Part shown: positions 1-64,000 of the stretch, in pieces | Position numbering within the stretch: the stretch's first letter is position 1 | How the letters are laid out: the number at the start of each line of letters is the position of its first letter | Position numbers and translations under genes: made by a program | NCBI GenBank assembly: GCA_031763025.1 | Contig: JASSKH010000007.1 | Span: 6,835,930 to 6,899,929 of the forward strand | Source: Macrocystis pyrifera | Lineage: Eukaryota > Sar > Phaeophyceae > Laminariales > Laminariaceae | DNA length: 64,000 nucleotides | Direction of reading: 5' to 3' | Notes under the pieces: model-generated | Database searches by the model: none | Told to the model about the DNA's origin: nothing | What the model saw: the letters and a program-made list of their open reading frames with translations, nothing else

Positions 1-246
1 GCTGTAAAACACGCCTCTCACTGCGCGAGCTAGACCGCCAGGGTACCGTTTTTTTTTTGTTTTTTTTTTTTTTCGGCGGTTACCACAGCTGGCGGTCAAA
101 TTAGATCATTTTTGTGCGGGGAGAACCTTCACTCCGCACAAGGGGGATGATCGTATCACGTACCAGGTAGTGTGTATATGGTGAGGCACCCACGAGGCAG
201 TTACATAGTAACCCCATTGCTGTATCTGGAAGTGGCCACACCAGAA

Positions 247-500
247 ATTGAATCAATTCATTGATGCTGTCATCCATTTGCAAGAAAATCCGCCTCTAAA
301 GCGGTTCTTAGTAGGATGCAGCTCACCCTTCATGCGACTCGCCCAACACCTCACGGCGCTTCGCGCTTGGTGCAAGCAAGCAATGTCTGCCTGGTCGGCG
401 AAAACCCGACGTGCTCCGTCCCGGCATTGTAGGGCTGCGAGGGTCCATGGTCATATGACTACGGCCATGCACGATAATGAGTACACCCCCCACCCCCGTG
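247..500 (+). mobile_element. SINE-C copy C1
   Basis: Short dispersed family defined here by 11 copies. This is one of the longest: it begins in common with the copy at 4100, passes GATGCAGCTCACCC, GCTTGGTGCAAGCA, CTCCGTCCCGGCATTGTAGG and GGTCATA, and ends GAGTACACCCCCC. Every copy has this C-rich tail instead of poly-A. No tRNA-like A and B boxes are obvious. Confidence 0.8.
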
Positions 501-570
501 TACCCATTGAACTATATGTGTATATGTGTATATGTGTGGCAGCCAGCCTTTTTTCTCTGTCGTAACGATG

Positions 571-800
571 TGCAGCTAGCTCACCCTTTTATGCGGCTCT
601 ATCGCAGAAACGCCTAACGGCGCTCCGCCAGCCTTGATGATGAATACAACAAGCGAATGAATGTCTAGTCTGTTTGCCTGGTGGTCGATGAAAACGCAAC
701 GAACTCCGTCCCGGCATTGTAGGCATGCGAGAGTGCACATAAGGATAGCGCCGCTACGTGTGGCCATGCACGATAATAAGTATACCCACCCCCTTCCCCC
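571..800 (+). mobile_element. SINE-C copy C2, diverged
   Basis: Same order of blocks as C1 (CAGCTAGCTCACCC, CTCCGTCCCGGCATTGTAGG, CCATGCACGATAATAAGTA, C-rich tail) with an extra ~40 bases in the middle. It lies directly behind C1 in the same orientation. Confidence 0.7.
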
Positions 801-835
801 CGCGCGTTAGACATGCACCATAGTCACTGGGCTAC

Positions 836-940
836 TACAGGGGACCATAGTAAATAGGACCTACGGTACACACAAAAACCGATATAGTTACCTATTCTTA
901 CTAACAATATTTGGTCCCGTTAACTATGGACCCCCGCAAT
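836..940 (-). mobile_element. TA-MITE 1 (hybrid ends)
   Basis: Member of the 36-copy family with ends like TTACGGGGGACCATAG and a ~105 bp body holding AAACCTATATATTTACC (reverse) or its complement. The left end is of the TAAATAGG type and the right of the GTTAACTATGG type. Confidence 0.85.
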
Positions 941-1053
941 AGGTATATATACATAAATAACGTTTAGTTTTTTGTTTCCCCTGCAGTAGTTTTTTTCATA
1001 CTCTTTCGGGGGGATGTTAAAGTTCGTGAGTGATCAACGTCTACTGTACCGAT

Positions 1054-1190
1054 ATATCATGTACAGATAGATCATCTACAGATATATCATGTACAGATAG
1101 ATCATATACAGATAGATCATCTACAGATAGATCATCTACAGATAGATCATCTACAGATAGAACATCTACAAATAGATCATTTAAAATACT
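1054..1190. repeat. 15-bp GATAGATCATCTACA minisatellite
   Basis: About nine units of GATAGATCATCTACA/GTACA. The same motif reversed (TGTAGATGATCTATC) forms arrays at 4910-5345 and 13700-13965, so one family seeds three loci. Confidence 0.85.
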
Positions 1191-1794
1191 AACCTACCGT
1201 GTGATGAGGTGCGGCGCAGGGGACCTGTATACAGCACGCATACATATCCAACCCAGGAAACATGTCCTGGACCATGCAAGCTCCCACCCGGCAACATGAG
1301 CTGCTACTCTAGATCATGCTAAATCGGGGGTATATGATCTATCTGCCTTGAAAATATCTAGATCATGAACTGTCTATCTGCCTGTCTGTCTGTCGGTTTG
1401 TGGGAATATCTTACCTGTCCGAGCTGCGAAGCGTGGCCACTGCTCGTCGATGATCATCGAATGTTGCAAAGAAACAAACTCACTGCTCTCGCGCTTTACC
1501 GCGAGGAGAGAAAAAGGCACATGAAAGCACATCCACTTGTTTGTTCGTTCGTTCGTTTGTTTGTTTTCGTTTTTTTGGTGAACCATGCATGCACGCATAT
1601 ATATATATATATACATATATATGCCCAGGTTGGTGATCCCATCTACGGCTCCTTGTTGCAGCAAGATGCTGGACCCTACGTGCGTGATGCTGAAGGGAAG
1701 GGGACACCTGTACGATGCCTACCTGGCCTGCGTCAGTTGCTGAACTTGAGACAGAGGGCGAAAAACGGCACCTACCACCTGGCCTTCGTCGGCT

Positions 1795-1975
1795 TGTGAA
1801 CAGAGACAGACAGAGGACAGACAGAGGACAGACAGAGGACAGACAGAGGACAGAGGACAGAGGACAGACAGACAGACAGAGGAAAGACAGGGAGAGGACA
1901 GGGAGAGGACAGAGGACAGACAGACAGAGGACAGACAGACAGAGGACAGACAGAGGAAATACAGAGAGAGGAGGA
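1795..1975. repeat. GACAGAG-type tandem repeat
   Basis: GACAGACAGAGGACAGACAG-type units; GA-rich runs continue at 2108-2155. Confidence 0.85.
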
Positions 1976-2282
1976 CAAAAGCACCGCAACAACGAAAAAA
2001 CCACAAAAAAAAAAAAGAACGGCGTTCGGAAGGCCTCCTTCTTATTTTCTGGTACTGCGGGAGCTCTATTTGTTCTCGCTCTGTGCAGCGGCTCAAAAAA
2101 CGCCCTCGAGAGAGAGATAGAGACAGAGAGAGACAGAGAGAGACAGAGAGAGAGATAAGGTAAAGAGATGTAGCGAGGCGAAGACCCGTATCGAGGAAGC
2201 GACGACTGCGAAACCCGTTGTCTATCGTAACCGCTGTTGTCACGTCGGCGGTGCCTATGATAGATGCGCAATCTGTGTGTGT

Positions 2283-2340
<58 letters not shown>

Positions 2341-2348
2341 CGGGGGGG
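2283..2348. repeat. 58-base poly-G tract
   Basis: Unbroken G from 2283 to 2340, then C and seven G. The longest homopolymer in the window; its true length is probably uncertain. Confidence 0.9.
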
Positions 2349-2521
2349 AGGGGCGGACGATACTGTAGCAGAAAAACACGAAGAAAAAACGAAAAGTCTT
2401 GGTTTTTATCAGCACGACACACAACGAAGAAGTTATTGTACATCCTCCTCGTCTCGCCGGTCTTCTGGCGCACCAGGTATATGGTCGCCGCAGGTCTTGG
2501 GCTTCTACAGTGGTAGTGGTA

Positions 2522-2620
2522 TTACGGGGGTCCACAGTTAACGGGACCAACTTTTGTTGGTAAAAATAGGCAAATATATAGGTTTTTATGTGCACCATAG
2601 GTCCTGTTAACTATTGGACT
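2522..2620 (+). mobile_element. TA-MITE 2
   Basis: TTACGGGGGTCCACAGTTAA left end; right end eroded after GTCCTGTTAACTATTGGAC. Confidence 0.8.
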
Positions 2621-2683
2621 TAGTCGGTAATTGTAGATCCAACGACGCTGCCGTTTTGGAGAAAAAAAAAAAAAAAACTCCCA

Positions 2684-2789
2684 TTACGGAGGACCCGTAG
2701 TTAACAGGACCAAATATTGTTAGTAAAAATTGGTGAATATATAGGTTTTTGTGTGTACCGTAGGTCCTATTAACTATGGACCACCGTAA
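2684..2789 (+). mobile_element. TA-MITE 3
   Basis: GTTAACAGG-type left end, ATTAACTATGGACCACCGTA right end; follows an A-run of 18 by 18 bases. Confidence 0.85.
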
Positions 2790-2960
2790 TAAGAGTTACC
2801 CTCGGTTGTTGTCGTAGATTGGAGGTTGTGTATGTAATGTCCGACATCGAGGATAAGATTACCGATTTTTTCAAAGCATATTTTCCGTCTCCCAGGTGTA
2901 TGAAAGGGAAGAAGCTGCTGCTGTGGCGTGGGTGTTCGTAACCGTTGTCGCCATCAACTA

Positions 2961-3072
2961 TTACGGGGGGCCATAGTAAAATAGGACCAACTATTGTTGG
3001 TAAAAATAGGGAAAAATATAGATTTTTGTGTGTACCGTACTGTAGGTCCTATTTACTATGGTCCCCCCGTGA
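2961..3072 (+). mobile_element. TA-MITE 4, with CTGTA insertion
   Basis: AGTAAAATAGG left and CTATTTACTATGGTCC right ends, flanked by TA. ACCGTACTGTAGGTCC at 3034 carries five bases more than ACCGTAGGTCC in other copies. Confidence 0.9.
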
Positions 3073-3157
3073 TAGCTGTGTGGTGCGCTGGTTGAAGACT
3101 TGTATAAATACCTCGTATATACACTTTGTACGCCTCTCTGTACCAAAACGTAAGAAT

Positions 3158-3535
3158 GTTGAGTGTGGTGAGGCAGTATGGACCTAGGGACCGACTACTG
3201 CTGGAAGGGTGGTGCCTTTTGGCTCTGCTCTGGTCACTCACACGAGGTGCTTGACGATGTTGTTACGGGGGACCATAGTTAATAAGACCAAATATTGTTA
3301 GTAAAAATATGTAAATATATGGGTGTTTGTGTGCACCGTAGGTCCTGTTAACTACCCCGCAATAGGAGCTAGAAGCCCTCACAATAGTTGCTGTTTGCCT
3401 CGCCAGATGTCTTCTGGACGAAGGGGCGAGGAGCTCATCAGAAAGGCAGGCTAAGGCCTGCCAGGTATGAAGGGACGATTGCTACAAAACATAATGCCGC
3501 AATAGGGGAGAGGGGATGCCATAACGAGAACCCAT
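3158..3535 (+). repeat. repeat F copy 1, with TA-MITE 5 inside
   Basis: GAGTGTGGTGAGGCAGTATG, ACCGACTACTGCTGG, GTCACTCACACGAGGTGCTT, CCTCGCCAGATGTCTTCTGG and GGGGAGAGGGGATGCCATAA match 18472-18755. Confidence 0.85.
3263..3361 (+). mobile_element. TA-MITE 5, inside repeat F1
   Basis: Inserted in the first repeat F copy; the second copy (18572-18580, GACGATGTTAGAAG) shows the unoccupied site. The right end has a short deletion. Confidence 0.9.
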
Positions 3536-3827
3536 GGTACATTAACATTTCATGTAAACACCGCTTCTATTTCGGTCCAAAAGTTCCTTCTGTTTTTTTC
3601 ACATGATTACTTCGGAAGATTTTCGATCGGATTTCGTACAGGCGCGCGGACCTCCGTTCTTTGGACTTTCTTCTAAAGGGTCTCCAACGGCGTCATTCAC
3701 CCGGCTCGAAAGTAAGGCATATGCTCTATACTTTTATAGGCTGCTGTGGAAATAGTAATATTGAATACAATTGTCTGCCGACACAGTGACTCGAGCCTGC
3801 CCGTCGTGAAATAAAACGAGTCATTTG

Positions 3828-3940
3828 GAGCCATTTGGAGCCATTTTGAGCCATTTGGAGCCATTTTGAGCCATTCTGAGCCATTTTGAGCCATTTGGAG
3901 CCATTTGGAGCCATTTGGAGCCATTTGAAGCCATTTGGGG
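3828..3940. repeat. 10-bp GAGCCATTTG tandem repeat
   Basis: About eleven units of GAGCCATTTG / GAGCCATTTT. Confidence 0.9.
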
Positions 3941-4048
3941 CTATCTCGAGTCACATAGACCGTTCGAGCCGTGTAGACCATATCCGAAGTGCTTAAAGTA
4001 GATATCATACCTGATAGTATCCGGCGTTTCTTTTTCATGTTTGTCGAG

Positions 4049-4083
<35 letters not shown>

Positions 4084-4099
4084 CTCCCCGATTGATTGA

Positions 4100-4360
4100 A
4101 GGTGTCATTCATATGCAAGTCCGCCCAACAAGCGGTTCTTAGCAGGATGCAGCTCACCCTTCACGCGACTCGCCCAACGCCTCACGTTTCGCTTCGCGCT
4201 TGGTGCAAGCAAGCAATACCTGCCTGGTCGGTAAAAAAAACTCGACGTGCTCCTCCGTCCCGGCATTGTAAGGATGCGAAGGTCTATGGTCATACGACTA
4301 CGGCCATGCGTGGCATGAGTACCCCCCCCCCCCCCCCCCCGCCCCGCCCCCCCCCCCCGA
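4100..4360 (+). mobile_element. SINE-C copy C3 with long C tail
   Basis: Near full-length copy alignable to C1 from GTCATTCATATGCAAG onward. The tail from 4321 is almost pure C for about 37 bases, and a second C tract (4052-4082) lies just upstream. Confidence 0.8.
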
Positions 4361-4687
4361 GTTACTGCCGAGTTTGTTGCGGTTTACTCGAAAATTTTCG
4401 AGGGGTAACGACGGAACTCCATCGTCAGCCGCCAAAAAGTCAAAATGATAAAAGAGCGGCGGCGCATGAGATGATACACATTATAGGGAGACAGCTGGGG
4501 AGAAATAAGCTTGTTTTCTTTTCCTGTGATATTCGGCACCCCGTTCTTGGCTGCCTTCGTTTAGCACCGCGGTTCCAGATAGCATCGCAATCGCACGCGT
4601 AAGTTTGCGGCCTTGTCGAGGACATCGATCTCTCTACCCTACTGCAGTTTTTTTGTTGTTGTCTTCGGCGGTGCTTCGAAGATTTTT

Positions 4688-4752
4688 TCTCTCTCTCTTT
4701 CTCTTTCTCTTTCTCTTTCTCTTTCTCTTTCTCTCTCTCTCCCTCTCCCTCT
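4688..4752. repeat. CTCTTT microsatellite
   Basis: Pyrimidine tract TCTCTTTCTCTTTCTC. Confidence 0.9.
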
Positions 4753-4909
4753 GCGCTTTGTTAAAATACCGGAGGGGAGAGCCCTGAAGCAATAATAAGC
4801 AGAATAGGAGGGGGAGGAGGAGGTCAGCAACACATTCCGCATCATGCTGGACAGGGTAATCTATTCCCAGTTCGAGACCTACGTTTTTTAAGGAATATAT
4901 AGCCTGTCT

Positions 4910-5345
4910 GATCTGTATGATTTGTATGATCTAGCTCACGCTGCAGGGTGGGAGCCGTGAAATCTGCTCATGATCTACTGCTGTAGCGCACACCATGTGT
5001 GTACTGGGTTGGATCTGTACTGTACAGATCCTGTATAACATATATCTCATGACCGCAGGTTAGGGTTTAGATGACCTAGATGATCTATCCGTAGATTATA
5101 TATATATTATCTACATGATCTATCTGTAGATGATCTAGATGATGTATATGATCTATCTGTAGATGATCTAGATGATGTAGATGATCCATCTGTAGATGAT
5201 CTAGATGATCTAGATGATATATCTGTAGATGATCTGTATGATCTAGATGGTCTATCTGTAGATGATATGAATGATCTATCTGTAGATGATCTATCTCAAG
5301 ATGATCTAGCTGATCTATCTGTATATGATCCAGATTATCCAGCTG
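4910..5345. repeat. GATC-rich TAGATGATCTATCTG minisatellite
   Basis: Degenerate units of TAGATGATCTATCTG over 430 bases; each contains one or more GATC. Confidence 0.85.
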
Positions 5346-5435
5346 TCCGACGTGTGAAACATTTCCAGCGGAAGATCAAGCTCACAGTTGTTAGATTGCA
5401 GCAGTATCACCGGGGAAATCATAAATAAGGGTGTG

Positions 5436-5640
5436 GGTGGATGGGTGGGTGGGTGGGTGGGTGGGGGGAGGTGCACTCGATATCATGCATGGCCGCAGTC
5501 GTCTGACCATAGACCCTCGCATCCCTACAATGCCGGGACGGAGCACGTCGGCTTTTCACAGACCAGGCAGATATTGCTTGCACCAAGCGTGATGTGCCGT
5601 GAGGTGTTGGGCGAGTCGCATGAAGGGCGGGGTAAAACGA
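5436..5640 (-). mobile_element. SINE-C copy C4
   Basis: Reverse-strand copy: a GGGT/GGTG repeat at the tail end, then the complement of the TCCCGGCATTGTAGG block and of GCTTGGTGCAAGC, ending near the complement of the GCGACTCGCCCAAC block. Confidence 0.8.
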
Positions 5641-6104
5641 TAGTGCAATGTGCTCGGTGGCACATAGTATCACTTCTGAGCCGTTTTTGCGGCAGCTCCA
5701 TGACGTGTAGAGCCGCTCTTGTGACAACTCTTCGATAACATCGTCGAAACGAACCTGCCTAGTTGGCTCGATTCAAGCACAGCATCATTTTTAGTGAGAG
5801 GACGAAAAGGCTGTCATTGCTCTTTCGCGTGTTTTTTCTACGTACTTACCGTATTCTCCAACATAATATAGTGCCCAGGTTTTTTTATGCACCACGAAGC
5901 ACGGGCCTCCGCAGGGACTCGGCTTGAGACCTATTAATGCACCAAAAAAACGTACCAGGTACTGTAAATATCTGGTGCATCGGAAGCAGGCACAGCGGGG
6001 GGTTAGACTTTTATGCGTAGGGTTCTTCGTTTTTTTTTTCGTGGTTTTCTTCTTTCGGAGTGATCGTGAGTGATCCATATTTTTCGGATGGCAAGAATAA
6101 GGTT

Positions 6105-6780
6105 AAGGTCTAAGTCCGTTGGGCTACTGTGGTAAAAAGGTGAACCGATCGCCGACCCACAACCTAAGCTTTGCAACACCCTCTCCCCCCCTTCGGGACA
6201 GCGGGGTCCTTGGGCTTCGTGTGGGGCCGCGTACGTGCGCAGTCCGCAGTTCTTCACAACCTCTGAGGAGCCACAGGAAGAGTTTTTAATCAACATTCTT
6301 GACGTGAGCAAATTTGCTTTTTTCTTGAAAAGCGTTTTCATGGTGGACGTGAGATACGAAGTCACGACCAAACGACCCCATGTCCGTCCCCGGTGGCTTG
6401 GTAGGTGGTCCGCGAGCCTATCGAGATCAATTTCGTGAGTTCGAGTCTCACCGAGTGCATGCTCATCATAGGGACTTTTTCTTGCATAAAATTGATTAGC
6501 GGAAAGCGCGAGAGCGTGAGTTAGCTGTACATTGGATGAAAATCGACGAGCAGTGGGAATGCTGAACCCTATGCGCGATAAAAAATAAAGGCAAGTACCG
6601 GGGGGGAGAAGGGACGACACCTGTGACCACGGCTTGTCCAGAAGATCGTCGAGGGTAAAACCTCCTACGAGTGGGCTGGAAAGTAAAAGTGATGATTAAA
6701 AAAAAAAAAAAAAAAAAAAAAAAATGTCCTGCCGATAGACGCCGCATGTTGAGGTCTAAGGCCGTCGGGCTACTGTACTG
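6105..6780 (-). mobile_element. SINE-B copy B1, split by SINE-A
   Basis: tRNA-like family; in the sense direction the head is TAGCCCAACGGAC...GAGTTCGAATCTCACG and ends TCCACCATGAAAACGC. Copy occupies 6105-6385 and 6724-6780 around A1. TACTGTACTGG at 6771 carries an extra CTGTA relative to the copy at 7408. Confidence 0.85.
6386..6723 (+). mobile_element. SINE-A copy A1 (tRNA-headed, poly-A), inside SINE-B
   Basis: Head has pol III boxes: TGGCTTGGTAGGTGG (A-box-like) and GAGTTCGAGTCTCAC (B-box-like). The body runs through GATTAGCGGAAAGCGCGAG and CAGTGGGAATGCTGAACCCT to AAAGTGATGATT, then a poly-A of about 27. ATGTCC flanks both ends (6380-6385 and 6724-6729), a target-site duplication inside a SINE-B copy. 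Confidence 0.92.
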
Positions 6781-6821
6781 GTAATTTTTTTCATCACGGT
6801 AGCCGGACGGACCAAGTTTTT

Positions 6822-7105
6822 ACCGGTAGGTAGCCCAACGGATGAAGACCTGTCAACAAATGGCGTCCATCGGCGAGACATGGTTCGTTGGTCGGTCGTG
6901 ACTTCGAATCTCACGTCCACCATGAAAACGCTTTTGAGAGAAACAAGGCGACTTTTCTCTCACGGTTAAGAATCTTGATGAAACACTCTTCCTGGTTCCC
7001 CAGAGACTTGTTAAGAACTGCGGACTAGGCGCACACTGCCCCACACGAAGACCAAGCACCCCGCTGTTTCGGACGGGGGGGGGGGGAGAGTGCTGCAAGG
7101 GTAGG
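6822..7105 (+). mobile_element. SINE-B copy B2
   Basis: Head GGTAGCCCAACGGATGAAG at 6830, CACGTCCACCATGAAAACGC at 6910, tail with GGACTAGGCGCACACTGCCC and a G-rich end (7075-7090). Confidence 0.85.
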
Positions 7106-7124
7106 TACGGCCAGGTACGGCCCC

Positions 7125-7422
7125 ATGCGAAGACAACACCCTTCCCCTCTTCAGAACAGCGGGGTCCTTGGTCTTCGTGCGGGGCAGTGTGCGCCTACCG
7201 TACGTGCCTATCCGCAGGGGTGTTCACAATTGTCTGAGGGCCCACAGGAAGAGTGTTTTTTTGTATCAGATTCTTGACATCATGATGAAATTAGCTTTTC
7301 TCTAAAAAAGCGTTTTCATGGTGGACGTGAGATTCGAACTCACGACCAACCAACGGAACAATGTCCCGCCGATGGACGCCATTTGTTGAGGCCTTTATCC
7401 GTTGGGCTACTGGTAAAACGTT
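7125..7422 (-). mobile_element. SINE-B copy B3
   Basis: Reverse copy, tail-to-tail with B2 and head-to-head with B4. The head reads GGTGGACGTGAGATTCGAAC on the plus strand at 7320. Confidence 0.85.
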
Positions 7423-7423
7423 T

Positions 7424-7770
7424 ACCAGTAGCCGGACGGACTAGGCTTTTTACCGGTAGGTAGCCCAACGGATAAAGGCGTTAAAAACGGCGTCCATCGG
7501 CAGGAAATGGGTCGTTGGTGGTGAGTTCGAACCTCACGTCCACCATGAAAACCCTTTTTAGAGAAAGGCGAAATTTCCTCATGATGTCAAGAATCTGATG
7601 AAGCACTCTTTCTGATTCCCCAGAGATTGTTAAGAACTGCGGACTAGGCACGTAGGGCTCCATGCGAAGACCAAGGACTGAAGGGAGGGGGGGAGGGTGT
7701 TGTAAGCCTTAAGCTGTGGGTAGGCGATCGGTTAACCTTTTTACCAGTAGCCCGACGGACTGAGACCTTG
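7424..7770 (+). mobile_element. SINE-B copy B4
   Basis: Head at 7460, TGAGTTCGAACCTCACGTCC at 7520, tail to TAGCCCGACGGACTGAG at 7755, so a second head-like segment ends the unit. Confidence 0.85.
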
Positions 7771-7798
7771 ATAATAACAACAAGAGAATATGCTGCTA

Positions 7799-7904
7799 TT
7801 ACGGGGGTCCGTAGTTAACAGGACCTATGGCGTACATAAAAACCTATATATTTGCCTATTTTTACCAACAAAATTTGGTCTCGTTAACTATGGACCCCCG
7901 AAAT
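7799..7904 (-). mobile_element. TA-MITE 6
   Basis: GTAGTTAACAGGACC / CGTTAACTATGGACCC ends, reverse body, TA on the left flank. Confidence 0.88.
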
Positions 7905-7962
7905 AATGTTAGCAGACAGACGTAACACCGTAACCAGTGCGCTTTTGTTAGATGCACAATGG

Positions 7963-8282
7963 CCGGCGTCCCCGGTGGATTTGGTAGGTGGTCCGCGTGC
8001 CTATCAAGATCAATTTCGTGGGTTCAAGTCTCACCGAGTGCGTGCTCGTAGGGATTTTTTTTCGCATAAAAAAATTGATTAGCGGAAAGCGCGAGAGCGT
8101 GAGTTAGCTACATTCGATGAAAATCGACGAGCAGTGGGAATGCTGAACCCTACGGTATGCACGATTAAAACGAAAGGCCCGTACCGGGGGGGAGAAGGGA
8201 CGAACCTGTGACCACGGAATGTCCAGAAGATAGCTGAGGGTAAAAAAGTTAGGCTGGAAAGTAAAAGTGATGATTAAAAGAA
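7963..8282 (+). mobile_element. SINE-A copy A2
   Basis: CCGGCGTCCCCGGTGG head, B-box variant GGGTTCAAGTC and the same body as A1. At 8151 it has CCTACGGTATGC where A1 has CCTATGC (TA-CGG-TA insertion). The tail grades into a TAA microsatellite. Confidence 0.9.
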
Positions 8283-8362
8283 TAAATCAAAAAAATAAAA
8301 AATAATAAAATAATAATAATAAATAATAATAATAAATAATAATAAAAATAATAATAATAATA

Positions 8363-8411
<49 letters not shown>

Positions 8412-8490
8412 TAATAATAATAAATAAAAAATAATAAAACAAAATAATAATAGTAACAATAAAAAACAATAATAATAATAAGCCTGGAAA
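8278..8490. repeat. TAA microsatellite at SINE-A tail
   Basis: TAATAATAA with A-rich interruptions, continuous with the tail of SINE-A A2, so it likely grew from a poly-A tail. Confidence 0.9.
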
Positions 8491-9016
8491 CGGTTTCTAA
8501 TGCTGATAGGTGTCCTGTACTGCAAAAAAAATATTTTTTTTTCGGAAATCGGCCGCCTGCCTGCGGGTGAACCCGCTGATGATGAAATGATGGTGGCGAT
8601 AAAAAAAGAAAGCCCAGCGAAAAAATTAATGCTGGCTGTTGCATGAAAAATTTATTTGTGTTTGTGTGTGTTTAAAAAAATATATATATGTAATATATAT
8701 AAATATACCTAGTGTATATCAGGTATATATTTTTTACCAATGAATACATCAGCTGCGTACGTACTTGTGTATTGTGATACAGCAGTGCCTGGTACCTGTG
8801 AAATTCGACCGATTGGATAATAAAAGGTGCAAATTCGATGCTATCAATAGTCCACGGGAGGGCAGAAGGGGTTGAGGTTTTCTCGCGAAAAAAAAGAAGG
8901 CAAATAAGGCACGAACCGTAGCGGGGAGGGAGGGAGAGAGGTAGGTAGTGAGGGAGGGGGGGAGGGGGGGGAGAAGAGCCTGCTGTACACGTGATCCCGG
9001 ATCTGAGTTTTGACAA

Positions 9017-9120
9017 TTACGGGGGACCATAGTAAATAGGACCAAATATTGTTAGCAAAATAGGAAAGTATATAGGTTTTTGTGTGTACCGTAGGTCCTA
9101 TTTACTATGGTCCCCCGCAA
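9017..9120 (+). mobile_element. TA-MITE 7
   Basis: AGTAAATAGG-type ends, complete; its 3' part and downstream flank are tandemly duplicated (see 9026-9460). Confidence 0.9.
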
Positions 9121-9460
9121 TAGCTAGCGTATGGAAGAGACGGAAAAAGGAGGGCAAAAATAATAAAACGGGATGGAGAGAAGTAATACAGAGGAAGAAC
9201 GAGGGGGTGGCACGCTACGTTTCGGGACCAAACGTTGCTGACCATAGTAAATAGGACCAAATATTGTTAGCAAAATAGGAAAGTACATAGGTTTTTGTGT
9301 GTACCGTAGGTCCTATTTACTATGGTCCCCCGCAATAGCTAGCGTATGGAAGAGACGGAAAAAGGAGGGCAAAAATAATAAAACGGGATGGAGAGAAGAA
9401 ATACAGAGGAAGAACGAGGGGGTGGCACGCTATCATACGTTTCGGGACCAAACGTTGCTG
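9026..9460. repeat. 215-bp tandem duplication including most of a MITE
   Basis: Units 9026-9240 and 9241-9460 are nearly identical. Differences seen are two substitutions and CGCTACG versus CGCTATCATACG (TCATA insertion at about 9432). The boundary has AC microhomology. Confidence 0.93.
9241..9335 (+). mobile_element. TA-MITE 8, truncated duplicate of 7
   Basis: Lacks the first nine bases of the left end because it arose by local duplication, not by insertion. Confidence 0.9.
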
Positions 9461-9814
9461 ACTGATCGATGGAACTAAATACGGTAGACGAGAGAGGGGA
9501 TAAGGGATTCGTCGACGTCGATCGGACAACTCGGACACAAAGAACAAGTTTGATGTCATCGTTTTAGTGTCAGATCGCTATTATTTGCTTGAGGTTGAAG
9601 CTTCAATTTCTTTTCTTTTCTCACCACTGACTGTCCTGCTTTCCACCCGTGAATTGCACCGTCTTGCGTTGTCGCGTCAGAGGTTTTGGAGGTTTCTCTC
9701 TTTCTCTCTCCGCCGGTATTCTCGCCCCACCCGTGGGCCCCGTACGCACTGAATCGTGCGCACATTCGCGATACTTTTTGGTCTCGAAGCTTCGTGCCTG
9801 ACTGGGGCGGGGAC

Positions 9815-10055
9815 GGGGGGGGGATCGGGCGAGGGGAGGTATACTCGATATCATGCGTGGCCGCAGTCGTATGACCATATCATTGACAGACCCACCCTCG
9901 CATCCCCTACGAGTACGATGCCGGGACGGAGCACGTCGGGTTTTCACCGACCAGGCAGACCTTGATTATTTGCACCACTCGTGAGGCACCGTGAGGCGTT
10001 CGGCCAGTGGGATGAAGGGGCTCGGAGGGTGAGCTGCACCCCCTGCAGCTGCTGC
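9815..10055 (-). mobile_element. SINE-C copy C5 with small insertions
   Basis: Reverse-strand copy. Compared with C4 it has CTACGAGTACGATG where C4 has CTACAATG (about 9908), a TA-CGAG-TA insertion, and an extra ~10 bases near 9886. Its 5' end reaches GGTGAGCTGCA at 10025-10035. Confidence 0.8.
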
Positions 10056-10329
10056 AAGAACTCAAAACCGAGGAGCTGTCCGTGCCCAATATCTTTGGAA
10101 TCCCTTTTTTCTTGTATATATATATCTAGCCCTCCCTCGTACATTAAATCCAGGGACATGGCGTGTACAGCAGTATAGCTCTTCCCTCCTCAGTTGCAAT
10201 GGTTGGTCCGTGGCATTGGTTGACGAGGTCCGCCTGTGAAAAATAGTGGGCTGTGTATACCATCATCAAGTGAAACCCGTGAAGTCTAGGACAGCTCTTA
10301 CGTAAGAGTACTTCGCAATTTAAAATCCA

Positions 10330-10585
10330 CCCCTCTATAGTGCGGTAGCATGCTTCTACAGTGCGGTATACTGTGCGGTACTATGCTTCTGGCAATCCGG
10401 TAAATAGTGCGGTAACATGCTTCTGCAGTGCCGTAGATAGTGCGGTAGAAGACCTGTACAGTGCGGTATATAGTGCGGTAGCATGCCTCTAGAGTGCGGT
10501 ATATAGTGGGGTGGCATGCCTCTACAGTGCGGTGTATAGCGCGGTGACATGCCTCTACAGTGCGGTATATAGTGCGGTAGACGGG
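10330..10585. repeat. GTGCGGTA / CATGCCTCTACA tandem array
   Basis: Six to seven units of 36-40 bases built from GTGCGGTATATAGTGCGGTA and GCATGCCTCTACA. Confidence 0.85.
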
Positions 10586-10689
10586 GCTCCTCATTCGGAA
10601 CTACTCGATCAGTATCCTTTGGGATTTTTCCCATTTTTGTGTGTTTAGTGTTTTCTTTCTTTATTTTATTCGCGAAGCCCCATTTCATA

Positions 10690-11000
10690 TCCCGATCAAT
10701 GCACTCATTTGTTCGTTTATAACGGTTAAACCACTGAGCGAGCTACTCAGTGGACACATCAGAGAGTCGAAAATGGAGTGAACTACCTGTGAGTAAAAGA
10801 AAGAACGAACGACTAGGGAGGGGGACCATATATGATGTGAAGGAGAAACCAGGCGATGATTAGGGGGCTGATCAACCCCAGAGGATGTTTTCGGCGGGAG
10901 GCCGTATCGAGCCCGAAGGTACTTCTTTTGTTCGTTTACATACAGTTAGTAGGTTATAAACCTGACTGAGTAGCTCAGTGATTTAACCTTTACAAATGAA
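10690..11000. other. intergenic, two short hairpins
   Basis: CCACTGAGCGAGCTACTCAGTGG (10730; written as arms CCACTGAG / CTCAGTGG) and ACTGAGTAGCTCAGT (10966) form hairpins, each following TTGTTCGTTTA. No gene seen. Confidence 0.5.
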
Positions 11001-11222
11001 CAGTATTCATGTAATAGATATACAAACGATATTTTTGGCCCTGTGCTCTCAGCGCTCCTCAGCGTTTCTTGGGACATATTTTTTTGCGTTGTTCGTGCTA
11101 GCGCGAGGTGAGGTTCACCTCACGGGACGAAACTGCCTCATCGTGATGCCCGATCCCGACTGTATCGGGGGCGGCCTCGGGCGTGCCTGCGCCGTGCCCT
11201 GGATGCCGGCTGTCCGGGTGTG

Positions 11223-11612
11223 AATACGTCAGCTGTGAGTCGAACCAGTTGAGTGGTGGATACTTGATTTATGACAGTCTCGTGGCCAAAGAATTTGGTT
11301 GTCGGCCTACCGTTGCCCCGTCAGGCCTACTCTTGGCCCGTCGAACCCTCTTCCAAAATATTATAGTTTTACCATATTAGGATGTCCTTGACAGCTGTGG
11401 CCGGGTGTGCTGTGCTCGTTTCTTGCAGAAGCTTTTTATAAAAACATTAGCTGTGAGTGGGACAAGTTGAGTGATCGATACTTGATTTATCACAGTCTCG
11501 TGGCCAAAGATTTTGGTTGACAGCCTCTACTTTCGCCCCGTCAGGCCTACCTTTGACCAGTCAAACCCTTCCTCAAATAAAATAGTTTTGAGCATTGGGA
11601 TGTCCTTGACGG
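11223..11612. repeat. ~220-bp tandem duplication, old
   Basis: TTAGCTGTGAGT, GATACTTGATTTATGACAGT, CTCGTGGCCAAAG, GTCAGGCCTAC, GGATGTCCTTGACAGCTG occur at 11230-11395 and again at 11447-11612 with moderate divergence. Confidence 0.8.
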
Positions 11613-13430
11613 CTGCCTATCAAGAGGAAAATGTGCCGTCAACCGACATCTATGCTCGCTCGTGACGGTAAAAAATAATCTGTCTTCGATGCGAGCACCC
11701 AGATTGGACCTCTTCTCCTATGGCCGAAACGGGAGAGGCCGCATCCTCCGCGGCTTTCAACAGCTCGTGACGGCAAGAGTGTGGGGAATATGAGCTGGGG
11801 TGGCCGGTCTCATGGTCTGCCGTTGCTTGTGCGTTAAGAATTGGGTGTTCCAGAAACGAGTGTCGAAATTCCGATTCGAGCTATTTTACATGTGAAAGCA
11901 CGACTTTTGCGCAAAAATGTTGAGATTCGTAAGCTAGTAGCGTAAGATCGCGAAACGAGCGTCGCGAGCCTCTTCGGCTGCTATGCACGCCGGACGACCG
12001 GACTCCGTACGGCAGAAAGGACGGGGTCTGTGGTGTCGACCGAATCGGATGAGCCTACGCCGCGGGAGGAGCTGTACGGTGGTGGAGGTACAAACGGTGT
12101 CTACGATGATTGCCATCAATGGGAATAACTATAGTCATTCCCATTAGGCACCAGCAATGCTGACGAGTACTCTTCATTGCCATTGGGCACTAGTATCACT
12201 TGAGGCGTGGAGTTTCGGTTGTATTGTGAAGGCGTTTTTCTTTTTTTATCGTGTAACCGCCAAGCAAAAATTAAAGTCATGAACATGTACCGGTTACGAC
12301 GAGGTGCGACGACGACGCCGTGCTTCTTCCTCCTCGTGCGCCACAGGCCCGACTGTTGTGCCAGGGGCAGCCTCGGGCGTGCATGATGTGCTACTGCTGC
12401 TGCTGCTGCCCCTGTTCATCCGCTGCCCTGGTGCTGCTGCTATGTATCCACCTGCTGTTCTGTTATGTTGCTATTCATAGTTCTGCTGCTCTGTCTCCGA
12501 TATGTTTTTGCTGCTGACCCCCGTGTGAGCACGGTGATTGTGCAAGTCAACTCTTCCTCTCGGTGATGTATCTCCGCATCTTGGAGCTGGAAGACGGACC
12601 CATCTGCTTCGGAAGCTGTACGAGTACAAGCAATGCATTGTTGGGCAGAATAGCGGATGGCAATGTTTGTTTTTCTCGTGTTTGCAGCGTTTTTTTTCTC
12701 TTCACTCAAAATTGCTTTTTTTTAATGCACCCCTTGGCAGTACTCCGTAGCACTAACAGCCTCTAGTTGCATACCGGTACGCCATTAGCCATTACGGGCA
12801 TGCGCGGAGCCGCAGGCGGGCGTCAGCCCGCCGCGGCGAAGTCCCCCTTGCATGTTATATATGTATACGTATGTTTGTAAGATTTTCGTACTTTTGCCAA
12901 CTTTTCTCTTCGCACGAGCACTTTTCGGCAAAACAGTAAGCACTCCGACACGGGAAACCCGGCCGGACACATTGGTCTAGGTCTCAGCGCGATCTGTGCA
13001 CTCTATACATATATTTATATTGATGGGTAGCGAATTCGACGCTTTAAACCCTGTCTGTGATAATTTGGAGACAACTCTCTAAGAAAACCTGCACACCCCG
13101 TAGGACGCGTGATCGAACTACCCACGACCAAGCTTGCGAAGACGAGTTTTGAGTATTTTTTCACCTTTTTTTTTATCTCACAGCTCCGTCATTTATTTAT
13201 TTTTCTTCAACTTCATATATATATACATAGCCCATCCTTGGGCTTGTTCATTGGCTCGTGAGCCATATTGTTGTTGTTTCCTAAAAAAAAAGTCCGTGTT
13301 TCGAGGTGGGTTACTATACTACACACGCAGAGCTACTACTGTTGTTACAGCAGTATAGCTCTCCTCGCATGGGAGAGGACGATCACAGAAAGCTACGTTA
13401 CTAAGGTGCTGCACTCCTACCACCGCCGGC
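11613..13430. other. no gene recognised
   Basis: Mixed-composition DNA with a CTG-rich patch (12390-12450). Open frames are short and show no family signature. Confidence 0.6.
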
Positions 13431-13439
13431 TACCACCGC

Positions 13440-13530
13440 CGGAGTGTGACGTGCGTCTTTTACCCATTACATGCCCACACCTACAAGCAGACTGCTACAC
13501 AAGCCATCATCGGGATTGGTTGATGGCCCA
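13440..13530 (+). repeat. repeat H copy 1
   Basis: TACCCATTACATGCC, AGACTGCTACACAAGCC and CGGGATTGGTTGATGGCCCA are paralleled at 14445-14530. Confidence 0.5.
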
Positions 13531-13600
13531 TCGGGGTGGCCGAAAAGTGCTACAGCAGTATGTACAGCTGCTATTAATAGCCATGGTGTGCCCACTTCAA

Positions 13601-13690
13601 CTCTTTGGAGGACTGCAGTCCCGTTTAGGGGACGAACTACCTGGAATTTGACTGGTTTGCCCCCAAAACGGGACTGCGGTTCTAAAAGGG
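13601..13690. mobile_element. piggyBac-like MITE P1
   Basis: About 90 bp palindromic family with ends near CCTTTTAGGACCGCAGTCCC and arms TTTGGGGACAAA / TTTGTCCCCAAA; the best copies are flanked by TTAA. Here the left end reads CTTTGGAGGACTGCAG. First of three in a composite array. Confidence 0.8.
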
Positions 13691-13752
13691 CGAGGAACTA
13701 AATGATCTACGATCTGTTGATGATCTATCTGTAGATGGTGTGATTCTATTAA

Positions 13753-13841
13753 CCCTTGTAGGACTGCAGTCCCGTTTAGGGGACAAACTACCTGGAATTT
13801 GACTGGTTTGTCCCCAAAACGGGACTGCGGTTCTAAAAGGG
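13753..13841. mobile_element. piggyBac-like MITE P2
   Basis: TTAA at 13749 on the left; body nearly identical to P1 (CTACCTGGAATTTGACTGGT). Confidence 0.82.
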
Positions 13842-13982
13842 TGAGGAACTAAATGATACACGATCTGTAGAGGATCTATCTGTAGATGATCTATCTGTAG
13901 ATGATCTGTCTGTAGATGATCTGTCTGTAGATGATCTGTCTGTAGATGATCTATATATCTGTAGACGGTATGAACCTGTTAA

Positions 13983-14076
13983 CCTTTGTAGGACTGCAGT
14001 CCCGTTTTGGGGACAAAATTACATAAAAAATGGACCATAATAGTTTGTCCCCAAAACAGGACAGCAGTTCTAAAAG
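13983..14076. mobile_element. piggyBac-like MITE P3
   Basis: TTAA at 13979 on the left; different centre (ATAAAAAATGGACCATAATA) between conserved arms. Confidence 0.8.
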
Positions 14077-14444
14077 AGAAAAAAGTAGAGATGAGACCAC
14101 CGGGCTCGTAAGTCGCCTGAGGTCACCAGAAAGAAAAACTCTCATACTTTGAATTAGTATGAAATACTCATTTTCATTGACAATGAGATAATATATAGCA
14201 ACGTAAAAAATGAAACCATGTTGAGAGATAAGGCCACATGTTTTGGGGCTTTTCACGGGGGTGGTCTTATAAAATGGGGTGCACCACACAGCCGCCCCCG
14301 TAAATGGAGACTGCTACGACCACATACATACAGGCGACGGGGATTGAACACCCACCGGGCTGAGCGCTCTACTGTAGTTTTCTCAAGGCATATAGATAAG
14401 GTGCACCTTCTATATATACCACCCTACTATTGATAGTATAGCGC

Positions 14445-14530
14445 GCGTCTTTTTTTCATCCGTCACATGCCTGCCTATATTGAGCATACTACACACAGGC
14501 CGTGGGGATTGGTTGTCCATCGCGTTTGAG
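14445..14530 (+). repeat. repeat H copy 2
   Basis: CATCCGTCACATGCCTGCC, CATACTACACACAGGCC and TGGGGATTGGTTGTCCATCG. Just upstream, 14325-14370 has a tRNA T-arm-like GGATTGAACACCC. Confidence 0.5.
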
Positions 14531-14662
14531 ACTGCTCTATTAATCGATCAAGGCATCTATCTGCGGAAAGAGCTCCCCCATGAGATACAGGAACTTTGCT
14601 GAAAACACGAGTTCAGGACAAAACTCCCGCCTACTCCTCTAACGTGTCATAGCATCATACCA

Positions 14663-14767
14663 TCACGGGGAAACATCGTAAATAGGACCAAATATTGTTA
14701 CTATAAATAGGGAAATATACAGTTTTTTGTGTGCACCGTAGGTCTTATTTACTATGCCCCCCCGTAA
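14663..14767 (+). mobile_element. TA-MITE 9
   Basis: AGTAAATAGG-type ends; its right TA (14768-14769) is also the left TA of the next copy. Confidence 0.9.
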
Positions 14768-14769
14768 TA

Positions 14770-14874
14770 TTACGGGGGTCCATAGTTGATAGGACCTATG
14801 GTATACATAAAAACCTTTATATTTAACTATTTTTACTAACAATATTTGGTCTTGTTTACTATGGCCCTCCGTAA
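14770..14874 (-). mobile_element. TA-MITE 10
   Basis: Directly follows copy 9. Left end GGGGGTCCATAGTTGATAGG, right end TTGTTTACTATGGCCC: mixed end types. Confidence 0.9.
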
Positions 14875-15890
14875 TATCAACAGCCAAAAAAACCCCAGAA
14901 AATGTTTCGTGAAGATTGGGAATGGGACACAGACCAGTGGCAGTAGGCAAAACACACAGCAGAGGGATGTTAATATCAGGTCGGATCAACACTGTGGGTA
15001 TACTGCTGCTGTTATAGTAGTCGTACTTTCGACAAGTTTTCGGACGTTCCTCTTCTTGCTGTTTCAAGAGTTCCTGGTGGATTGCGTTGTGTACATTTGT
15101 TGTTGTTGTTGTTGAAACTGCTGTTGTTGCAATTACATCGGTGTGTTGTGAACTTCCTCAGACCTATGTACGACCGTGTCATCGACTGAGCAACCTCTCA
15201 GGACGTAGAAGACTTCGCTGCTGCTGTCGTGGATCGCACAGTCAGCAGCGTTCAAAAGGCCTCTGTCAGTCACTCTTCGTCTAGATAAATCTCCGATAAA
15301 ATAATAATTTCGGGAGCGGGTTGCACTCAATCAGCGTTCCAAGTTTTTTTTTTTTTTTTTGAGAAAATGATAAATTCGGGAGCGGTTTTTTAGACGCAAT
15401 CAGCACTCTGAGCAATTTCCGACAAAGCGGGAAATTCGCGAGCCGGTTGTATTGAATCATCCTTCTACGTAGCAAGAAATTTCCGGAGAAACTGAGAACA
15501 TTCGGAATCGCGGTTCCACTGAAGGTAGTAGTGTGCAACAAATTCTTTCTCAAATCTCAGATGAGAAATCTAGCCCTGTCGTGGGGCCAGTGTCCCCGTT
15601 TTTTTTTTGTTAGAGAGGCGGTTTCTGTGGCGGCGGTAGAGAGGGTCAGCACAGGTTTGAGGTTATCTCGCGTTTGATTGTGTTGGAGGTCCGAAATCAT
15701 GGTGTGTACCGGTAGCTGTGTTCCGTGTGGAACAACCTGACTGAGTGAGTTGAGGTTGCTGGCGCTTTTCTAAAAAAAACGAAAAGTAAGCTAGCAAGCG
15801 AGCACAGAAATCCCCGAGGGCCGTGCACAGCCGCCGCCCCGTGCTCAACAAGTATTATTCACCACCGTGTCGAGTACCGCCGCACCCCCT
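14875..15890. other. no gene recognised
   Basis: Contains two diverged ~70-base repeats with GAGCGG and AATCAGC near 15300-15470 (AATTTCGGGAGCGGGTTGCA / AAATTCGGGAGCGG) and a T16 tract at 15345. Nothing else is supported. Confidence 0.5.
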
Positions 15891-15892
15891 CC

Positions 15893-16095
15893 AACACCCA
15901 CCACCACCACCACCACCACCAACACCAACACCAACACCACCCACAACATCACCTCCTCCACCACCACCACCACACACCCCCACCCCCACTTTCTGCCCAC
16001 CACCATCACCCACCACACCACCAACACCAACATTCCCCCCCCCCCCCCAACCACCACAACCACCACCACCACGATCACCACCATCACCATCACAA
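15893..16095. repeat. CCA/ACC-rich tract
   Basis: Almost pure CCA and ACCA/CCC repeats; open frames here are low-complexity artefacts. Confidence 0.9.
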
Positions 16096-16598
16096 TCCAC
16101 AGCAAAAATCCGAAGAGCGAGATGCAAGGCAGCGTATACATAATAACCCCTTTGCGGCTGGCTGCACTCTTCACGTTATACCTTGCACGTTTGCTGGGGC
16201 AAGGGGATTCATTTTCGGAAAGCATGCTGTACGGTGCGTTACGATACGGTACATTTTTTTTTTGTTTTTGCTTTTTTAGCAGTGGGGCGGTGAACGCCAA
16301 CTTTAAAGGCAAAAAAGGCAGGAAAAAAAAGGAAAAAGAGGCGGGCCGCGACAGAATTTCTCGAGACGGAAAATAAACGAGGCGGGGATGGCAGCGCGCG
16401 CGCAACAATAAACCAAATATACACATGATGTGCAAAATTGAGCATCAACCGATAAATCGGCCAGCTCGCAAGCAACACTACGTTTTCCTCTGGGTAACAT
16501 CGCCATTATCAACGATCTACAGCAGTGCGAAGTCACAGGTGAAATGCCGACAGCAGTAGAATAAAAAAAATATGGCAAAAAGTTACCCTAAATGTCCT

Positions 16599-16662
16599 GT
16601 AAATGAATGAATGAATGAATTGATGATAGGAAGGAATGAATGAATGAATTGATGATAGGTTA
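16599..16662. repeat. GAAT microsatellite with 29-bp duplication
   Basis: AATGAATGAATGAATTGATG appears twice, separated by ATAGGAAGG. Confidence 0.85.
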
Positions 16663-17076
16663 TCACTGCTGTTGTGTTGGTGTCTCGGGATCATGCAGGT
16701 GGTCTTGCCTCAAATCCCGGAACGCTCGAAAGCGAGACAACAACTAAGTTAAACCTCTTCTGCCGGTGACCTGTGACTGACGACGCGATAGAGAGAGGTG
16801 CATAGGGTACACATGGATGGGTAACACATCTTGTCAAAACATATTTTCCGACTGGCCGGGTTGTACGTAGATACATACCTAACACATCTTGGGCGGAACA
16901 CTTTTTTTTTCCCGACTGGCCGGGCCCTCTCCCCTTGACCCAATATTCTCGGAATATACCAAGACTTCTTTTCACAACTCCTTTTTCGTGATGTATATCA
17001 ATTACTATTAATATTAATACCAGCTATACCAGGCTTTGGGATTGTCCATCCGGTCGCACCTTTTTTTCATCTTCTA

Positions 17077-17182
17077 TCACGGGGAACCATAGTAAATAGG
17101 ACCAATTATTGCTACTAAAAAATAGGGAAATGTATAGGTTTTTGTGCTTACCGTAGGTCCTAGTTACTATGGTCCCCCGCAA
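17077..17182 (+). mobile_element. TA-MITE 11
   Basis: AGTAAATAGG-type, TA on both flanks (17075, 17183). Confidence 0.9.
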
Positions 17183-18471
17183 TAGCTTTTTCTCAACATG
17201 TGCTTTAGGGGGTCAGATCTTGAGCCCGCACAGCGAGGAACCTCACAATTTTTAGGTGCTACTACTGCTTGCTGTACAGCAGTATAGTGTAGCTCTACTG
17301 TATAGTGGCACATAAGCCCGACCCGGATCTCAACATCATTTTAGATTTTTTTAAAGGTTTTTATTTACGAGCGCACGACGAGTATAGACAACAAATACTC
17401 GTAGCTTTTCAATGTGCTGTTTGTAGACTGCTGCCTGCTTCGTGTGTTTATATATATATAGATATTTTTAATCGTACTTTCTTTTTGATTGCTTGTTTTG
17501 GTTTTCCCTTGCTTAGATTTCTTCTCCCCGAATCCGGAAAATAAATAATTATTGATCCCCATAATAATCCCTTTGTTTCTATCGGGGCTCGTATCTGCAA
17601 GTCAAACAAATACATATATTTTGGTATACTTAATTTGTTTGTTCCAATCGCATTTTTTTGCTTGGCGGGGAGTACGTTTTGTTGTACGTAACAAAAAATC
17701 GACCCACTACTCTACTACTTTCTTCTTCCCTTGTTGGAAAATGTGTGTTGTGAGTGGTCAACGCTGAAGAAGCGCTCTTTCGTGGTGCACATTGTTCGAA
17801 TGGCAAACAAACGCAATCACAAATATAAATATTCTACCAGGGTACGTAATTTGCCAGACATATCATTTGGACTTGTAGATACCAGTATGAACTCGTTCGT
17901 GTACGTACGTACCTCAATCGAGTTCGTTCCCGAAGCCTTTATGAAGCTCTAAGGAAAACGGTTCGTTTGTTCGTTCGTTCACGTCGTGGAGAACAACGAC
18001 CGTGACTATTTTACGATACCCTCGGGTACGTGCTGGTGTGATGTTTACGTAGCGCAGAGAGACGGGGGGCTGCGTCATCTGGGTTCACTGCTTCTTACCA
18101 TGTGGCACCTCATCCGGGTACATTGCTTCTTACCATCTGCCACCTTCCGGTTCGCGGTGCAAACGAGGCGATACTGCCTTACGACTATTCACAGGGCTGG
18201 GTGGGCACTGACAGTATATACTGATAATAGCAAGGTACTAATTGACACGGCCAGTATACGAGTATTCGCCAGTGTTTTTTTTCATTACGTACGTCCAAGA
18301 AACACGCCACTATTAGATTGCGGAAACCCAGCAAATAAATGCGTTTCGGGAGGAGAGGAGGAGACAGAAGACAGGAGAGAGGACAGACAATATAGTGCTG
18401 CAATCCAGTATACTGATTGATTTTGTCGTTAGCATATTTACTACGGCCAGTACATACTGCTGTGCCAGTGC

Positions 18472-18755
18472 CCAGTGTTAAGTGTGGTGGGGCATTATGG
18501 ACCTAGGGACCGACTACTGCTAGCAGGTTGGTGCCTTGGCTCTGCTCTGGTCACTCACACGAGGTGCTTGACGATGTTAGAAGTCATAAGCTCTTGTATT
18601 AGTTGCTGTTTGCCTCGCCAGATGTCTTCTGAACGAAGGGGCGAGGTGCTCATCCGAAAAGCAGGCGATAACGCCTGCCAGGTATGATGAGGGGACGATT
18701 GCTACAAACCATAATGCCGCAACAGGGGAGAGGGGATACCATAACACTAGCCCAC
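18472..18755 (+). repeat. repeat F copy 2, unoccupied
   Basis: Same order as copy 1 without the MITE; serves as the pre-insertion allele. Confidence 0.85.
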
Positions 18756-18954
18756 CCTGAAGGGCCATATATGAAGGTTCATATAGAAAACTCAGGCACG
18801 AACCAAACCAATCCGGAGAATATATCGGAGAATGGATCGAAGATGCGGCACTTCACAACCCACGCCCACACCTCTAGCGTGCAAGGCTTTAGCCGATCAC
18901 ACGTGGACACAGCGAAAAATCCTCTTGGGTGCCCGGCATCGCGACCGAAAAGAA

Positions 18955-18956
18955 GC

Positions 18957-18986
<30 letters not shown>
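18955..18986. repeat. AT microsatellite
   Basis: Fourteen or so AT units; similar runs at 1597-1622, 23782-23815 and 35859-35889. Confidence 0.9.
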
Positions 18987-18988
<2 letters not shown>

Positions 18989-18993
18989 ACTTA

Positions 18994-19098
18994 TTGCGGG
19001 GGTCCGTAGTTAACAGGGCCAAATATTGTTAGTAAAAATAGGTTTATATATAGGTTTTTATGCATACCATAGGTCCTATTAACTATGGACCCCCGTAA
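18994..19098 (+). mobile_element. TA-MITE 12
   Basis: GTTAACAGGGCC / TTAACTATGGACCCCC ends, TA on both flanks; follows an AT microsatellite. Confidence 0.9.
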
Positions 19099-19320
19099 TA
19101 GTGTAGTTCATCAACCGCCCACGAGTATCGCAGTGTGAGGCCTAGCAGTACGGGTGATATAACATCACGCTGAGCCCCCCCGTCGTGTACGACTCCTTGG
19201 TTCGCACACACAGCTACTCAGCAATTCGGATATCGACTCGTATGTATGATCCCCCAGTCACCCAATCATGCAGTGGGCCGGCGCTGTATTTTTCGTTACT
19301 TACTACTGCTGTTTACTATT

Positions 19321-19656
19321 ATATGCTTGCCATCCGACAATCAATGTGCAGCATGAGCTTCACCGTTGATCGATCAAAACATTCCTGAAAGAAGAAATTA
19401 CCCGGATACAAAGGAAACCTATCTATGCGCACAAGGTCTATCCATCTTCTATGCCCATACTTCCTTTCATGCTTTATCTACGATAGATACTCTATGTGTT
19501 GTCTTTGCTGCCTCCCACATCTTACTATGTATTCGTTACTTACTTTCCATTCTTAAATCCTAAGCCGCATCCGAGCTCCATCCCCACGCCATCGGTGTGG
19601 GTCTGTCATCTCCCCCCCCCTCTGCTCCTTCTCGATTCCTGACGATCCCTAAGCTG
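19321..19656 (+). repeat. repeat D copy 1
   Basis: Dispersed 340-430 base repeat. Blocks TTCACCGTTGATCGATC, GAAGAAATTACCCGGATACA, CACGCCATCGGTGTGGGTCT (hairpin) and CTAAGCTGGAGTCTAAAT are shared with 24835 and, reversed, 39330. Not classified. Confidence 0.8.
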
Positions 19657-20384
19657 GAGTCTAAATTGTTTATCGTCAAATTTCCCGTCCAAGAGGATGT
19701 GGAGCCAGAAGCAAGCAGTCTCACGTAAATCGAACGGGGTTATTGTTAGTTAATACTTGTCGTTGTGTGAACAGATTTCCCCGCGGAATTTCGCTGATGA
19801 TTTTTCTTCTCCGTTCCTCTGATTTTTTTCTGGTGAGAATGCGACATCGAAGCTTACCACGCTAACGATGACCCACTGATTGATTGTCGGGCGACTGGCG
19901 CACAGGCATCACGTATGTATATTACCTGGTGCAACGTACCAGGTACCGGGGATACATTCATCTCATACTTGGTGCATGCAAAAATAAAGAACAAGCACAC
20001 AAACAAGCGAACAACCAGGCCTCCCGTAGGCCGGTGTGTACTAAAATCAACTGACCTAGCTATCCGTATATGCAGAGGACCTGTCCCTCTCTCTCTGTCG
20101 TCGCTCGACCCCAGCAGAAAAAGGGCCTAAAGTAAAAAAAAAAAATACCACAATGCACGTATAAATACAGCCCAAGACGCCTAAAAACGAAGCGAATAAC
20201 TGTTAACAGAAAGGCAGGCTGAGAGGTCTACAGGAAAATAAGAAAAAGCGGCAGTCACTATTATACTGAAGTTAGCGGAGAACGCCTTCGTTCTTGAATA
20301 AGAAATCCAGCCTGGATACTGTACACATGGGCGCTCACACTGTGTGTGTTCATGAACAGCTTGGAAATATTCGTCCGAAATGGG
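19657..20384. other. no gene recognised
   Basis: Two close TACCTGGTGCA / TACTTGGTGCA motifs flank a TACCAGGTA at 19920-19980; otherwise featureless. Confidence 0.5.
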
Positions 20385-20603
20385 TGTGTTATCTTCTCAC
20401 CCTAGTGTGATATATACGGGTGTGTGTTATGTTATCACACGTGTGATAAGGGTGTGCCATGATATCACCCTGGTGTGATACGGGTGTGTTATCTTATCAC
20501 CCTAGTGTGATATATACGGGTGTGTTATGTTATCACACGTGTGATAAGGGTGTGTTATGTTATCACCCTAGTGTGATACGGGTGTGTTATCTCAACCCTT
20601 CTA

Positions 20604-20716
20604 TTACGGGAGACCATAGTTAATAGGACCTACCAGGTATGATATACGTAAAAAAACTATATATTTACCTATTGTTACAAACAATATCTGGTCCTACTTA
20701 CTGTGGTCCCCCGCAA
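20604..20716 (-). mobile_element. TA-MITE 13, with CCAGGTA insertion
   Basis: GGACCTACCAGGTATG at 20627 replaces GGACCTATGG: a TA-CCAGG-TA insertion. The element interrupts the palindromic satellite. Confidence 0.88.
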
Positions 20717-20719
20717 CAG

Positions 20720-20802
20720 ATAGTACTGCAGTCCCGCCAAGGGGACAAACTACTCGGAAATTGACTGGTTTGACCCCAAAAAGGGACTGCAGTCCTTAAA
20801 CG
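20720..20802. mobile_element. piggyBac-like MITE P4
   Basis: TACTGCAGTCCCGCC to GGGACTGCAGTCCTTAAACG with TTAA at 20803; lies right after TA-MITE 13 in the satellite. Confidence 0.78.
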
Positions 20803-21631
20803 GTTAAACACGTGCACGTGCGATAGGGAAGGATTGTTTTCTTCTTATCACACGTGTGATACGGGTGTGTTTTCTTTTCTTTTTATCACACGTGTGATAT
20901 ATCCGGGTGTGTTGTCTCATCACACGTGTGATAAGGGTGTGTTATTTTTATCACCCTAGTGAGATAAATGTGTGTTCTATTATCACCCTGGTGTGATAAG
21001 GGTGTGGTCTATTATCACCCTAGGGTGATACGGCGGTATACAGCGATGTATCACCAGATAGTACTTTTGCAAGGAGGGGATGCTCGCGCCAACAGAGGAA
21101 CCAAAACGCCTGTTGCAGGAAACACCGCCACGACATCATCACCTGTAACAACAACTGCGGTCGGCGTGTGCACGCGTGTGCCATATTGTACTTGACGGGA
21201 CACCGTAACACCCATCGGGCTAATTAATCTCTGCTACAACTACTCTACACACAAGAGTCGGCGGGCTGAGACCGATCGAATATATAGTGCGTAGGTAGAC
21301 GGACGGGGGCGGGGCCATCCTTTTGTGGATGCCAGGCGGCCAGATTAGCCCGCCTTAGATGGTTATCTTATCCCCTCTTAGCTTACAAGGGACTGGGACG
21401 GCCCAGGCTCTCTGCTGCCACACACTTGATGTATCTTACGTGCATGTGTGTGTGCATAGCAAGGTATCTATACGAAGCGGTTAATATATGCCTTTCACCT
21501 GGACGGACACCGAGTGTGCTCTCGGGTGTGCTGGTGTAGTTGGGGGTGGAAAGAAAATAACTCTTTCCTAGTCTCCACGTGAAGACAAGACACACGCACG
21601 AACCTCGTCGGAGGGCGAAAATGTTTTACTA

Positions 21632-21743
21632 CTACGGAGGACCATATAGTAAATAGGACCTGCGGTACATACAAAAACCTATATATTTACCTATTTTTAA
21701 CCACAAATATTTGGTCCTATTTACCATGTATGGTCCCCCGTAA
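21632..21743 (-). mobile_element. TA-MITE 14, several TA insertions
   Basis: CCATATAGTAAATAGG on the left and ACCATGTATGGTCC on the right each carry extra TA or TGTA bases relative to the consensus. Confidence 0.88.
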
Positions 21744-22552
21744 AAATAATAGCTTGCGGTGGCTTCACTGTTCTCCTTTCAGGCTACTTATACTGCAACT
21801 ACGTCGAATTACACCCGCGCCCCCACCCCCCCCCCCCCCCCCCCCCCGCCACCCGGCTGCCCGGAGAGCTGTCGGGACGATGTGGTCGATGGCTGGCCGG
21901 TTTGTGCGTTTTCTCCCCTTCGTGAGACTTCCTTACCATTAACACCGCCCATCGTGAGACTGAAGATTCCTTGCACCATTGATGCCGCTGAAGGTATGCA
22001 TTTACCACCCATACTTCGTACCTGCCAGGGTATAACAGTGTGTACGTACATACATATTATACATGTATGTGTGTATCTAAATATATTATATATGTACCTG
22101 GTATGTAGGTACCATACGGTATGATCCTTCTTTTTGACGGGTGCTTTCGCTGCGGGGGAAACGGGCGAAAGGCTAAATATCGTATCGTATCATATCATAT
22201 CATATCATATCATATTATTATTATATATTTCCAGTCATATTATTCGTCGGTATATACCCTCCTATAGTATATAGTATGCACGTACGCGACCAGTCGACAA
22301 AAAAAACGGTCCATAAAAATTCAGCCCCAAACGGTTCATCGTAAGTATCTCGTGAAACCACTCGGTCCTCGGTCCCTTTCGTACCTCGATACTGAACCAG
22401 GAACGCAAGGAAGGCGGGTCGTCTGTACGTCAACTGTTCAGTCCAAACGGATCCTCTTGCATTCAGTCCTTAAATTCTTAATGGTGGTGTCCTATTTGCA
22501 TCGGGGGATTAGAGTGGGCATTAAATCATATTAATATTATTAAATAATAGTA

Positions 22553-22664
22553 TTACGGGGGACCATAGTAAATAGGACCAAGTTTTGTTGGTAAAAATAT
22601 GGAAATATATAGTTTTTTCGTGTGTATATTAGGTCCTATTTACTATGTACGCCCCCCCCCGTAC
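22553..22664 (+). mobile_element. TA-MITE 15
   Basis: AGTAAATAGG-type; right end TTACTATGTACGCCCC is altered. Shares the TA at 22665 with the next copy. Confidence 0.88.
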
Positions 22665-22666
22665 TA

Positions 22667-22794
22667 TTACGGGGGGCCATACGTAGTAAGTAGAACCTAC
22701 TGCTGTACAAACAAAAACCTATACCAGGTATATATATATTCATCTATTTCTATTCACAATATTTGGTCCCTATTTACTATATGGTCCACCGCAG
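22667..22794 (-). mobile_element. TA-MITE 16, expanded by insertions
   Basis: About 20 bases longer than consensus: CCATACGTAGTAAG (TA-CG-TA), CCTACTGCTGTAC, and CCTATACCAGGTATAT (TA-CCAGG-TA). Confidence 0.85.
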
Positions 22795-23064
22795 CAGTAA
22801 AAGCTGTTAATACTTCTAAAGTAACAACAGCTACGTACAGAGAACCTGCCAACATCGTTGTCACACGTATCATACCACACCAGGGGCATCAATCCAATCA
22901 CAGCCGTCGATCGGCTTGCAAACAATTGAGCGCGGCAACTAAACGAACGTCAACAACACAACATCGCACCGAGTGCTGACTACTCTTGAATACGTGCTGT
23001 ACTATCAATACCTGGCCAGTAAATAAAATGTCCTCTGCTGGTGGAGACTCGCTCAAAACGCCAT

Positions 23065-23177
23065 TTAACGGGGGGCTGTACGAGTACATAAATAGGACCA
23101 AATACTGTCGGTAAAAATAGCGAAATATCTTGTTTTTCGTGTGTACCGCAGGTCCTATTTACTATGGTCCCCCGTAA
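23065..23177 (+). mobile_element. TA-MITE 17
   Basis: Left end reads GGGGGGCTGTACGAGTACAT before AAATAGGACC, i.e. a TACGAGTA insertion; the right end is intact. Confidence 0.85.
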
Positions 23178-23976
23178 TACCAGGCACCAACCTGTCCCAA
23201 AATCTAATGAACGTTTGCATTGAATATTAATATACAGACAGTTCCTTGTATTCACGGTCATGCTGCACTATTATACTACCAATCCAATCGCAAGGTATAC
23301 CTGGCAATAAGCATGTAAGGGCTCGTACGGATTGGAGCTTTTTTGCGGCATATCCAAAAGATCCCTACGTTCCCGGCCGATGCATGGCATGTATCTACAG
23401 CCGTATACCGGTTCATATTTACTATACGATATCACACTCGCACGTACAGCGCAGTGGGGGGACGTCAACAAATACCTGGAGGTCAATACGATATATATAG
23501 CAAGCACGTAGTGCCACTGCTCTCTATTGTGCCGGCGAAACTCCCTTGTTAGGCACGACTGGAACCCGTTGTACTGCTGGCGCTATTCTTGCCACCCCCC
23601 CCCCCCCCCCCCCCCCCCCCCGCTCTGCCGCAACTGCTGCTGTATATCTGCCGCGATTGCCGCATAATCCATGTTCACACATGTTCGTACGAGTAAATAC
23701 TTCGTACAAGGCTAACTAACGCAAGCGCGGGAAATGTGTAGGCGTAATTCTGTTTTCCTTTTGCCCGCCTCCGGGGTATATAGATATATATATAATATAT
23801 ATATAATATATATATACGAATAAGAATGAAAGGCATCACGCCGTACTAAAACCAACTGTTTTTTTTTGTTTTTTTTGTTTTTTTTAGAACCGATCCGACC
23901 CGCTGGACTGATTTATTGGTGGTGTTGACGCCTTGAAAACGTTTTTCGTCGACTTACTGCTGTAGTACAACTAAAA

Positions 23977-24101
23977 CCCTTTTTAGGACCGCATGTCCAC
24001 GTTTCTGGGGAAGACTTACTGACATACCTGGTACAGGGTATACCTGGTATAGAATTTGACTGGTTTTCCGCCAACACGGGACTGCTGTGGTCCTGAAAGG
24101 G
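23977..24101. mobile_element. piggyBac-like MITE P5, expanded centre
   Basis: CCCTTTTTAGGACCGCATG and GGTCCTGAAAGGG ends. The centre is ~35 bases longer than P2 and holds two TACCTGGTA motifs. Confidence 0.78.
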
Positions 24102-24134
24102 TTTTACTACACTATTATTAATAATAGCCGACTA

Positions 24135-24244
24135 TTACGGGGGTCCATAGTGAATAGGACGCACACGGTACACACAAAAACCTATACATTCATCTATTTT
24201 TTTTTCCAACAATATTTGGTTGTATTTACTATGGTCCCCCGTAG
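24135..24244 (-). mobile_element. TA-MITE 18
   Basis: GGGGGTCCATAGTGAATAGG left, GTATTTACTATGGTCC right; TA on the left flank. Confidence 0.85.
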
Positions 24245-24349
24245 TGCCAGGTGCACACACAGTACACTGTATATACCACAATATATACTACTACTGTATA
24301 AGTAGTAACTGTGGGGAATATATATATTTTGCAATGCTCGGAATATGGG

Positions 24350-24795
24350 TAGGTTTTACCAGTAGCCCAACGGACTAAGTCCTCAACAAATGCCCCTCTC
24401 CCCCCCCGTGGGCACAGCGGGGTCCTTGGTCTTCGTACGGAGCCGTACGTGCCTGTTAATAGTCCGCAGTTCTTATGACCATGTCTGGGGAGGAACCAGG
24501 AAAGTGTGTTTTACCAATATTCTTGACACGCATGTGAAATTTCACCTTTCGGAACCGACTGCAGTCCAGTCACGTTTTCGGGACAAACCCAGTCTAGATC
24601 CAAGTAGTTTGCCTCCACAACGGGACCGCAGATAGTTCTATACTAATAAAAGGGTTAAAAAAGCCGTTTTCATGGACGGGAGATTCGACCTCGCGACCAA
24701 CGACCCATGTCCCGCCGACAGACGCCATATTAGTCCGTTGGGCTACTGGTAAAAGGTCAACCTATTAACCTATATCCGATCTAAGCCTTACGAGG
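24350..24795 (-). mobile_element. SINE-B copy B5, with piggyBac-like MITE inside
   Basis: Reverse copy from CCAGTAGCCCAACGGAC through the tail to the tRNA-like end at 24665-24760. It is interrupted at about 24551-24655 by a piggyBac-like MITE. GCCTGTTAATAGTCCGC at 24448 has six bases more than the consensus GCCTAGTCCGC. Confidence 0.8.
24551..24655. mobile_element. piggyBac-like MITE P6, inside SINE-B
   Basis: GACTGCAGTCC through AACGGGACCGCAG to AAAAGGGTTAA, interrupting SINE-B copy B5. Confidence 0.75.
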
Positions 24796-24834
24796 TGTAA
24801 CATATATGTATGCGTATGTATTGTTGTTAGGGTT

Positions 24835-25262
24835 GCCATCCGACAACGTGCAGCATGGGGCTTCACCGTTGATCAATCAAAAAAATTCCTGATGAAAGAA
24901 GAAAAACCCGGATACAGAGGAAAGCTAGTACGCACAAGGTTCTATCTATCTTCCATGTATATACTCCCTGTTATGCTTCACCTACGATACTCTAGGTGTT
25001 GTCTTTATTAATAGTCTTTACTCCTTCCTACATCTTACTACGGTATGTACTCGCTACTTTCTATTATTAAATCTCAAGCCGCATCCAAGCTTCATCCCCA
25101 CGCCATCGGTGTGGGTCTGTCCCCCCCCCCCCCCCCCCCCCCCCTCTGCTCCTTCTCGATTCCTGTCGACCCCTAAGCTGGAGTCTAAATCGCGATACCC
25201 TCCTCGAAAACGGCGACCTGTGTAGTCACCGAGAGACGATTTGGAGTAGGCGTTCCTTCACC
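24835..25262 (+). repeat. repeat D copy 2 with 24-C tract
   Basis: Aligns to copy 1 and extends further to GATTTGGAGTAGGCGTTCC. A C run (25121-25144) replaces the short C stretch of copy 1. GTCTTTATTAATAGTCTTTA at 25003 has a duplicated GTCTTTA around TTAATA. Confidence 0.8.
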
Positions 25263-25469
25263 AATCCTTTCCTTCCCAATAAAAGGAGCACATCAATGTT
25301 CTAGGGAAGCTCAGCGCCGGCATGTCAGAAGTAAGAACTGAGAATCACTTCAACCCCGCCAGTCCGCCGGGCGAAAAACGTGGCCCTTTCGAACCCCCTC
25401 GTCCCTTCCTCGCGACTCTCCAACCCGCACCCCCTGCAGGACAACGGGTGTCTTGTCTGTCCATCCATC

Positions 25470-25592
25470 TGCCCGCCCCCCTTCGCCGACGTGCTCTGTC
25501 CCGACACGGTAGGGATGGGAGGGTTTATGGTCATACGACTACGGTCATGTATGACATGAGTATGCCCCCGCCCCCCCCCCCCCCCCCGCTGC
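25470..25592 (+). mobile_element. SINE-C copy C6, 3' part
   Basis: Carries CGACGTGCTCTGTCCCGACA, GGTCATACGACTACGGTCAT and the tail GAGTATGCCCCC followed by C-rich sequence. It sits just downstream of the MTP18-like gene, in opposite orientation. Confidence 0.7.
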
Positions 25593-25697
25593 CGCCGGTG
25601 TTTTCAGTTTTCCCTCTCAGGGTGCCAGGGGCTCCGAGCCGAAAATGGGCTCCAGCTCGCACCGCGGGAACTTCTCGAGGAGCACTGGCCGGATCGT

Positions 25698-26497
25698 CTA
25701 GTCCAGCACCTCCTCCACGAGGTTGTCGAGGGGTGCCACGATAAAGGGGATTAGAGCTATAGCCCCGCAGCGGTGGGCAACCAGCCGCCGACGCCGGGGA
25801 ACTGGACTGTTCTTCAAGGTTGGACGCACTCAGCATGTACTCAACGAACGCCACCCAGCGATTGATAGCGAAACCCCGGAAACACAACGGATGCGAGCAA
25901 TCTGAAACGTCAACACGGCGAACGACGCGGGAATCGCGCAAAAATTGGGAATCGCTCTCCTTGGAACACTTGAACCCCTTAGACACAGCGTCAGCCGACA
26001 CGTACGCAATGGCGACGGCGTACGAAACCACCACCGCGAATCCAGGGATGAGAGGCCGGAACGCCTCCCCCACTTCATTGGCGTACCCCGTGTAGCGCAG
26101 CGCGGTATCCCTGAAGATGTCCACTCCTCCCTCCTCCCCCTCCCCCCCCCCCCCCCCCCCCTGCTTGGCCCCCTTGTCCCACGTGATCTTGTACGAGTAC
26201 CCGGCGCTGATTTACCCTGTGCAGCGTGCCATCTGCGCGAAGAGAATATTGGTCGTGTCCGCCAGCTGCTCAGCTCCAGCGACGATGCTAAGCCCCGTTT
26301 CCCTTCCCGCTCGTCACGATCGGCAGGAGTTCCAACCCCTGGAAGACGGAGGCGTCCACACCACCGGCGAGGCGAATCCTCCGACCGTTACACCCGTCCG
26401 GCCAATCGCCGCTGCGGGCGCCACAAAACGCCTCCACGGCGCCAGACGACGCCGCCGCCACGAGCGCCAGAGCGGAACAAGATATCTTTGCCGCCAT
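25698..26497 (-). CDS. MTP18/MTFP1-family membrane protein with plastid-type presequence
   Basis: The family is that of mitochondrial fission process protein 1 (MTP18), a small multi-pass protein acting in organelle division. Seen: the blocks DIFRDTALRY, GYANEVGEAFRPL and SYAVAIAYVSADAVSKG, then GFAINR, then IALIPFIVAPLDNLVEEVLD and a stop at 25698; all match the order in animal MTP18. Upstream, ATG at 26497 opens MAAKISCSALALVAAASSG, a signal-like stretch ending VEAF followed by VAPAA, the ASAFAP-type junction of ochrophyte plastid proteins. Between the two parts are ELLPIVTSGKG, LADTTNILFAQMARCTG and SAGYSYKITWDKGAKQ, then a 20-base G run. The frame changes at short homopolymers (about 25763, 25775, 25874, 25905, 26425), so this is either long-read indel error or a young pseudogene; introns are also possible. 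Family assignment is firm. That the presequence belongs to the same gene is inferred from adjacency and strand. Confidence 0.75.
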
Positions 26498-26656
26498 GCT
26501 TCGCTCGAAAAAGGAAGACCGCAGAGGGTGTACGTAGCCCGGGCAGTGAGCTTGATGGGCGCAATATCCTTCAAGAGGTTATGTACGAAGTTTTCAAAGC
26601 TGAGTTTCGTCGAAATCCTTAATCTCGCAGCTTTACCCTTTTTCGGGCTGCTAATA

Positions 26657-26770
26657 TTACGAGGGACCATAGTAAATAGGACCAAATACTTTTAGTAAAA
26701 ATAGGTAAATGTATAGGTTTTTGAAAGTACCATAGGTCCTATTTACCGTGCCCCCCCCCCCCCCCCGTAA
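26657..26770 (+). mobile_element. TA-MITE 19
   Basis: AGTAAATAGG-type; the right end has a run of 17 C in place of GGTCCCCC. Lies about 160 bases upstream of the MTP18-like ATG. Confidence 0.88.
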
Positions 26771-26799
26771 TAGTAGTACGAAAAGGAATGCACTCACTC

Positions 26800-26905
26800 T
26801 TGTTTAGGGGACAAACCGCTACATTTATAAGTAAGTCCTGTCTTGCGGGACAAACCGCTCTAATTATGAGTCGTTTGTGCCCAAAACGAGACTGCGGGCC
26901 TGATA
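26800..26905. mobile_element. piggyBac-like MITE P7, eroded
   Basis: TTTAGGGGACAAACCGCT and CGTTTGTGCCCAAAACGAGA arms with an extra internal copy of GGGACAAACCGCT. Confidence 0.6.
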
Positions 26906-27184
26906 CCGCCAAAGAGTTGAGATGTTCTCCTTTTGTTTTCGTCTCGTTTTTATTGTTTTTCCACACCGGGCAGTTTTTTCAAGCACTGCACACACTCACG
27001 CTTACCGCTGACTCTGGACGGAAGTATCTATATCGATGTGTGGAGCGTTTAGTCATTAATTTGCTGATACAAAACGGTCTCAGCGCGGTGTGTATACCAC
27101 TCACCTGCCGCCTTATCCAACCAACAGGCATCCAACTAATTAACTGTATTCATGACCAACTATTAACAACCAACCAACTAACTA

Positions 27185-27293
27185 TTACGGAGGGCCATAG
27201 TAAATGGGACCAAATTTTGTTATCAAAAATAGGGAAATAAATATATAGGTTTTTGTGTGTACCGTAGATGTTATTTACTATGATCCTCCGTAA
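27185..27293 (+). mobile_element. TA-MITE 20
   Basis: TTACGGAGGGCCATAGTAAA left end, TTTACTATGATCCTCCG right end; four extra bases in the middle. Confidence 0.88.
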
Positions 27294-27883
27294 AAGCTAA
27301 CTAACTAACCCAACTCTTATTGACCGACGAAAATGATGATGGTCTCGGCTTTCTAGGATATTTTAGTAACTCATTTACCAAGCTTATAATCTTCCGGTCG
27401 CGCTCGGCGCAAAACGACGAATAATACATCATATACCTGACCAGTACATTGTTCCCTTTTTCAGTTCAAGAAATATCTCATCTATTCCCGCAGGAAAGCA
27501 AAGTTCCGCTACAAAAGAAACTTTCTTTTGAGACTTGAGATCGGCGGGGGGGGGGGGGGGGGGGATGGGAAATAGACGCCAAAAAGTGGCGATAAATATA
27601 CAGCGACCGCCACTGCGTGAATAGGGCGATGACACACCCAATGCAAATTCATTGCTGTCTCGAGCTACAGCGCAAGGAGTCGTACAGCGCCGGGCGCACG
27701 CACCATGTTTGTTTGTTTGTTTGTTTTTATCCTCCGGCGGATTGGTAAAAAAGAGCATAAGCTCACCACAACTACACCCGTATACTCGTGGGCCCTCGCG
27801 CTGCTCGTATACTCGCGCGTGATTTAACGCCAATAAAAGTAATCATTGGCTTGGTCGCCCCCATTGCGGTAGGGTGTAAACCC

Positions 27884-28215
27884 CGTGTAGGACCCAATGT
27901 GTGTCGGTCGGTTTCGGCCGGTGATTCGGGGATTTCGTACAGATATGTTGGCGTTCTCGGTGGAGGGGACAGGGGAATAGAAAACCGACCGTAAAAAACC
28001 GAGTTGGTTTCGGGTTTCGGTCGTTTGTTTTTCGGGCAAATCGCAATACCGACCCAAAAAAATGGTCGGTTTCGGCCGGTGTTTCGGGGATTCCATACAG
28101 ACATGTTGGCGTTATCGGTGAAGGAGACAAGGAAACAGGGAAATAGAAAATTGACCAGGGAAAAAAAAACGAGTTTGGTTTCCGGTTTCGGTCGTTTTTT
28201 TTCCTGTTTTAGGCG
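27884..28215. repeat. ~165-bp tandem duplication with GGTTTCGGCCGGT
   Basis: GGTCGGTTTCGGCCGGTG, TTCGGGGATT, ACATGTTGGCGTTATCGGTG and GGTTTCGGTCGTTT occur in both units (27900 and 28062). Confidence 0.88.
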
Positions 28216-28324
28216 GAAGAAACCTTCTTGCGAGAAAAACCCAAGGCCACGCATCGGAGTTGCACGTAGTTGATGAGCACGGCGGGGCCGTAACAACGCA
28301 TTAGGTTGAGGTATTACTATTCCT

Positions 28325-28430
28325 CTGACGGGAGACCGTAGTAAATACGACCAGATACTTCTAGTAAAAATAAGGAAATATATAGGTTTTTGCGCGCGCC
28401 GTAGGTCCTATTTACTATGGTCCCCCGTAA
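28325..28430 (+). mobile_element. TA-MITE 21
   Basis: CTGACGGGAGACCGTAGTAA left end eroded, right end intact with TA. Confidence 0.85.
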
Positions 28431-28439
28431 TAGTTTATG

Positions 28440-28505
28440 TTGGGCTATATGGTGGTAACAGGTTAACCTATCGCCTACCCAAGCTAAGCCTTACAACAGT
28501 AGGGG
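28440..28505 (-). mobile_element. SINE-B fragment B6
   Basis: Only the TTAACCTATCGCCTACCCAA / CTAAGCCTTACAACA segment is left, followed by a G-rich run. Confidence 0.6.
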
Positions 28506-28890
28506 GGCGGGGGGGGGGTGTACTCATTAGGGAAGGGGGGGGGGGGGGGAGGGGGAGAAGCTCCTGCTACGTACGCGTACCCGGGTCTGAGTTACGAGCA
28601 GGAGGGAGCATGAGCAAGAAAGGCGAAGGTAATAAATGGGACGGGAGAACAACGAAGCGAAGAAACGAACCCGTGTATCACTGGTGAGGTATGCTGCAGG
28701 TAGTACCGCTGCGATGTTGACACGAACGAACCGCAGACCCTTTTTCTCTTTCTCTCTCTCTATCTCCGCGATTTTATCCGGTTTGCTGGCTCGTGCATGC
28801 TGCGCTCTTCGTATCCAGTACGTTGGCATCACGGGTGGCCGGGACCACCCCCCTTGCACAATGTCGACATTGAGCAAGAGTACCACACTA

Positions 28891-28995
28891 TTACGGGGGT
28901 CCATAGTTAACGGGACCAAATATTGTTAGTAAAAATACCTAAATATATAGGTTTTTATGTATGCCATAGGTCCTGTTAACTATAGACTCCCGTAA
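28891..28995 (+). mobile_element. TA-MITE 22
   Basis: GTTAACGGGACC / GTTAACTATAGACTCC ends, TA on both flanks. Confidence 0.9.
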
Positions 28996-28999
28996 TATT

Positions 29000-30540
29000 A
29001 ATAATACTAGGTGTATCGAATTGAGAGCTTGTCGACATCACGTGGTGGGGTTTTACTGTGCACGTTGTCCAATGTCTCCACAACGATTTGTTTACGCCCG
29101 CATTGTGCAGGCGAGGGGGGGGGGGGGGGGGGTCTCGTCCACCTGCGATGGCATTTGCATTGCCTAATCTCCTTACGTAGTACCAGCAGGGCGCTGCATC
29201 TCTTTGCGGGGTATTTTTCCTGTCTCGCAGTTTTCGTGACCACAGAGCCTATTTAGCACTCTGTACATCAAACTAAGGACCATTTTCATATTAATACTCA
29301 TTCTACACGGTCGTTATATAAAAGTACATTGTGCTCTGGGTGTAGATGGTCGAGAGAACACGGGATTCACGTGGGTGGAAAACGGGCACGGTATATCGTA
29401 GGGGCAGCAGTAGACCGTGCACTCGTGAGGCGTTTTACGATAGAGGTTCACCCTAATGTTTCTGGGGCTCCTCACTTGACCTTAAGGAGCTCCTTACCTC
29501 GCCCGAAAACCGACTTCACAGCAAACATCAAAATTGCGTCCCGATCAACAATCCCATGGTCCAAGCACACAAAGACGTCATTTTTCGAAAAAAAGATAGG
29601 CATTCCGACGATTTTGGGTTAAGAAGCCCCGTCGCTATGAAAAAAAAAAAAGCGGAATTGCGCTACCTCTACCGTAGTACGCGCGATCGAAGCAACCACT
29701 GTTACGGGGGACAACAACAGTAAATAGGACCAAATATTGTCAGCAAAAAGCAGGTAAAAATACACCTGGTAGTTTTTTTGTGTGTGCCATATAGGTCCTA
29801 TTTACTATGGTCCTCCGTGAGAGTAATCACACGCAGCCTGCAAAGATGATTTTCGACGATATTCTCAATCTCGCAGCTGCCGTTTCTTAATCTCACAAAT
29901 TTGCTGTGTGCTGCTACAAGCAGCAACACCGTGATGCTTCGAAGTATGTACAGCAGTAGTATACCAAGCAAGGGTATCACGACGTACGAAATTACATTTT
30001 TTTTTTTTTTTTTTTTCCCTATAATGACATGTATGCGCACGCAGCGCTTACCAGTACAATTTAAGCGCATACCATAAACTCGATGAGAGCTCGACGTTGA
30101 ACCCCGATTTGATGCCACGGTACGCTACCCTGCCCCACCGAACAAAAAAAAAAAAATGGATTTTCAAAACATTTTTTGTTGGCGTCGGTGCACATCTCGC
30201 GAAAAACAACGAACTCTTGAAAGCTTTTGATGGAGCCTGCCCGCGAAAATAAAAAAAAAGGGCTATTTATAGCCACTCGGCCGAGTGCGGCTCTGAGCGG
30301 CCGAAAAAAAAAACAAAGGGCATTTGTTCGAATCATGCCGTCAGCTTTCCAGCCAGCCAAAGGGAATCCATCACCCCGCCCTGTGCCCTCTTTTTTTCAG
30401 GCACAAGGAACGTGTTACCAATCTCAGACCTGAATACTTGACGAAAATAGACAAGAAGAAGAAGAAAAAAAAAAATGTAGATAAAAATCCCCTTGTGAAT
30501 GGGATTTACTGCGGTGCGTATATAAACGCGGTGCTGCGAA
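29000..30540. other. no gene recognised apart from TA-MITE 23
   Basis: Holds G17 at 29116, T18 near 30000 and A-runs; frames are short. Confidence 0.5.
29702..29820 (+). mobile_element. TA-MITE 23, with CCTGGTA insertion
   Basis: AGTAAATAGG-type, longer than consensus; ATACACCTGGTAG at 29759 replaces ATATAGG. Confidence 0.82.
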
Positions 30541-30546
30541 CCCCTT

Positions 30547-30800
30547 AGGGCCCATCTTAACGGGGAACACTAAATTTCGTTTGATCAGATGCAAATTAAA
30601 TTAGGGAAAATAAATCAAGTCAAATTGAAAGAACCGAAAGTCCTCGATAAGATGGGCCCTTAAATTAAATTAGAAAAAAAAAATCAAGTCAAACTGAAAG
30701 AACCGAAAGTCCCCGATAAGATGGGCCCTTAAAATTAAATTAGAAAAAAAAAATCAAGTCAGATTGAAAGAGCCGAAAGTCCCCGTTAAGATGGGCCCTT
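30547..30800. mobile_element. PIF/Harbinger-like MITE with internal end repeats
   Basis: Ends are perfect inverted repeats GGGCCCATCTTAACGGGGA / its complement, flanked by TTA on both sides (TWA-type target duplication). Inside, a ~70 base unit ending TAAGATGGGCCCTTAAA is repeated about three times, so the right end is present in triplicate. Body is AT-rich with no coding. Confidence 0.8.
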
Positions 30801-30855
30801 AGGGGCTGCAGTTTCGTTTTGGGGGACAAATTGCCTGGAACTAAAGTCATTTATA
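30797..30855. mobile_element. piggyBac-like MITE P8, half
   Basis: GGGGCTGCAGTTTCGTTTTG and GGACAAATTGCCTGGAACTA; the right arm is missing. Abuts the Harbinger-like element. Confidence 0.6.
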
Positions 30856-30897
30856 ATATATATATATATATGTTTTGCAGTGCGGCACTAAAATGGT

Positions 30898-30990
30898 AAC
30901 CCCAAGGAATTACTAATCTGTTGGGCTGCGGGTAAAAGGTTATAACCAATCGCCTACAGCATATATATGCTCACACTAGAATCAAGCCGC
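30898..30990 (-). mobile_element. SINE-B fragment B7
   Basis: CTGTTGGGCTGCGGGTAAAA and ACCAATCGCCTACAGC match the tail junction of the family. Confidence 0.55.
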
Positions 30991-30997
30991 ACAACCC

Positions 30998-31110
30998 TGC
31001 CTGGTCGGTGAAAACCCGACATGCTCCGTCCCGGCATTGTAGGGATGCGAAGGTCTATGGTCATACGATTACGGCCAAGCATGGGATCGAGTACATTTCT
31101 CCTATCGAGA
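30998..31110 (+). mobile_element. SINE-C copy C7 upstream of LINE
   Basis: 3' part of the family from CTGCCTGGTCGGTGAAAACC to ATCGAGTACA. It abuts the truncated 5' end of the LINE. Confidence 0.8.
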
Positions 31111-32730
31111 TCTCCCCCGCCCTCCCCTCAGGAAAGATGTGGAGGATGATGAAAAAGAAGACGGGATGTGCGAGAAGTGCTGCGATGCTGGACGGGGAAA
31201 TATCGAAGTATGTTGACATTTTACAAGGAGTTGCACAGGGATGTACGTTGTCACCTAACCTATTCAAGATATGCATATATATACATACATATTAACGACC
31301 TGATACATAGTAGCGGTCCAGGCAGCAAGGCAGGGAGTCACGGCAGGTGAAGATACGGTGTCGGGATTGATGTTTGTGCGGATGACTTCGTGGGGAGATC
31401 AGAAACGCCCGAAGGATTGCAGAAACAAATAGAGAAAGCGCTAGAATACACTAGGAAATGGAGGGTGACGGCGAACGCCAAGAAATGCGCAGTAGTTGTT
31501 TGTAACGAAGATAAGGTAAACCCGGTAGGTTGCAGTTCGAAGTGGGGAGAAGATGAATTGCCGATCGTAGACCAGTATACATACCTTGGTGTAGAGATAT
31601 CAAAGTCCTGCTCTTGGGATACACAAAAGAAAAAATAATAGGAAAGCGTAAAGCACACGTCGGCAAGATGGATGCGATCCTAACAGACTCGCACTTTGAC
31701 ACTAGGATTAAGAGATGTATCCTGATGAATGTGATAGTACCAAAGCTAGAATATGCAGGACAAGCATGGGAAGGGAACGCGAAACTCATAAAACAGTTGG
31801 AAGCAGTACAAATGACAGCAGCTAAAAAAATCCTAAGATGCTCAAGTACGACTATTAACAGTAATACAGTATCAAGAGCAGAACTGGGAATGCACCCACT
31901 CAAGACAAATAGAGACATGAGAAAGTTGAAATGACAACATAAAGTAAGGAACAGGCCAAAAAAGAGGTTGCCAGCCATAGTTGATAGAGCTGCATGTGAG
32001 AAAGTAACAAAAGGGCGAGCTGGAATAAGGTGGGATGGCGTAGTTGAGAAAGTACGGAAGGATATAGGGGGAAACCAAGAAGAGATGATGTCCGCCGGGA
32101 AGTTTGGGAGGTACAAGACAGAAGTAGAAGGATAGAGAGAAGGGAAAGGCTAGCGTTAATAAACAAGGTGGAATCGGAAAAAACACTTAAACATGTACGG
32201 GGATTGAGAGAAAGAATATGAATGAAAACGTATTTGCATGCCCAATGGACTTCGCGAAAAAGTCGAAACAGTGATTTCGTGTAGGTGACCTGGACCTGCC
32301 AGAAAGAAGAAAGAGGTATATCAGTAGCCGGGAGGAGCAGGAAGTAGTCGCACAGATGTGCCCGTGTGGCAAATAAATAGAGAGTAGAACTCACATAGTA
32401 GGAGAATGTGAAATATACAAGGAGGAACGGGAAGTGCTAGAAGAGATGAGGGAAATAGACGAATGTGACATGGAGGAGTTTGATACACTACATAGCAACG
32501 AGAAAACGATCGCTATCATAGGAGATAGATGGTGGCCACAGGCGGCCAAACAGGAAGGGGATAAGATTAACAAAAAGTTTCTGTGTAATATATGGAAACA
32601 ACGTAATGAGCGCCCAATTGTTGGAGGTGTCTCTATCAGGAGTAGGAACCGTGCTCCGTCTCGAAAGGGATGCGTGGTCAATGGTCGAATGACTAAGGCA
32701 AGCAACAAATGAGTATACCCAAGCAATGTC
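31110..32730 (+). mobile_element. 5'-truncated LINE (reverse transcriptase and CCHC tail)
   Basis: Non-LTR retrotransposon remnant. RT motifs in order: QGVAQGCTLSPNLFK (31231-31275), INDLI, CADDFVG (about 31370), YTYLGVEISKSCSWD (31580), then the thumb/C-terminal part with HVGKMDAIL, RAELGMHPLKTNRDMRKLK (31880) and KKRLPAIVDRA. The C-terminus has CPCG...HIVGEC (32358-32410), the CCHC knuckle usual after LINE RTs, GDRWWPQAAKQEGDK, and ends CVVNGRMTKASNK at a TGA (32710). Several frame changes and at least two in-frame stops make it inactive. The 5' end with the endonuclease and start of RT is missing; it abuts a SINE-C copy, and another SINE-C copy follows its 3' end. The last ~70 bases resemble the 3' end of SINE-C. 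Clade not assigned. Confidence 0.9.
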
Positions 32731-32856
32731 TGCCTGGTCGGTGAAAACCCGACGTGCTCCGTCCCGGCATTGTAGGGATGCGAGGGTCTATGGTCATACG
32801 ACTATGGCCATGCATGATAATGAGTACCCCCCCCCCCCCCCCCCCCCCCCTCCCCC
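32716..32856 (+). mobile_element. SINE-C copy C8 downstream of LINE
   Basis: Starts within 10 bases of the LINE stop codon: AAGCAATGTCTGCCTGGTCG through ATAATGAGTA, then a C tract of about 24 bases from 32827. Confidence 0.8.
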
Positions 32857-33162
32857 CACCCTCCCTGAAGCCGTTGGAGATTCTGGCCAAAAAGGTTAAC
32901 CAATCGCCTGTACTGCACATCAATTCGACGCAAGTCGAAGGGGGGAAGGACGTGCTGAACTCTTCTCGCGATAAAAAAACGATTAAAAAAACTAAAAAAA
33001 AAAGGGACATACCCGACCTTAGCGGGGAGAAGAGAAGAGCTTGCTTAGTGACCCCGGATCTGGGTCACGACCGCGTAGGAAGGGGCAGGAGCAAAAACGG
33101 CGAATGTAGTGTATGAGAAGGGGCAGGAGCAAAAACGGCGAATGTAGTGTATGAGATGGGAT

Positions 33163-33262
33163 GAAGCAAACCCGACGTGCTCTCCGTCCCGGCATTGTAT
33201 ACAGGGATGCGAGGGTCTATGTTCATATGACTATGGGCATACATGCCATAGTAGTCCCACCC
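33163..33262 (+). mobile_element. SINE-C copy C9, 3' part
   Basis: AACCCGACGTGCTCTCCGTC, then the CCGGCATTGTA block with a small TACA insertion at 33198 relative to other copies, ending in CCCACCCCCC. Upstream, 33080-33150 holds a 33-base direct duplication (GGGGCAGGAGCAAAAACGGC). Confidence 0.7.
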
Positions 33263-33302
33263 CCCAGCCCCCTTCCTCCGCCACACTAAGCCTTGTAGCA
33301 GC

Positions 33303-33334
33303 GTGGTGGTGGTGGTGGTGGTGGTGGTGGTGGG
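33303..33334. repeat. GTG microsatellite
   Basis: Ten GTG units. Confidence 0.9.
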
Positions 33335-33720
33335 AGAAATACAAAATACTCGTGATGCATTCCCAGCTGCCCTGTTGTACGGTGAGCATCACCAACCCTT
33401 CTCTCGCGTTTTTTTTTGCTCCATTGTCACACCATACACCTGGTACCATGTCTTTCGTGCACAGCGTCAACGACAATTAATTGATCATATACCAATACCT
33501 CCCCAAGACATGAGAACCGTTTGGGTCAAATATTGCCAGGGCTGGACACTACTGGCCGACTCAAATCAGTAGCGATGACACTGCCGTCAAAATCAATCAG
33601 TATACTGCATTGGATTGGTATGGCAGGAGCATACTGGATTGCAGCAGTATGCTGGATTGCATCAGTATACTGCCTCTCTCCTCACTCTTCCCCAAAAACA
33701 TCTGGTGGGTTCCCGTACTA

Positions 33721-33825
33721 TTACGGGGGACCATAGTAAATAGGACCAAATATTGTTACTAAAAATGGGTAAATATATAGTTTTTAATGTATACTAAAGG
33801 TCCTATTAACTATGGACCCACGTAA
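33721..33825 (+). mobile_element. TA-MITE 24 (hybrid ends)
   Basis: Left end AGTAAATAGGACC, right end CTATTAACTATGGACCC; TA on both flanks. Confidence 0.9.
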
Positions 33826-34046
33826 TATAATAAAGGCGCGTTCGTTGGGCGTATACGCTAAGACAAAACTACTGGCGAATGTACTGGCCGGGTCAACCAG
33901 TAGACCACCACTAATACTGCCAGCACTTTCTAGTAATACTGCTGCACAAGCAGTAGCGCCAGTGCCCAGCCCTAAAATATTAATATGGAAACGGTGCTAC
34001 TAATAATATTTTCGGGACCTGGTACGATTGGTTGACTACTGTAGTA

Positions 34047-34151
34047 TTACGGGGGACCACAGTAAATAGGACCAAATATTGATAGTGAAAATAGGGAAGT
34101 ATATAGAATTTTGTGCATACCGTAGGTCCTATTTACTGTGGTCCCCCGTAA
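34047..34151 (+). mobile_element. TA-MITE 25
   Basis: CAGTAAATAGG / TTTACTGTGGTCC: matching changes in both arms keep the pairing. Confidence 0.9.
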
Positions 34152-34157
34152 CAGTGG

Positions 34158-34159
<2 letters not shown>

Positions 34160-34191
<32 letters not shown>

Positions 34192-34511
34192 CATCACTTT
34201 TACTTTCCAGCCCACTCGTAGGAGGTTTTACCCTCGACGATCTTCTGGACAAGCCGTGGTCACAGGTAGTAGGTGTCGTCCCTTCTCCCCCCTGGTACGT
34301 GCCTTTTATTTTTTTATCGCGCATAGGGTTCAGCATTCCCACTGCTCGTCGATTTTCATCGAATGTAGAGCTAACTCACGCTCTCGCGCTTTCCGCTAAT
34401 CAATTTTGTGCAAGAAAAAGTCCCTATGGGCATGCACTCGGTGAGACTCGAACTCACGAAATTGATCTTGATAGGCTCGCGGACCACCTACCAAGCCACC
34501 GGGGACGCCGG
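34160..34511 (-). mobile_element. SINE-A copy A3
   Basis: Starts with poly-T of 30 (poly-A tail on the minus strand) and ends with the complement of the tRNA-like head (GGGGACGCCGG). An extra TAGTAGG-type insertion lies near 34268. Confidence 0.92.
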
Positions 34512-34958
34512 TGCGTGCATGGTCAAGATCGATGGATGGCGCCCCGACCCCTTAAGGGCCAATAGGTTGCCAGTAGCTACCCTAATGGCTCAGACGCCTT
34601 CCAAGGAGCGGGGGGCGGGGGGGACTGGCGGGGAGATATATCGTTTTATGTATGCGACGAATGAATAAAATGGGCACATATATAACCAATCGTTGGGGCA
34701 CCACAGGGGGACGCGAATCTTCTTCGTCGACGTCCCTGCAACCACATACGCCCAGACCCACCCAGACCCACCCACCGATCTGTTAATATGTATGTGTCTG
34801 GGCGTATGTATGTGTATGTGTGCACCACCCGCCCACAAGGTATCACCCATCACCCGCCACCCACCACCCACCCACCACCCATCACCGATATTTTAATATA
34901 CTGTACCTGGAACCAGAGCTGCACCGTTCTTCTTGTCCGCCGTTCGTCTTGACATTAA

Positions 34959-35047
34959 CCCCTTAAGTACCGCAGTCCCGATTTGGGGACAAACCAGTCT
35001 AATTCCAAGTGATTTGTCCCCAAAACGGGACTGCGGTAGTAAAACGG
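34959..35047. mobile_element. piggyBac-like MITE P9 (best TTAA flanks)
   Basis: 89 bp between TTAA at 34955 and TTAA at 35048; left CCCCTTAAGTACCGCAGTCC, right GGACTGCGGTAGTAAAACGG. This is the copy that defines the family. Confidence 0.88.
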
Positions 35048-35379
35048 TTAACATTTTCATAAGTCTCGGGTTATACATAAATACATAAATACCAACCAGG
35101 CACCAACTGCCCAACGTGATGCTATGAATAGTTTGTAGATAAAGTTGCCGTGCGTCCTAAGGATTGACGCGCGCGCGCTGGCAGAGCAGGCGCGCTGATA
35201 CCAGGAAACCATGGTATGTACCAGGTAGCAGCTGACACATGTTAATATCAATGGTAATGGATTCATCATTACGTGGTTATTTGTTCGTGGCTATCCGTGC
35301 CACCAGGGTTTAAGCCCATCTATATAGTTGTTTGTTTGTGGTATTCGCAAATCAGGAGGGAGGATTAATCGCGCGCGCG

Positions 35380-35406
35380 CGCGCGGGGGGGGGGGGGGGG
35401 GGGGGG
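35380..35406. repeat. CG dinucleotide run and 20-G tract
   Basis: CGCGCGCGCGCGCG directly followed by G20, an unusual Z-DNA/G-tract junction. Confidence 0.85.
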
Positions 35407-35850
35407 TGCACGGCATGCGTGCACGGCATGTATGTATATGTTGTGTGCATGCATTATTATGAGTGTCATGCGATGGGAGTGTCGAATAAGCCCGGAGGGA
35501 GATACTCTCGAGCTGGGGTGCGCGCCAGAGCACGCACGCAATATTCGGGGATAGGTCTACTATTATTATTATTATTATTAATAACTGCCGTATGTACAGT
35601 AGTAGCAGTATACAAGTACATGTGTATATGGAGTGTACAGGTATGTACAACAGCTGCTATACCGCGGTGTACGATAGGAGGGATATTCTACAGCTACTAC
35701 TTACTGCTGCTGTACTACCCTTCTCGTGCGGCGAAGAAAGGAGAAACGAAAGGCTGACGACGCGAAACAGCAAACCAACGAACACTCCACCACTACCGTT
35801 GGGTTCGTCAGGTGTGCCTTCACAAAAGGACGAGGCCTGGGCATATACAT

Positions 35851-35890
<40 letters not shown>

Positions 35891-35941
35891 TGGAATACAT
35901 ACTGTTGACATACACACATATACTTACAAACTACTGTACTA

Positions 35942-36046
35942 TTACGGGGGTCCATAGTTAACAGGACCAAATTTTGTTAGTAAAAATAGGTAAACATATA
36001 GGTTTTTATGTATACCATAGGTCCTGTTAACTATGTACCCCCGTAA
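35942..36046 (+). mobile_element. TA-MITE 26
   Basis: GTTAACAGGACC-type, complete, TA on both flanks. Confidence 0.92.
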
Positions 36047-36475
36047 TACTACATACGGCAGTTATTGATATTAATAGTTTTAGCGTTTGACGGCGTTGCG
36101 GGCGCTGTGAACTCGCATCCTGGTTGCGAAGAATGAGTCGTCGACTGTGAGGACGCCGCTGGAGAGGCAGGGTCCATGTTCCGGTATCGCGGGGGCGCGG
36201 CAGCGATGGGGTAGGTTTTGGCTGAAGGGGTGGGTGGCCGGGTGAAGTGGCTCTCTGGGAATGCGTCCGGGGTGGAAGGAGGCAGGAGATGGGTAAGCAG
36301 GCGACTTGGTGGATGTTGCGGGGGAGTACCAACTGTCTCTTAGATACCGTTGTCGGTGGGGGTCACTCGGGTGGAGGGTGTGGCGGTGCTCATCGGCTCG
36401 TAGGGCCTGCAAGGAAAAGGAGGGGGGGGGGGGGGGAGTCCTGGCGGACGGACGTCAGCACTCGCCCTAGATGGT

Positions 36476-36523
36476 TGAAGTGATGGAGTAGCACATCCAT
36501 TGTATAGGAACGCATTTTTTTTT

Positions 36524-36566
<43 letters not shown>

Positions 36567-37380
36567 CCATCATCACTTTTACTTTTCAGCCCACTCGTAG
36601 GAGGTTTTACCCTCGACGATCTTCTGGACAAGCTGTGGTCACAGGTGTCGTCCCTTCTCCCCCCCAGTGCGTGCCTTTTTTTATCGCGCATAGGGTTCAG
36701 CATTCCCACTGCTCGTCGATTTTCATCGAATGTAGCTAACTCACGCTCTCGCGCATTCCGCCTATCATTTTTTTACGCAAGAAAAATTCCCTACGAGCAT
36801 GCACTCAGTGAGACTTGAACCCACGAAATTGATCTTGATAGGCACGCGGACCACCTACCAAGCCACCGGGGACGCCGGCTATACCCGTATGCGAACCTTG
36901 TATGGTTGCACATAGCTCTTTGCAGACACCTAACATACCTGTAGACGAATATTATATGGTTGTATGTAGACTCGTAGGAATGTATCTGTTGGCGAATCTT
37001 ATATGGATATACATAGCTCTTCGGGAATATTTAGTGGAGCACTTCAGACATCTCCCCTGCCCGCAGAACATTATGTTGTAAGTCTGGGGACTTTCTGTAT
37101 GACAACGTCCCGGCAGAGAACATTTTGTTATAGTTGGGAATATTCTGTATGACAACGTCCCGATATACTGTATCTGATTACAGGTTGGTTTTGGTCTACG
37201 TCTGGGCTGAGTTGTGTTCCTGGCGAAGCCCACTACCGCTCACTCGAGTTTCTCTCAACTCACTTGAGGAGCATTGATAAGAAGTTCGTGAACTACAAGC
37301 AGCGTGCTCTACCCAGTACCAACATCCCTATGCCCCTTACCAGCTTATATCTCCGCACCCCACTTCACATTGGGCGACGT
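36476..37380 (+). repeat. repeat E copy 1, interrupted by SINE-A A4
   Basis: Starts TGATGGAGTAGCACATCCAT and ends near CACCCCACTTCACA, about 530 bases without the SINE. TG...CA ends and size could suit a solo LTR, but no retroelement core or clear flanking duplication is seen, so the class is open. Confidence 0.7.
36514..36879 (-). mobile_element. SINE-A copy A4, inserted in repeat E
   Basis: Poly-T of more than 45 with one A, body, then head ending GGGGACGCCGGC. Repeat E sequence is interrupted between GTATAGGAACGCA and TATACCCGTATGCG; uninterrupted versions are at 37735 and 46316. Confidence 0.92.
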
Positions 37381-37552
37381 CGGCTAGGACTGGTCACCAC
37401 TGAGCTAGGCGCACCTGCTTCTCACAGCCTTCTTCTACCCTCCCCGACTCATGTCACCCTGTGAGCATCATCATCATGAAAGGCTTTCTATTTTTGAGTT
37501 CCGAGTCAATTTTTTTTACATGCGCTGTTTTAAACATTCGATTATTTTTTGA

Positions 37553-38255
37553 GTGAGGCGTCGAAGCCTCACTACGGTGTGGGGTAGATCTATTACCTTA
37601 TTTCCGTGTTAAATAGCCGCATCTTCGATCTCTCTTCCCGATTTTGGGATGAGATGGTCATCATCCTTTTATCTCCGTGACATCTGCATCTACGACTATT
37701 CAGGGTGGGCTAACGTGATGGAGTAGCACATCCATTGTATAGGAACGCATATGCCCGTGAGCGGATCCTTGCATGGTTGCACATAGCTCTTTGCAGATAC
37801 CAGACAAAACTGTAGACGAGTATTATATGGTTATGTGTAGACTCGCAGGAATATATCTGCAGGCGAATAATATATGGATATACATAGCTCTTCGGGAATA
37901 TTCAGTGGAGCACTTCAGACATCCCCTTTACCCGCGGAACATTATGTTAGAAGTCTGGGAACCTTCTGTATGACAACGTCCCGGCAGAGAACATTATGTT
38001 ATAGTTGGGAATATTCTGTATGACAACGTCCCGATAGACTTTATCTGCATGTACAGGTTGGTTCTGGTCGACGTCTGGGCTGAGTTGTGTTCCTGACGAA
38101 GCCCACTATCGCTCACTCGAGTTCTCTCTCTTTCTCTCAATTCACTTGAGGAGCATAAATAAGAAGTTCGTGAACAACAAGCAAGCGTACTCTACCCAGC
38201 ACCGACATCCCTGTGCCCCTTACCGGCTTATATCTCTGGACCCCACTTCACATCC
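37553..38255 (+). repeat. repeat E copy 2, uninterrupted
   Basis: Includes an upstream ~165 base block (GAAGCCTCACTACGGTGTGG, CTTCCCGATTTTGGGATGAG) also present before copy 3, then the body as in copy 1. Confidence 0.75.
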
Positions 38256-38304
38256 ACCATTGCCAATAGTATGTATCCTACCATGTATATGTATATATGC
38301 CCAT

Positions 38305-38660
38305 GTTAAGGTCTTAGTCCGTTGGGCTAAAGGTAAAAGGTTGACCAATCGCCTACCCAATCTAAGCCTCATAACACTCTCCCCCCCTGGAACGGACCGG
38401 ATATACGGGTCGACGCGTGACACCACACGCGGTTCCAATTTCTGGGGATCCAGAAGTATTTTTTTCAGATTCTTGACATGAGGAAATTCACTTTTCTTGA
38501 AAAAGCGATTTCATGGTGGACGTGGGATTCGAACTCACGACCAACGACCCATGTCCTGCCGACGACGCCATTTGTTAAGGTCTTAGTCCGTTGGGCTAAA
38601 GGTAAAAGGTTAACCAATCGCCTACCCAATCTAAGCCTCATAACACCCAGGCCTCTTCCT
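38305..38660 (-). mobile_element. SINE-B copy B8, tandem one-and-a-half unit
   Basis: One full reverse unit (tRNA-like end at 38515-38560) with the 80-base block TTAAGGTCTTAGTCCGTTGG...CCTCATAACAC present at both 38306 and 38573. This shows the unit can lie in tandem. Confidence 0.8.
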
Positions 38661-38944
38661 TGTGTGAAGGCACCTGACGAACCCAACAGTGATTTAGTGT
38701 TTGTTGGTTTGCTGTTTTCCGTCGTCAGCCTTTCTTTTCTCCTTTCTTCGCAGCACTAAAGAGTAGTACAGCAGCAGCAAGTAGTAGTAGCTGTATATCT
38801 TCTATCGTATACTGCAGTAGTAGCTGTTGTTTATATTTGCACACTCCAGCACTGGCACTACAAATACTAACTTAACTTGTTGTGCTACTTACCGCAGTAT
38901 AAACAATAATAACAGTAGTATCAGCAATACCATTGAGGAGTAGT

Positions 38945-39330
38945 GAAGGAACGCCGACTCCAAATTGTCTCGGTGGCTACACAGGTCGCCATCTCGAAGA
39001 GAGTGTCGCGATTCAAACTCCAGCTTAGGGTTCGACAGGAGAAGAGGCAGGGGGGGGGGAGGGTGTGACAGACCCACATCGATGGCGTGGGGATCGAGCT
39101 TGGATGCGGCTTAGGATTAGGAGTAGAACGTAAAGAGTACATATTGAGATAGCAGAGGAAGGAGCAAAGACAACACATAGAGTATCGTAGATAAAGCATA
39201 GAAGGAAGTAGACATAGAAGGCAGATATACCTTGTGCATAGGTTTCCTTTGTTTCCGGGCATTTCTTCTTTCAGGAATGTTTTGAGTGATCAACGTTCAA
39301 GCTCATGCTGCACATTGTTGGATGGCAAGC
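38945..39330 (-). repeat. repeat D copy 3
   Basis: Reverse copy; shows both the extension of copy 2 and the hairpin block, with a G tract at 39050. Confidence 0.8.
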
Positions 39331-39356
39331 ATATCAGTAATAGCACTAAAAGTAGT

Positions 39357-39412
39357 AATACGGGGGACCATAGTAAATAGGACCTGCGGTACACACCAAA
39401 ACCTACCTGGTA
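39357..39412 (-). mobile_element. TA-MITE 27, left half only
   Basis: AGTAAATAGGACC end kept; ACCTACCTGGTATAC at 39401 is a TA-CCTGG-TA insertion; the right half is missing. Confidence 0.8.
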
Positions 39413-39654
39413 TACAAGTATAAATACAACTATAATTACGATTTTTGGGGTCGTTGTCACTTGCTAGCTCTTGGCAGACAGACCGACTGATAGACAGCTC
39501 TTCGCAAGCAGCCCTTCTTCTTTGAAACAGCCGAACAGCCAAACAGCCAAACAACCTTTCTTCTTTCTTCTTCCGCAAACTGCCAACCAATAGACAGCTC
39601 TTCGCACGGCGCCTAAAAGAGGCGTCTCGCCTTCGACGAACGGCATAGATAGGT

Positions 39655-42408
39655 GCAGCTGTCGGCGGCCAAGCTGCTGCTGTCGGTGGCGAACCTGCTG
39701 GTGCTGCAACCCCCGCCTCTCCCTTCTCCACGCCCCCTAAGCTCACCTCCCCCTCGTCGAGAGGCGCGTGGTCCTCGCCCTCTGGCAAGAGAGCGGCAAC
39801 GACAAAGACCGACCTGGTGCCGGCTGTTGTTTGCGACCAGTGCACGGACCAGCACTTGGTCAAGAACTCCGCGCCTGGTGGCACAAACGTGGCCTTCGCC
39901 ACCTGCAAGGATCTCACGTGCGCTGGTGGCGGGATCATCCTGACAGGGCAACCGACTGCGAGTTCTGTGCTCGCCCGATCAAGGAAGGGACTGTCTCGTA
40001 CTCCCTCGAGACTGCTGACGGTGGTGAGTGTCTTACGTCTATTGTGCTACCGTATGTTGCCAGTACGTTTTTTGGGGGTTTTCAATTGCCTTTTTGCATA
40101 CAAATCTACGTCAAAGCGTTTTTTTTTTTTTTTTTACTCATCCATGCTCGTTCTTTCCCCTTCGTGCGTTGCGTCGGCTCCTCTTACACATAGTGCACGC
40201 GAACGCGCACATGCACAACTGTTTGCGGGACGTGAACGAAGGAACGGAGGATTCAGCTGTCGCCGTCACCGCTGCACCGAACGACGTAAGTGCTGCTGCT
40301 ACTGTGGTGCTTTTTCGGTGCATGCACACGATTTCTGTGTGTACATGTTTTGGTGACCCTACGTACTCTTTTTGCTCGTGTTCGGCTGCCGCTGCCGCTG
40401 CCGCTGCTGCTGCTGCTGACGTCAGCGCCACGCCATGAGTGCTGCTGCTGCTGTGCACCTGCTTCTCCTGTGCACTCGCTGCTGCTGTAGTGCTGCTGCG
40501 TTGTTGCCGTGCTGTGCACCTGCTGCTCCTGTGCACTTGCTGCTGTTGTATGTAGTGCTGCTGCGTTGTTGCCGTGCATCATGCTGGAAGCGTACGACAT
40601 ATTTTCGGATCGTCAATTCCGTAGGTTTTGCGATGGCGGCATACCAGGGTACATGCTTTTTTTCTTCCTTATTTTCATATCGTTGCTATGCTGCTGCTGC
40701 TGCTGCCAACGCTGCGGCGATTCGTTGCAGCTTCTGCTGCTGCTAATGCTGTACCTGCTTGTGCTGCTGCTGCTGCTTATGCTGCCGCAATATCCACTGA
40801 ATGTTCGTATGTACTCGGATTACTGTTTTTCTAGGTCGTTTTTGTACCCAAATGGTTCTTTTGATGCGTAAAAAAAATATTTTTGTCGTTTTGCTCCTGC
40901 ATTTTGCGTACGTACTGCTTTTTTCTCGTTTTTGGCTTGGTTATTTTCATATCGTTGCTATGCTGCTGCTGTGGTGCTGCTGCGTTGTTGCCGTACATCA
41001 TGCTGCACTTGTGTGTGTACATATTTCGGTATCGTCAATGAAATTCCGTAGGTTTTGCGATGGCGGCATACCAGGGTACATACTTTTTTTCTCCCTTATT
41101 TTCATATCGTTGCTATGCTGCTGCTGCCAACGCGGATTATTGTTTTTATTGGCCATTTTTGTACCCAAATGGTTTTTGTGATGCGTAAAAAAAATATTTT
41201 GGGTGTTTTGCTCCTGCATTTTGCGTACGTACTACTTTGTCTCGTATTTCGTATTGTTGCTATGCTGCTGCTGCGTTGTTGCCGTACAGCATGCGGAGGT
41301 GGATCTATAGTGAGGTACCAAAAATACTTTTCGGACGGCCTCGGGGTACATACTTTTTTTCTCCCTTCTTTTCATATCGTTGCTATGCTGCTGCTGCCAA
41401 TGCTGTGGCGATCCGTTGCTGCTGCTTCTGCTGCTGCTGCTGCTGCTGCTCTGCTTTTAGTGCTGCCACAATATTCACTGAATGGTTGTATGTATTCGGA
41501 TAATTGTGTTTCCTGGTCGTTTTGTGGCGCTGCTGCGTTGTTGCCGTACATCATGCTGGACATGATTTGTGTGTCTATTACACTTACCTTGTGCGTGCCT
41601 ACATATTTCTGTATCGTCAACGATTTTTTTTTTGTGGTGCTGCTGCGTTGTTGCCTACATTATGCTGGACGTGATTTGTGTGTGTACTGTACTACACTTG
41701 TGTGTGTACATATTTCTGTATCGTCAATGAAATTGCGTACTTGCTGCTTCTGCTGCTGCTGCTGCCGTCGTATAGCAAGCGATTACGTACTGTTGTTGTG
41801 CCGCTGTAGAGCAATACAAATAATGAACTCTGCCCCCCCCCCCCCTTCCCCCTCCCCCGCCATTCCCTGCACGCCACTCCCGCCCCGCGCACCCTATGTT
41901 TACTTCGACCAGGTCCGTGGCAAGTGCTACAACTGCCGCCTGACGGACTCCACCATCAAAGACGGAGACATCATCATCAAGCGCAAAAAGACTCCCTTCC
42001 ATTTCGCCTGCTCCAGGGCTTCGCGGAATTCCGAAGCAGTACGCCAAGCAGATTGTCGCCATCCAGGACGAACGAAAGGAAACAAATTGTTTCCCACATT
42101 TCCCACAATCACGATTCTTTCTTCCTACACATATCCAACGGGTTCAACAGCGAACAGATCCACATTCTGGGCCTCACGCTTCGTTACTACAGCAGCCTGG
42201 AAGACTATTTACATATCATGTCTCATCCAAACTCCTATGCTGGCTACATCGAAATCGCGGCCGCCCAGCAACTATACAACATTTCCATAACCGTTGTCGT
42301 TGCCGGCACTGCTGCTTTCTCTCCTGTCCCAAACCTTCCTTTAAACAACAGCCTGTATGTTGTATATCATCCACATGCCAAGCACTACTCCACTCTCTCC
42401 CCACACTG
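39655..42408 (+). CDS. Cys-pair zinc-binding-like protein with OTU-protease-like C-terminus, split or decayed
   Basis: Probably a deubiquitinase-like host gene. The first coding block (39655-40023) follows a likely acceptor at about 39650 and carries CDQC, then CKDLTC, then CEFCARPIKEG; it ends at a GTGAGT donor at 40024. The last block opens near 41913 after a CAG acceptor with KCYNC, DGDIII and FHFAC, a CxxC...HxxC pattern like treble-clef or PARP-type fingers. It continues to ISHNHDSFFLHISN, YLHIMSHPNSYAGYIEIAA, LYNISITVV and NNSLYVVYHPHAKHYSTL before a stop at 42408. The YxxxMS...GxIE...YNxxI...HYS order is that of the C-terminal half of OTU cysteine proteases; HY would hold the catalytic His. 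The DGNCLF Cys motif is not visible. Frames change at short runs near 39930, 42015 and 42075. It could be a pseudogene, or the OTU block could be a separate gene. Confidence 0.5.
40400..41780 (+). repeat. CTG-rich degenerate tandem repeat within an intron
   Basis: Three to four units of 250-430 bases sharing GTGCTGCTGCGTTGTTGCCG, CATCATGCTGGA, GGTTTTGCGATGGCGGCATA, CATATCGTTGCTATGCTGCT, GTACCCAAATGG and GCTCCTGCATTTTGCGTACG. Lies between the coding blocks of the OTU-like gene. Confidence 0.85.
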
Positions 42409-42627
42409 ATGAAATATGTTTATTCTTATTATTAGACGAATGTCATTCTTGCTCTTGCGTCACCCGATCTTACGTTTCACATTACATTCATAAATAAAGG
42501 CGATTATTACATCCTTCACCGTTTCTCACACAAATACATTTAGTTTGGTTGGCTTTGGGCTATTGCCCCAATTAATTGCAGATATATGTACAAGAAACGA
42601 CGGAATACCCACTCCGAAGGAAAGCCT

Positions 42628-42684
42628 TGTATTTATCTATTTTTACAAATAATATTTGGTCCTATTTACTATGGTCCCTCGTAG
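42628..42684 (-). mobile_element. TA-MITE 28, right half only
   Basis: TATTTGGTCCTATTTACTAT with TGGTCCCTCGTAG end; the left half is missing. Confidence 0.8.
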
Positions 42685-42764
42685 TAGTAGGTCCACGACT
42701 CTAACCGATAGTACACGGCTGCTGCTGCTGTCGTCGACGCCGTTTATTAATAGTAAGGTGTTAT

Positions 42765-43110
42765 CGTGTGTAGTCTGTTGTGGGCTACTGGTAAAAGGTT
42801 CATTAACCGATCGCCCTCGTGCCATATACCCAAACCGATTCTGCCCTGCCCCCTCTGGAATGGCGGGATATTCAGGTCCAGACCGGCTTTGTTTACGGGC
42901 AGAGGGTGTCACCCATACGAATGAGGTTCCAATTTCTGGGGACCCCCCCTGCTGGGAAATAATTTTTTTTCTCGGGTTTTTTTCTTCAGGTTCGACATTG
43001 GGGACATTCTATTTTTCTTTTGCGAAAAAAAAGGCTTATTCTTATAGAGGGTGGAGAGGTCCGAAGTCGCGAAGTAAACACAAACCCCAATGTTCTGCCG
43101 TCGACGCCAT
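42765..43110 (-). mobile_element. SINE-B copy B9, diverged
   Basis: GTTGTGGGCTACTGGTAAAA, GATCGCC, GGTTCCAATTTCTGGGGA and GCCGTCGACGCCATAT occur in family order, with longer spacing and poly-T in the middle. Confidence 0.65.
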
Positions 43111-43569
43111 ATACCGGAAAAGCGTTCGCACAGGGAGGGGAGTGGCGCGATCGTTTGTTCAGCGCTCGCTTTTTCCATTAGGGGAAGAGGTTAAGGCTGC
43201 TACTCGCCAATAATAATATACCTGGTACCTGGTACTCGGACCAAGCCAACAAAGCTACACCGTAGTCAGCGTGTTTTCGGAAATAATCCGTCTGGTCGAG
43301 AGCCTTCCACAAAAATCTACCACTCTGTCTCTAAATATTTTACCCGTTTACATTGAATATTAATGGATAAACGGACCGTATATTTCTTGATAGAGTGGTA
43401 GCAGTTACTAATGGTAATGTTCGATTTTATTTAGAGAACCCTTCCTTATACCGTTCGTTGTCGAGAACGAAGGGCGCCGAAAAAACGATCCCCACTCCTT
43501 TCTCCTGTGCGAACTCGACGCTCTTCACTCTTTACGATGTATATGTAAACGCTGAAAAAGGTATTTATT

Positions 43570-43660
43570 GTTAATAGTCTGTTGGGAAAAAAGGTTATCC
43601 CGATTTCCTCACTACCCAAACCAAGCCTGATAAAACTCTCCCTCTCTAACTGGCGAAAAT
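43570..43660 (-). mobile_element. SINE-B fragment B10
   Basis: TAGTCTGTTGGG, AAAAGGTTATCCCGATTTCC, ACCCAAACCAAGCCTGATAA: tail junction segment only, preceded by TTGTTAATAG as in B5. Confidence 0.55.
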
Positions 43661-43693
43661 AAAGGGTAACCGATTATACAGCTGCCTTGAAAC

Positions 43694-43725
<32 letters not shown>

Positions 43726-43910
43726 TTCTGTTTTTTTTTCTGTTTTTTTAAAAAAAACAACACTACTACCTGCTACTTCGCACCCACACTATTATTAATA
43801 GTCCGCCGTACGATGCTCACTCATCCACAGACCCTGATTTTTCGGAGATTCGAACCCTCCACCCCATCCCCATAAGCATTCATTTATTGTTGATTCTTGG
43901 GTTGCCTTGA

Positions 43911-43993
43911 CTCTTTAAGGGCAAACTGCAGTCCCACTTTGGGGACACATCATTCTGACTACAAGGGGTTTGTTCCCATAACGGGACTGAGGA
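43911..43993. mobile_element. piggyBac-like MITE P10
   Basis: CTCTTTAAGGGCAAACTGCA left and ATAACGGGACTGAGG right arms. Confidence 0.75.
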
Positions 43994-43997
43994 ACTA

Positions 43998-44101
43998 TTA
44001 CGGGGGACCATAGTAAATAGGACCTATGGTACAACAAAAACCTATATATTTACCATTTTTTACTACCAATATTGGGTCCTATTAACTATGCCCCCCCGCA
44101 A
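43998..44101 (-). mobile_element. TA-MITE 29 (hybrid ends)
   Basis: Left AGTAAATAGGACC, right CCTATTAACTATGCCCC. It adjoins a piggyBac-like MITE at 43911-43993. Confidence 0.88.
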
Positions 44102-44182
44102 TATTAGTAATATTGTTATTAGTAGTGTACTGCTAATACTACGTACTACTAACTATATTGTTGTTTGTGTTCTTCATATCAA

Positions 44183-44290
44183 ACCGTTCTTTCCACCCGT
44201 CGACATCCACCACAACCAGAGTCCGGTGCCGATTCTTCGATCCTAGAGAGATACAAGCTCGGTTTGTGTGATGACAAAAACTACGACACA
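44183..44290 (+). repeat. repeat G copy 1
   Basis: AACCGTTCTTTCCACCCGTC, GTGCCGATTCTTCGATCC and TAGAGAGATACAAG; five copies in the window. Confidence 0.7.
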
Positions 44291-44308
44291 GATATGCTAC
44301 TATTACTA

Positions 44309-44414
44309 CTACGGGGGGTACATAGTTAACAGGACCTATGGTGTACATAAAAACCTATATATTTGCCTATTTTTACTAACAAAATTTGGTCCCGTTAACT
44401 ATGGACCCCTGTAA
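44309..44414 (-). mobile_element. TA-MITE 30
   Basis: GTTAACAGGACC / CGTTAACTATGGACCC, complete. Confidence 0.9.
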
Positions 44415-44589
44415 TATTAATATTATAGGGGTCTGTACGTTTTTGTGAAGGTGTGAAGCGGAGACATATTACCTACTGAGCTATATAGGGGTAATAAAGA
44501 TCGATCGTCTTCAGCCTTTCCTTTGCGCCGCATTCGGAATATGACGTCGTTTGTCAATGGTGCGGGCGCTGCGGTGGTCACCTTCTGTT

Positions 44590-44900
44590 GATACCAGGAC
44601 AATTACCTAGCCCAGGGCAATCCTCTGAACGGCGGGTTCTTTGGGGCGCCGGCCCCGTAAACGGCCGTACGCTGACTGACCTACATACCCGCTTCGCTCC
44701 AATACCTGGGGAACCAGGTACACACGTTTCTCAGGGACGCACGCGCAAGCGTGTCTACAAAAGAAACGTTCGAAGCGAGATTCGAACCTGTGTCCTCGGC
44801 GACGTCGAAATGCGAAGGTGTTGTTTGCTGAGCATATATATGTGGGTAAAAGACCTATCGATCAGCCAGCCCAGGGTAATCCTTGTGTTATCTGGTTGCA
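44590..44900 (-). mobile_element. tRNA-like SINE, distant SINE-B relative
   Basis: GCGAGATTCGAACCTGTGTC (44777) looks like a reversed T arm and ends a unit with a similar head/tail layout. Sequence outside the boxes differs, so this may be another family. Confidence 0.4.
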
Positions 44901-45006
44901 AGTGTGATACGGGATGATATACCACAGCTCGTTAGGACCGTTTCCCTTACGAACTGGTGTGATACTACTGCCGTGCGCACGATATTTCGTACTTGTTTGT
45001 TAACTA

Positions 45007-45118
45007 TGACGGGGAAACATAGTAAATAGGACTTACGGTACACACAAACACCTACGTACGATATATTTTCCTATTTTTACTAGCGACATTTGGTCCTATT
45101 TACTATGGTCCCCCGTAA
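45007..45118 (-). mobile_element. TA-MITE 31
   Basis: AGTAAATAGG-type; CCTACGTACGATATATT at 45051 is longer than CCTATATATT in other copies. Confidence 0.88.
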
Positions 45119-45469
45119 TAATATGTCGACTTGGTTACAATGCACCCTTATTTGGTGCTAAGTGCTACTGTAATACCTGGTCTAATAGGTGTCATCCCTA
45201 ATATTCTGCCACCGAGATGCATTTTGTTACAGCCTGCCTTGTGACCAAAAGGCAAGAATTCAGGGAAGTGAGCTAATGATGTGAGAATATCATCACCATT
45301 AATCCTCACAAACTTCCGCAGTAATAAGCAGAGCAGACAATGCGATGCCTCGTTCATCGTACTGGATACGACAGGCACGGCACACACATTCTATGAAAGA
45401 GAGAAAAAACGAAAGAAACAAAGACAAACTAAACCGGGGAAGAACAGAAAAAAAAGTGTTGTGCCCCTA

Positions 45470-45542
45470 CGGAAAACTAAATCTAACTCTATTTCCAAGT
45501 GTTTTATCCCGACAAGAGGAGTGCAGTCAGTCCTGAAGGGAT
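45470..45542. mobile_element. piggyBac-like MITE P11, right half
   Basis: AACTCTATTTCCAAGTGTTT, then GTGCAGTCAGTCCTGAAGGG and TTAA. Confidence 0.5.
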
Positions 45543-46084
45543 TAATTACATTATAGCGCCTTTTAGAAACTGCACCCACACACGTTTTTCGCGAAAAATT
45601 ACTTGGAATGTTAGTAGTCTGGGATATTTTGTTCAAGTAGTATATGACTGAAAAAAAAACGAGCAAATGCGCGAAAGTGTGTGTGTTTTAGTTTTGAAAC
45701 TAAAGCAACACGACGAACATCTATCTATCGACGAAAATAAAAGGGAAGCATTAAAACATCTGGTTATAATGATGATGGTGACCCCGATGATGGGCGACGA
45801 AACCTACAGCGTGCAGTACAACACCCGTCCGTGCGCCGACCCCTTTTCATCGTTTTACTACAAAGCAGTATACAGAGTATACTACTGCAGCAGATATTAT
45901 CCCCAACAAAATCCAACGATTTTTCCGCGGAAAAAAAGCGTGGATGGATGCAACCCAAAGGGGATAATAAGGGACATTCTACAGTTCGGGGAGACAATCG
46001 ATTCCGATTTCATCATGATGTGCTGTAGTGATGACAAATTTCAGGGCAGATACATACAGTATAGATTCCTTATTTATTTGCATG

Positions 46085-46940
46085 ATGTATATGATGGAGT
46101 AGCACATCAAATGGTTATTTCTTGAATGAGGCGTTATTGAAGCCTCACTACGAGGTGTGGGGTAGATGTATCACCTCATTTCTGTGTTGAATACCCGCAT
46201 CTTCGATCCCTCTTCCCGATTTTGGGATGATATGGTCATCATTCTTTTATCGCCGTGTGAACTGCATCTACGACTATTCAGGGTGTGCTAATGTAATGGA
46301 GTAGCACATATATTGTATAGGAACGTATATACCCGTATGCGGATCCTTGGATGATTGCACATAGCTCTTTGCAGATATCTGGTACCAGACATACCTGTAG
46401 ACGAATACGATATGGTTGTATGTAGACACGTAGGAATATATCTGCAGGCGAATATTATATAGATATACATATTACGGGGGTCTATAGTTAACAGGACCTA
46501 TGGCATACATAAAAACCTATATATTTAGGTATTTTTACCAACAATATTTGGTCCTGTTTACTAAGGTCCCCCGTAATAGCTCTTCGGGAATATTCAGTGG
46601 AGCAGTTCAGACATCTCCTTTGCCCACAGAACATTATGTTGTAAGTCTGGGGACCTTCTGTATGACAACGTCCCGGCAGACAACATTCTGTTATAGTTGG
46701 GAATCTTACGTATGACAACGTCCCGATAGACTGTATCTGATTACAGGTTGGTTTTTGTCGACGTCTGGGTTGAGCTGTGTTCCTTGCGACGCCCACTACC
46801 GCTCACTCGAGTTTCTCTCAACTCACCTGAGGAGCATTAATAAGAAGTTCTTGAACAACAAGCAGCGTGCTCTATCCAGCACCGACATCCCTGTGCCCCT
46901 TACCAGCTTCTATCTCTGCACCCCATTCCACATGTACGTA
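46085..46940 (+). repeat. repeat E copy 3, interrupted by TA-MITE 32
   Basis: Same upstream block and body. The 14-base TGATGGAGTAGCAC occurs at both 46092 and, as TAATGGAGTAGCAC, 46297, so part of the unit is repeated. Confidence 0.75.
46472..46576 (-). mobile_element. TA-MITE 32, inside repeat E
   Basis: Interrupts repeat E between ATACA-TA and TA-GCTC; the same site is empty at 37880 (ATACATAGCTC), which proves a TA duplication. Ends are mixed (GTTAACAGG left, GTTTACTAAGG right). Confidence 0.93.
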
Positions 46941-47445
46941 CACTACGAGTACAAAGTAGTAGTACGTAGTGGATTTCTAGTTTTTTTACTATACTTTCTA
47001 TTATTGTTTATTTGTAGTCTGTCTTCTTTTTGTCCTGCGCTTACTTATTATGAAAGGAAGTCTCGTGTGAGTCGGTGAGGAGCCTGTGCTTTGTTTATTT
47101 TTGTGTTGCCTGACGCATCCTCTCTCCGGGGATGTGGCGCCGTTGACGAAAGCGAGGACGAGAGGGCTGACAGAATAGCAAGGTGCCAGATCGACTACTA
47201 ATAGTACCGTAAGTGTTAATAGTATTAGAAGATGATACTTGTCAGCAGCCACCATAATATAGTCGTTCGACAACACTTAATCAAGTCATCTGGTATGCAT
47301 TCACGCATTTCTAAGTACAACAGGCAGTTTTCCAGTCTGTGGTTATAGTTTGTTTATTACAGCAGTATACAGCAGCAGCTGTCTTACACTAACTACTACT
47401 GCTGTGCACTCGTACACATTGCAGAACTAGTCTCAATAACAAGTA

Positions 47446-47548
47446 TTACGGGGGACCATTGTGAATAGCACCGACGGTACACACAAAACCTATATATTTA
47501 CTATTTTTACTAGCAATATTGGGTCCCATTTACTATGGTCCCCCGTAA
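47446..47548 (-). mobile_element. TA-MITE 33
   Basis: TTGTGAATAGCACC left, CATTTACTATGGTCCCCC right, TA on both flanks. Confidence 0.9.
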
Positions 47549-47749
47549 TAGTATCGTGGATCCACTGTCGTATACTGCGTACGTACAGAATCTACAGAAG
47601 CACATGTAGTACGTGTGCACCGCTGGTAAATCATAGAGAATATATATATATAACTTTAGTATCCCTCCGGGTCCACGGTAGCAGCATAGTTTGGGTTCAG
47701 GTTGAAGTAACGACATACTATTAATATATAGGCTACACGAGGGTCATGT

Positions 47750-48010
47750 GTTATGATACTGCTTTGAATGAGGTTGAAAGCCGGTAATTACCCCAGGGGT
47801 TCAGGCACTGGGATCGTATTTGTAATACTTGGAAGGCGTATCTTAGGTGGAAAACCAGCGGTTTTCCAGAGGGGCACGAGCTTGGTCTCATTCTCCGCGT
47901 GCACGAAAGGACTACAACTGATCTTCTAAGCAAGCATCACACGTAAGTACCAACGAGTACCAACTTAAGAGGCAAACCTGTCCAGGGATAAAAAGTGTCT
48001 CGCCCGCATG
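47750..48010 (+). repeat. repeat E' copy 1
   Basis: TGTTATGATACTGCTTTGAA, GAGGTTGAAAGCC, ACTGGGATCGTATTTGTAAT, GGAAAACCAGC, AGAGGGGCACGAG and CACGTAAGTACCAACGAGTA; shares a distant GAATGAGG start with repeat E. Confidence 0.65.
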
Positions 48011-48265
48011 ATCTTAACAAGTGGCGTCGACGGCAGAGGGCACGAAGTGCTGTTGCGAGTTTTAATACTGCTGTTAAAGGGGACGATACTTTTAATAGGC
48101 CCTCCAGTACCGGAGTGCCCGCTGCTGTAGCCACCCGCGACGATTCTGCTGAGAATTGTTGTGCTGATGCGAGTTTTAATATTATTGCTGTTGGAAGGGA
48201 CGATGCTTTTAATAGGCCCTCTAGTACACCGGTGACGTACTAAAACCAATATGCACTTGCTGCTA

Positions 48266-48370
48266 TTGTGGGGGAACATAGTAAATAGGACCTATGGTAG
48301 ACACAAAGCCCTATACATTTACATATTTTTACTAACAATATTTGGTTCTATTTATTATGCCCCCCCGTAA
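48266..48370 (-). mobile_element. TA-MITE 34
   Basis: ACATAGTAAATAGGACC left, CTATTTATTATGCCCCCC right. Confidence 0.88.
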
Positions 48371-48419
48371 TAGTACACGTACAAACCGTGACGATCGCCA
48401 TCCTCTCGTGATACCTTCT

Positions 48420-48730
48420 GGGGTCGATGCTTGCTCCCCAAGCGCGCGGCGCCCTCGGAGGCCGCGGCGGCAGCCTCGGAGGCTCGGGCGGCAGCTGATG
48501 CCGCGAGCTCGGCCGACACGCGCGCCTGCGCCCGACGTCTACCCGTTGTCGCCGAGGCAGCCTCGAAGGCCTCGGCGGCGGCCAAAGCCCGCTCGGCCGC
48601 GACGACGTCGGGTTGGTTGTCAGCGGCAGCAGGAGTCCGCGCGGCCACGGCAGTGTCGGCCTGATCGGGCGACGGACGTTGTGCCGTGGACCCCGCGTCG
48701 TGCGGGTGGCATGTGGCGATGGCTTTCATT
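48420..48730. other. Ala-rich GC-rich block, possible exon
   Basis: A GC-rich island in AT-rich surroundings. Open frames exist on both strands: the minus frame reads DVVAAERALAAAEAFEAA and SAELAASAAARASEAAAA, the plus frame reads SEARAAADAASSADTRAC. Both would form Ala-rich helices, so strand cannot be chosen. It lies just after a MITE and before a repeat E' copy. It may be a coding exon or a simple GC-rich repeat; no family is recognised. Confidence 0.25.
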
Positions 48731-48914
48731 GACGATTTCTTCCTGTCCCTTAAGGCTGGGTCTTTCTTTCATTTTTTTTGCCGGCTTCGTTGCCTTGCCG
48801 TTCAGAGGTGTGGGAGTGTGGGTTTCGAGAAGCCGCATCTTCGACTCATGTTCTAGTTCGTGGAATCGGGGCTTCCATGAATTTCCCATAATTCTGCATA
48901 TACGGCTCATCAGA

Positions 48915-49070
48915 GTGGGCTAGTGTTATGATACTGCCTTGAATGAGGTTGAAAGCCCGGTAATTGCCTGTGTTCAGGCACTGTGGTGGAAATCGAGTTT
49001 ATACAAGCCTTAAATTCATGTAGCGTTTGTTACGTTACATTTTTAGTCTATAATTCCCTACAAAAGGCGT
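48915..49070 (+). repeat. repeat E' copy 2, partial
   Basis: GTGTTATGATACTGCCTTGA, GGTAATTGCCTGTGTTCAGG, AATCGAGTTTATACAAGCCT: start of E' joined to the AAATTCATGTAGCG block seen in copy 3. Confidence 0.6.
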
Positions 49071-49206
49071 CGCAAGCAGGGCGTGAGATTATAAAGAGCG
49101 AGGTCGGTGTCTCGATTCTCGCCTTCATCCCCCGAAAAAAGGGGAAAAAAAGGGTAATACCTCATGTCAAAGAACCTGTAAAACACACTCACTTAGAAAA
49201 CACCTA

Positions 49207-49311
49207 TTACGGGGGTCCATAGTTAATAGGACCTATGGTATACATAAAAACCTATATAGTTATCTATTTCTACTAACAAAATTTGGTCCCGTTAACTATG
49301 GACCCCCGTAA
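49207..49311 (-). mobile_element. TA-MITE 35
   Basis: AGTTAATAGGACC / CGTTAACTATGGACCC, complete, TA on both flanks. Confidence 0.9.
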
Positions 49312-49484
49312 TATTAATAGGAAGGAACGACGAGAGCAATGCGATGCGATCATTGCATGCTGAGTCCACAGAGAGTACCGAAAAGTCGGAGATAAAACTT
49401 GAATACTCAGAGTCTCATCGGGGTTCCTGACTTTACTCGCAAGAAGAGACAAGTCAGGTTTAGTGAGGGAGAATGTGGTGATAA

Positions 49485-49796
49485 TCGAGTTTATGAGCCT
49501 TAAATTCATGGAGCGTTTATTACGTACCATTTTTAGTCTACATTTCCCTACAGCACTGGGATCGTATTCGTAATACTTTGAAGGCGTGTATCTTAGATGG
49601 AAAACCAGGGGTTTGCCAGAGGGGCACGTCTCAGTCTCCGCGTGCACGAAAGGAATAATTGTCGGAAGGCAAGCATAAAATAATGAAACTACGAAGTAAA
49701 ACTAAACTACTCTTCTTCATCTATCTATCTCACGTAAGTACCAACGAGTACCAAACCTGTCCAGGGATACAAAGTGTCCCGCCCGCATGATCCTAG
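49485..49796 (+). repeat. repeat E' copy 3, followed by SINE-A A5
   Basis: AATCGAGTTTATGAGCC, CACTGGGATCGTATTCG, CACGTAAGTACCAACGAGTA and CCCGCATGATC match copy 1 at the 3' side; SINE-A is joined at 49797. Confidence 0.65.
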
Positions 49797-50135
49797 CCGG
49801 CGTCCCGGTCTGCGGTGGCTTGGTAGGTGGTCCGCGAGCCTATCAATATCAATTTCGTGAGTTCGAGTCTCACCGAGTGCATGCTCGGGACTTTTTCTTG
49901 CATAAAAATTGATTAGCGGAAAGGACGAGAGCGTGAGTTAGCTGTACATTTCGATGAAAGTCGACGAGCAGTGGGAATGCTGAATCCTATGCGCGATAAA
50001 AACTAAAGGCACGTACCGGGGGGGAGCAGGGACGACACCTGTGGCCACGGCTTGTCCAGAAGATCGTCGAGGGTAAAACCTCCTACGAGCAGGCTGGAAA
50101 GTAGAAGTGATGATGAAAAAAAACAAAACACATGA
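49797..50135 (+). mobile_element. SINE-A copy A5
   Basis: Head CCGGCGTCCC with an 8-base difference before GGTGGCTTGG, B box GAGTTCGAGTCTCAC, full body, short interrupted A tail (50115-50132). Inserted beside a repeat E' copy. Confidence 0.9.
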
Positions 50136-50848
50136 GTACCTACCTCAAGAAATATTGATTGATGCAGTAAAAAAAACTGGGGGGTCTCCGTGTTTGTCAT
50201 TGAACTGACTACAACAATAGGGTTTTTCCCTATTTTGTTCTTTGTTTAAACGAAGTGTAAGGCTCGTCCTTAGTTGCGAGCTTTTATGGCGCAGACGCGC
50301 ACCCCCCCCCTTTGAGCTCACACTCCACTTTTATTTTGCTCACCATATTTATAAGCTTCCAGTTGAGCAAAATCACTCAACACATCGGCCTGGTGCGGTC
50401 GCCGCCATCTTCTCTTCTATTGAAGCCTCTCTCGTACACCTGTGTGGTTTATGCTACTCGTACCACAAATGAACTAACTGCTGCGTGCGGCTGCCTGGAG
50501 GGTGTTTTTTTATTTATGCTCTTGCGCGTCGGTTTGCCTGTTCTTTCCTGAGGTTCCTAATAATAGTCTTGCTCCGTTCATATGTGGTGGTGTTGTTTCT
50601 TCTGCTTGACAATGATGTGTCTGTGTTGTCTGCCACATCTCCTTTTCATGACACGCTTGTTCGGTGTTCTGGGTGGCACGACACACTTGTTTGCTTTTCG
50701 CTTTTGTTTTCCTCGGTTGTTCTGTTTCTTTCGATCTTCCTCTCTTATATAGAATGTGTGTGTCGTGCCTGTCGTATCCACGACGGTGCGATGAAACATG
50801 CCATTGCATTGTCTAGGTTATTTGTCCGGGGGGTGTTCTTCATAAAAC

Positions 50849-50925
50849 CGTTCTGTCTACAACCAGTGTCCGTGCCCATGCTTCAATCCTAGAGAGATAC
50901 TACTCTTGTCTCTATATATGACTAT
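50849..50925 (+). repeat. repeat G copy 2
   Basis: AACCGTTCTGTCTACAACCA with GTGTCCGTGCC and CCTAGAGAGATACTACTC; lacks the GTCGACATCCA block. Confidence 0.65.
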
Positions 50926-51190
50926 AGGTGCAAAAGAAAAAGCAAGGAAACGAAAAACAAATCGAAGGAGAGAAAGGAAAAAAATATAAGAAATAACTGT
51001 CGAGCGCCCCCGCAGAGCGGAGAATATATGTGGCAGATAGATGCTTACATAATATCTTCGAAAGAGCTCAAGAAACAACACTACTATTATATTATAATAC
51101 GTACATATAAACAGCGCAAGACTGCTGTAGCAGTAGTGTCGTACTTTCGTAACCACATGACCACATCGTTTGTTGTATCTCTTCAAAAAT

Positions 51191-51250
51191 CGACAGGGAC
51201 ACTGGTTGTGCTGGATGTCGACGGGTAGAAAGAAGAAAAAAACGGTTTAG
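51191..51250 (-). repeat. repeat G copy 3
   Basis: Reverse copy: GGGACACTGGTTGTGCTGGA, TGTCGACGGGTAGAAAGAA, then AACGG. Confidence 0.65.
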
Positions 51251-52293
51251 TGCGGAGAACACATGTCTGACACGCTCACATGGACGATCACATCTTCAGC
51301 CGGGCGGGAGCCGCCGCTGTACGAACAGCCTGCATGATGATGTAAATATATAAGTACTACTGCTGCTGTGGGACATGTTTCCTGGATTGGGGTTGGAGCT
51401 GTACCATACACAGCCCGCACAACGCACAACTCCATCTCTCACGTAGACATAGAGAGGCAGGTGAGGATCTAGATGAGCTACAGCAGTACAGCAGCACAGC
51501 AGTATACTTTGTAGTAGTAGATCGTGATGTGTCCGAAGTGAGTACTAAGACTCTCCACAAAACTGCAAAAAAACGAAAAAAAAAACACAGGCCGAAATAG
51601 TCGGGCAAAGAACAACACAAAAAAAACGGGCAGCGGCCGTTACGTTAATAACATTGTTACCGGTCTGACCATTTATATATATTGTGGTGTACGACATTTC
51701 GACATTTTGCTACGATCTAAACGTCCCTTATATTTACGATCAGACTGGTACATGCCGGTCGTGGTGTGGAACACCCCCCCTCCCCCCGCCGTCTCCAGTA
51801 CGTAAGATCAATATTTTTTTTCAGCCTTAAAACGTCGCCGAGCGCCAAAAATATGTCGAGTTATCAATGATGTGCAGGACATACTCTTGCACTCGTACCC
51901 GATAATGTCTAGTAATACATACCTGATACAAGGTATAAATTGTATGTGATGTACGAGTACGTATCGAGACTGATTCGGGATCGCCATATTTCCGTATGGA
52001 CTGGGTAGTTGTTGGGATAGTTGGGGTCCTAGATTTAACTCCACGGGAGCGCCTCACAGATCCCACCTCTTTTCGATAATATCGACTAAAAATGAGCTGG
52101 AGACGTAAAAAACAATTAAAAAAAACGAACCAGCAGAAATGTTAGTGTGGGGTTGGGGGGAAAAAAAACATGAAAAAACCCCGGTAAATCAGCAGAAACA
52201 TTTGTTGCGTGTTGAGCACAAACATTAAATAAAGAGCGAAAAACTAGTATCGTAGAACCATTACTTGCTGTGTGTTTCATTTTTTCATTTCTT

Positions 52294-52445
52294 CATATTT
52301 TCATTTTTTTTTTTTTTCTCAAGTCCAGGAAAACAATTTACTTCAGCTGTGAGATCGAAATTTTCGCTTCATATTTTCACATTTTCATTTTTTTTTCTCA
52401 GGTCCAGGAAAACAATTTACTTCAGCTGTGAGATCGAAATTTTCG
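52294..52445. repeat. 76-bp tandem duplication
   Basis: CAGGAAAACAATTTACTTCA, GCTGTGAGATCGAAATTTTC occur twice in series. CCAGCAGAAATGTT-like words recur at 52131, 52192 and 52468. Confidence 0.88.
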
Positions 52446-52620
52446 CCGAGAGGAAAAAGCCGTGAAACCAGCAGAAATATTTGTGTGGTTTGTGGATATG
52501 GTTGTAACGTTGCAACAGGTCCCATATTATATACCCTGGTGGTGAAGCGTGCCTTATTCCGACGGGAGAAATACGGCCTGGACGGAAAAATACCAGCAGC
52601 GTGTTGTTTTCTTCCGAATT

Positions 52621-52715
52621 AAACCGTTCTTTCTACCGGTCGACATCCAGCACAACCAGTGTCCGTGCCGATTCTTGAATCCTAGAGAGATACAAGTTCT
52701 GTGGTCACAAAGTGT
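52621..52715 (+). repeat. repeat G copy 4
   Basis: AACCGTTCTTTCTACCGGTC, GACATCCAGCACAACCAGTG, CCTAGAGAGATACAAG; best match to copy 1. Confidence 0.7.
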
Positions 52716-52817
52716 AACCATCGATATCGAGACCAAACGCCCCCCCGTCCAGAGCGTTTGCCTATCAAATATACGTACCTGGTATACTCGTAACTGCTGT
52801 TATAAGGCTGAGATTGG

Positions 52818-53107
52818 GTAGTAGGCGATTGGTTAACCTTTCGCCAATAGTCCAACGGACTACGTAACACCTTAACAAATAAACGGCGTGATCGGCAGGA
52901 CATGGGTCGTTGGTCGTCTGTTCGAATCTTACGTGCCAGGTACACCTCATGAAATCGCTTTTTAAAGGGAAGCGAATCTCCTCACGACAAGAATCTGAAA
53001 AATATTTCTGGATCCGCAGAAACTGGAACCGCGTGTTGGTGTCACGCGTCGACCCGTATATCCGGTCCGTTCTAGTATCCGGTCCGTTCCAGTGGGCAAG
53101 AGTCTGA
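52818..53107 (+). mobile_element. SINE-B copy B12
   Basis: GGCGATTGGTTAACC, AATAGTCCAACGGACTACG, GGCAGGACATGGGTCGTTGG, CTGTTCGAATCTTACG, then the tail with CAGAAACTGGAACCGC. GTGCCAGGTACACC at 52931 has extra bases relative to GTCCACC elsewhere. TATCCGGTCCGTTC is duplicated at 53059-53090. Confidence 0.8.
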
Positions 53108-53567
53108 CCGGAAATATAAACACCGTTTGATATCGGTCTCAGAGTCCAAATGGGTGTTAAATTTTGGGTCGGAGTGGTATACCTGTGCCTGGTATATCAT
53201 GGGGTACGGCATCGTACATATCGGCAAAAAGACGTCGAAAAAAAGCACAAGGTGGCCAGGGGCACACGAAAAAACTTGAGGCATAGGTATAGCAGAATGA
53301 AAACAGTACCGGGTGGATGCCAGTAACAATGCTCACTGCTGTTGGAAGCGTTAAAAACCTGACCTTCCCACCGAAATAGTGGCACAAATGGAACGTAATG
53401 AAACAAGGAACGGCAGTGTATGAAATACATAGGTACTCGGGACACAGCTGCTGCTTGCTGCTGCTGCTGCAACCATCCCAATGCGTTTGTATGTGTGTTT
53501 TATTGTCCATCCCATTTATTATCTTCGCCCTTCGTCCTCCAGCTCCCTCCCTAGTCGTTCACTCAGA

Positions 53568-53772
53568 TGCGGGGTCACACAGGGGGCTCTTCCCCCCCCA
53601 CCTAACGGCGCTTCGCGCTTGGTGCAAGCAATGTCCGCCTGGTCGGTGAAAACCCGACATGCTCCGTCCCGGCATTGTAGGGATGCGAGGGTCTATGGTC
53701 ATACGACTACGGCCATCCATGAGATCGAGTACATCTCTCCTGTCGAGTACACCCCCACCCCCCCCCCCTCTA
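53568..53772 (+). mobile_element. SINE-C copy C10
   Basis: From GGCGCTTCGCGCTTGGTGCA through GGTCATACGACTACGGCCAT to GAGTACACCCCCACC. The segment GAGATCGAGTACATCTCTCC next to the tail is shared with C7. Confidence 0.8.
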
Positions 53773-54122
53773 CACCGGTGGGCGCCTTGCATTTTTATCA
53801 CCAGAAGGGTTCAGTACTTTCTTATCTCGTCGACTCGCGTCGAAGTGTGCTATTAATACGAACCTACCCTTGAATACCAGCGCCTCCTGCCTCCAATCCA
53901 CGCAGGAACCAATAACGCACCAGAGTGCACGAGGCTCCTCCTCTTCCTCCTCCTGCTCCTCTTCCTTGTCGCTTTTGCTTCTACTCGCCGTTTGCGAGGT
54001 GTTATTTTTTGTCAATCCGAAGGGTCCCACCGCAACGGGGGAGCCAACACACAACAAAAAAGAAACAACCACGATAGATGGTCGATCTCACAGCCAGTGC
54101 GTACGTACGTAGCCGATGTTTA

Positions 54123-54221
54123 ACCGTTTTAGTATTGCAGTCAGTGCGCAGAAATATGTATTTTGACTCTAATTGCAAGCGACTTGTCGACAAAACGGGA
54201 GTGCGGTTCCTAAAGGGGGAA
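54123..54221. mobile_element. piggyBac-like MITE P12
   Basis: TTAA at 54119, CCGTTTTAGTATTGCAGTC left, AAAACGGGAGTGCGGTTCC right. Confidence 0.7.
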
Positions 54222-54707
54222 TACATGTCCGAAAAAAAAAAAACCAAAAGCATTCCCCTTAAGGACCGCTGATTTGAAACAAACAAAAAAAAAAACTGTT
54301 AAAATCATCAGCTTCGGTCGTGATCCTGATTGGGCCCAAATCACTTATTTTTTTTTGGTCAACAACTTGCCATCGCTGAAAATGCTATCGTGCGTCAACC
54401 ATTCAGTCAAAGGCACGAAAATCACGAAGAATACGCAAAAGGTTTACAAGAAAAAAAAAAAGAAGCCGAAAATACGCAAGGGGGTTAACGTTGTTCACGA
54501 AAACAAAAATATCGAAAATACACAACTCATCGAAAATACACAAATTAATGAACTCACACAACATGTCCACGTACGTATTTCGTATATATACTCGTACGAG
54601 TACAACCTTTGTGTGCTTTTCCTCGAAAACGAAACGAGAATACAAAAAGCGTCTAATTATTACATATCCGACGTGGGCAGGAGGTATGATAATACGTCCA
54701 CATCCAC

Positions 54708-54790
54708 CAAGCCCCCCACCAAATTTCCTCGCTATGGTCATACGCCTACGACCATGCATGACATTAGCATCTCCCCCTACCTCTCCATGG
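54708..54790 (+). mobile_element. SINE-C copy C11, eroded
   Basis: Only the CTATGGTCATACGCCTACGA / CCATGCATGACATTAG part and a C-rich end remain. Confidence 0.45.
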
Positions 54791-55235
54791 GTAAGGCGAC
54801 CACCGACTTCAAACACACCTCGTGCGTAACTCCGGCCCCAGGCCTAACGACCTCCAGGATTGGAGCACACGATCCTTTGCGGGAGGCGTATCATTGAGAG
54901 CGTGGCGCTCCAGACGCCTCCATTCGAAAGGAAACCCCCCGCAGCCGCGGTTGGTCGGCGCCGGCGCGTCGGCACCTTCCCCTGCTCTTCCGCTCTTTCC
55001 GCGACACTGCTGGGCTTTCGGCGAGCTGCGTGGTGCTGTGCGATGCGTCGGCGTGAAAAATAGAAGCCCGCCGATTTGAAGGAGAGAAGACGCAGCGATC
55101 GTAGCATGCCTATACGGTGCTGCCAGCATTCACATATACGGATGCGATGCCTGCTGCCCCCCTCCCCTCCCCTGTCCCATGCAGCACATGAGTAACCCTT
55201 CCCTCCCCCCCAAGGGTATGCTTTGACTTCCTCCG

Positions 55236-55557
55236 TTGGGTCCACGATTTAGGTATTTCGCTCGTTCGTTCGTTCGTTCATCGCGGTCATCCGTTCGCGG
55301 TAGTTGCCGCTCCAGTTCTCTTTGCTCGGTTCTGCTCCGCGTTGCTCCGGTTCTGCTCTGCGTTTTCTTCGCTTTTTCTCGGCGTTGCTTATACTCAGCT
55401 CCTCTTAGCTCCGCTTCTTCTCCGCTTAGCTCCGCCTATTCTCCCGCCTAGCTCTCCGCTTATCTCCGCCTCATCTCCAATTTCAGGCCCGCTCAAGCTC
55501 CGGCTCGCCCCGCCCCTCTCTGACCCACCCCGCCCCGCTCTGCCTCGCTCCGCTTCG
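55236..55557. other. CTCCGCTT/TCTGCTCCG-rich tract downstream of the two-exon gene
   Basis: TTCGTTCGTTCG microsatellite (55260) and degenerate GCTCCGCTT units; on the minus strand this is the 3' flank of the gene ending at 55558. Confidence 0.6.
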
Positions 55558-56798
55558 CTATTTCTCCTTCGTCGTCGTCTCGTACACCGACGTATATTCC
55601 GCACACTCGTATTCCACCGTCTGGTACTCCGCAGGCTGATAACCCCCGGACGCGAAAATCTTCTCACCCCCATCTTTTCCCTTATCCCCCGCCTCCGCCT
55701 CCTTCGCCTTCGACTTGTCGCCGCCGCTTCCGCTTTCGAAGGCAAACGCCTTTTCCCCATAGAGACCCTGCTGCGTAGGTGGCTCGAGGCGGTTTCCCGG
55801 GTGAGGCCGCATGTCGAGACCTTGGGCATCGGAGCGCTTAGCGTTAAAGCGGGCGACCTCGAACTCTCTAGCCTCTGCCGCCACTCGAATTCGCGCGTGT
55901 TGTTCGGCGAAGCTGGGGTGAAATTTGTTGTACAATGGGGTAGGGGAGGGTGGGGGGGGTGGTACATGTCGGGTGTATACATAGTGTGAACTGGCATGTG
56001 AGGGGGGGGGGGGGGGGAGTACTGCTATTAATAGCGAAAAGAGGGAATATTTTATTTACTGCTGGCGAACGCGGCAAACTCGTATTGCCACAGACGGGGC
56101 TTTTGCTTGGCAGTGGCACGTATAACGCTCGTATCAACATTTACGTGCGGCTAATGTCGGAGGCAAGGTACCGCACCTCAGACCGACAAAAAACCCACCA
56201 AAAGTGCCAGATGTCAACGTAAAAGCAAAACAAACATTTTTTTTTCTTGTACCGAGCCGCAAGACACCCCCACCCACCAGCAACCGCTACAAGCAGGAAC
56301 CCATTCAACGTCCAACAATTTCAATACGAAAACCAGCGACCACACGTCGTCGCACCGACAAAACCTCGCACCGACCCCCACCTTCCCCCCCCCCCCCCCA
56401 CTGCTTCCCCCAACTTACCGAGCGCCGAACGAGTCGTTATCCTTCCTAGCGCTTTCGCGGGCACATGCTCTGGCTTCATCCAGGTTCCCGTCAACTCCCA
56501 GAGTTATGTCGCCGCGACTTTTACCGATGCGCGAGTCCACCGGGCGAGCGCCACCTGCCGCGTGCGGCCCCTCTTCCCTCTCCACGGGAACACCAACGTA
56601 CGTGTCAGGAACGCCTACATACGCGTGCGGTCGTCTCCATGTCGCCCCGCTGGTAGCGTGAAACGGTACCGCCGTCGCCCCGGCGGCGTCATTATCGTAT
56701 GGGCTGAGCGTTGCGGAGGCGGTGGGGATATCGCCGACAGCAGCGCCTGACGGGGTTTCCATGGACCCGAGAGGCGTGACTCCGACAGGGGTCCGCGT
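55558..56798 (-). CDS. unrecognised two-exon gene (3' part)
   Basis: I do not recognise the product. The downstream exon is 55558-55912: an acceptor CAG, then FAEQHARIRVAAEAREFEVA, GLDMRPHPGNRLEPPTQQG, a Lys/Glu/Gly-rich linker, a Tyr/Glu-rich tail ending VYETTTKEK and a TAG. The upstream exon ends at 56419 with DNDSFGA and CG followed by a GTAAGT donor. The intron is 55913-56418 (506 bases, GT-AG). Joining CG and C makes Arg and keeps the frame, and the predicted helix DEARACARESARKD runs on into FAEQHARIRVAAEA. The upstream exon also holds TPLGSMETPSGAAVGDIP and TYVGVPVEREEG. Its 5' limit is uncertain; a CAG acceptor after a C-rich tract near 56799 is the best candidate. No signal or membrane segment is seen. 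The consistent splice phase is the main support. Confidence 0.55.
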
Positions 56799-56889
56799 CT
56801 GCTTGGATGAAGGGGAGGGGGTTGGCGGTGTGAGGTGGCGTTTGGTGACCGTGTTTTGATTTGATAACCACGCCGGGGGAGGGGGAGGG

Positions 56890-57720
56890 GGGGGGGGGGG
56901 GGGCGGGCGGGAAGGAGGGCGGAGGAAACGCACCGGATGGCGAGGAGGAGGATGAGGTAAACAAAGAAACGAGAGAGGCTAGTGATTCCCCGTACCGGAG
57001 CAAGCAAAAGCCTATAGGGTAGCTGGTGCTCAATCAGGGCACGCTATCAACATGCTTTTGCCTCCTGAGCACCTGTCGGGCGTTGGCTGGCCCTTAGAGT
57101 TAATACGACAGCGAGACAGCACCACCGTGGGTCGCGATCGAGAGTGCTCGTACATACGCAAGTGTATCAAGATGGAAGGAATTCCCTCAGAAAGGAGCGG
57201 CGCATCGATTTTTCAAGCGTTTTATAAAAAAAATAAAATACGCGCGGTATATAGGTCTTCTTTGCTGGCCTAGTCAACAGCTTCATGTTCATGTGAAATT
57301 TATGTATCGGAAGAAGTACAACAATACCAGCAAACCACACCACAGGTACTGAGTAGTATCGCCGATAGCAGTTGTTATAGTGTGTGTGTTCTTCACTAGT
57401 TCTGCTGTAATATTATAGTACTATTAATAATAGTTCTCTTTTGTTTTGGATTGCGGCAAATGGCACCGCACATCGCACATATACAGAAAAACGGTACGCA
57501 GTATCAGTATCATTGTTCTACGTATTCTACTGGTATTACTAATAATAGTCTAACAATACTATCAATACTGCTGTAGACAAACATCAACTTGACCCAAAAC
57601 AAGGAGGGCAACCAACAACGTCCACACGGCACACGCACTGCACCCTCAAGGTACGCGGGAAGGCAGTTCCAATCCTCACGCGGTACTGTAAGCCGCTTTC
57701 GATCGTCTTCACCCTTGCTA
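56890..57720. other. possible 5' region of the two-exon gene, otherwise unassigned
   Basis: A G20 tract at 56882-56902 (C tract on the gene strand) may be part of an intron pyrimidine tract. Beyond it no family is recognised. Confidence 0.4.
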
Positions 57721-57825
57721 TTACGGGGGGCCATAGTAAATAGGACCTACGGTACACACAAAAATCTATACATTTACCTATTTTTACTAACAACTTTCGG
57801 TCTTACTTGCTATGATCCCCCGTAA
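57721..57825 (-). mobile_element. TA-MITE 36
   Basis: AGTAAATAGG left, CTTACTTGCTATGATCC right; last copy in the window, the next 6 kb has none. Confidence 0.88.
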
Positions 57826-57849
57826 TAGTACTGCACTCACTGTACACAA

Positions 57850-57925
57850 ACTAAATCAGTACTCCAATCCAATAATTCCGAGTGCTTTGTCCCTCACGTC
57901 GGGAGTACAGTCCCGAAGGGGTTAC
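57850..57925. mobile_element. piggyBac-like MITE P13, right half
   Basis: AATTCCGAGTGCTTTGTCCC and GGAGTACAGTCCCGAAGGGG; the left arm is not clear. Confidence 0.5.
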
Positions 57926-58019
57926 CGAGCACAGCAATCAATGAATACTACTTCTATATTAATAGTACAAAAAGTAAAAACCTACGCATCAAAACAAACG
58001 CGGAAAAAAAAAGGCTGCC

Positions 58020-58088
58020 CGCCGTTTTTGCCGGCACCGTTTTTTTTTGCCGGCACCGTTTTTGCCGGCACCGTTTTTGCCGGCAAGG
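58020..58088. repeat. 15-bp TTTTTGCCGGCACCG tandem repeat
   Basis: Four units of TTTTTGCCGGCACCG (first unit with longer T), each with the GCCGGC dyad. Confidence 0.88.
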
Positions 58089-58089
58089 G

Positions 58090-61000
58090 CGAAAAAAAAA
58101 ACACCTTGAAAAAAATCATGCTGCTGTTACGATATATCCCTGGTATGAGGGAACATATCATATTAATATTAATAGCTATCAGAACCAAAATATAGTATGA
58201 AAAATATGGGAATATGTGTTTTTTTTTTTTTGGATGCACTGTGGGTTCTGATTATACCATCGACCCCTGGAGTACAGAGGTGTGCGCGCGCCTTGCCAAA
58301 CGACATGGTGCGGAACGAGACGGCAGCGGGTGAGAGTTGGGGGGGGTGAGTAGGTGATTGAGTGGGTGGGTGGGTGGGGCGAGCGATATTTGAAAGTGTC
58401 ACGTCACGAGCAAGCAGACGTTGGACTGCTGTTCTTGCAACGCTTAGTCGTTGTGTGTTATCGGGATCGGTAACCCCCCCACCCCCTCCAGCCCTTTTCC
58501 GCTGAAGGCGCCAGAGGTCTTGCCTACACAATATGGAGGGCGTACGGTGCACTATACACCTGCTTGAAAGGCAGTGCGTCTTGGAGCTGCCGCGAAGCGC
58601 GGCTATGGCGAAGCAGTGACGTCGACACACCCGACGCCAAGGAACGATGCGGAGGACAGTCTCTTTTTCAAGTGCGCCTGTGCCGTCATCGTTTTTTATT
58701 AATCGTGTTTTTGTCTGTGCGTGATGAAACTACTTGGTGCAATACATATGGGGAGGCAAACAGCTTGCGTGACACAATGGATGGCTCAACTGGGTTCTTT
58801 CTTTGCATCACAGTAGTAGTCACAGCGCCTGCCAAAGTTGACTCTCCAGGCAAGGCCCAACACGCACGGCGGTACAAAAGACTGGTACCCTCTAAAAAAC
58901 ACCCGCCCGTGCTGAGTGTTTACGGTCGGTATCATCGTCGCCCTCGTCTGCAAGGTGCAATACGTGAAACCATCGCAGCAACGCGGTTAGCGACAACGTG
59001 ACATTATTAAGAGGTACGTAGGCTAGACTCTACGCACAGGAGCACAGATCAAGAGCACTCGCAATATGCGACTATATACTGCAGAACCGGAATATCGCTC
59101 ATCATCCAGAACACTTCTCGTGCTGATGTAATACGTGCTTTGTCCTCGGTTCGCTCGTGAATGGGTGTGTGTACGGAGGACTTCAAGACCGCGTGCGTGC
59201 GTGCGTGCGTGCTTGCCTGCTTGCTTACGTGCGTCGTCTCTCACCCGTTGAACCCTTCTTTCCATCCAACGGCACCCAGCACTTCCCGAGGGCCAGCGTT
59301 CTCCACCAACGAACCAGTGTTCTCCACCAACGAATCTCTTGCTTTGCAATCAACGGCACACCCATCTCTCGCTTTCCGTTCAACGGCACACCCAGCACCC
59401 AGCAGGTCAGCAGGCCCAGGGTCCGCGCCTTTGACCGCTGAATGAACCGCTCTTTTCTACCCCAACGACACGCAGCACAACCAGGGGCGGTCCGTGACTC
59501 GTACGTACCGCTTGTACGTAACTGTAGTTGTCTTCACCCCCGCGAAATACTTCCGATATCGATTCATATTGCAGGTATATCTCCACCCCCGACAATGTTT
59601 CGATGTAAATACGCCACTCTGGCCGGAAATGTAAGGATCGTTTGTACATGAATATCAATACCCAATGGTACTTATATTTCCGTCCAGAAAGGTGCATACC
59701 TGGTATTTGACCCTTCGCGTGTAGAACTCTCTGATCCTCTGACCTTCCGTCCGATCCTTCGTGTCTCTGGTTCGATTCGCTAAATTTTGTTTCTTTTGTC
59801 CCGCGGATCTACGAGGAGGGGGGGGGGGCTCGAGACGTCTCAAGACACCACTACGTCATGACACCGACCCCACCACTTCAATCCAGCAGACCTCGCTATG
59901 TTGTTCGAGAGGATGGTTGAAACACAGAGAGGGGGTACGTACATCTAACAATGGTTGATTGGGTCTGATTGGCTTAGGAAGTGGTGTATCCGCCACCTTC
60001 CCCCACCCACTCACACCCACCCACGTTCATACGTGCTGCGCGAGATATCCAAGAAAAAAACAAGTAAGTGTGTAGCAAGTGACCTGGTATCTTTTGGCAC
60101 CCCACCCTGCTGGTGACATCATTCATAACGAGTGCCCCTAGCACTGAGCACTGATGATGTATCATGTGTATGGTAGCGTAAGGCACCTGCCTTTATCTGG
60201 TACTGTTGGTAACGACCACGTCTATTGTAGTTGAGTTAGCGAGGCAGACTTGATACTTGTCCTGATTGCAGGCGCGGGAATTGAGCTTCACTCGTGACAA
60301 GGAGGGGACAGGGGCGTTGCCTAAGGCTATCCTGGTCGACGGAAATTCTGGCGCGGCACGGGTGTGGAGCAAAATAGGGTGTCGGTTTCGTGCGAGTATC
60401 GGTGTCGCCGCGGGAAGGGACGCCGTTTTTCCAACAGAAAAATGGCGCCGCTGAGCTTACGAAGAACGAAAAAGTGACACATACTTCAGTACGTATGTTT
60501 ACCTGAAACGTGGTGCGTACCCGGTACGTCGTATGTGCAGCGCTGGTGCATGTTATATGTACCTGTACGTTTGCTTGTATGCAGCGGTACTCGCAGTGCT
60601 CGTTGAAAAGCTTGTTTGAAGCAGCGGATCAACGAGTTATGTATGGTGGAGGTCTACGAGTGTACTTCTGTACGAGTACTTATCATGAGGAGGAGCAGTT
60701 GTAAAAAAAGAGGTCTAAACTCGGCTCAGTTTTTGGGTTTGGAGGTCGATTGCCTTCGAACGGTCGAACGGTCGAACGACCGTAAAATACGAAAAACGCT
60801 TCGATATTTGCACCTCTGGTTACATTTCGAGCAGCAGCAGTTGTGGTGCACACACTGAAAACACAAAAACAGATGTAAAATATGTATCATACATGTCAGA
60901 CACCGCTACTGCTACAAATCAGCAGCGTGGTACTATTGGTATGGTGGCACATACATATTGTTAACCAGGTATAGTATACGAACCTGGCAACTTTTTTGTG

Positions 61001-61180
61001 CTGCGCGGTTAACTCGACGAGATACCATTTTTCTTCACCTCGAGGAGGCCGAGGAGGCGTTTGTACTGGGATTAATGGTATGTATACAATGCCATATGAT
61101 GCCATGTAGCATCATAATGCAAGGGACGGGGTATCACATACTCTCACTCGTACTTCCGTGGTATCTCTCCTGATCCAAGC
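58090..61180. other. no gene recognised, low repeat density
   Basis: Some medium-length frames (plus 58564-59001, plus 60266-60454) have no signature. GGGTGGGTGGGTGGG at 58360 and CGTGCGTGCGTGCGTGC at 59200 are simple repeats. TCCACCAACGAA is duplicated near 59305-59330. Confidence 0.45.
59440..59500 (+). repeat. repeat G copy 5, diverged
   Basis: AACCGCTCTTTTCTACCCCA, GCAGCACAACCAGGGGCGGT. Confidence 0.45.
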
Positions 61181-61433
61181 TACCTGCAGTACCACGTTAC
61201 GAGTGCTACTGCTCGTGATACAGATACCGCACGGCGATTGCGAACGCATGTACGCGTAGCGACGAAAGGTATGCCGAGGCACAAACATGTCGAGGCGGTG
61301 CACTCGCCGAAATCGTTCCGAATAGCGGCCGGAAAAAGGCCGAAAAATGCAGCGCAGCTTGCGGCAAGTGTGGCCAGCGCGCGATTCACGTGTATGCCGT
61401 AAACTTTGTCGAAGAACTCTCCCGAGCTGTGGT
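61180..61433 (-). CDS. possible internal exon, unknown protein
   Basis: On the minus strand an acceptor-like pyrimidine tract and CAG near 61434 precede an open frame containing SGEFFDKVYGIHVNRALATL, AASCAAFFGLFPAAI and a Cys-rich segment CTASTCLCLGIPFVA. Base composition is more GC-rich than the surroundings. A second minus frame with a true ATG at 61860 (MSAVGVSKESANADSF) lies about 400 bases upstream and could be a first exon. No family is recognised and splicing is not proven. Confidence 0.2.
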
Positions 61434-62872
61434 CTGAGGCTGTGCGTTAAAAGCCTTGTACCCACCCGTGACGAGTGAAACACGTGGGTTGAACTTCTTG
61501 ATAAAGAACAAATTAAAGTACTGCTAATACGTCACCAAAAGTCAAATATGGCAGAACTACGACGAAGTTCGACGGAATACCATGAATCTACAACAAAATG
61601 CCATTGTTGGGCAAAAACCATAATATGACAAAAAAGTACAAAAACACAAGAACGATCTTGTAACAAAAAACAGGTTCTAGAACAGAACCGCCTGCCACGA
61701 ACGCACCCTTCGTACGACGAATAAAATGTTGTGTTGGAAGTTTGCTGCTGCTGCTGCTGCTGTCAGCACGACGAGTACTCGTGAGTCTACACCGGCACAA
61801 CGATTGCTTCAAAAACGAGTCAGCGTTCGCCGACTCTTTCGATACTCCCACCGCCGACATAATAGCAGCAGTGTATGTATAAGCAGCAGATAGAAATCGG
61901 TGCGAACATCAGAGCGTGTATTCGTAGCTCTACGAGTAGCAGTGGGCTAAACTCGTACCAGGTACTCGTATCAGATACCTGATCTGGCGCTGCGTAGTGA
62001 CTGCTGTGCCGTGAATCCACTGTAATACACCACCTTGCCCCGATATATAGGGACCACGTTTATACTAATATTAAATAAATCAGTTATTATATTCAGGGAC
62101 ACAGCAGTGGTACCAGGCATTCCTTGTGTACTCGAAGTAGAATACCGCATTATAATCAAGATCAAAACGAGGAGGGTTGACTGAATGTTCAGCAAAAAGT
62201 CTGACTGCGGCACCACTACGTACAGGCGGTATAGGTCAGCTATCACCATGCCGTGCGCAATGGAGGCAGGCGGCAATAAATCAGACCAGTAGCAGGCCCT
62301 TGATCACTCCAGGCTAGGTGCACGAGGACAAGTCTCGGTCACCATGATCAGTCAGTCAGTCTATGGAAAGAGAGCATGTTGCAGCCGGGCTGCCAGGTCG
62401 CTCTCCAGAGTACCGAGTACCAGAGGGGCCCTTTCTCTCTCTCAAATGCAGAGCATTCCAATCATCCCTTACCTCCAGCGGCACGGCCTCCACCTCCAGT
62501 GAAACCTCTTCCTTGCGAAGTGCGTACATTATTATTTTGCGGGGTTGCAGCAGCACCGTGCGCTGAATATATTGGGTATAGCGTTTCGACGCGAGGAGGC
62601 GCAAGAGCCGCAGTCGGCAAGAAAATATACCCGATGGGCCGCCGGAGTTCATTTTGGGAAACACAAAGGAGGCGTTTTCTCACAGAAAGTTCTCTTTTTT
62701 ATTTTTATTTTTTTGTTTTTCTTAAAGTCACTGGGAATTATTCTTATTTTCGGTTCTTCGCGTTTCATCTATCGTAGAACTCGAGATTGGTTTCTCTCTC
62801 GCCCTCTCCGCTCACACACACACACTGCTTTCTTCGCGAGACAGGTCAACGAACGAAAGTAAAGCACCAGGT

Positions 62873-63227
62873 ATGCCAGCACAGGTTGCACAAGCAGACC
62901 ACCTTCTCGACGGCCAGGGGTCGTCGCCACTACAGCAGCAGAAGGAGCAGCAGGAGCAGTTCCAGAAGCATCACCAGCAGCAGCAGGAGCAGGAGGAGCA
63001 GCACCAGGAGAAGGAGGAGGAGGAGGAAGAGGAGGAGCAGGAGGAGGAGGAGGATGCGGTGCTTGCAGCAGCAGCATCAGATCAGGAGGATCAGGATGAT
63101 GATCCGCAGCAGCATCAGCTAGAAGGCAACGGCACGCAGCAGGATGGCGAAAGCATGACATCAACAGCAGCGCCGGTAGAGGAGACGGATGCTCACGGCA
63201 ACGACAGCAAGCAAAACTTTGGCCAAG
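62873..63227 (+). CDS. Gln/Glu-rich protein, first exon
   Basis: ATG at 62873 opens MPAQVAQADHLLDGQGSSPL, followed by a Gln/His-rich stretch, an almost pure Glu run, DAVLAAAASDQEDQDDD, then a hydrophilic segment to KQNFGQ. The exon would end at 63227, where GTAGGA looks like a donor; reading through adds RKRSHAIITERQ to a stop at 63268. The bases are CAG/GAG-rich, so the tract is also a trinucleotide repeat able to expand. Such tracts are common in transcription and chromatin regulators, but no folded domain is seen here. The next exon may lie near 63450-63600 but is not supported. The open frame and donor favour a gene; low complexity weakens the case. Confidence 0.4.
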
Positions 63228-63268
63228 GTAGGAAACGCTCACATGCCATTATAACAGAAAGGCAGTAG

Positions 63269-64000
63269 TAAACTGCTGCTGCTGAAGTGCACAACGTACT
63301 GCTGTAGTCAGTGCCTGCCTGCGGTGGTGGTGACCTCGATCCTTGGAAGGCAAGGCAAGGTTTCTTTCTTCAGCACACTGCTTGCTCAGTCCGTTTTTCA
63401 CAGCACCAGTTTACCGCTTGCTTGCTTCTACAAGCTACCAGTAGCACATCCTCCTCGCCTGGCCCTTCGCCCGCGGGCCAAAGGGCGTGCCTCCTGTCTG
63501 CCTCCTGGTCTGCCTTCTGCCGGTCGCGTCGAGCAAGCGAGTGGATGATCCTGTCTCGTTGGAAATTGGGAATTGCGGATCGGTTTTTCGTTGGAAATTG
63601 AGTATAATAATATTAATAGTACTGGTGTGATGACGTACATACGTGTCGTGCTCGTATATCCAAAATAAAAAAAATACCAGTATAAAACGGGTCGTAAATA
63701 ACGGTCGTGTCTACAAACAAGAACCTCCCCAAGAGCGACAGCAGGTCGGCTGCGCCCGGCCCAAGCACCACCGCACTCTTGCCACGGCACGTTGCTGGAG
63801 ATAACGGCGAGAGCACTATCACCTGCTGCTTGCTGCTGTTTCTCGCCGAGAAGGGGCGATGATGTAAAGGAGGATCCGATCCGAGAAGAGAAGTCAGATC
63901 ATTTCGTTTTTTTCCTTCACGATATATTGGCTTCCGTTTTTTCAAGTTTCGCAGCGCGTATTGCATACTCTTATACCTGGTATTTGCGTGCTACATGGCG
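63269..64000. other. downstream of Gln/Glu-rich exon, no gene proven
   Basis: 63450-63600 has a GC-rich plus frame that could be a second exon; no acceptor stands out. The last bases carry TACCTGGTA. Confidence 0.35.

Follow-up and report, generated by a model that had tools for sequence, protein, structure and literature searches.

Short TA-X-TA insertions in giant kelp repeats, with the word TACCWGGTA as a probable transposon excision scar

In a stretch of 64,000 nucleotides of the Macrocystis pyrifera (giant kelp) genome, here called the window, copies of the same repeat differ by small insertions that start at an existing TA and end in a new one, which raises the question of whether these are scars left by departed transposons. 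A sequence-only reading had listed 11 such sites and interpreted them in this way. The TA-X-TA pattern is genuine and much more extensive than that reading reported. We consider it probable that cut-and-paste transposons of Tc1/mariner-like behaviour, which duplicate TA, left the micro-insertions as footprints on excision, and the case for this depends on CCWGG as the X word. The listed sites, with the duplication that contains one of them, are located as follows (strand is given where assigned).

3038-3044, TACTGTA (X = CTG) in MITE 4 (2958-3074); 42 empty matches; perhaps an imperfect tandem copy of CCGTA
8151-8157, TACGGTA (X = CGG) in repeat A2; seven empty matches, the best 92.7% identical
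9025-9462, plus strand, tandem duplication with a 215-bp period (96% matches); putative TCA scar in unit 2
9431-9437, TATCATA (X = TCA) in unit 2 of that duplication; neighbouring unit 98.5% identical and empty
9908-9915, TACGAGTA (X = CGAG) in repeat C5; copies without it at 32787, 53692, 444 and 5513
20631-20639, TACCAGGTA in MITE 13 (20601-20717); empty paralogue 88% identical
22680-22685, TACGTA (X = CG) in MITE 16b (22664-22793); eight empty matches; perhaps an imperfect tandem copy of CATA
22722-22730, TACCAGGTA in MITE 16b, with additional TA units
39404-39412, TACCTGGTA in MITE 27, adjoining a 3.2-kb insertion; supported on one flank

Four of the 11 are clean insertions, namely CGG in A2, TCA in the duplication, CCAGG in MITE 13 and CGAG in C5, the last absent from all four copies shown (C5 also carries one additional C). 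The CCAGG of MITE 16 is a good insertion apart from its extra TA units. CTG in MITE 4 and CG in MITE 16 have the right form, but each lies within one base of its neighbour (CTGTA beside CCGTA, CGTA beside CATA), may be an imperfect tandem copy, and is missing from the tandem-filtered list described below. The other four proved ambiguous or unsupported: CCTGG in MITE 27 has a single usable flank because the 3.2-kb insertion splits the MITE alongside it; MITE 17 (23079) is too heavily rearranged; the insertion in B1 (6771), a perfect TACTG tandem duplication, was discarded because it is equally well explained as such; and the supposed TG of MITE 14 (21727) was discarded because it is not TA-X-TA in form, being a 4-bp CATG between TAC and TATGG in which TG has no directly preceding TA.

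Where a site has paralogues, the insertion falls at a TA and X is bounded by TA at each end. In a filtered empty-site test of 12 dinucleotide frames (AA, TT, CC and GG omitted; units differing from their neighbour by at most one base dropped as tandem), 46 events fell in the TA frame, some of them still microsatellite-like, against 11 for AT, 8 for AC, 6 each for GT and AG, and 0-4 for the others. A cruder first test of all 16 dinucleotides, on the 119 gaps of 3-12 bp that were not tandem in self-alignments, placed TA narrowly in the lead (TA 12, TT 10, AA 7, the rest 0-4). The MITE alone, in 168 copies, has 22 anchored insertions of 4-11 bp, nine in the TA frame (two flagged as tandem) and four in AT. 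Replication slippage, or small templated duplication in TA-rich places, would account for the many raw TA-frame matches that are CTA/GTA microsatellites, and that inflated the unfiltered test, as well as for the tandem B1 site and the near-copies in MITEs 4 and 16. It does not sit well with CCAGG at 20631, CGG at 8151, TCA at 9431 and TTCATG at L029:1152 (elsewhere in the analysed sequence), all of which pass the tandem filter, nor with a CCWGG word present 121,279 times, and we judge it decidedly unlikely as the general explanation.

A strict junction test found a paralogue spanning the junction at 7 of 92 TACCWGGTA sites; two of these were weak (E 0.20), while the five good cases are window positions 20631 and 22722, L042:2287, L046:2288 and L048:9265, the last with a paralogue of 96-97% identity. 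Two control words gave 1/21 and 2/63, one of the latter two being the MITE 13 place, and a third control had no sites. TACCWGGTA thus occurs as a 7-bp, TA-duplicating insertion both in copies of the MITE and in those of another repeat, the one shared by L048 and L022. Further TACCWGGTA words and other TA-X-TA sites in the window, together with one resident element, are:

161-169, TACCAGGTA word, with no known paralogue
5953-5961, TACCAGGTA word
19937-19945, TACCAGGTA word
22095-22103, TACCTGGTA word
24025-24049, pair of TACCTGGTA, starts 16 bp apart
35219-35227, TACCAGGTA word
43219-43234, double TACCTGGTACCTGGTA
45053-45063, TACGTACGATA within the MITE of 45004-45120; perhaps one scar inside another, CG followed by CGA
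46376-46384, TATCTGGTA in a dispersed repeat, X = TCTGG; empty paralogue at 36888 (89%), another near 37761
46470-46578, minus strand, resident MITE of 105 bp flanked by TA, with ends TTACGGGGG; empty site known
52776-52784, TACCTGGTA word
52861-52866, TACGTA (X = CG); empty paralogue at 38625 (85%)
59697-59705, TACCTGGTA word
61956-61964, TACCAGGTA word
63974-63982, TACCTGGTA word

The empty site of the resident MITE lies at 37884-37886, with matching flanks of 357 and 358 bp (86 and 88% identical), and the pair provides a yardstick for TA duplication in the kelp genome.

The window holds 16 copies of TACCWGGTA, where 100 shuffles averaged 0.55 and reached 2 at most. After masking of known repeats and simple-repeat filtering, it is the commonest 9-mer in 271 kb (84 against 1.9 expected), and its z of 59.5 is the highest within the top-four lists. 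Across the whole 537 Mb there are 121,279, about one per 4.4 kb, as opposed to 2,421 copies of the reversed word; the genome-wide counts cover these two words. An arbitrary sample of 20 stretches of 10 kb contained 62, which predicts 166,587 genome-wide, more than were counted. The other 30 loci analysed were chosen for carrying the MITE, so that the analysed sequence is enriched in it, and L001, which sits within the window, is counted twice in several sets (TACCWGGTA totals 96 if it is included and 95 if it is not). That CCAGG and CCTGG are equally frequent is no evidence, since each is the reverse complement of the other. Doubles of the form TACCWGGTACCWGGTA occur five times in 354 kb, and three of them combine opposite orientations, which tandem duplication would not produce.

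Such abundance could arise if TACCWGGTA lay within a high-copy repeat, or within several, missed by the masking, which was done solely against the other analysed sequence; the flanks of two L048 sites are alike, and in some small contigs listed places come back at similar spacing. The 96 contexts are nevertheless almost all distinct to the eye, and 187 of 187 flanking sides tested diverge within 14 bases, so that we find a missed repeat scarcely credible.

TA follows TACCAGG in 96 of 154 cases, and the next commonest dinucleotides, CA (11) and TG (7), are the two transitions of TA. One-step neighbours of TACCWGGTA form a decay halo: those that differ by a transition average 8.9 and those that differ by a transversion 4.8, where chance would give 2.7. 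The flanks show a symmetric preference: A/T stands at both -7 and +7 in 61/94 sites (all TA, 6,690/22,508; TA-N5-TA, 575/1,739), and R at -1 with Y at +1 in 63/94 (all TA, 7,938/22,508). Chi-square values were 34.6 at -1, 49.3 at -6, 55.5 at -7 and 18.9 at -8, whereas a single random draw of 189 TA-N5-TA sides gave at most 16.3 at any position. The same symmetry could be the outer portion of a longer recognition site if TACCWGGTA were a host motif under selection (a palindromic binding or processing site, comparable to bacterial uptake sequences) and no scar, as might also be expected of a word so common, dispersed and palindromic save at its centre. We regard this as unlikely given the decay halo and the 7-bp TA-duplicating insertions in two repeats; together with the flank preference, these favour a history of insertion and excision at TA.

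On the excision reading, an element would enter by converting TA into TA-element-TA. On departure, the transposase would cut a single strand a few bases into the element from either end, leaving each flank with TA and a short single-stranded tail of the element's terminal bases; tails that almost equal their own reverse complement could anneal with one central mismatch and be joined as TA-X-TA. In the fashion of Sleeping Beauty, TACWGTA would result from tail CAG, TACSGTA from CCG and TATSATA from TCA, and TACCWGGTA would result from a 5-nt tail, CCAGG. We infer an element's presence and departure, the 5-nt stagger and the pairing step from these footprints. CCWGG, CWG, CSG and TSA are all near-palindromes with a single central mismatch, and near-palindromic X are enriched 1.36-fold at 3 nt and 2.79-fold at 5 nt (1.10-fold at each length for the remaining X). 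At 7 nt the enrichment does not differ (1.19- against 1.17-fold), and the non-palindromic 3-mers ATA and TAG reach roughly the same enrichment as CAG and TCA.

The short scars CWG, CSG and TSA, within the 2-3 nt that the sequence-only reading had cited for Tc1/mariner scars, fit the known 3-nt footprint type. CCWGG, with 5 nt, would require a 5-nt stagger, beyond the 2-3 nt of the published excerpts considered below. CGAG and CAGCAG lack the single central mismatch and do not fit central-mismatch repair; they gave 0/60 and 2/42 (both unconvincing) in the strict junction test, and TACAGCTGTA and TACTGCAGTA, predicted by independent repair of two mismatches, occur 0 and 3 times against 42. Excision scarring is the best-supported reading of the earlier list, amended in that the main scar is longer than proposed, that these two words are off-pattern and that some sites fail. 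It is possible, if somewhat doubtful, that a TA-targeting transposase with an as yet undescribed manner of cutting (5-nt stagger, tail CCAGG, target approximately WWA....RTAY....TWW) left some 120,000 intact 7-bp tags while its own copies almost vanished, or, in a bolder variant, that it tagged TA sites in hit-and-run fashion with no established resident element.

Are the donors still present? The suggestion that most families have no resident full copy agrees with the 0-2 TA-flanked inverted-end pairs per X in 357 kb (CCAGG 2, CAGCAG 0, CTGCTG 0, CGAG 2, CTCG 1); the two CCAGG-ended pairs compare with 96 TACCWGGTA. TACCAGG ends lacking the TA requirement number 57 in 354 kb, against about 40 expected by simple arithmetic, and additional matches extend to the extended end of L007, none among them tied to a scar. 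The CGAG-ended pair at L038:4331-6610 was dropped as a donor, as it appears to consist of two opposed A repeat copies; the second CGAG pair is at window positions 46944-47414 (9/12 bases), and a 4.4-kb CCTGG pair in L042 is composed of scar words. The best listed TA-flanked inverted ends nested in repeats are mostly the MITE itself.

Transposase searches likewise tied no gene to any X. A genome search with the DDE_3 profile (PF13358) gave no matches (three of three candidates scored), and DDE_1 (PF03184) gave 39, of which 14 span positions 1-175 without stops; around one DDE_1 copy (L051, 4.2 kb read) no TA-flanked inverted ends were found. A Pfam scan of ten selected ORFs returned no transposase (RVT_1 in L015 under the cut-off, and weak gag-like and TFIIA matches), and Rfam and tRNA scans of the window returned no matches. 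Pogo-type DDE_1 genes are present but unlinked to the scars. Their open frames, and the great excess of scars over visible elements, would also suit developmental excision by a domesticated host transposase, akin to the removal of TA-bounded elements in ciliates, in place of hopping; as these genes lack any link to the scars, we hold this to be very improbable.

If the excision reading is correct, the genome is a fossil record of departures by elements now rarely seen, and a countable, decaying scar would allow the rate, timing and place of transposon departures to be measured even for low-copy families. DNA alone would then reveal how long a lost transposase's cut was and which targets it preferred, and the scars would be a source of 7-bp frameshifts and of fresh TA targets.

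Bacterial DNA uptake sequences are also short words found far above chance throughout a genome, but the kelp word differs in being an insertion relative to paralogues at testable sites. Stowaway-like inverted repeats are present in the analysed kelp sequence, with ends that presumably resemble those of plant Stowaway elements. According to the sections available, Stowaway MITEs and plant mariners share with the kelp sites a 2-bp duplication and short remnants of element ends (PMC4561436). Ectocarpus, like kelp a brown alga with Mariner-Tc1 elements, is reported to have 17 families and almost 12,000 copies, mainly non-autonomous (PMC12477816); the word 'excision' was not found in the main text of that paper. 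Among the literature matches listed, no title concerned such a scar across a genome. In rice, the excerpt considered gives 8 of 94 putative DNA transposon excisions as perfect, the others having deletions, filler or both, unlike kelp, where one exact word predominates (PMC4423477). The closest parallel in the portions consulted is with the Tc1/mariner elements Sleeping Beauty and Frog Prince, which target and duplicate TA and leave a near-palindromic C(A/T)G tail between the TAs (PMC3878927, PMC4378557), the footprint being given as C(A/T)GTA (PMC3878927). The kelp CTG, CGG and TCA sites follow this logic, whereas the main kelp scar, CCWGG, is 5 nt long and its scars far exceed the elements found.

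Short insertions that start at one TA and end in another, within copies of repeats, are real and genome-wide in giant kelp, and the best reading is that TA-targeting cut-and-paste transposons left them as excision footprints, through a donor step that we infer. The main word, TACCWGGTA (TA-CCWGG-TA, W being A or T), occurs 121,279 times in the entire genome, one per ~4.4 kb, versus 2,421 for the reversed word, and 16 times in the window versus 0.55 in shuffles; nearly all of the contexts listed for it are different. The genome searched comprised 537,376,219 bases in 223 contigs; the assembly is described as coming from a haploid female gametophyte (537 Mb, 223 contigs, largest 26 Mb, N50 13,669,674; PMC10498591). 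Our sample comprised 357,411 bases in 51 records, namely the window, 30 MITE-centred loci of ~3.1 kb each (one of which falls inside the window) and 20 arbitrary stretches of 10 kb each.

Against a first-order Markov model of 271,006 masked bases, TACCAGGTA was found 84 times with 1.9 expected (z 59.5), TACAGCAGTA 33 times with 0.4 expected (z 48.9) and TACGAGTA 54 times with 6.2 expected (z 19.3). Among the four best words per frame, the top z scores outside the TA frame were 30.1 at X = 5 and 22.1 at X = 6; the two words concerned belong to the AC frame and are TA-frame words offset by one base. The CAGCAG type (TACAGCAGTA/TACTGCTGTA) numbers 42 in 357 kb (~60 times uniform chance), 12 of them in the window, and the paralogue junction test found no good empty site for it in the 357-kb sample. 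The CGAG type (TACGAGTA/TACTCGTA) numbers 61 (5.6 times uniform chance), with 16 in the window, its sole clear insertion being at 9908 in repeat copy C5.

We take TACCWGGTA to be an insertion rather than a motif because of its insertion-free paralogues, decay, flanks and doubles. Insertion-free paralogues were found for 7 of 92 sites, five of them good. The next dinucleotide after TACCAGG (n = 154) is TA in 96 cases, CA in 11 and TG in 7, and words one step away from the 9-mer have mean counts of 8.9 (transitions) and 4.8 (transversions), chance giving 2.7; their summed excess of ~90 is close to the 95 intact words, which suggests roughly 0.1 substitution per site if decay is neutral. Scar flanks depart from the all-TA background at -1 (A/G), -6 (A) and -7 and -8 (A/T), and one random TA-N5-TA sample showed no such departure. 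A/T stands at -7 and +7 together in 61/94 scars, versus 6,690/22,508 for all TA and 575/1,739 for TA-N5-TA. Other words depart elsewhere (CAGCAG at -1 and -15, CGAG at -1 and -12), as might be expected if the enzymes differ. Five doubles have a common TA, three in opposite orientation.

A first frame test used self-alignments; among their 119 non-tandem gaps of 3-12 bp, the lead of TA was narrow (TA 12, TT 10, AA 7, the rest 0-4). An empty-site test then counted D-X-D words with an insertion-free paralogous junction for 12 dinucleotides, leaving out AA, TT, CC and GG. Its raw counts were inflated by CTA/GTA microsatellites; with simple sequence and near-tandem copies removed (X = 2-8), TA had 46 events, AT 11, AC 8, GT 6, AG 6 and the rest 0-4, several of the 46 being still microsatellite-like and several of the non-TA-frame events being TA insertions offset by one base.

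The sequence-only reading had listed 11 sites as likely scars. Four are clean and a fifth is good with extra TA units; of the remaining six, two have the right form but may be imperfect tandem copies, one is supported on one flank only, two are ambiguous and one lacks the claimed form. The closest comparison in the window is the TCA scar at 9431 with its own duplicate (98.5% identical), and outside it CCTGG at L048:9265, in a sampled stretch elsewhere, with a paralogue (96-97% identical). That scar and a second, CTGG, lie in a repeat copy (L048 about 9200-9800) whose other copies include window 31451-32149 and L015:1738-2355, the last with a weak reverse-transcriptase match (RVT_1, 4.3e-06, under the curated cut-off).

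The MITE recognized by eye is real, a profile search giving 169 matches in the 357-kb sample and 37 in the window (two being halves of one interrupted copy, one weak). It is flanked by TA on both sides, with termini TTACGGGGG, and the copy at 46470-46578 has an empty paralogous site ~8.6 kb off with long matching flanks, so this MITE can be seen to duplicate TA when it inserts. Of the 22 anchored insertions of 4-11 bp within MITE copies, nine fit TA (two flagged as tandem) and four fit AT. MITE 27 is interrupted by a 3.2-kb insertion (window 39407-42630; second copy L046:5371-8507, 92% identity) with internal repeats, a 412-codon open frame and what look like CAAG...CTTG ends between TAs. Copy B1, labelled SINE-B, has the same end as a 395-bp stretch (window 24357-24751; related stretches 6102-7768) whose inverted ends CCAGTAGCCCAACGGA, 20 bp long, lie between TAs, and so B1 may be an inverted-repeat DNA element instead of a SINE. 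Also in the window are tandem arrays (20382-20592 and 20846-21030; units 32-98 bp) of inverted TCAC...GTGA blocks adjoining TA, and long pure G or C runs (about 2283-2340, 4050-4083, 23595-23620 and 43697-43725), one above 50 bases.

Two CCAGG-starting inverted repeats between TAs were found in the 357-kb sample, at loci elsewhere in the genome:
L043:2261-2732, inverted repeat with CCAGG ends, 472 bp, 15 matching end bases
L007:2759-2870, Stowaway-like MITE with an extended end, CCAGG start
As a query, the second had at least 64 genome matches (40 of 95 candidates scored), many to the inner part only and several reaching the extended end. In 354 kb, 57 TACCAGG ends lack TA, a number near the ~40 due to chance plus decayed scars, so intact CCAGG-ended donors look rare. 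The genome profile search gave zero matches to the Tc1/mariner-type domain DDE_3 (PF13358) and 39 to the pogo-type DDE_1 (PF03184), 14 of which span profile positions 1-175 stop-free. Many of these genes (G000:C202:8066650-8067204, in L051, and 38 more) have long open frames. The L051 copy, in an extra 4.2-kb stretch beyond the sample, has a 345-aa frame (DDE_1 match 2e-29) that reads LLLMNGCASH at what is presumably the place of the second catalytic Asp; no TA-flanked inverted ends were found in that stretch, for this single copy.

Near-palindromic 3-nt X are enriched (CTG 51, CAG 42, TCA 33, CGG 32, CCG 30, TGA 23; 13-15 expected each), the CTG and CAG counts perhaps owing something to degenerate CTA/CTG triplet repeats. 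GTC and GAC show no enrichment as 3-nt X; ATA and TAG are also enriched, though neither is a near-palindrome of the C..G or T..A kind. At 5 nt, near-palindromic X are enriched 2.79-fold and others 1.10-fold, CCWGG making up ~82 of the excess of 98; at 7 nt the two do not differ in enrichment. We propose that the scar centre is A or T because the tail is near-palindromic: such tails would pair to leave either base, and the same pairing of a 5-nt tail CCAGG would yield TACCWGGTA. CGAG and CAGCAG fall outside this scheme and would need another repair route. Sleeping Beauty is described as leaving 3-nt 3' overhangs, the joined footprint being the overhang sequence (PMC7827188), and its footprint is given as C(A/T)GTA (PMC3878927); TACCWGGTA is best read as the mark of one of the TA-targeting transposons with an unusual 5-nt tail, its donor step again one that we infer.
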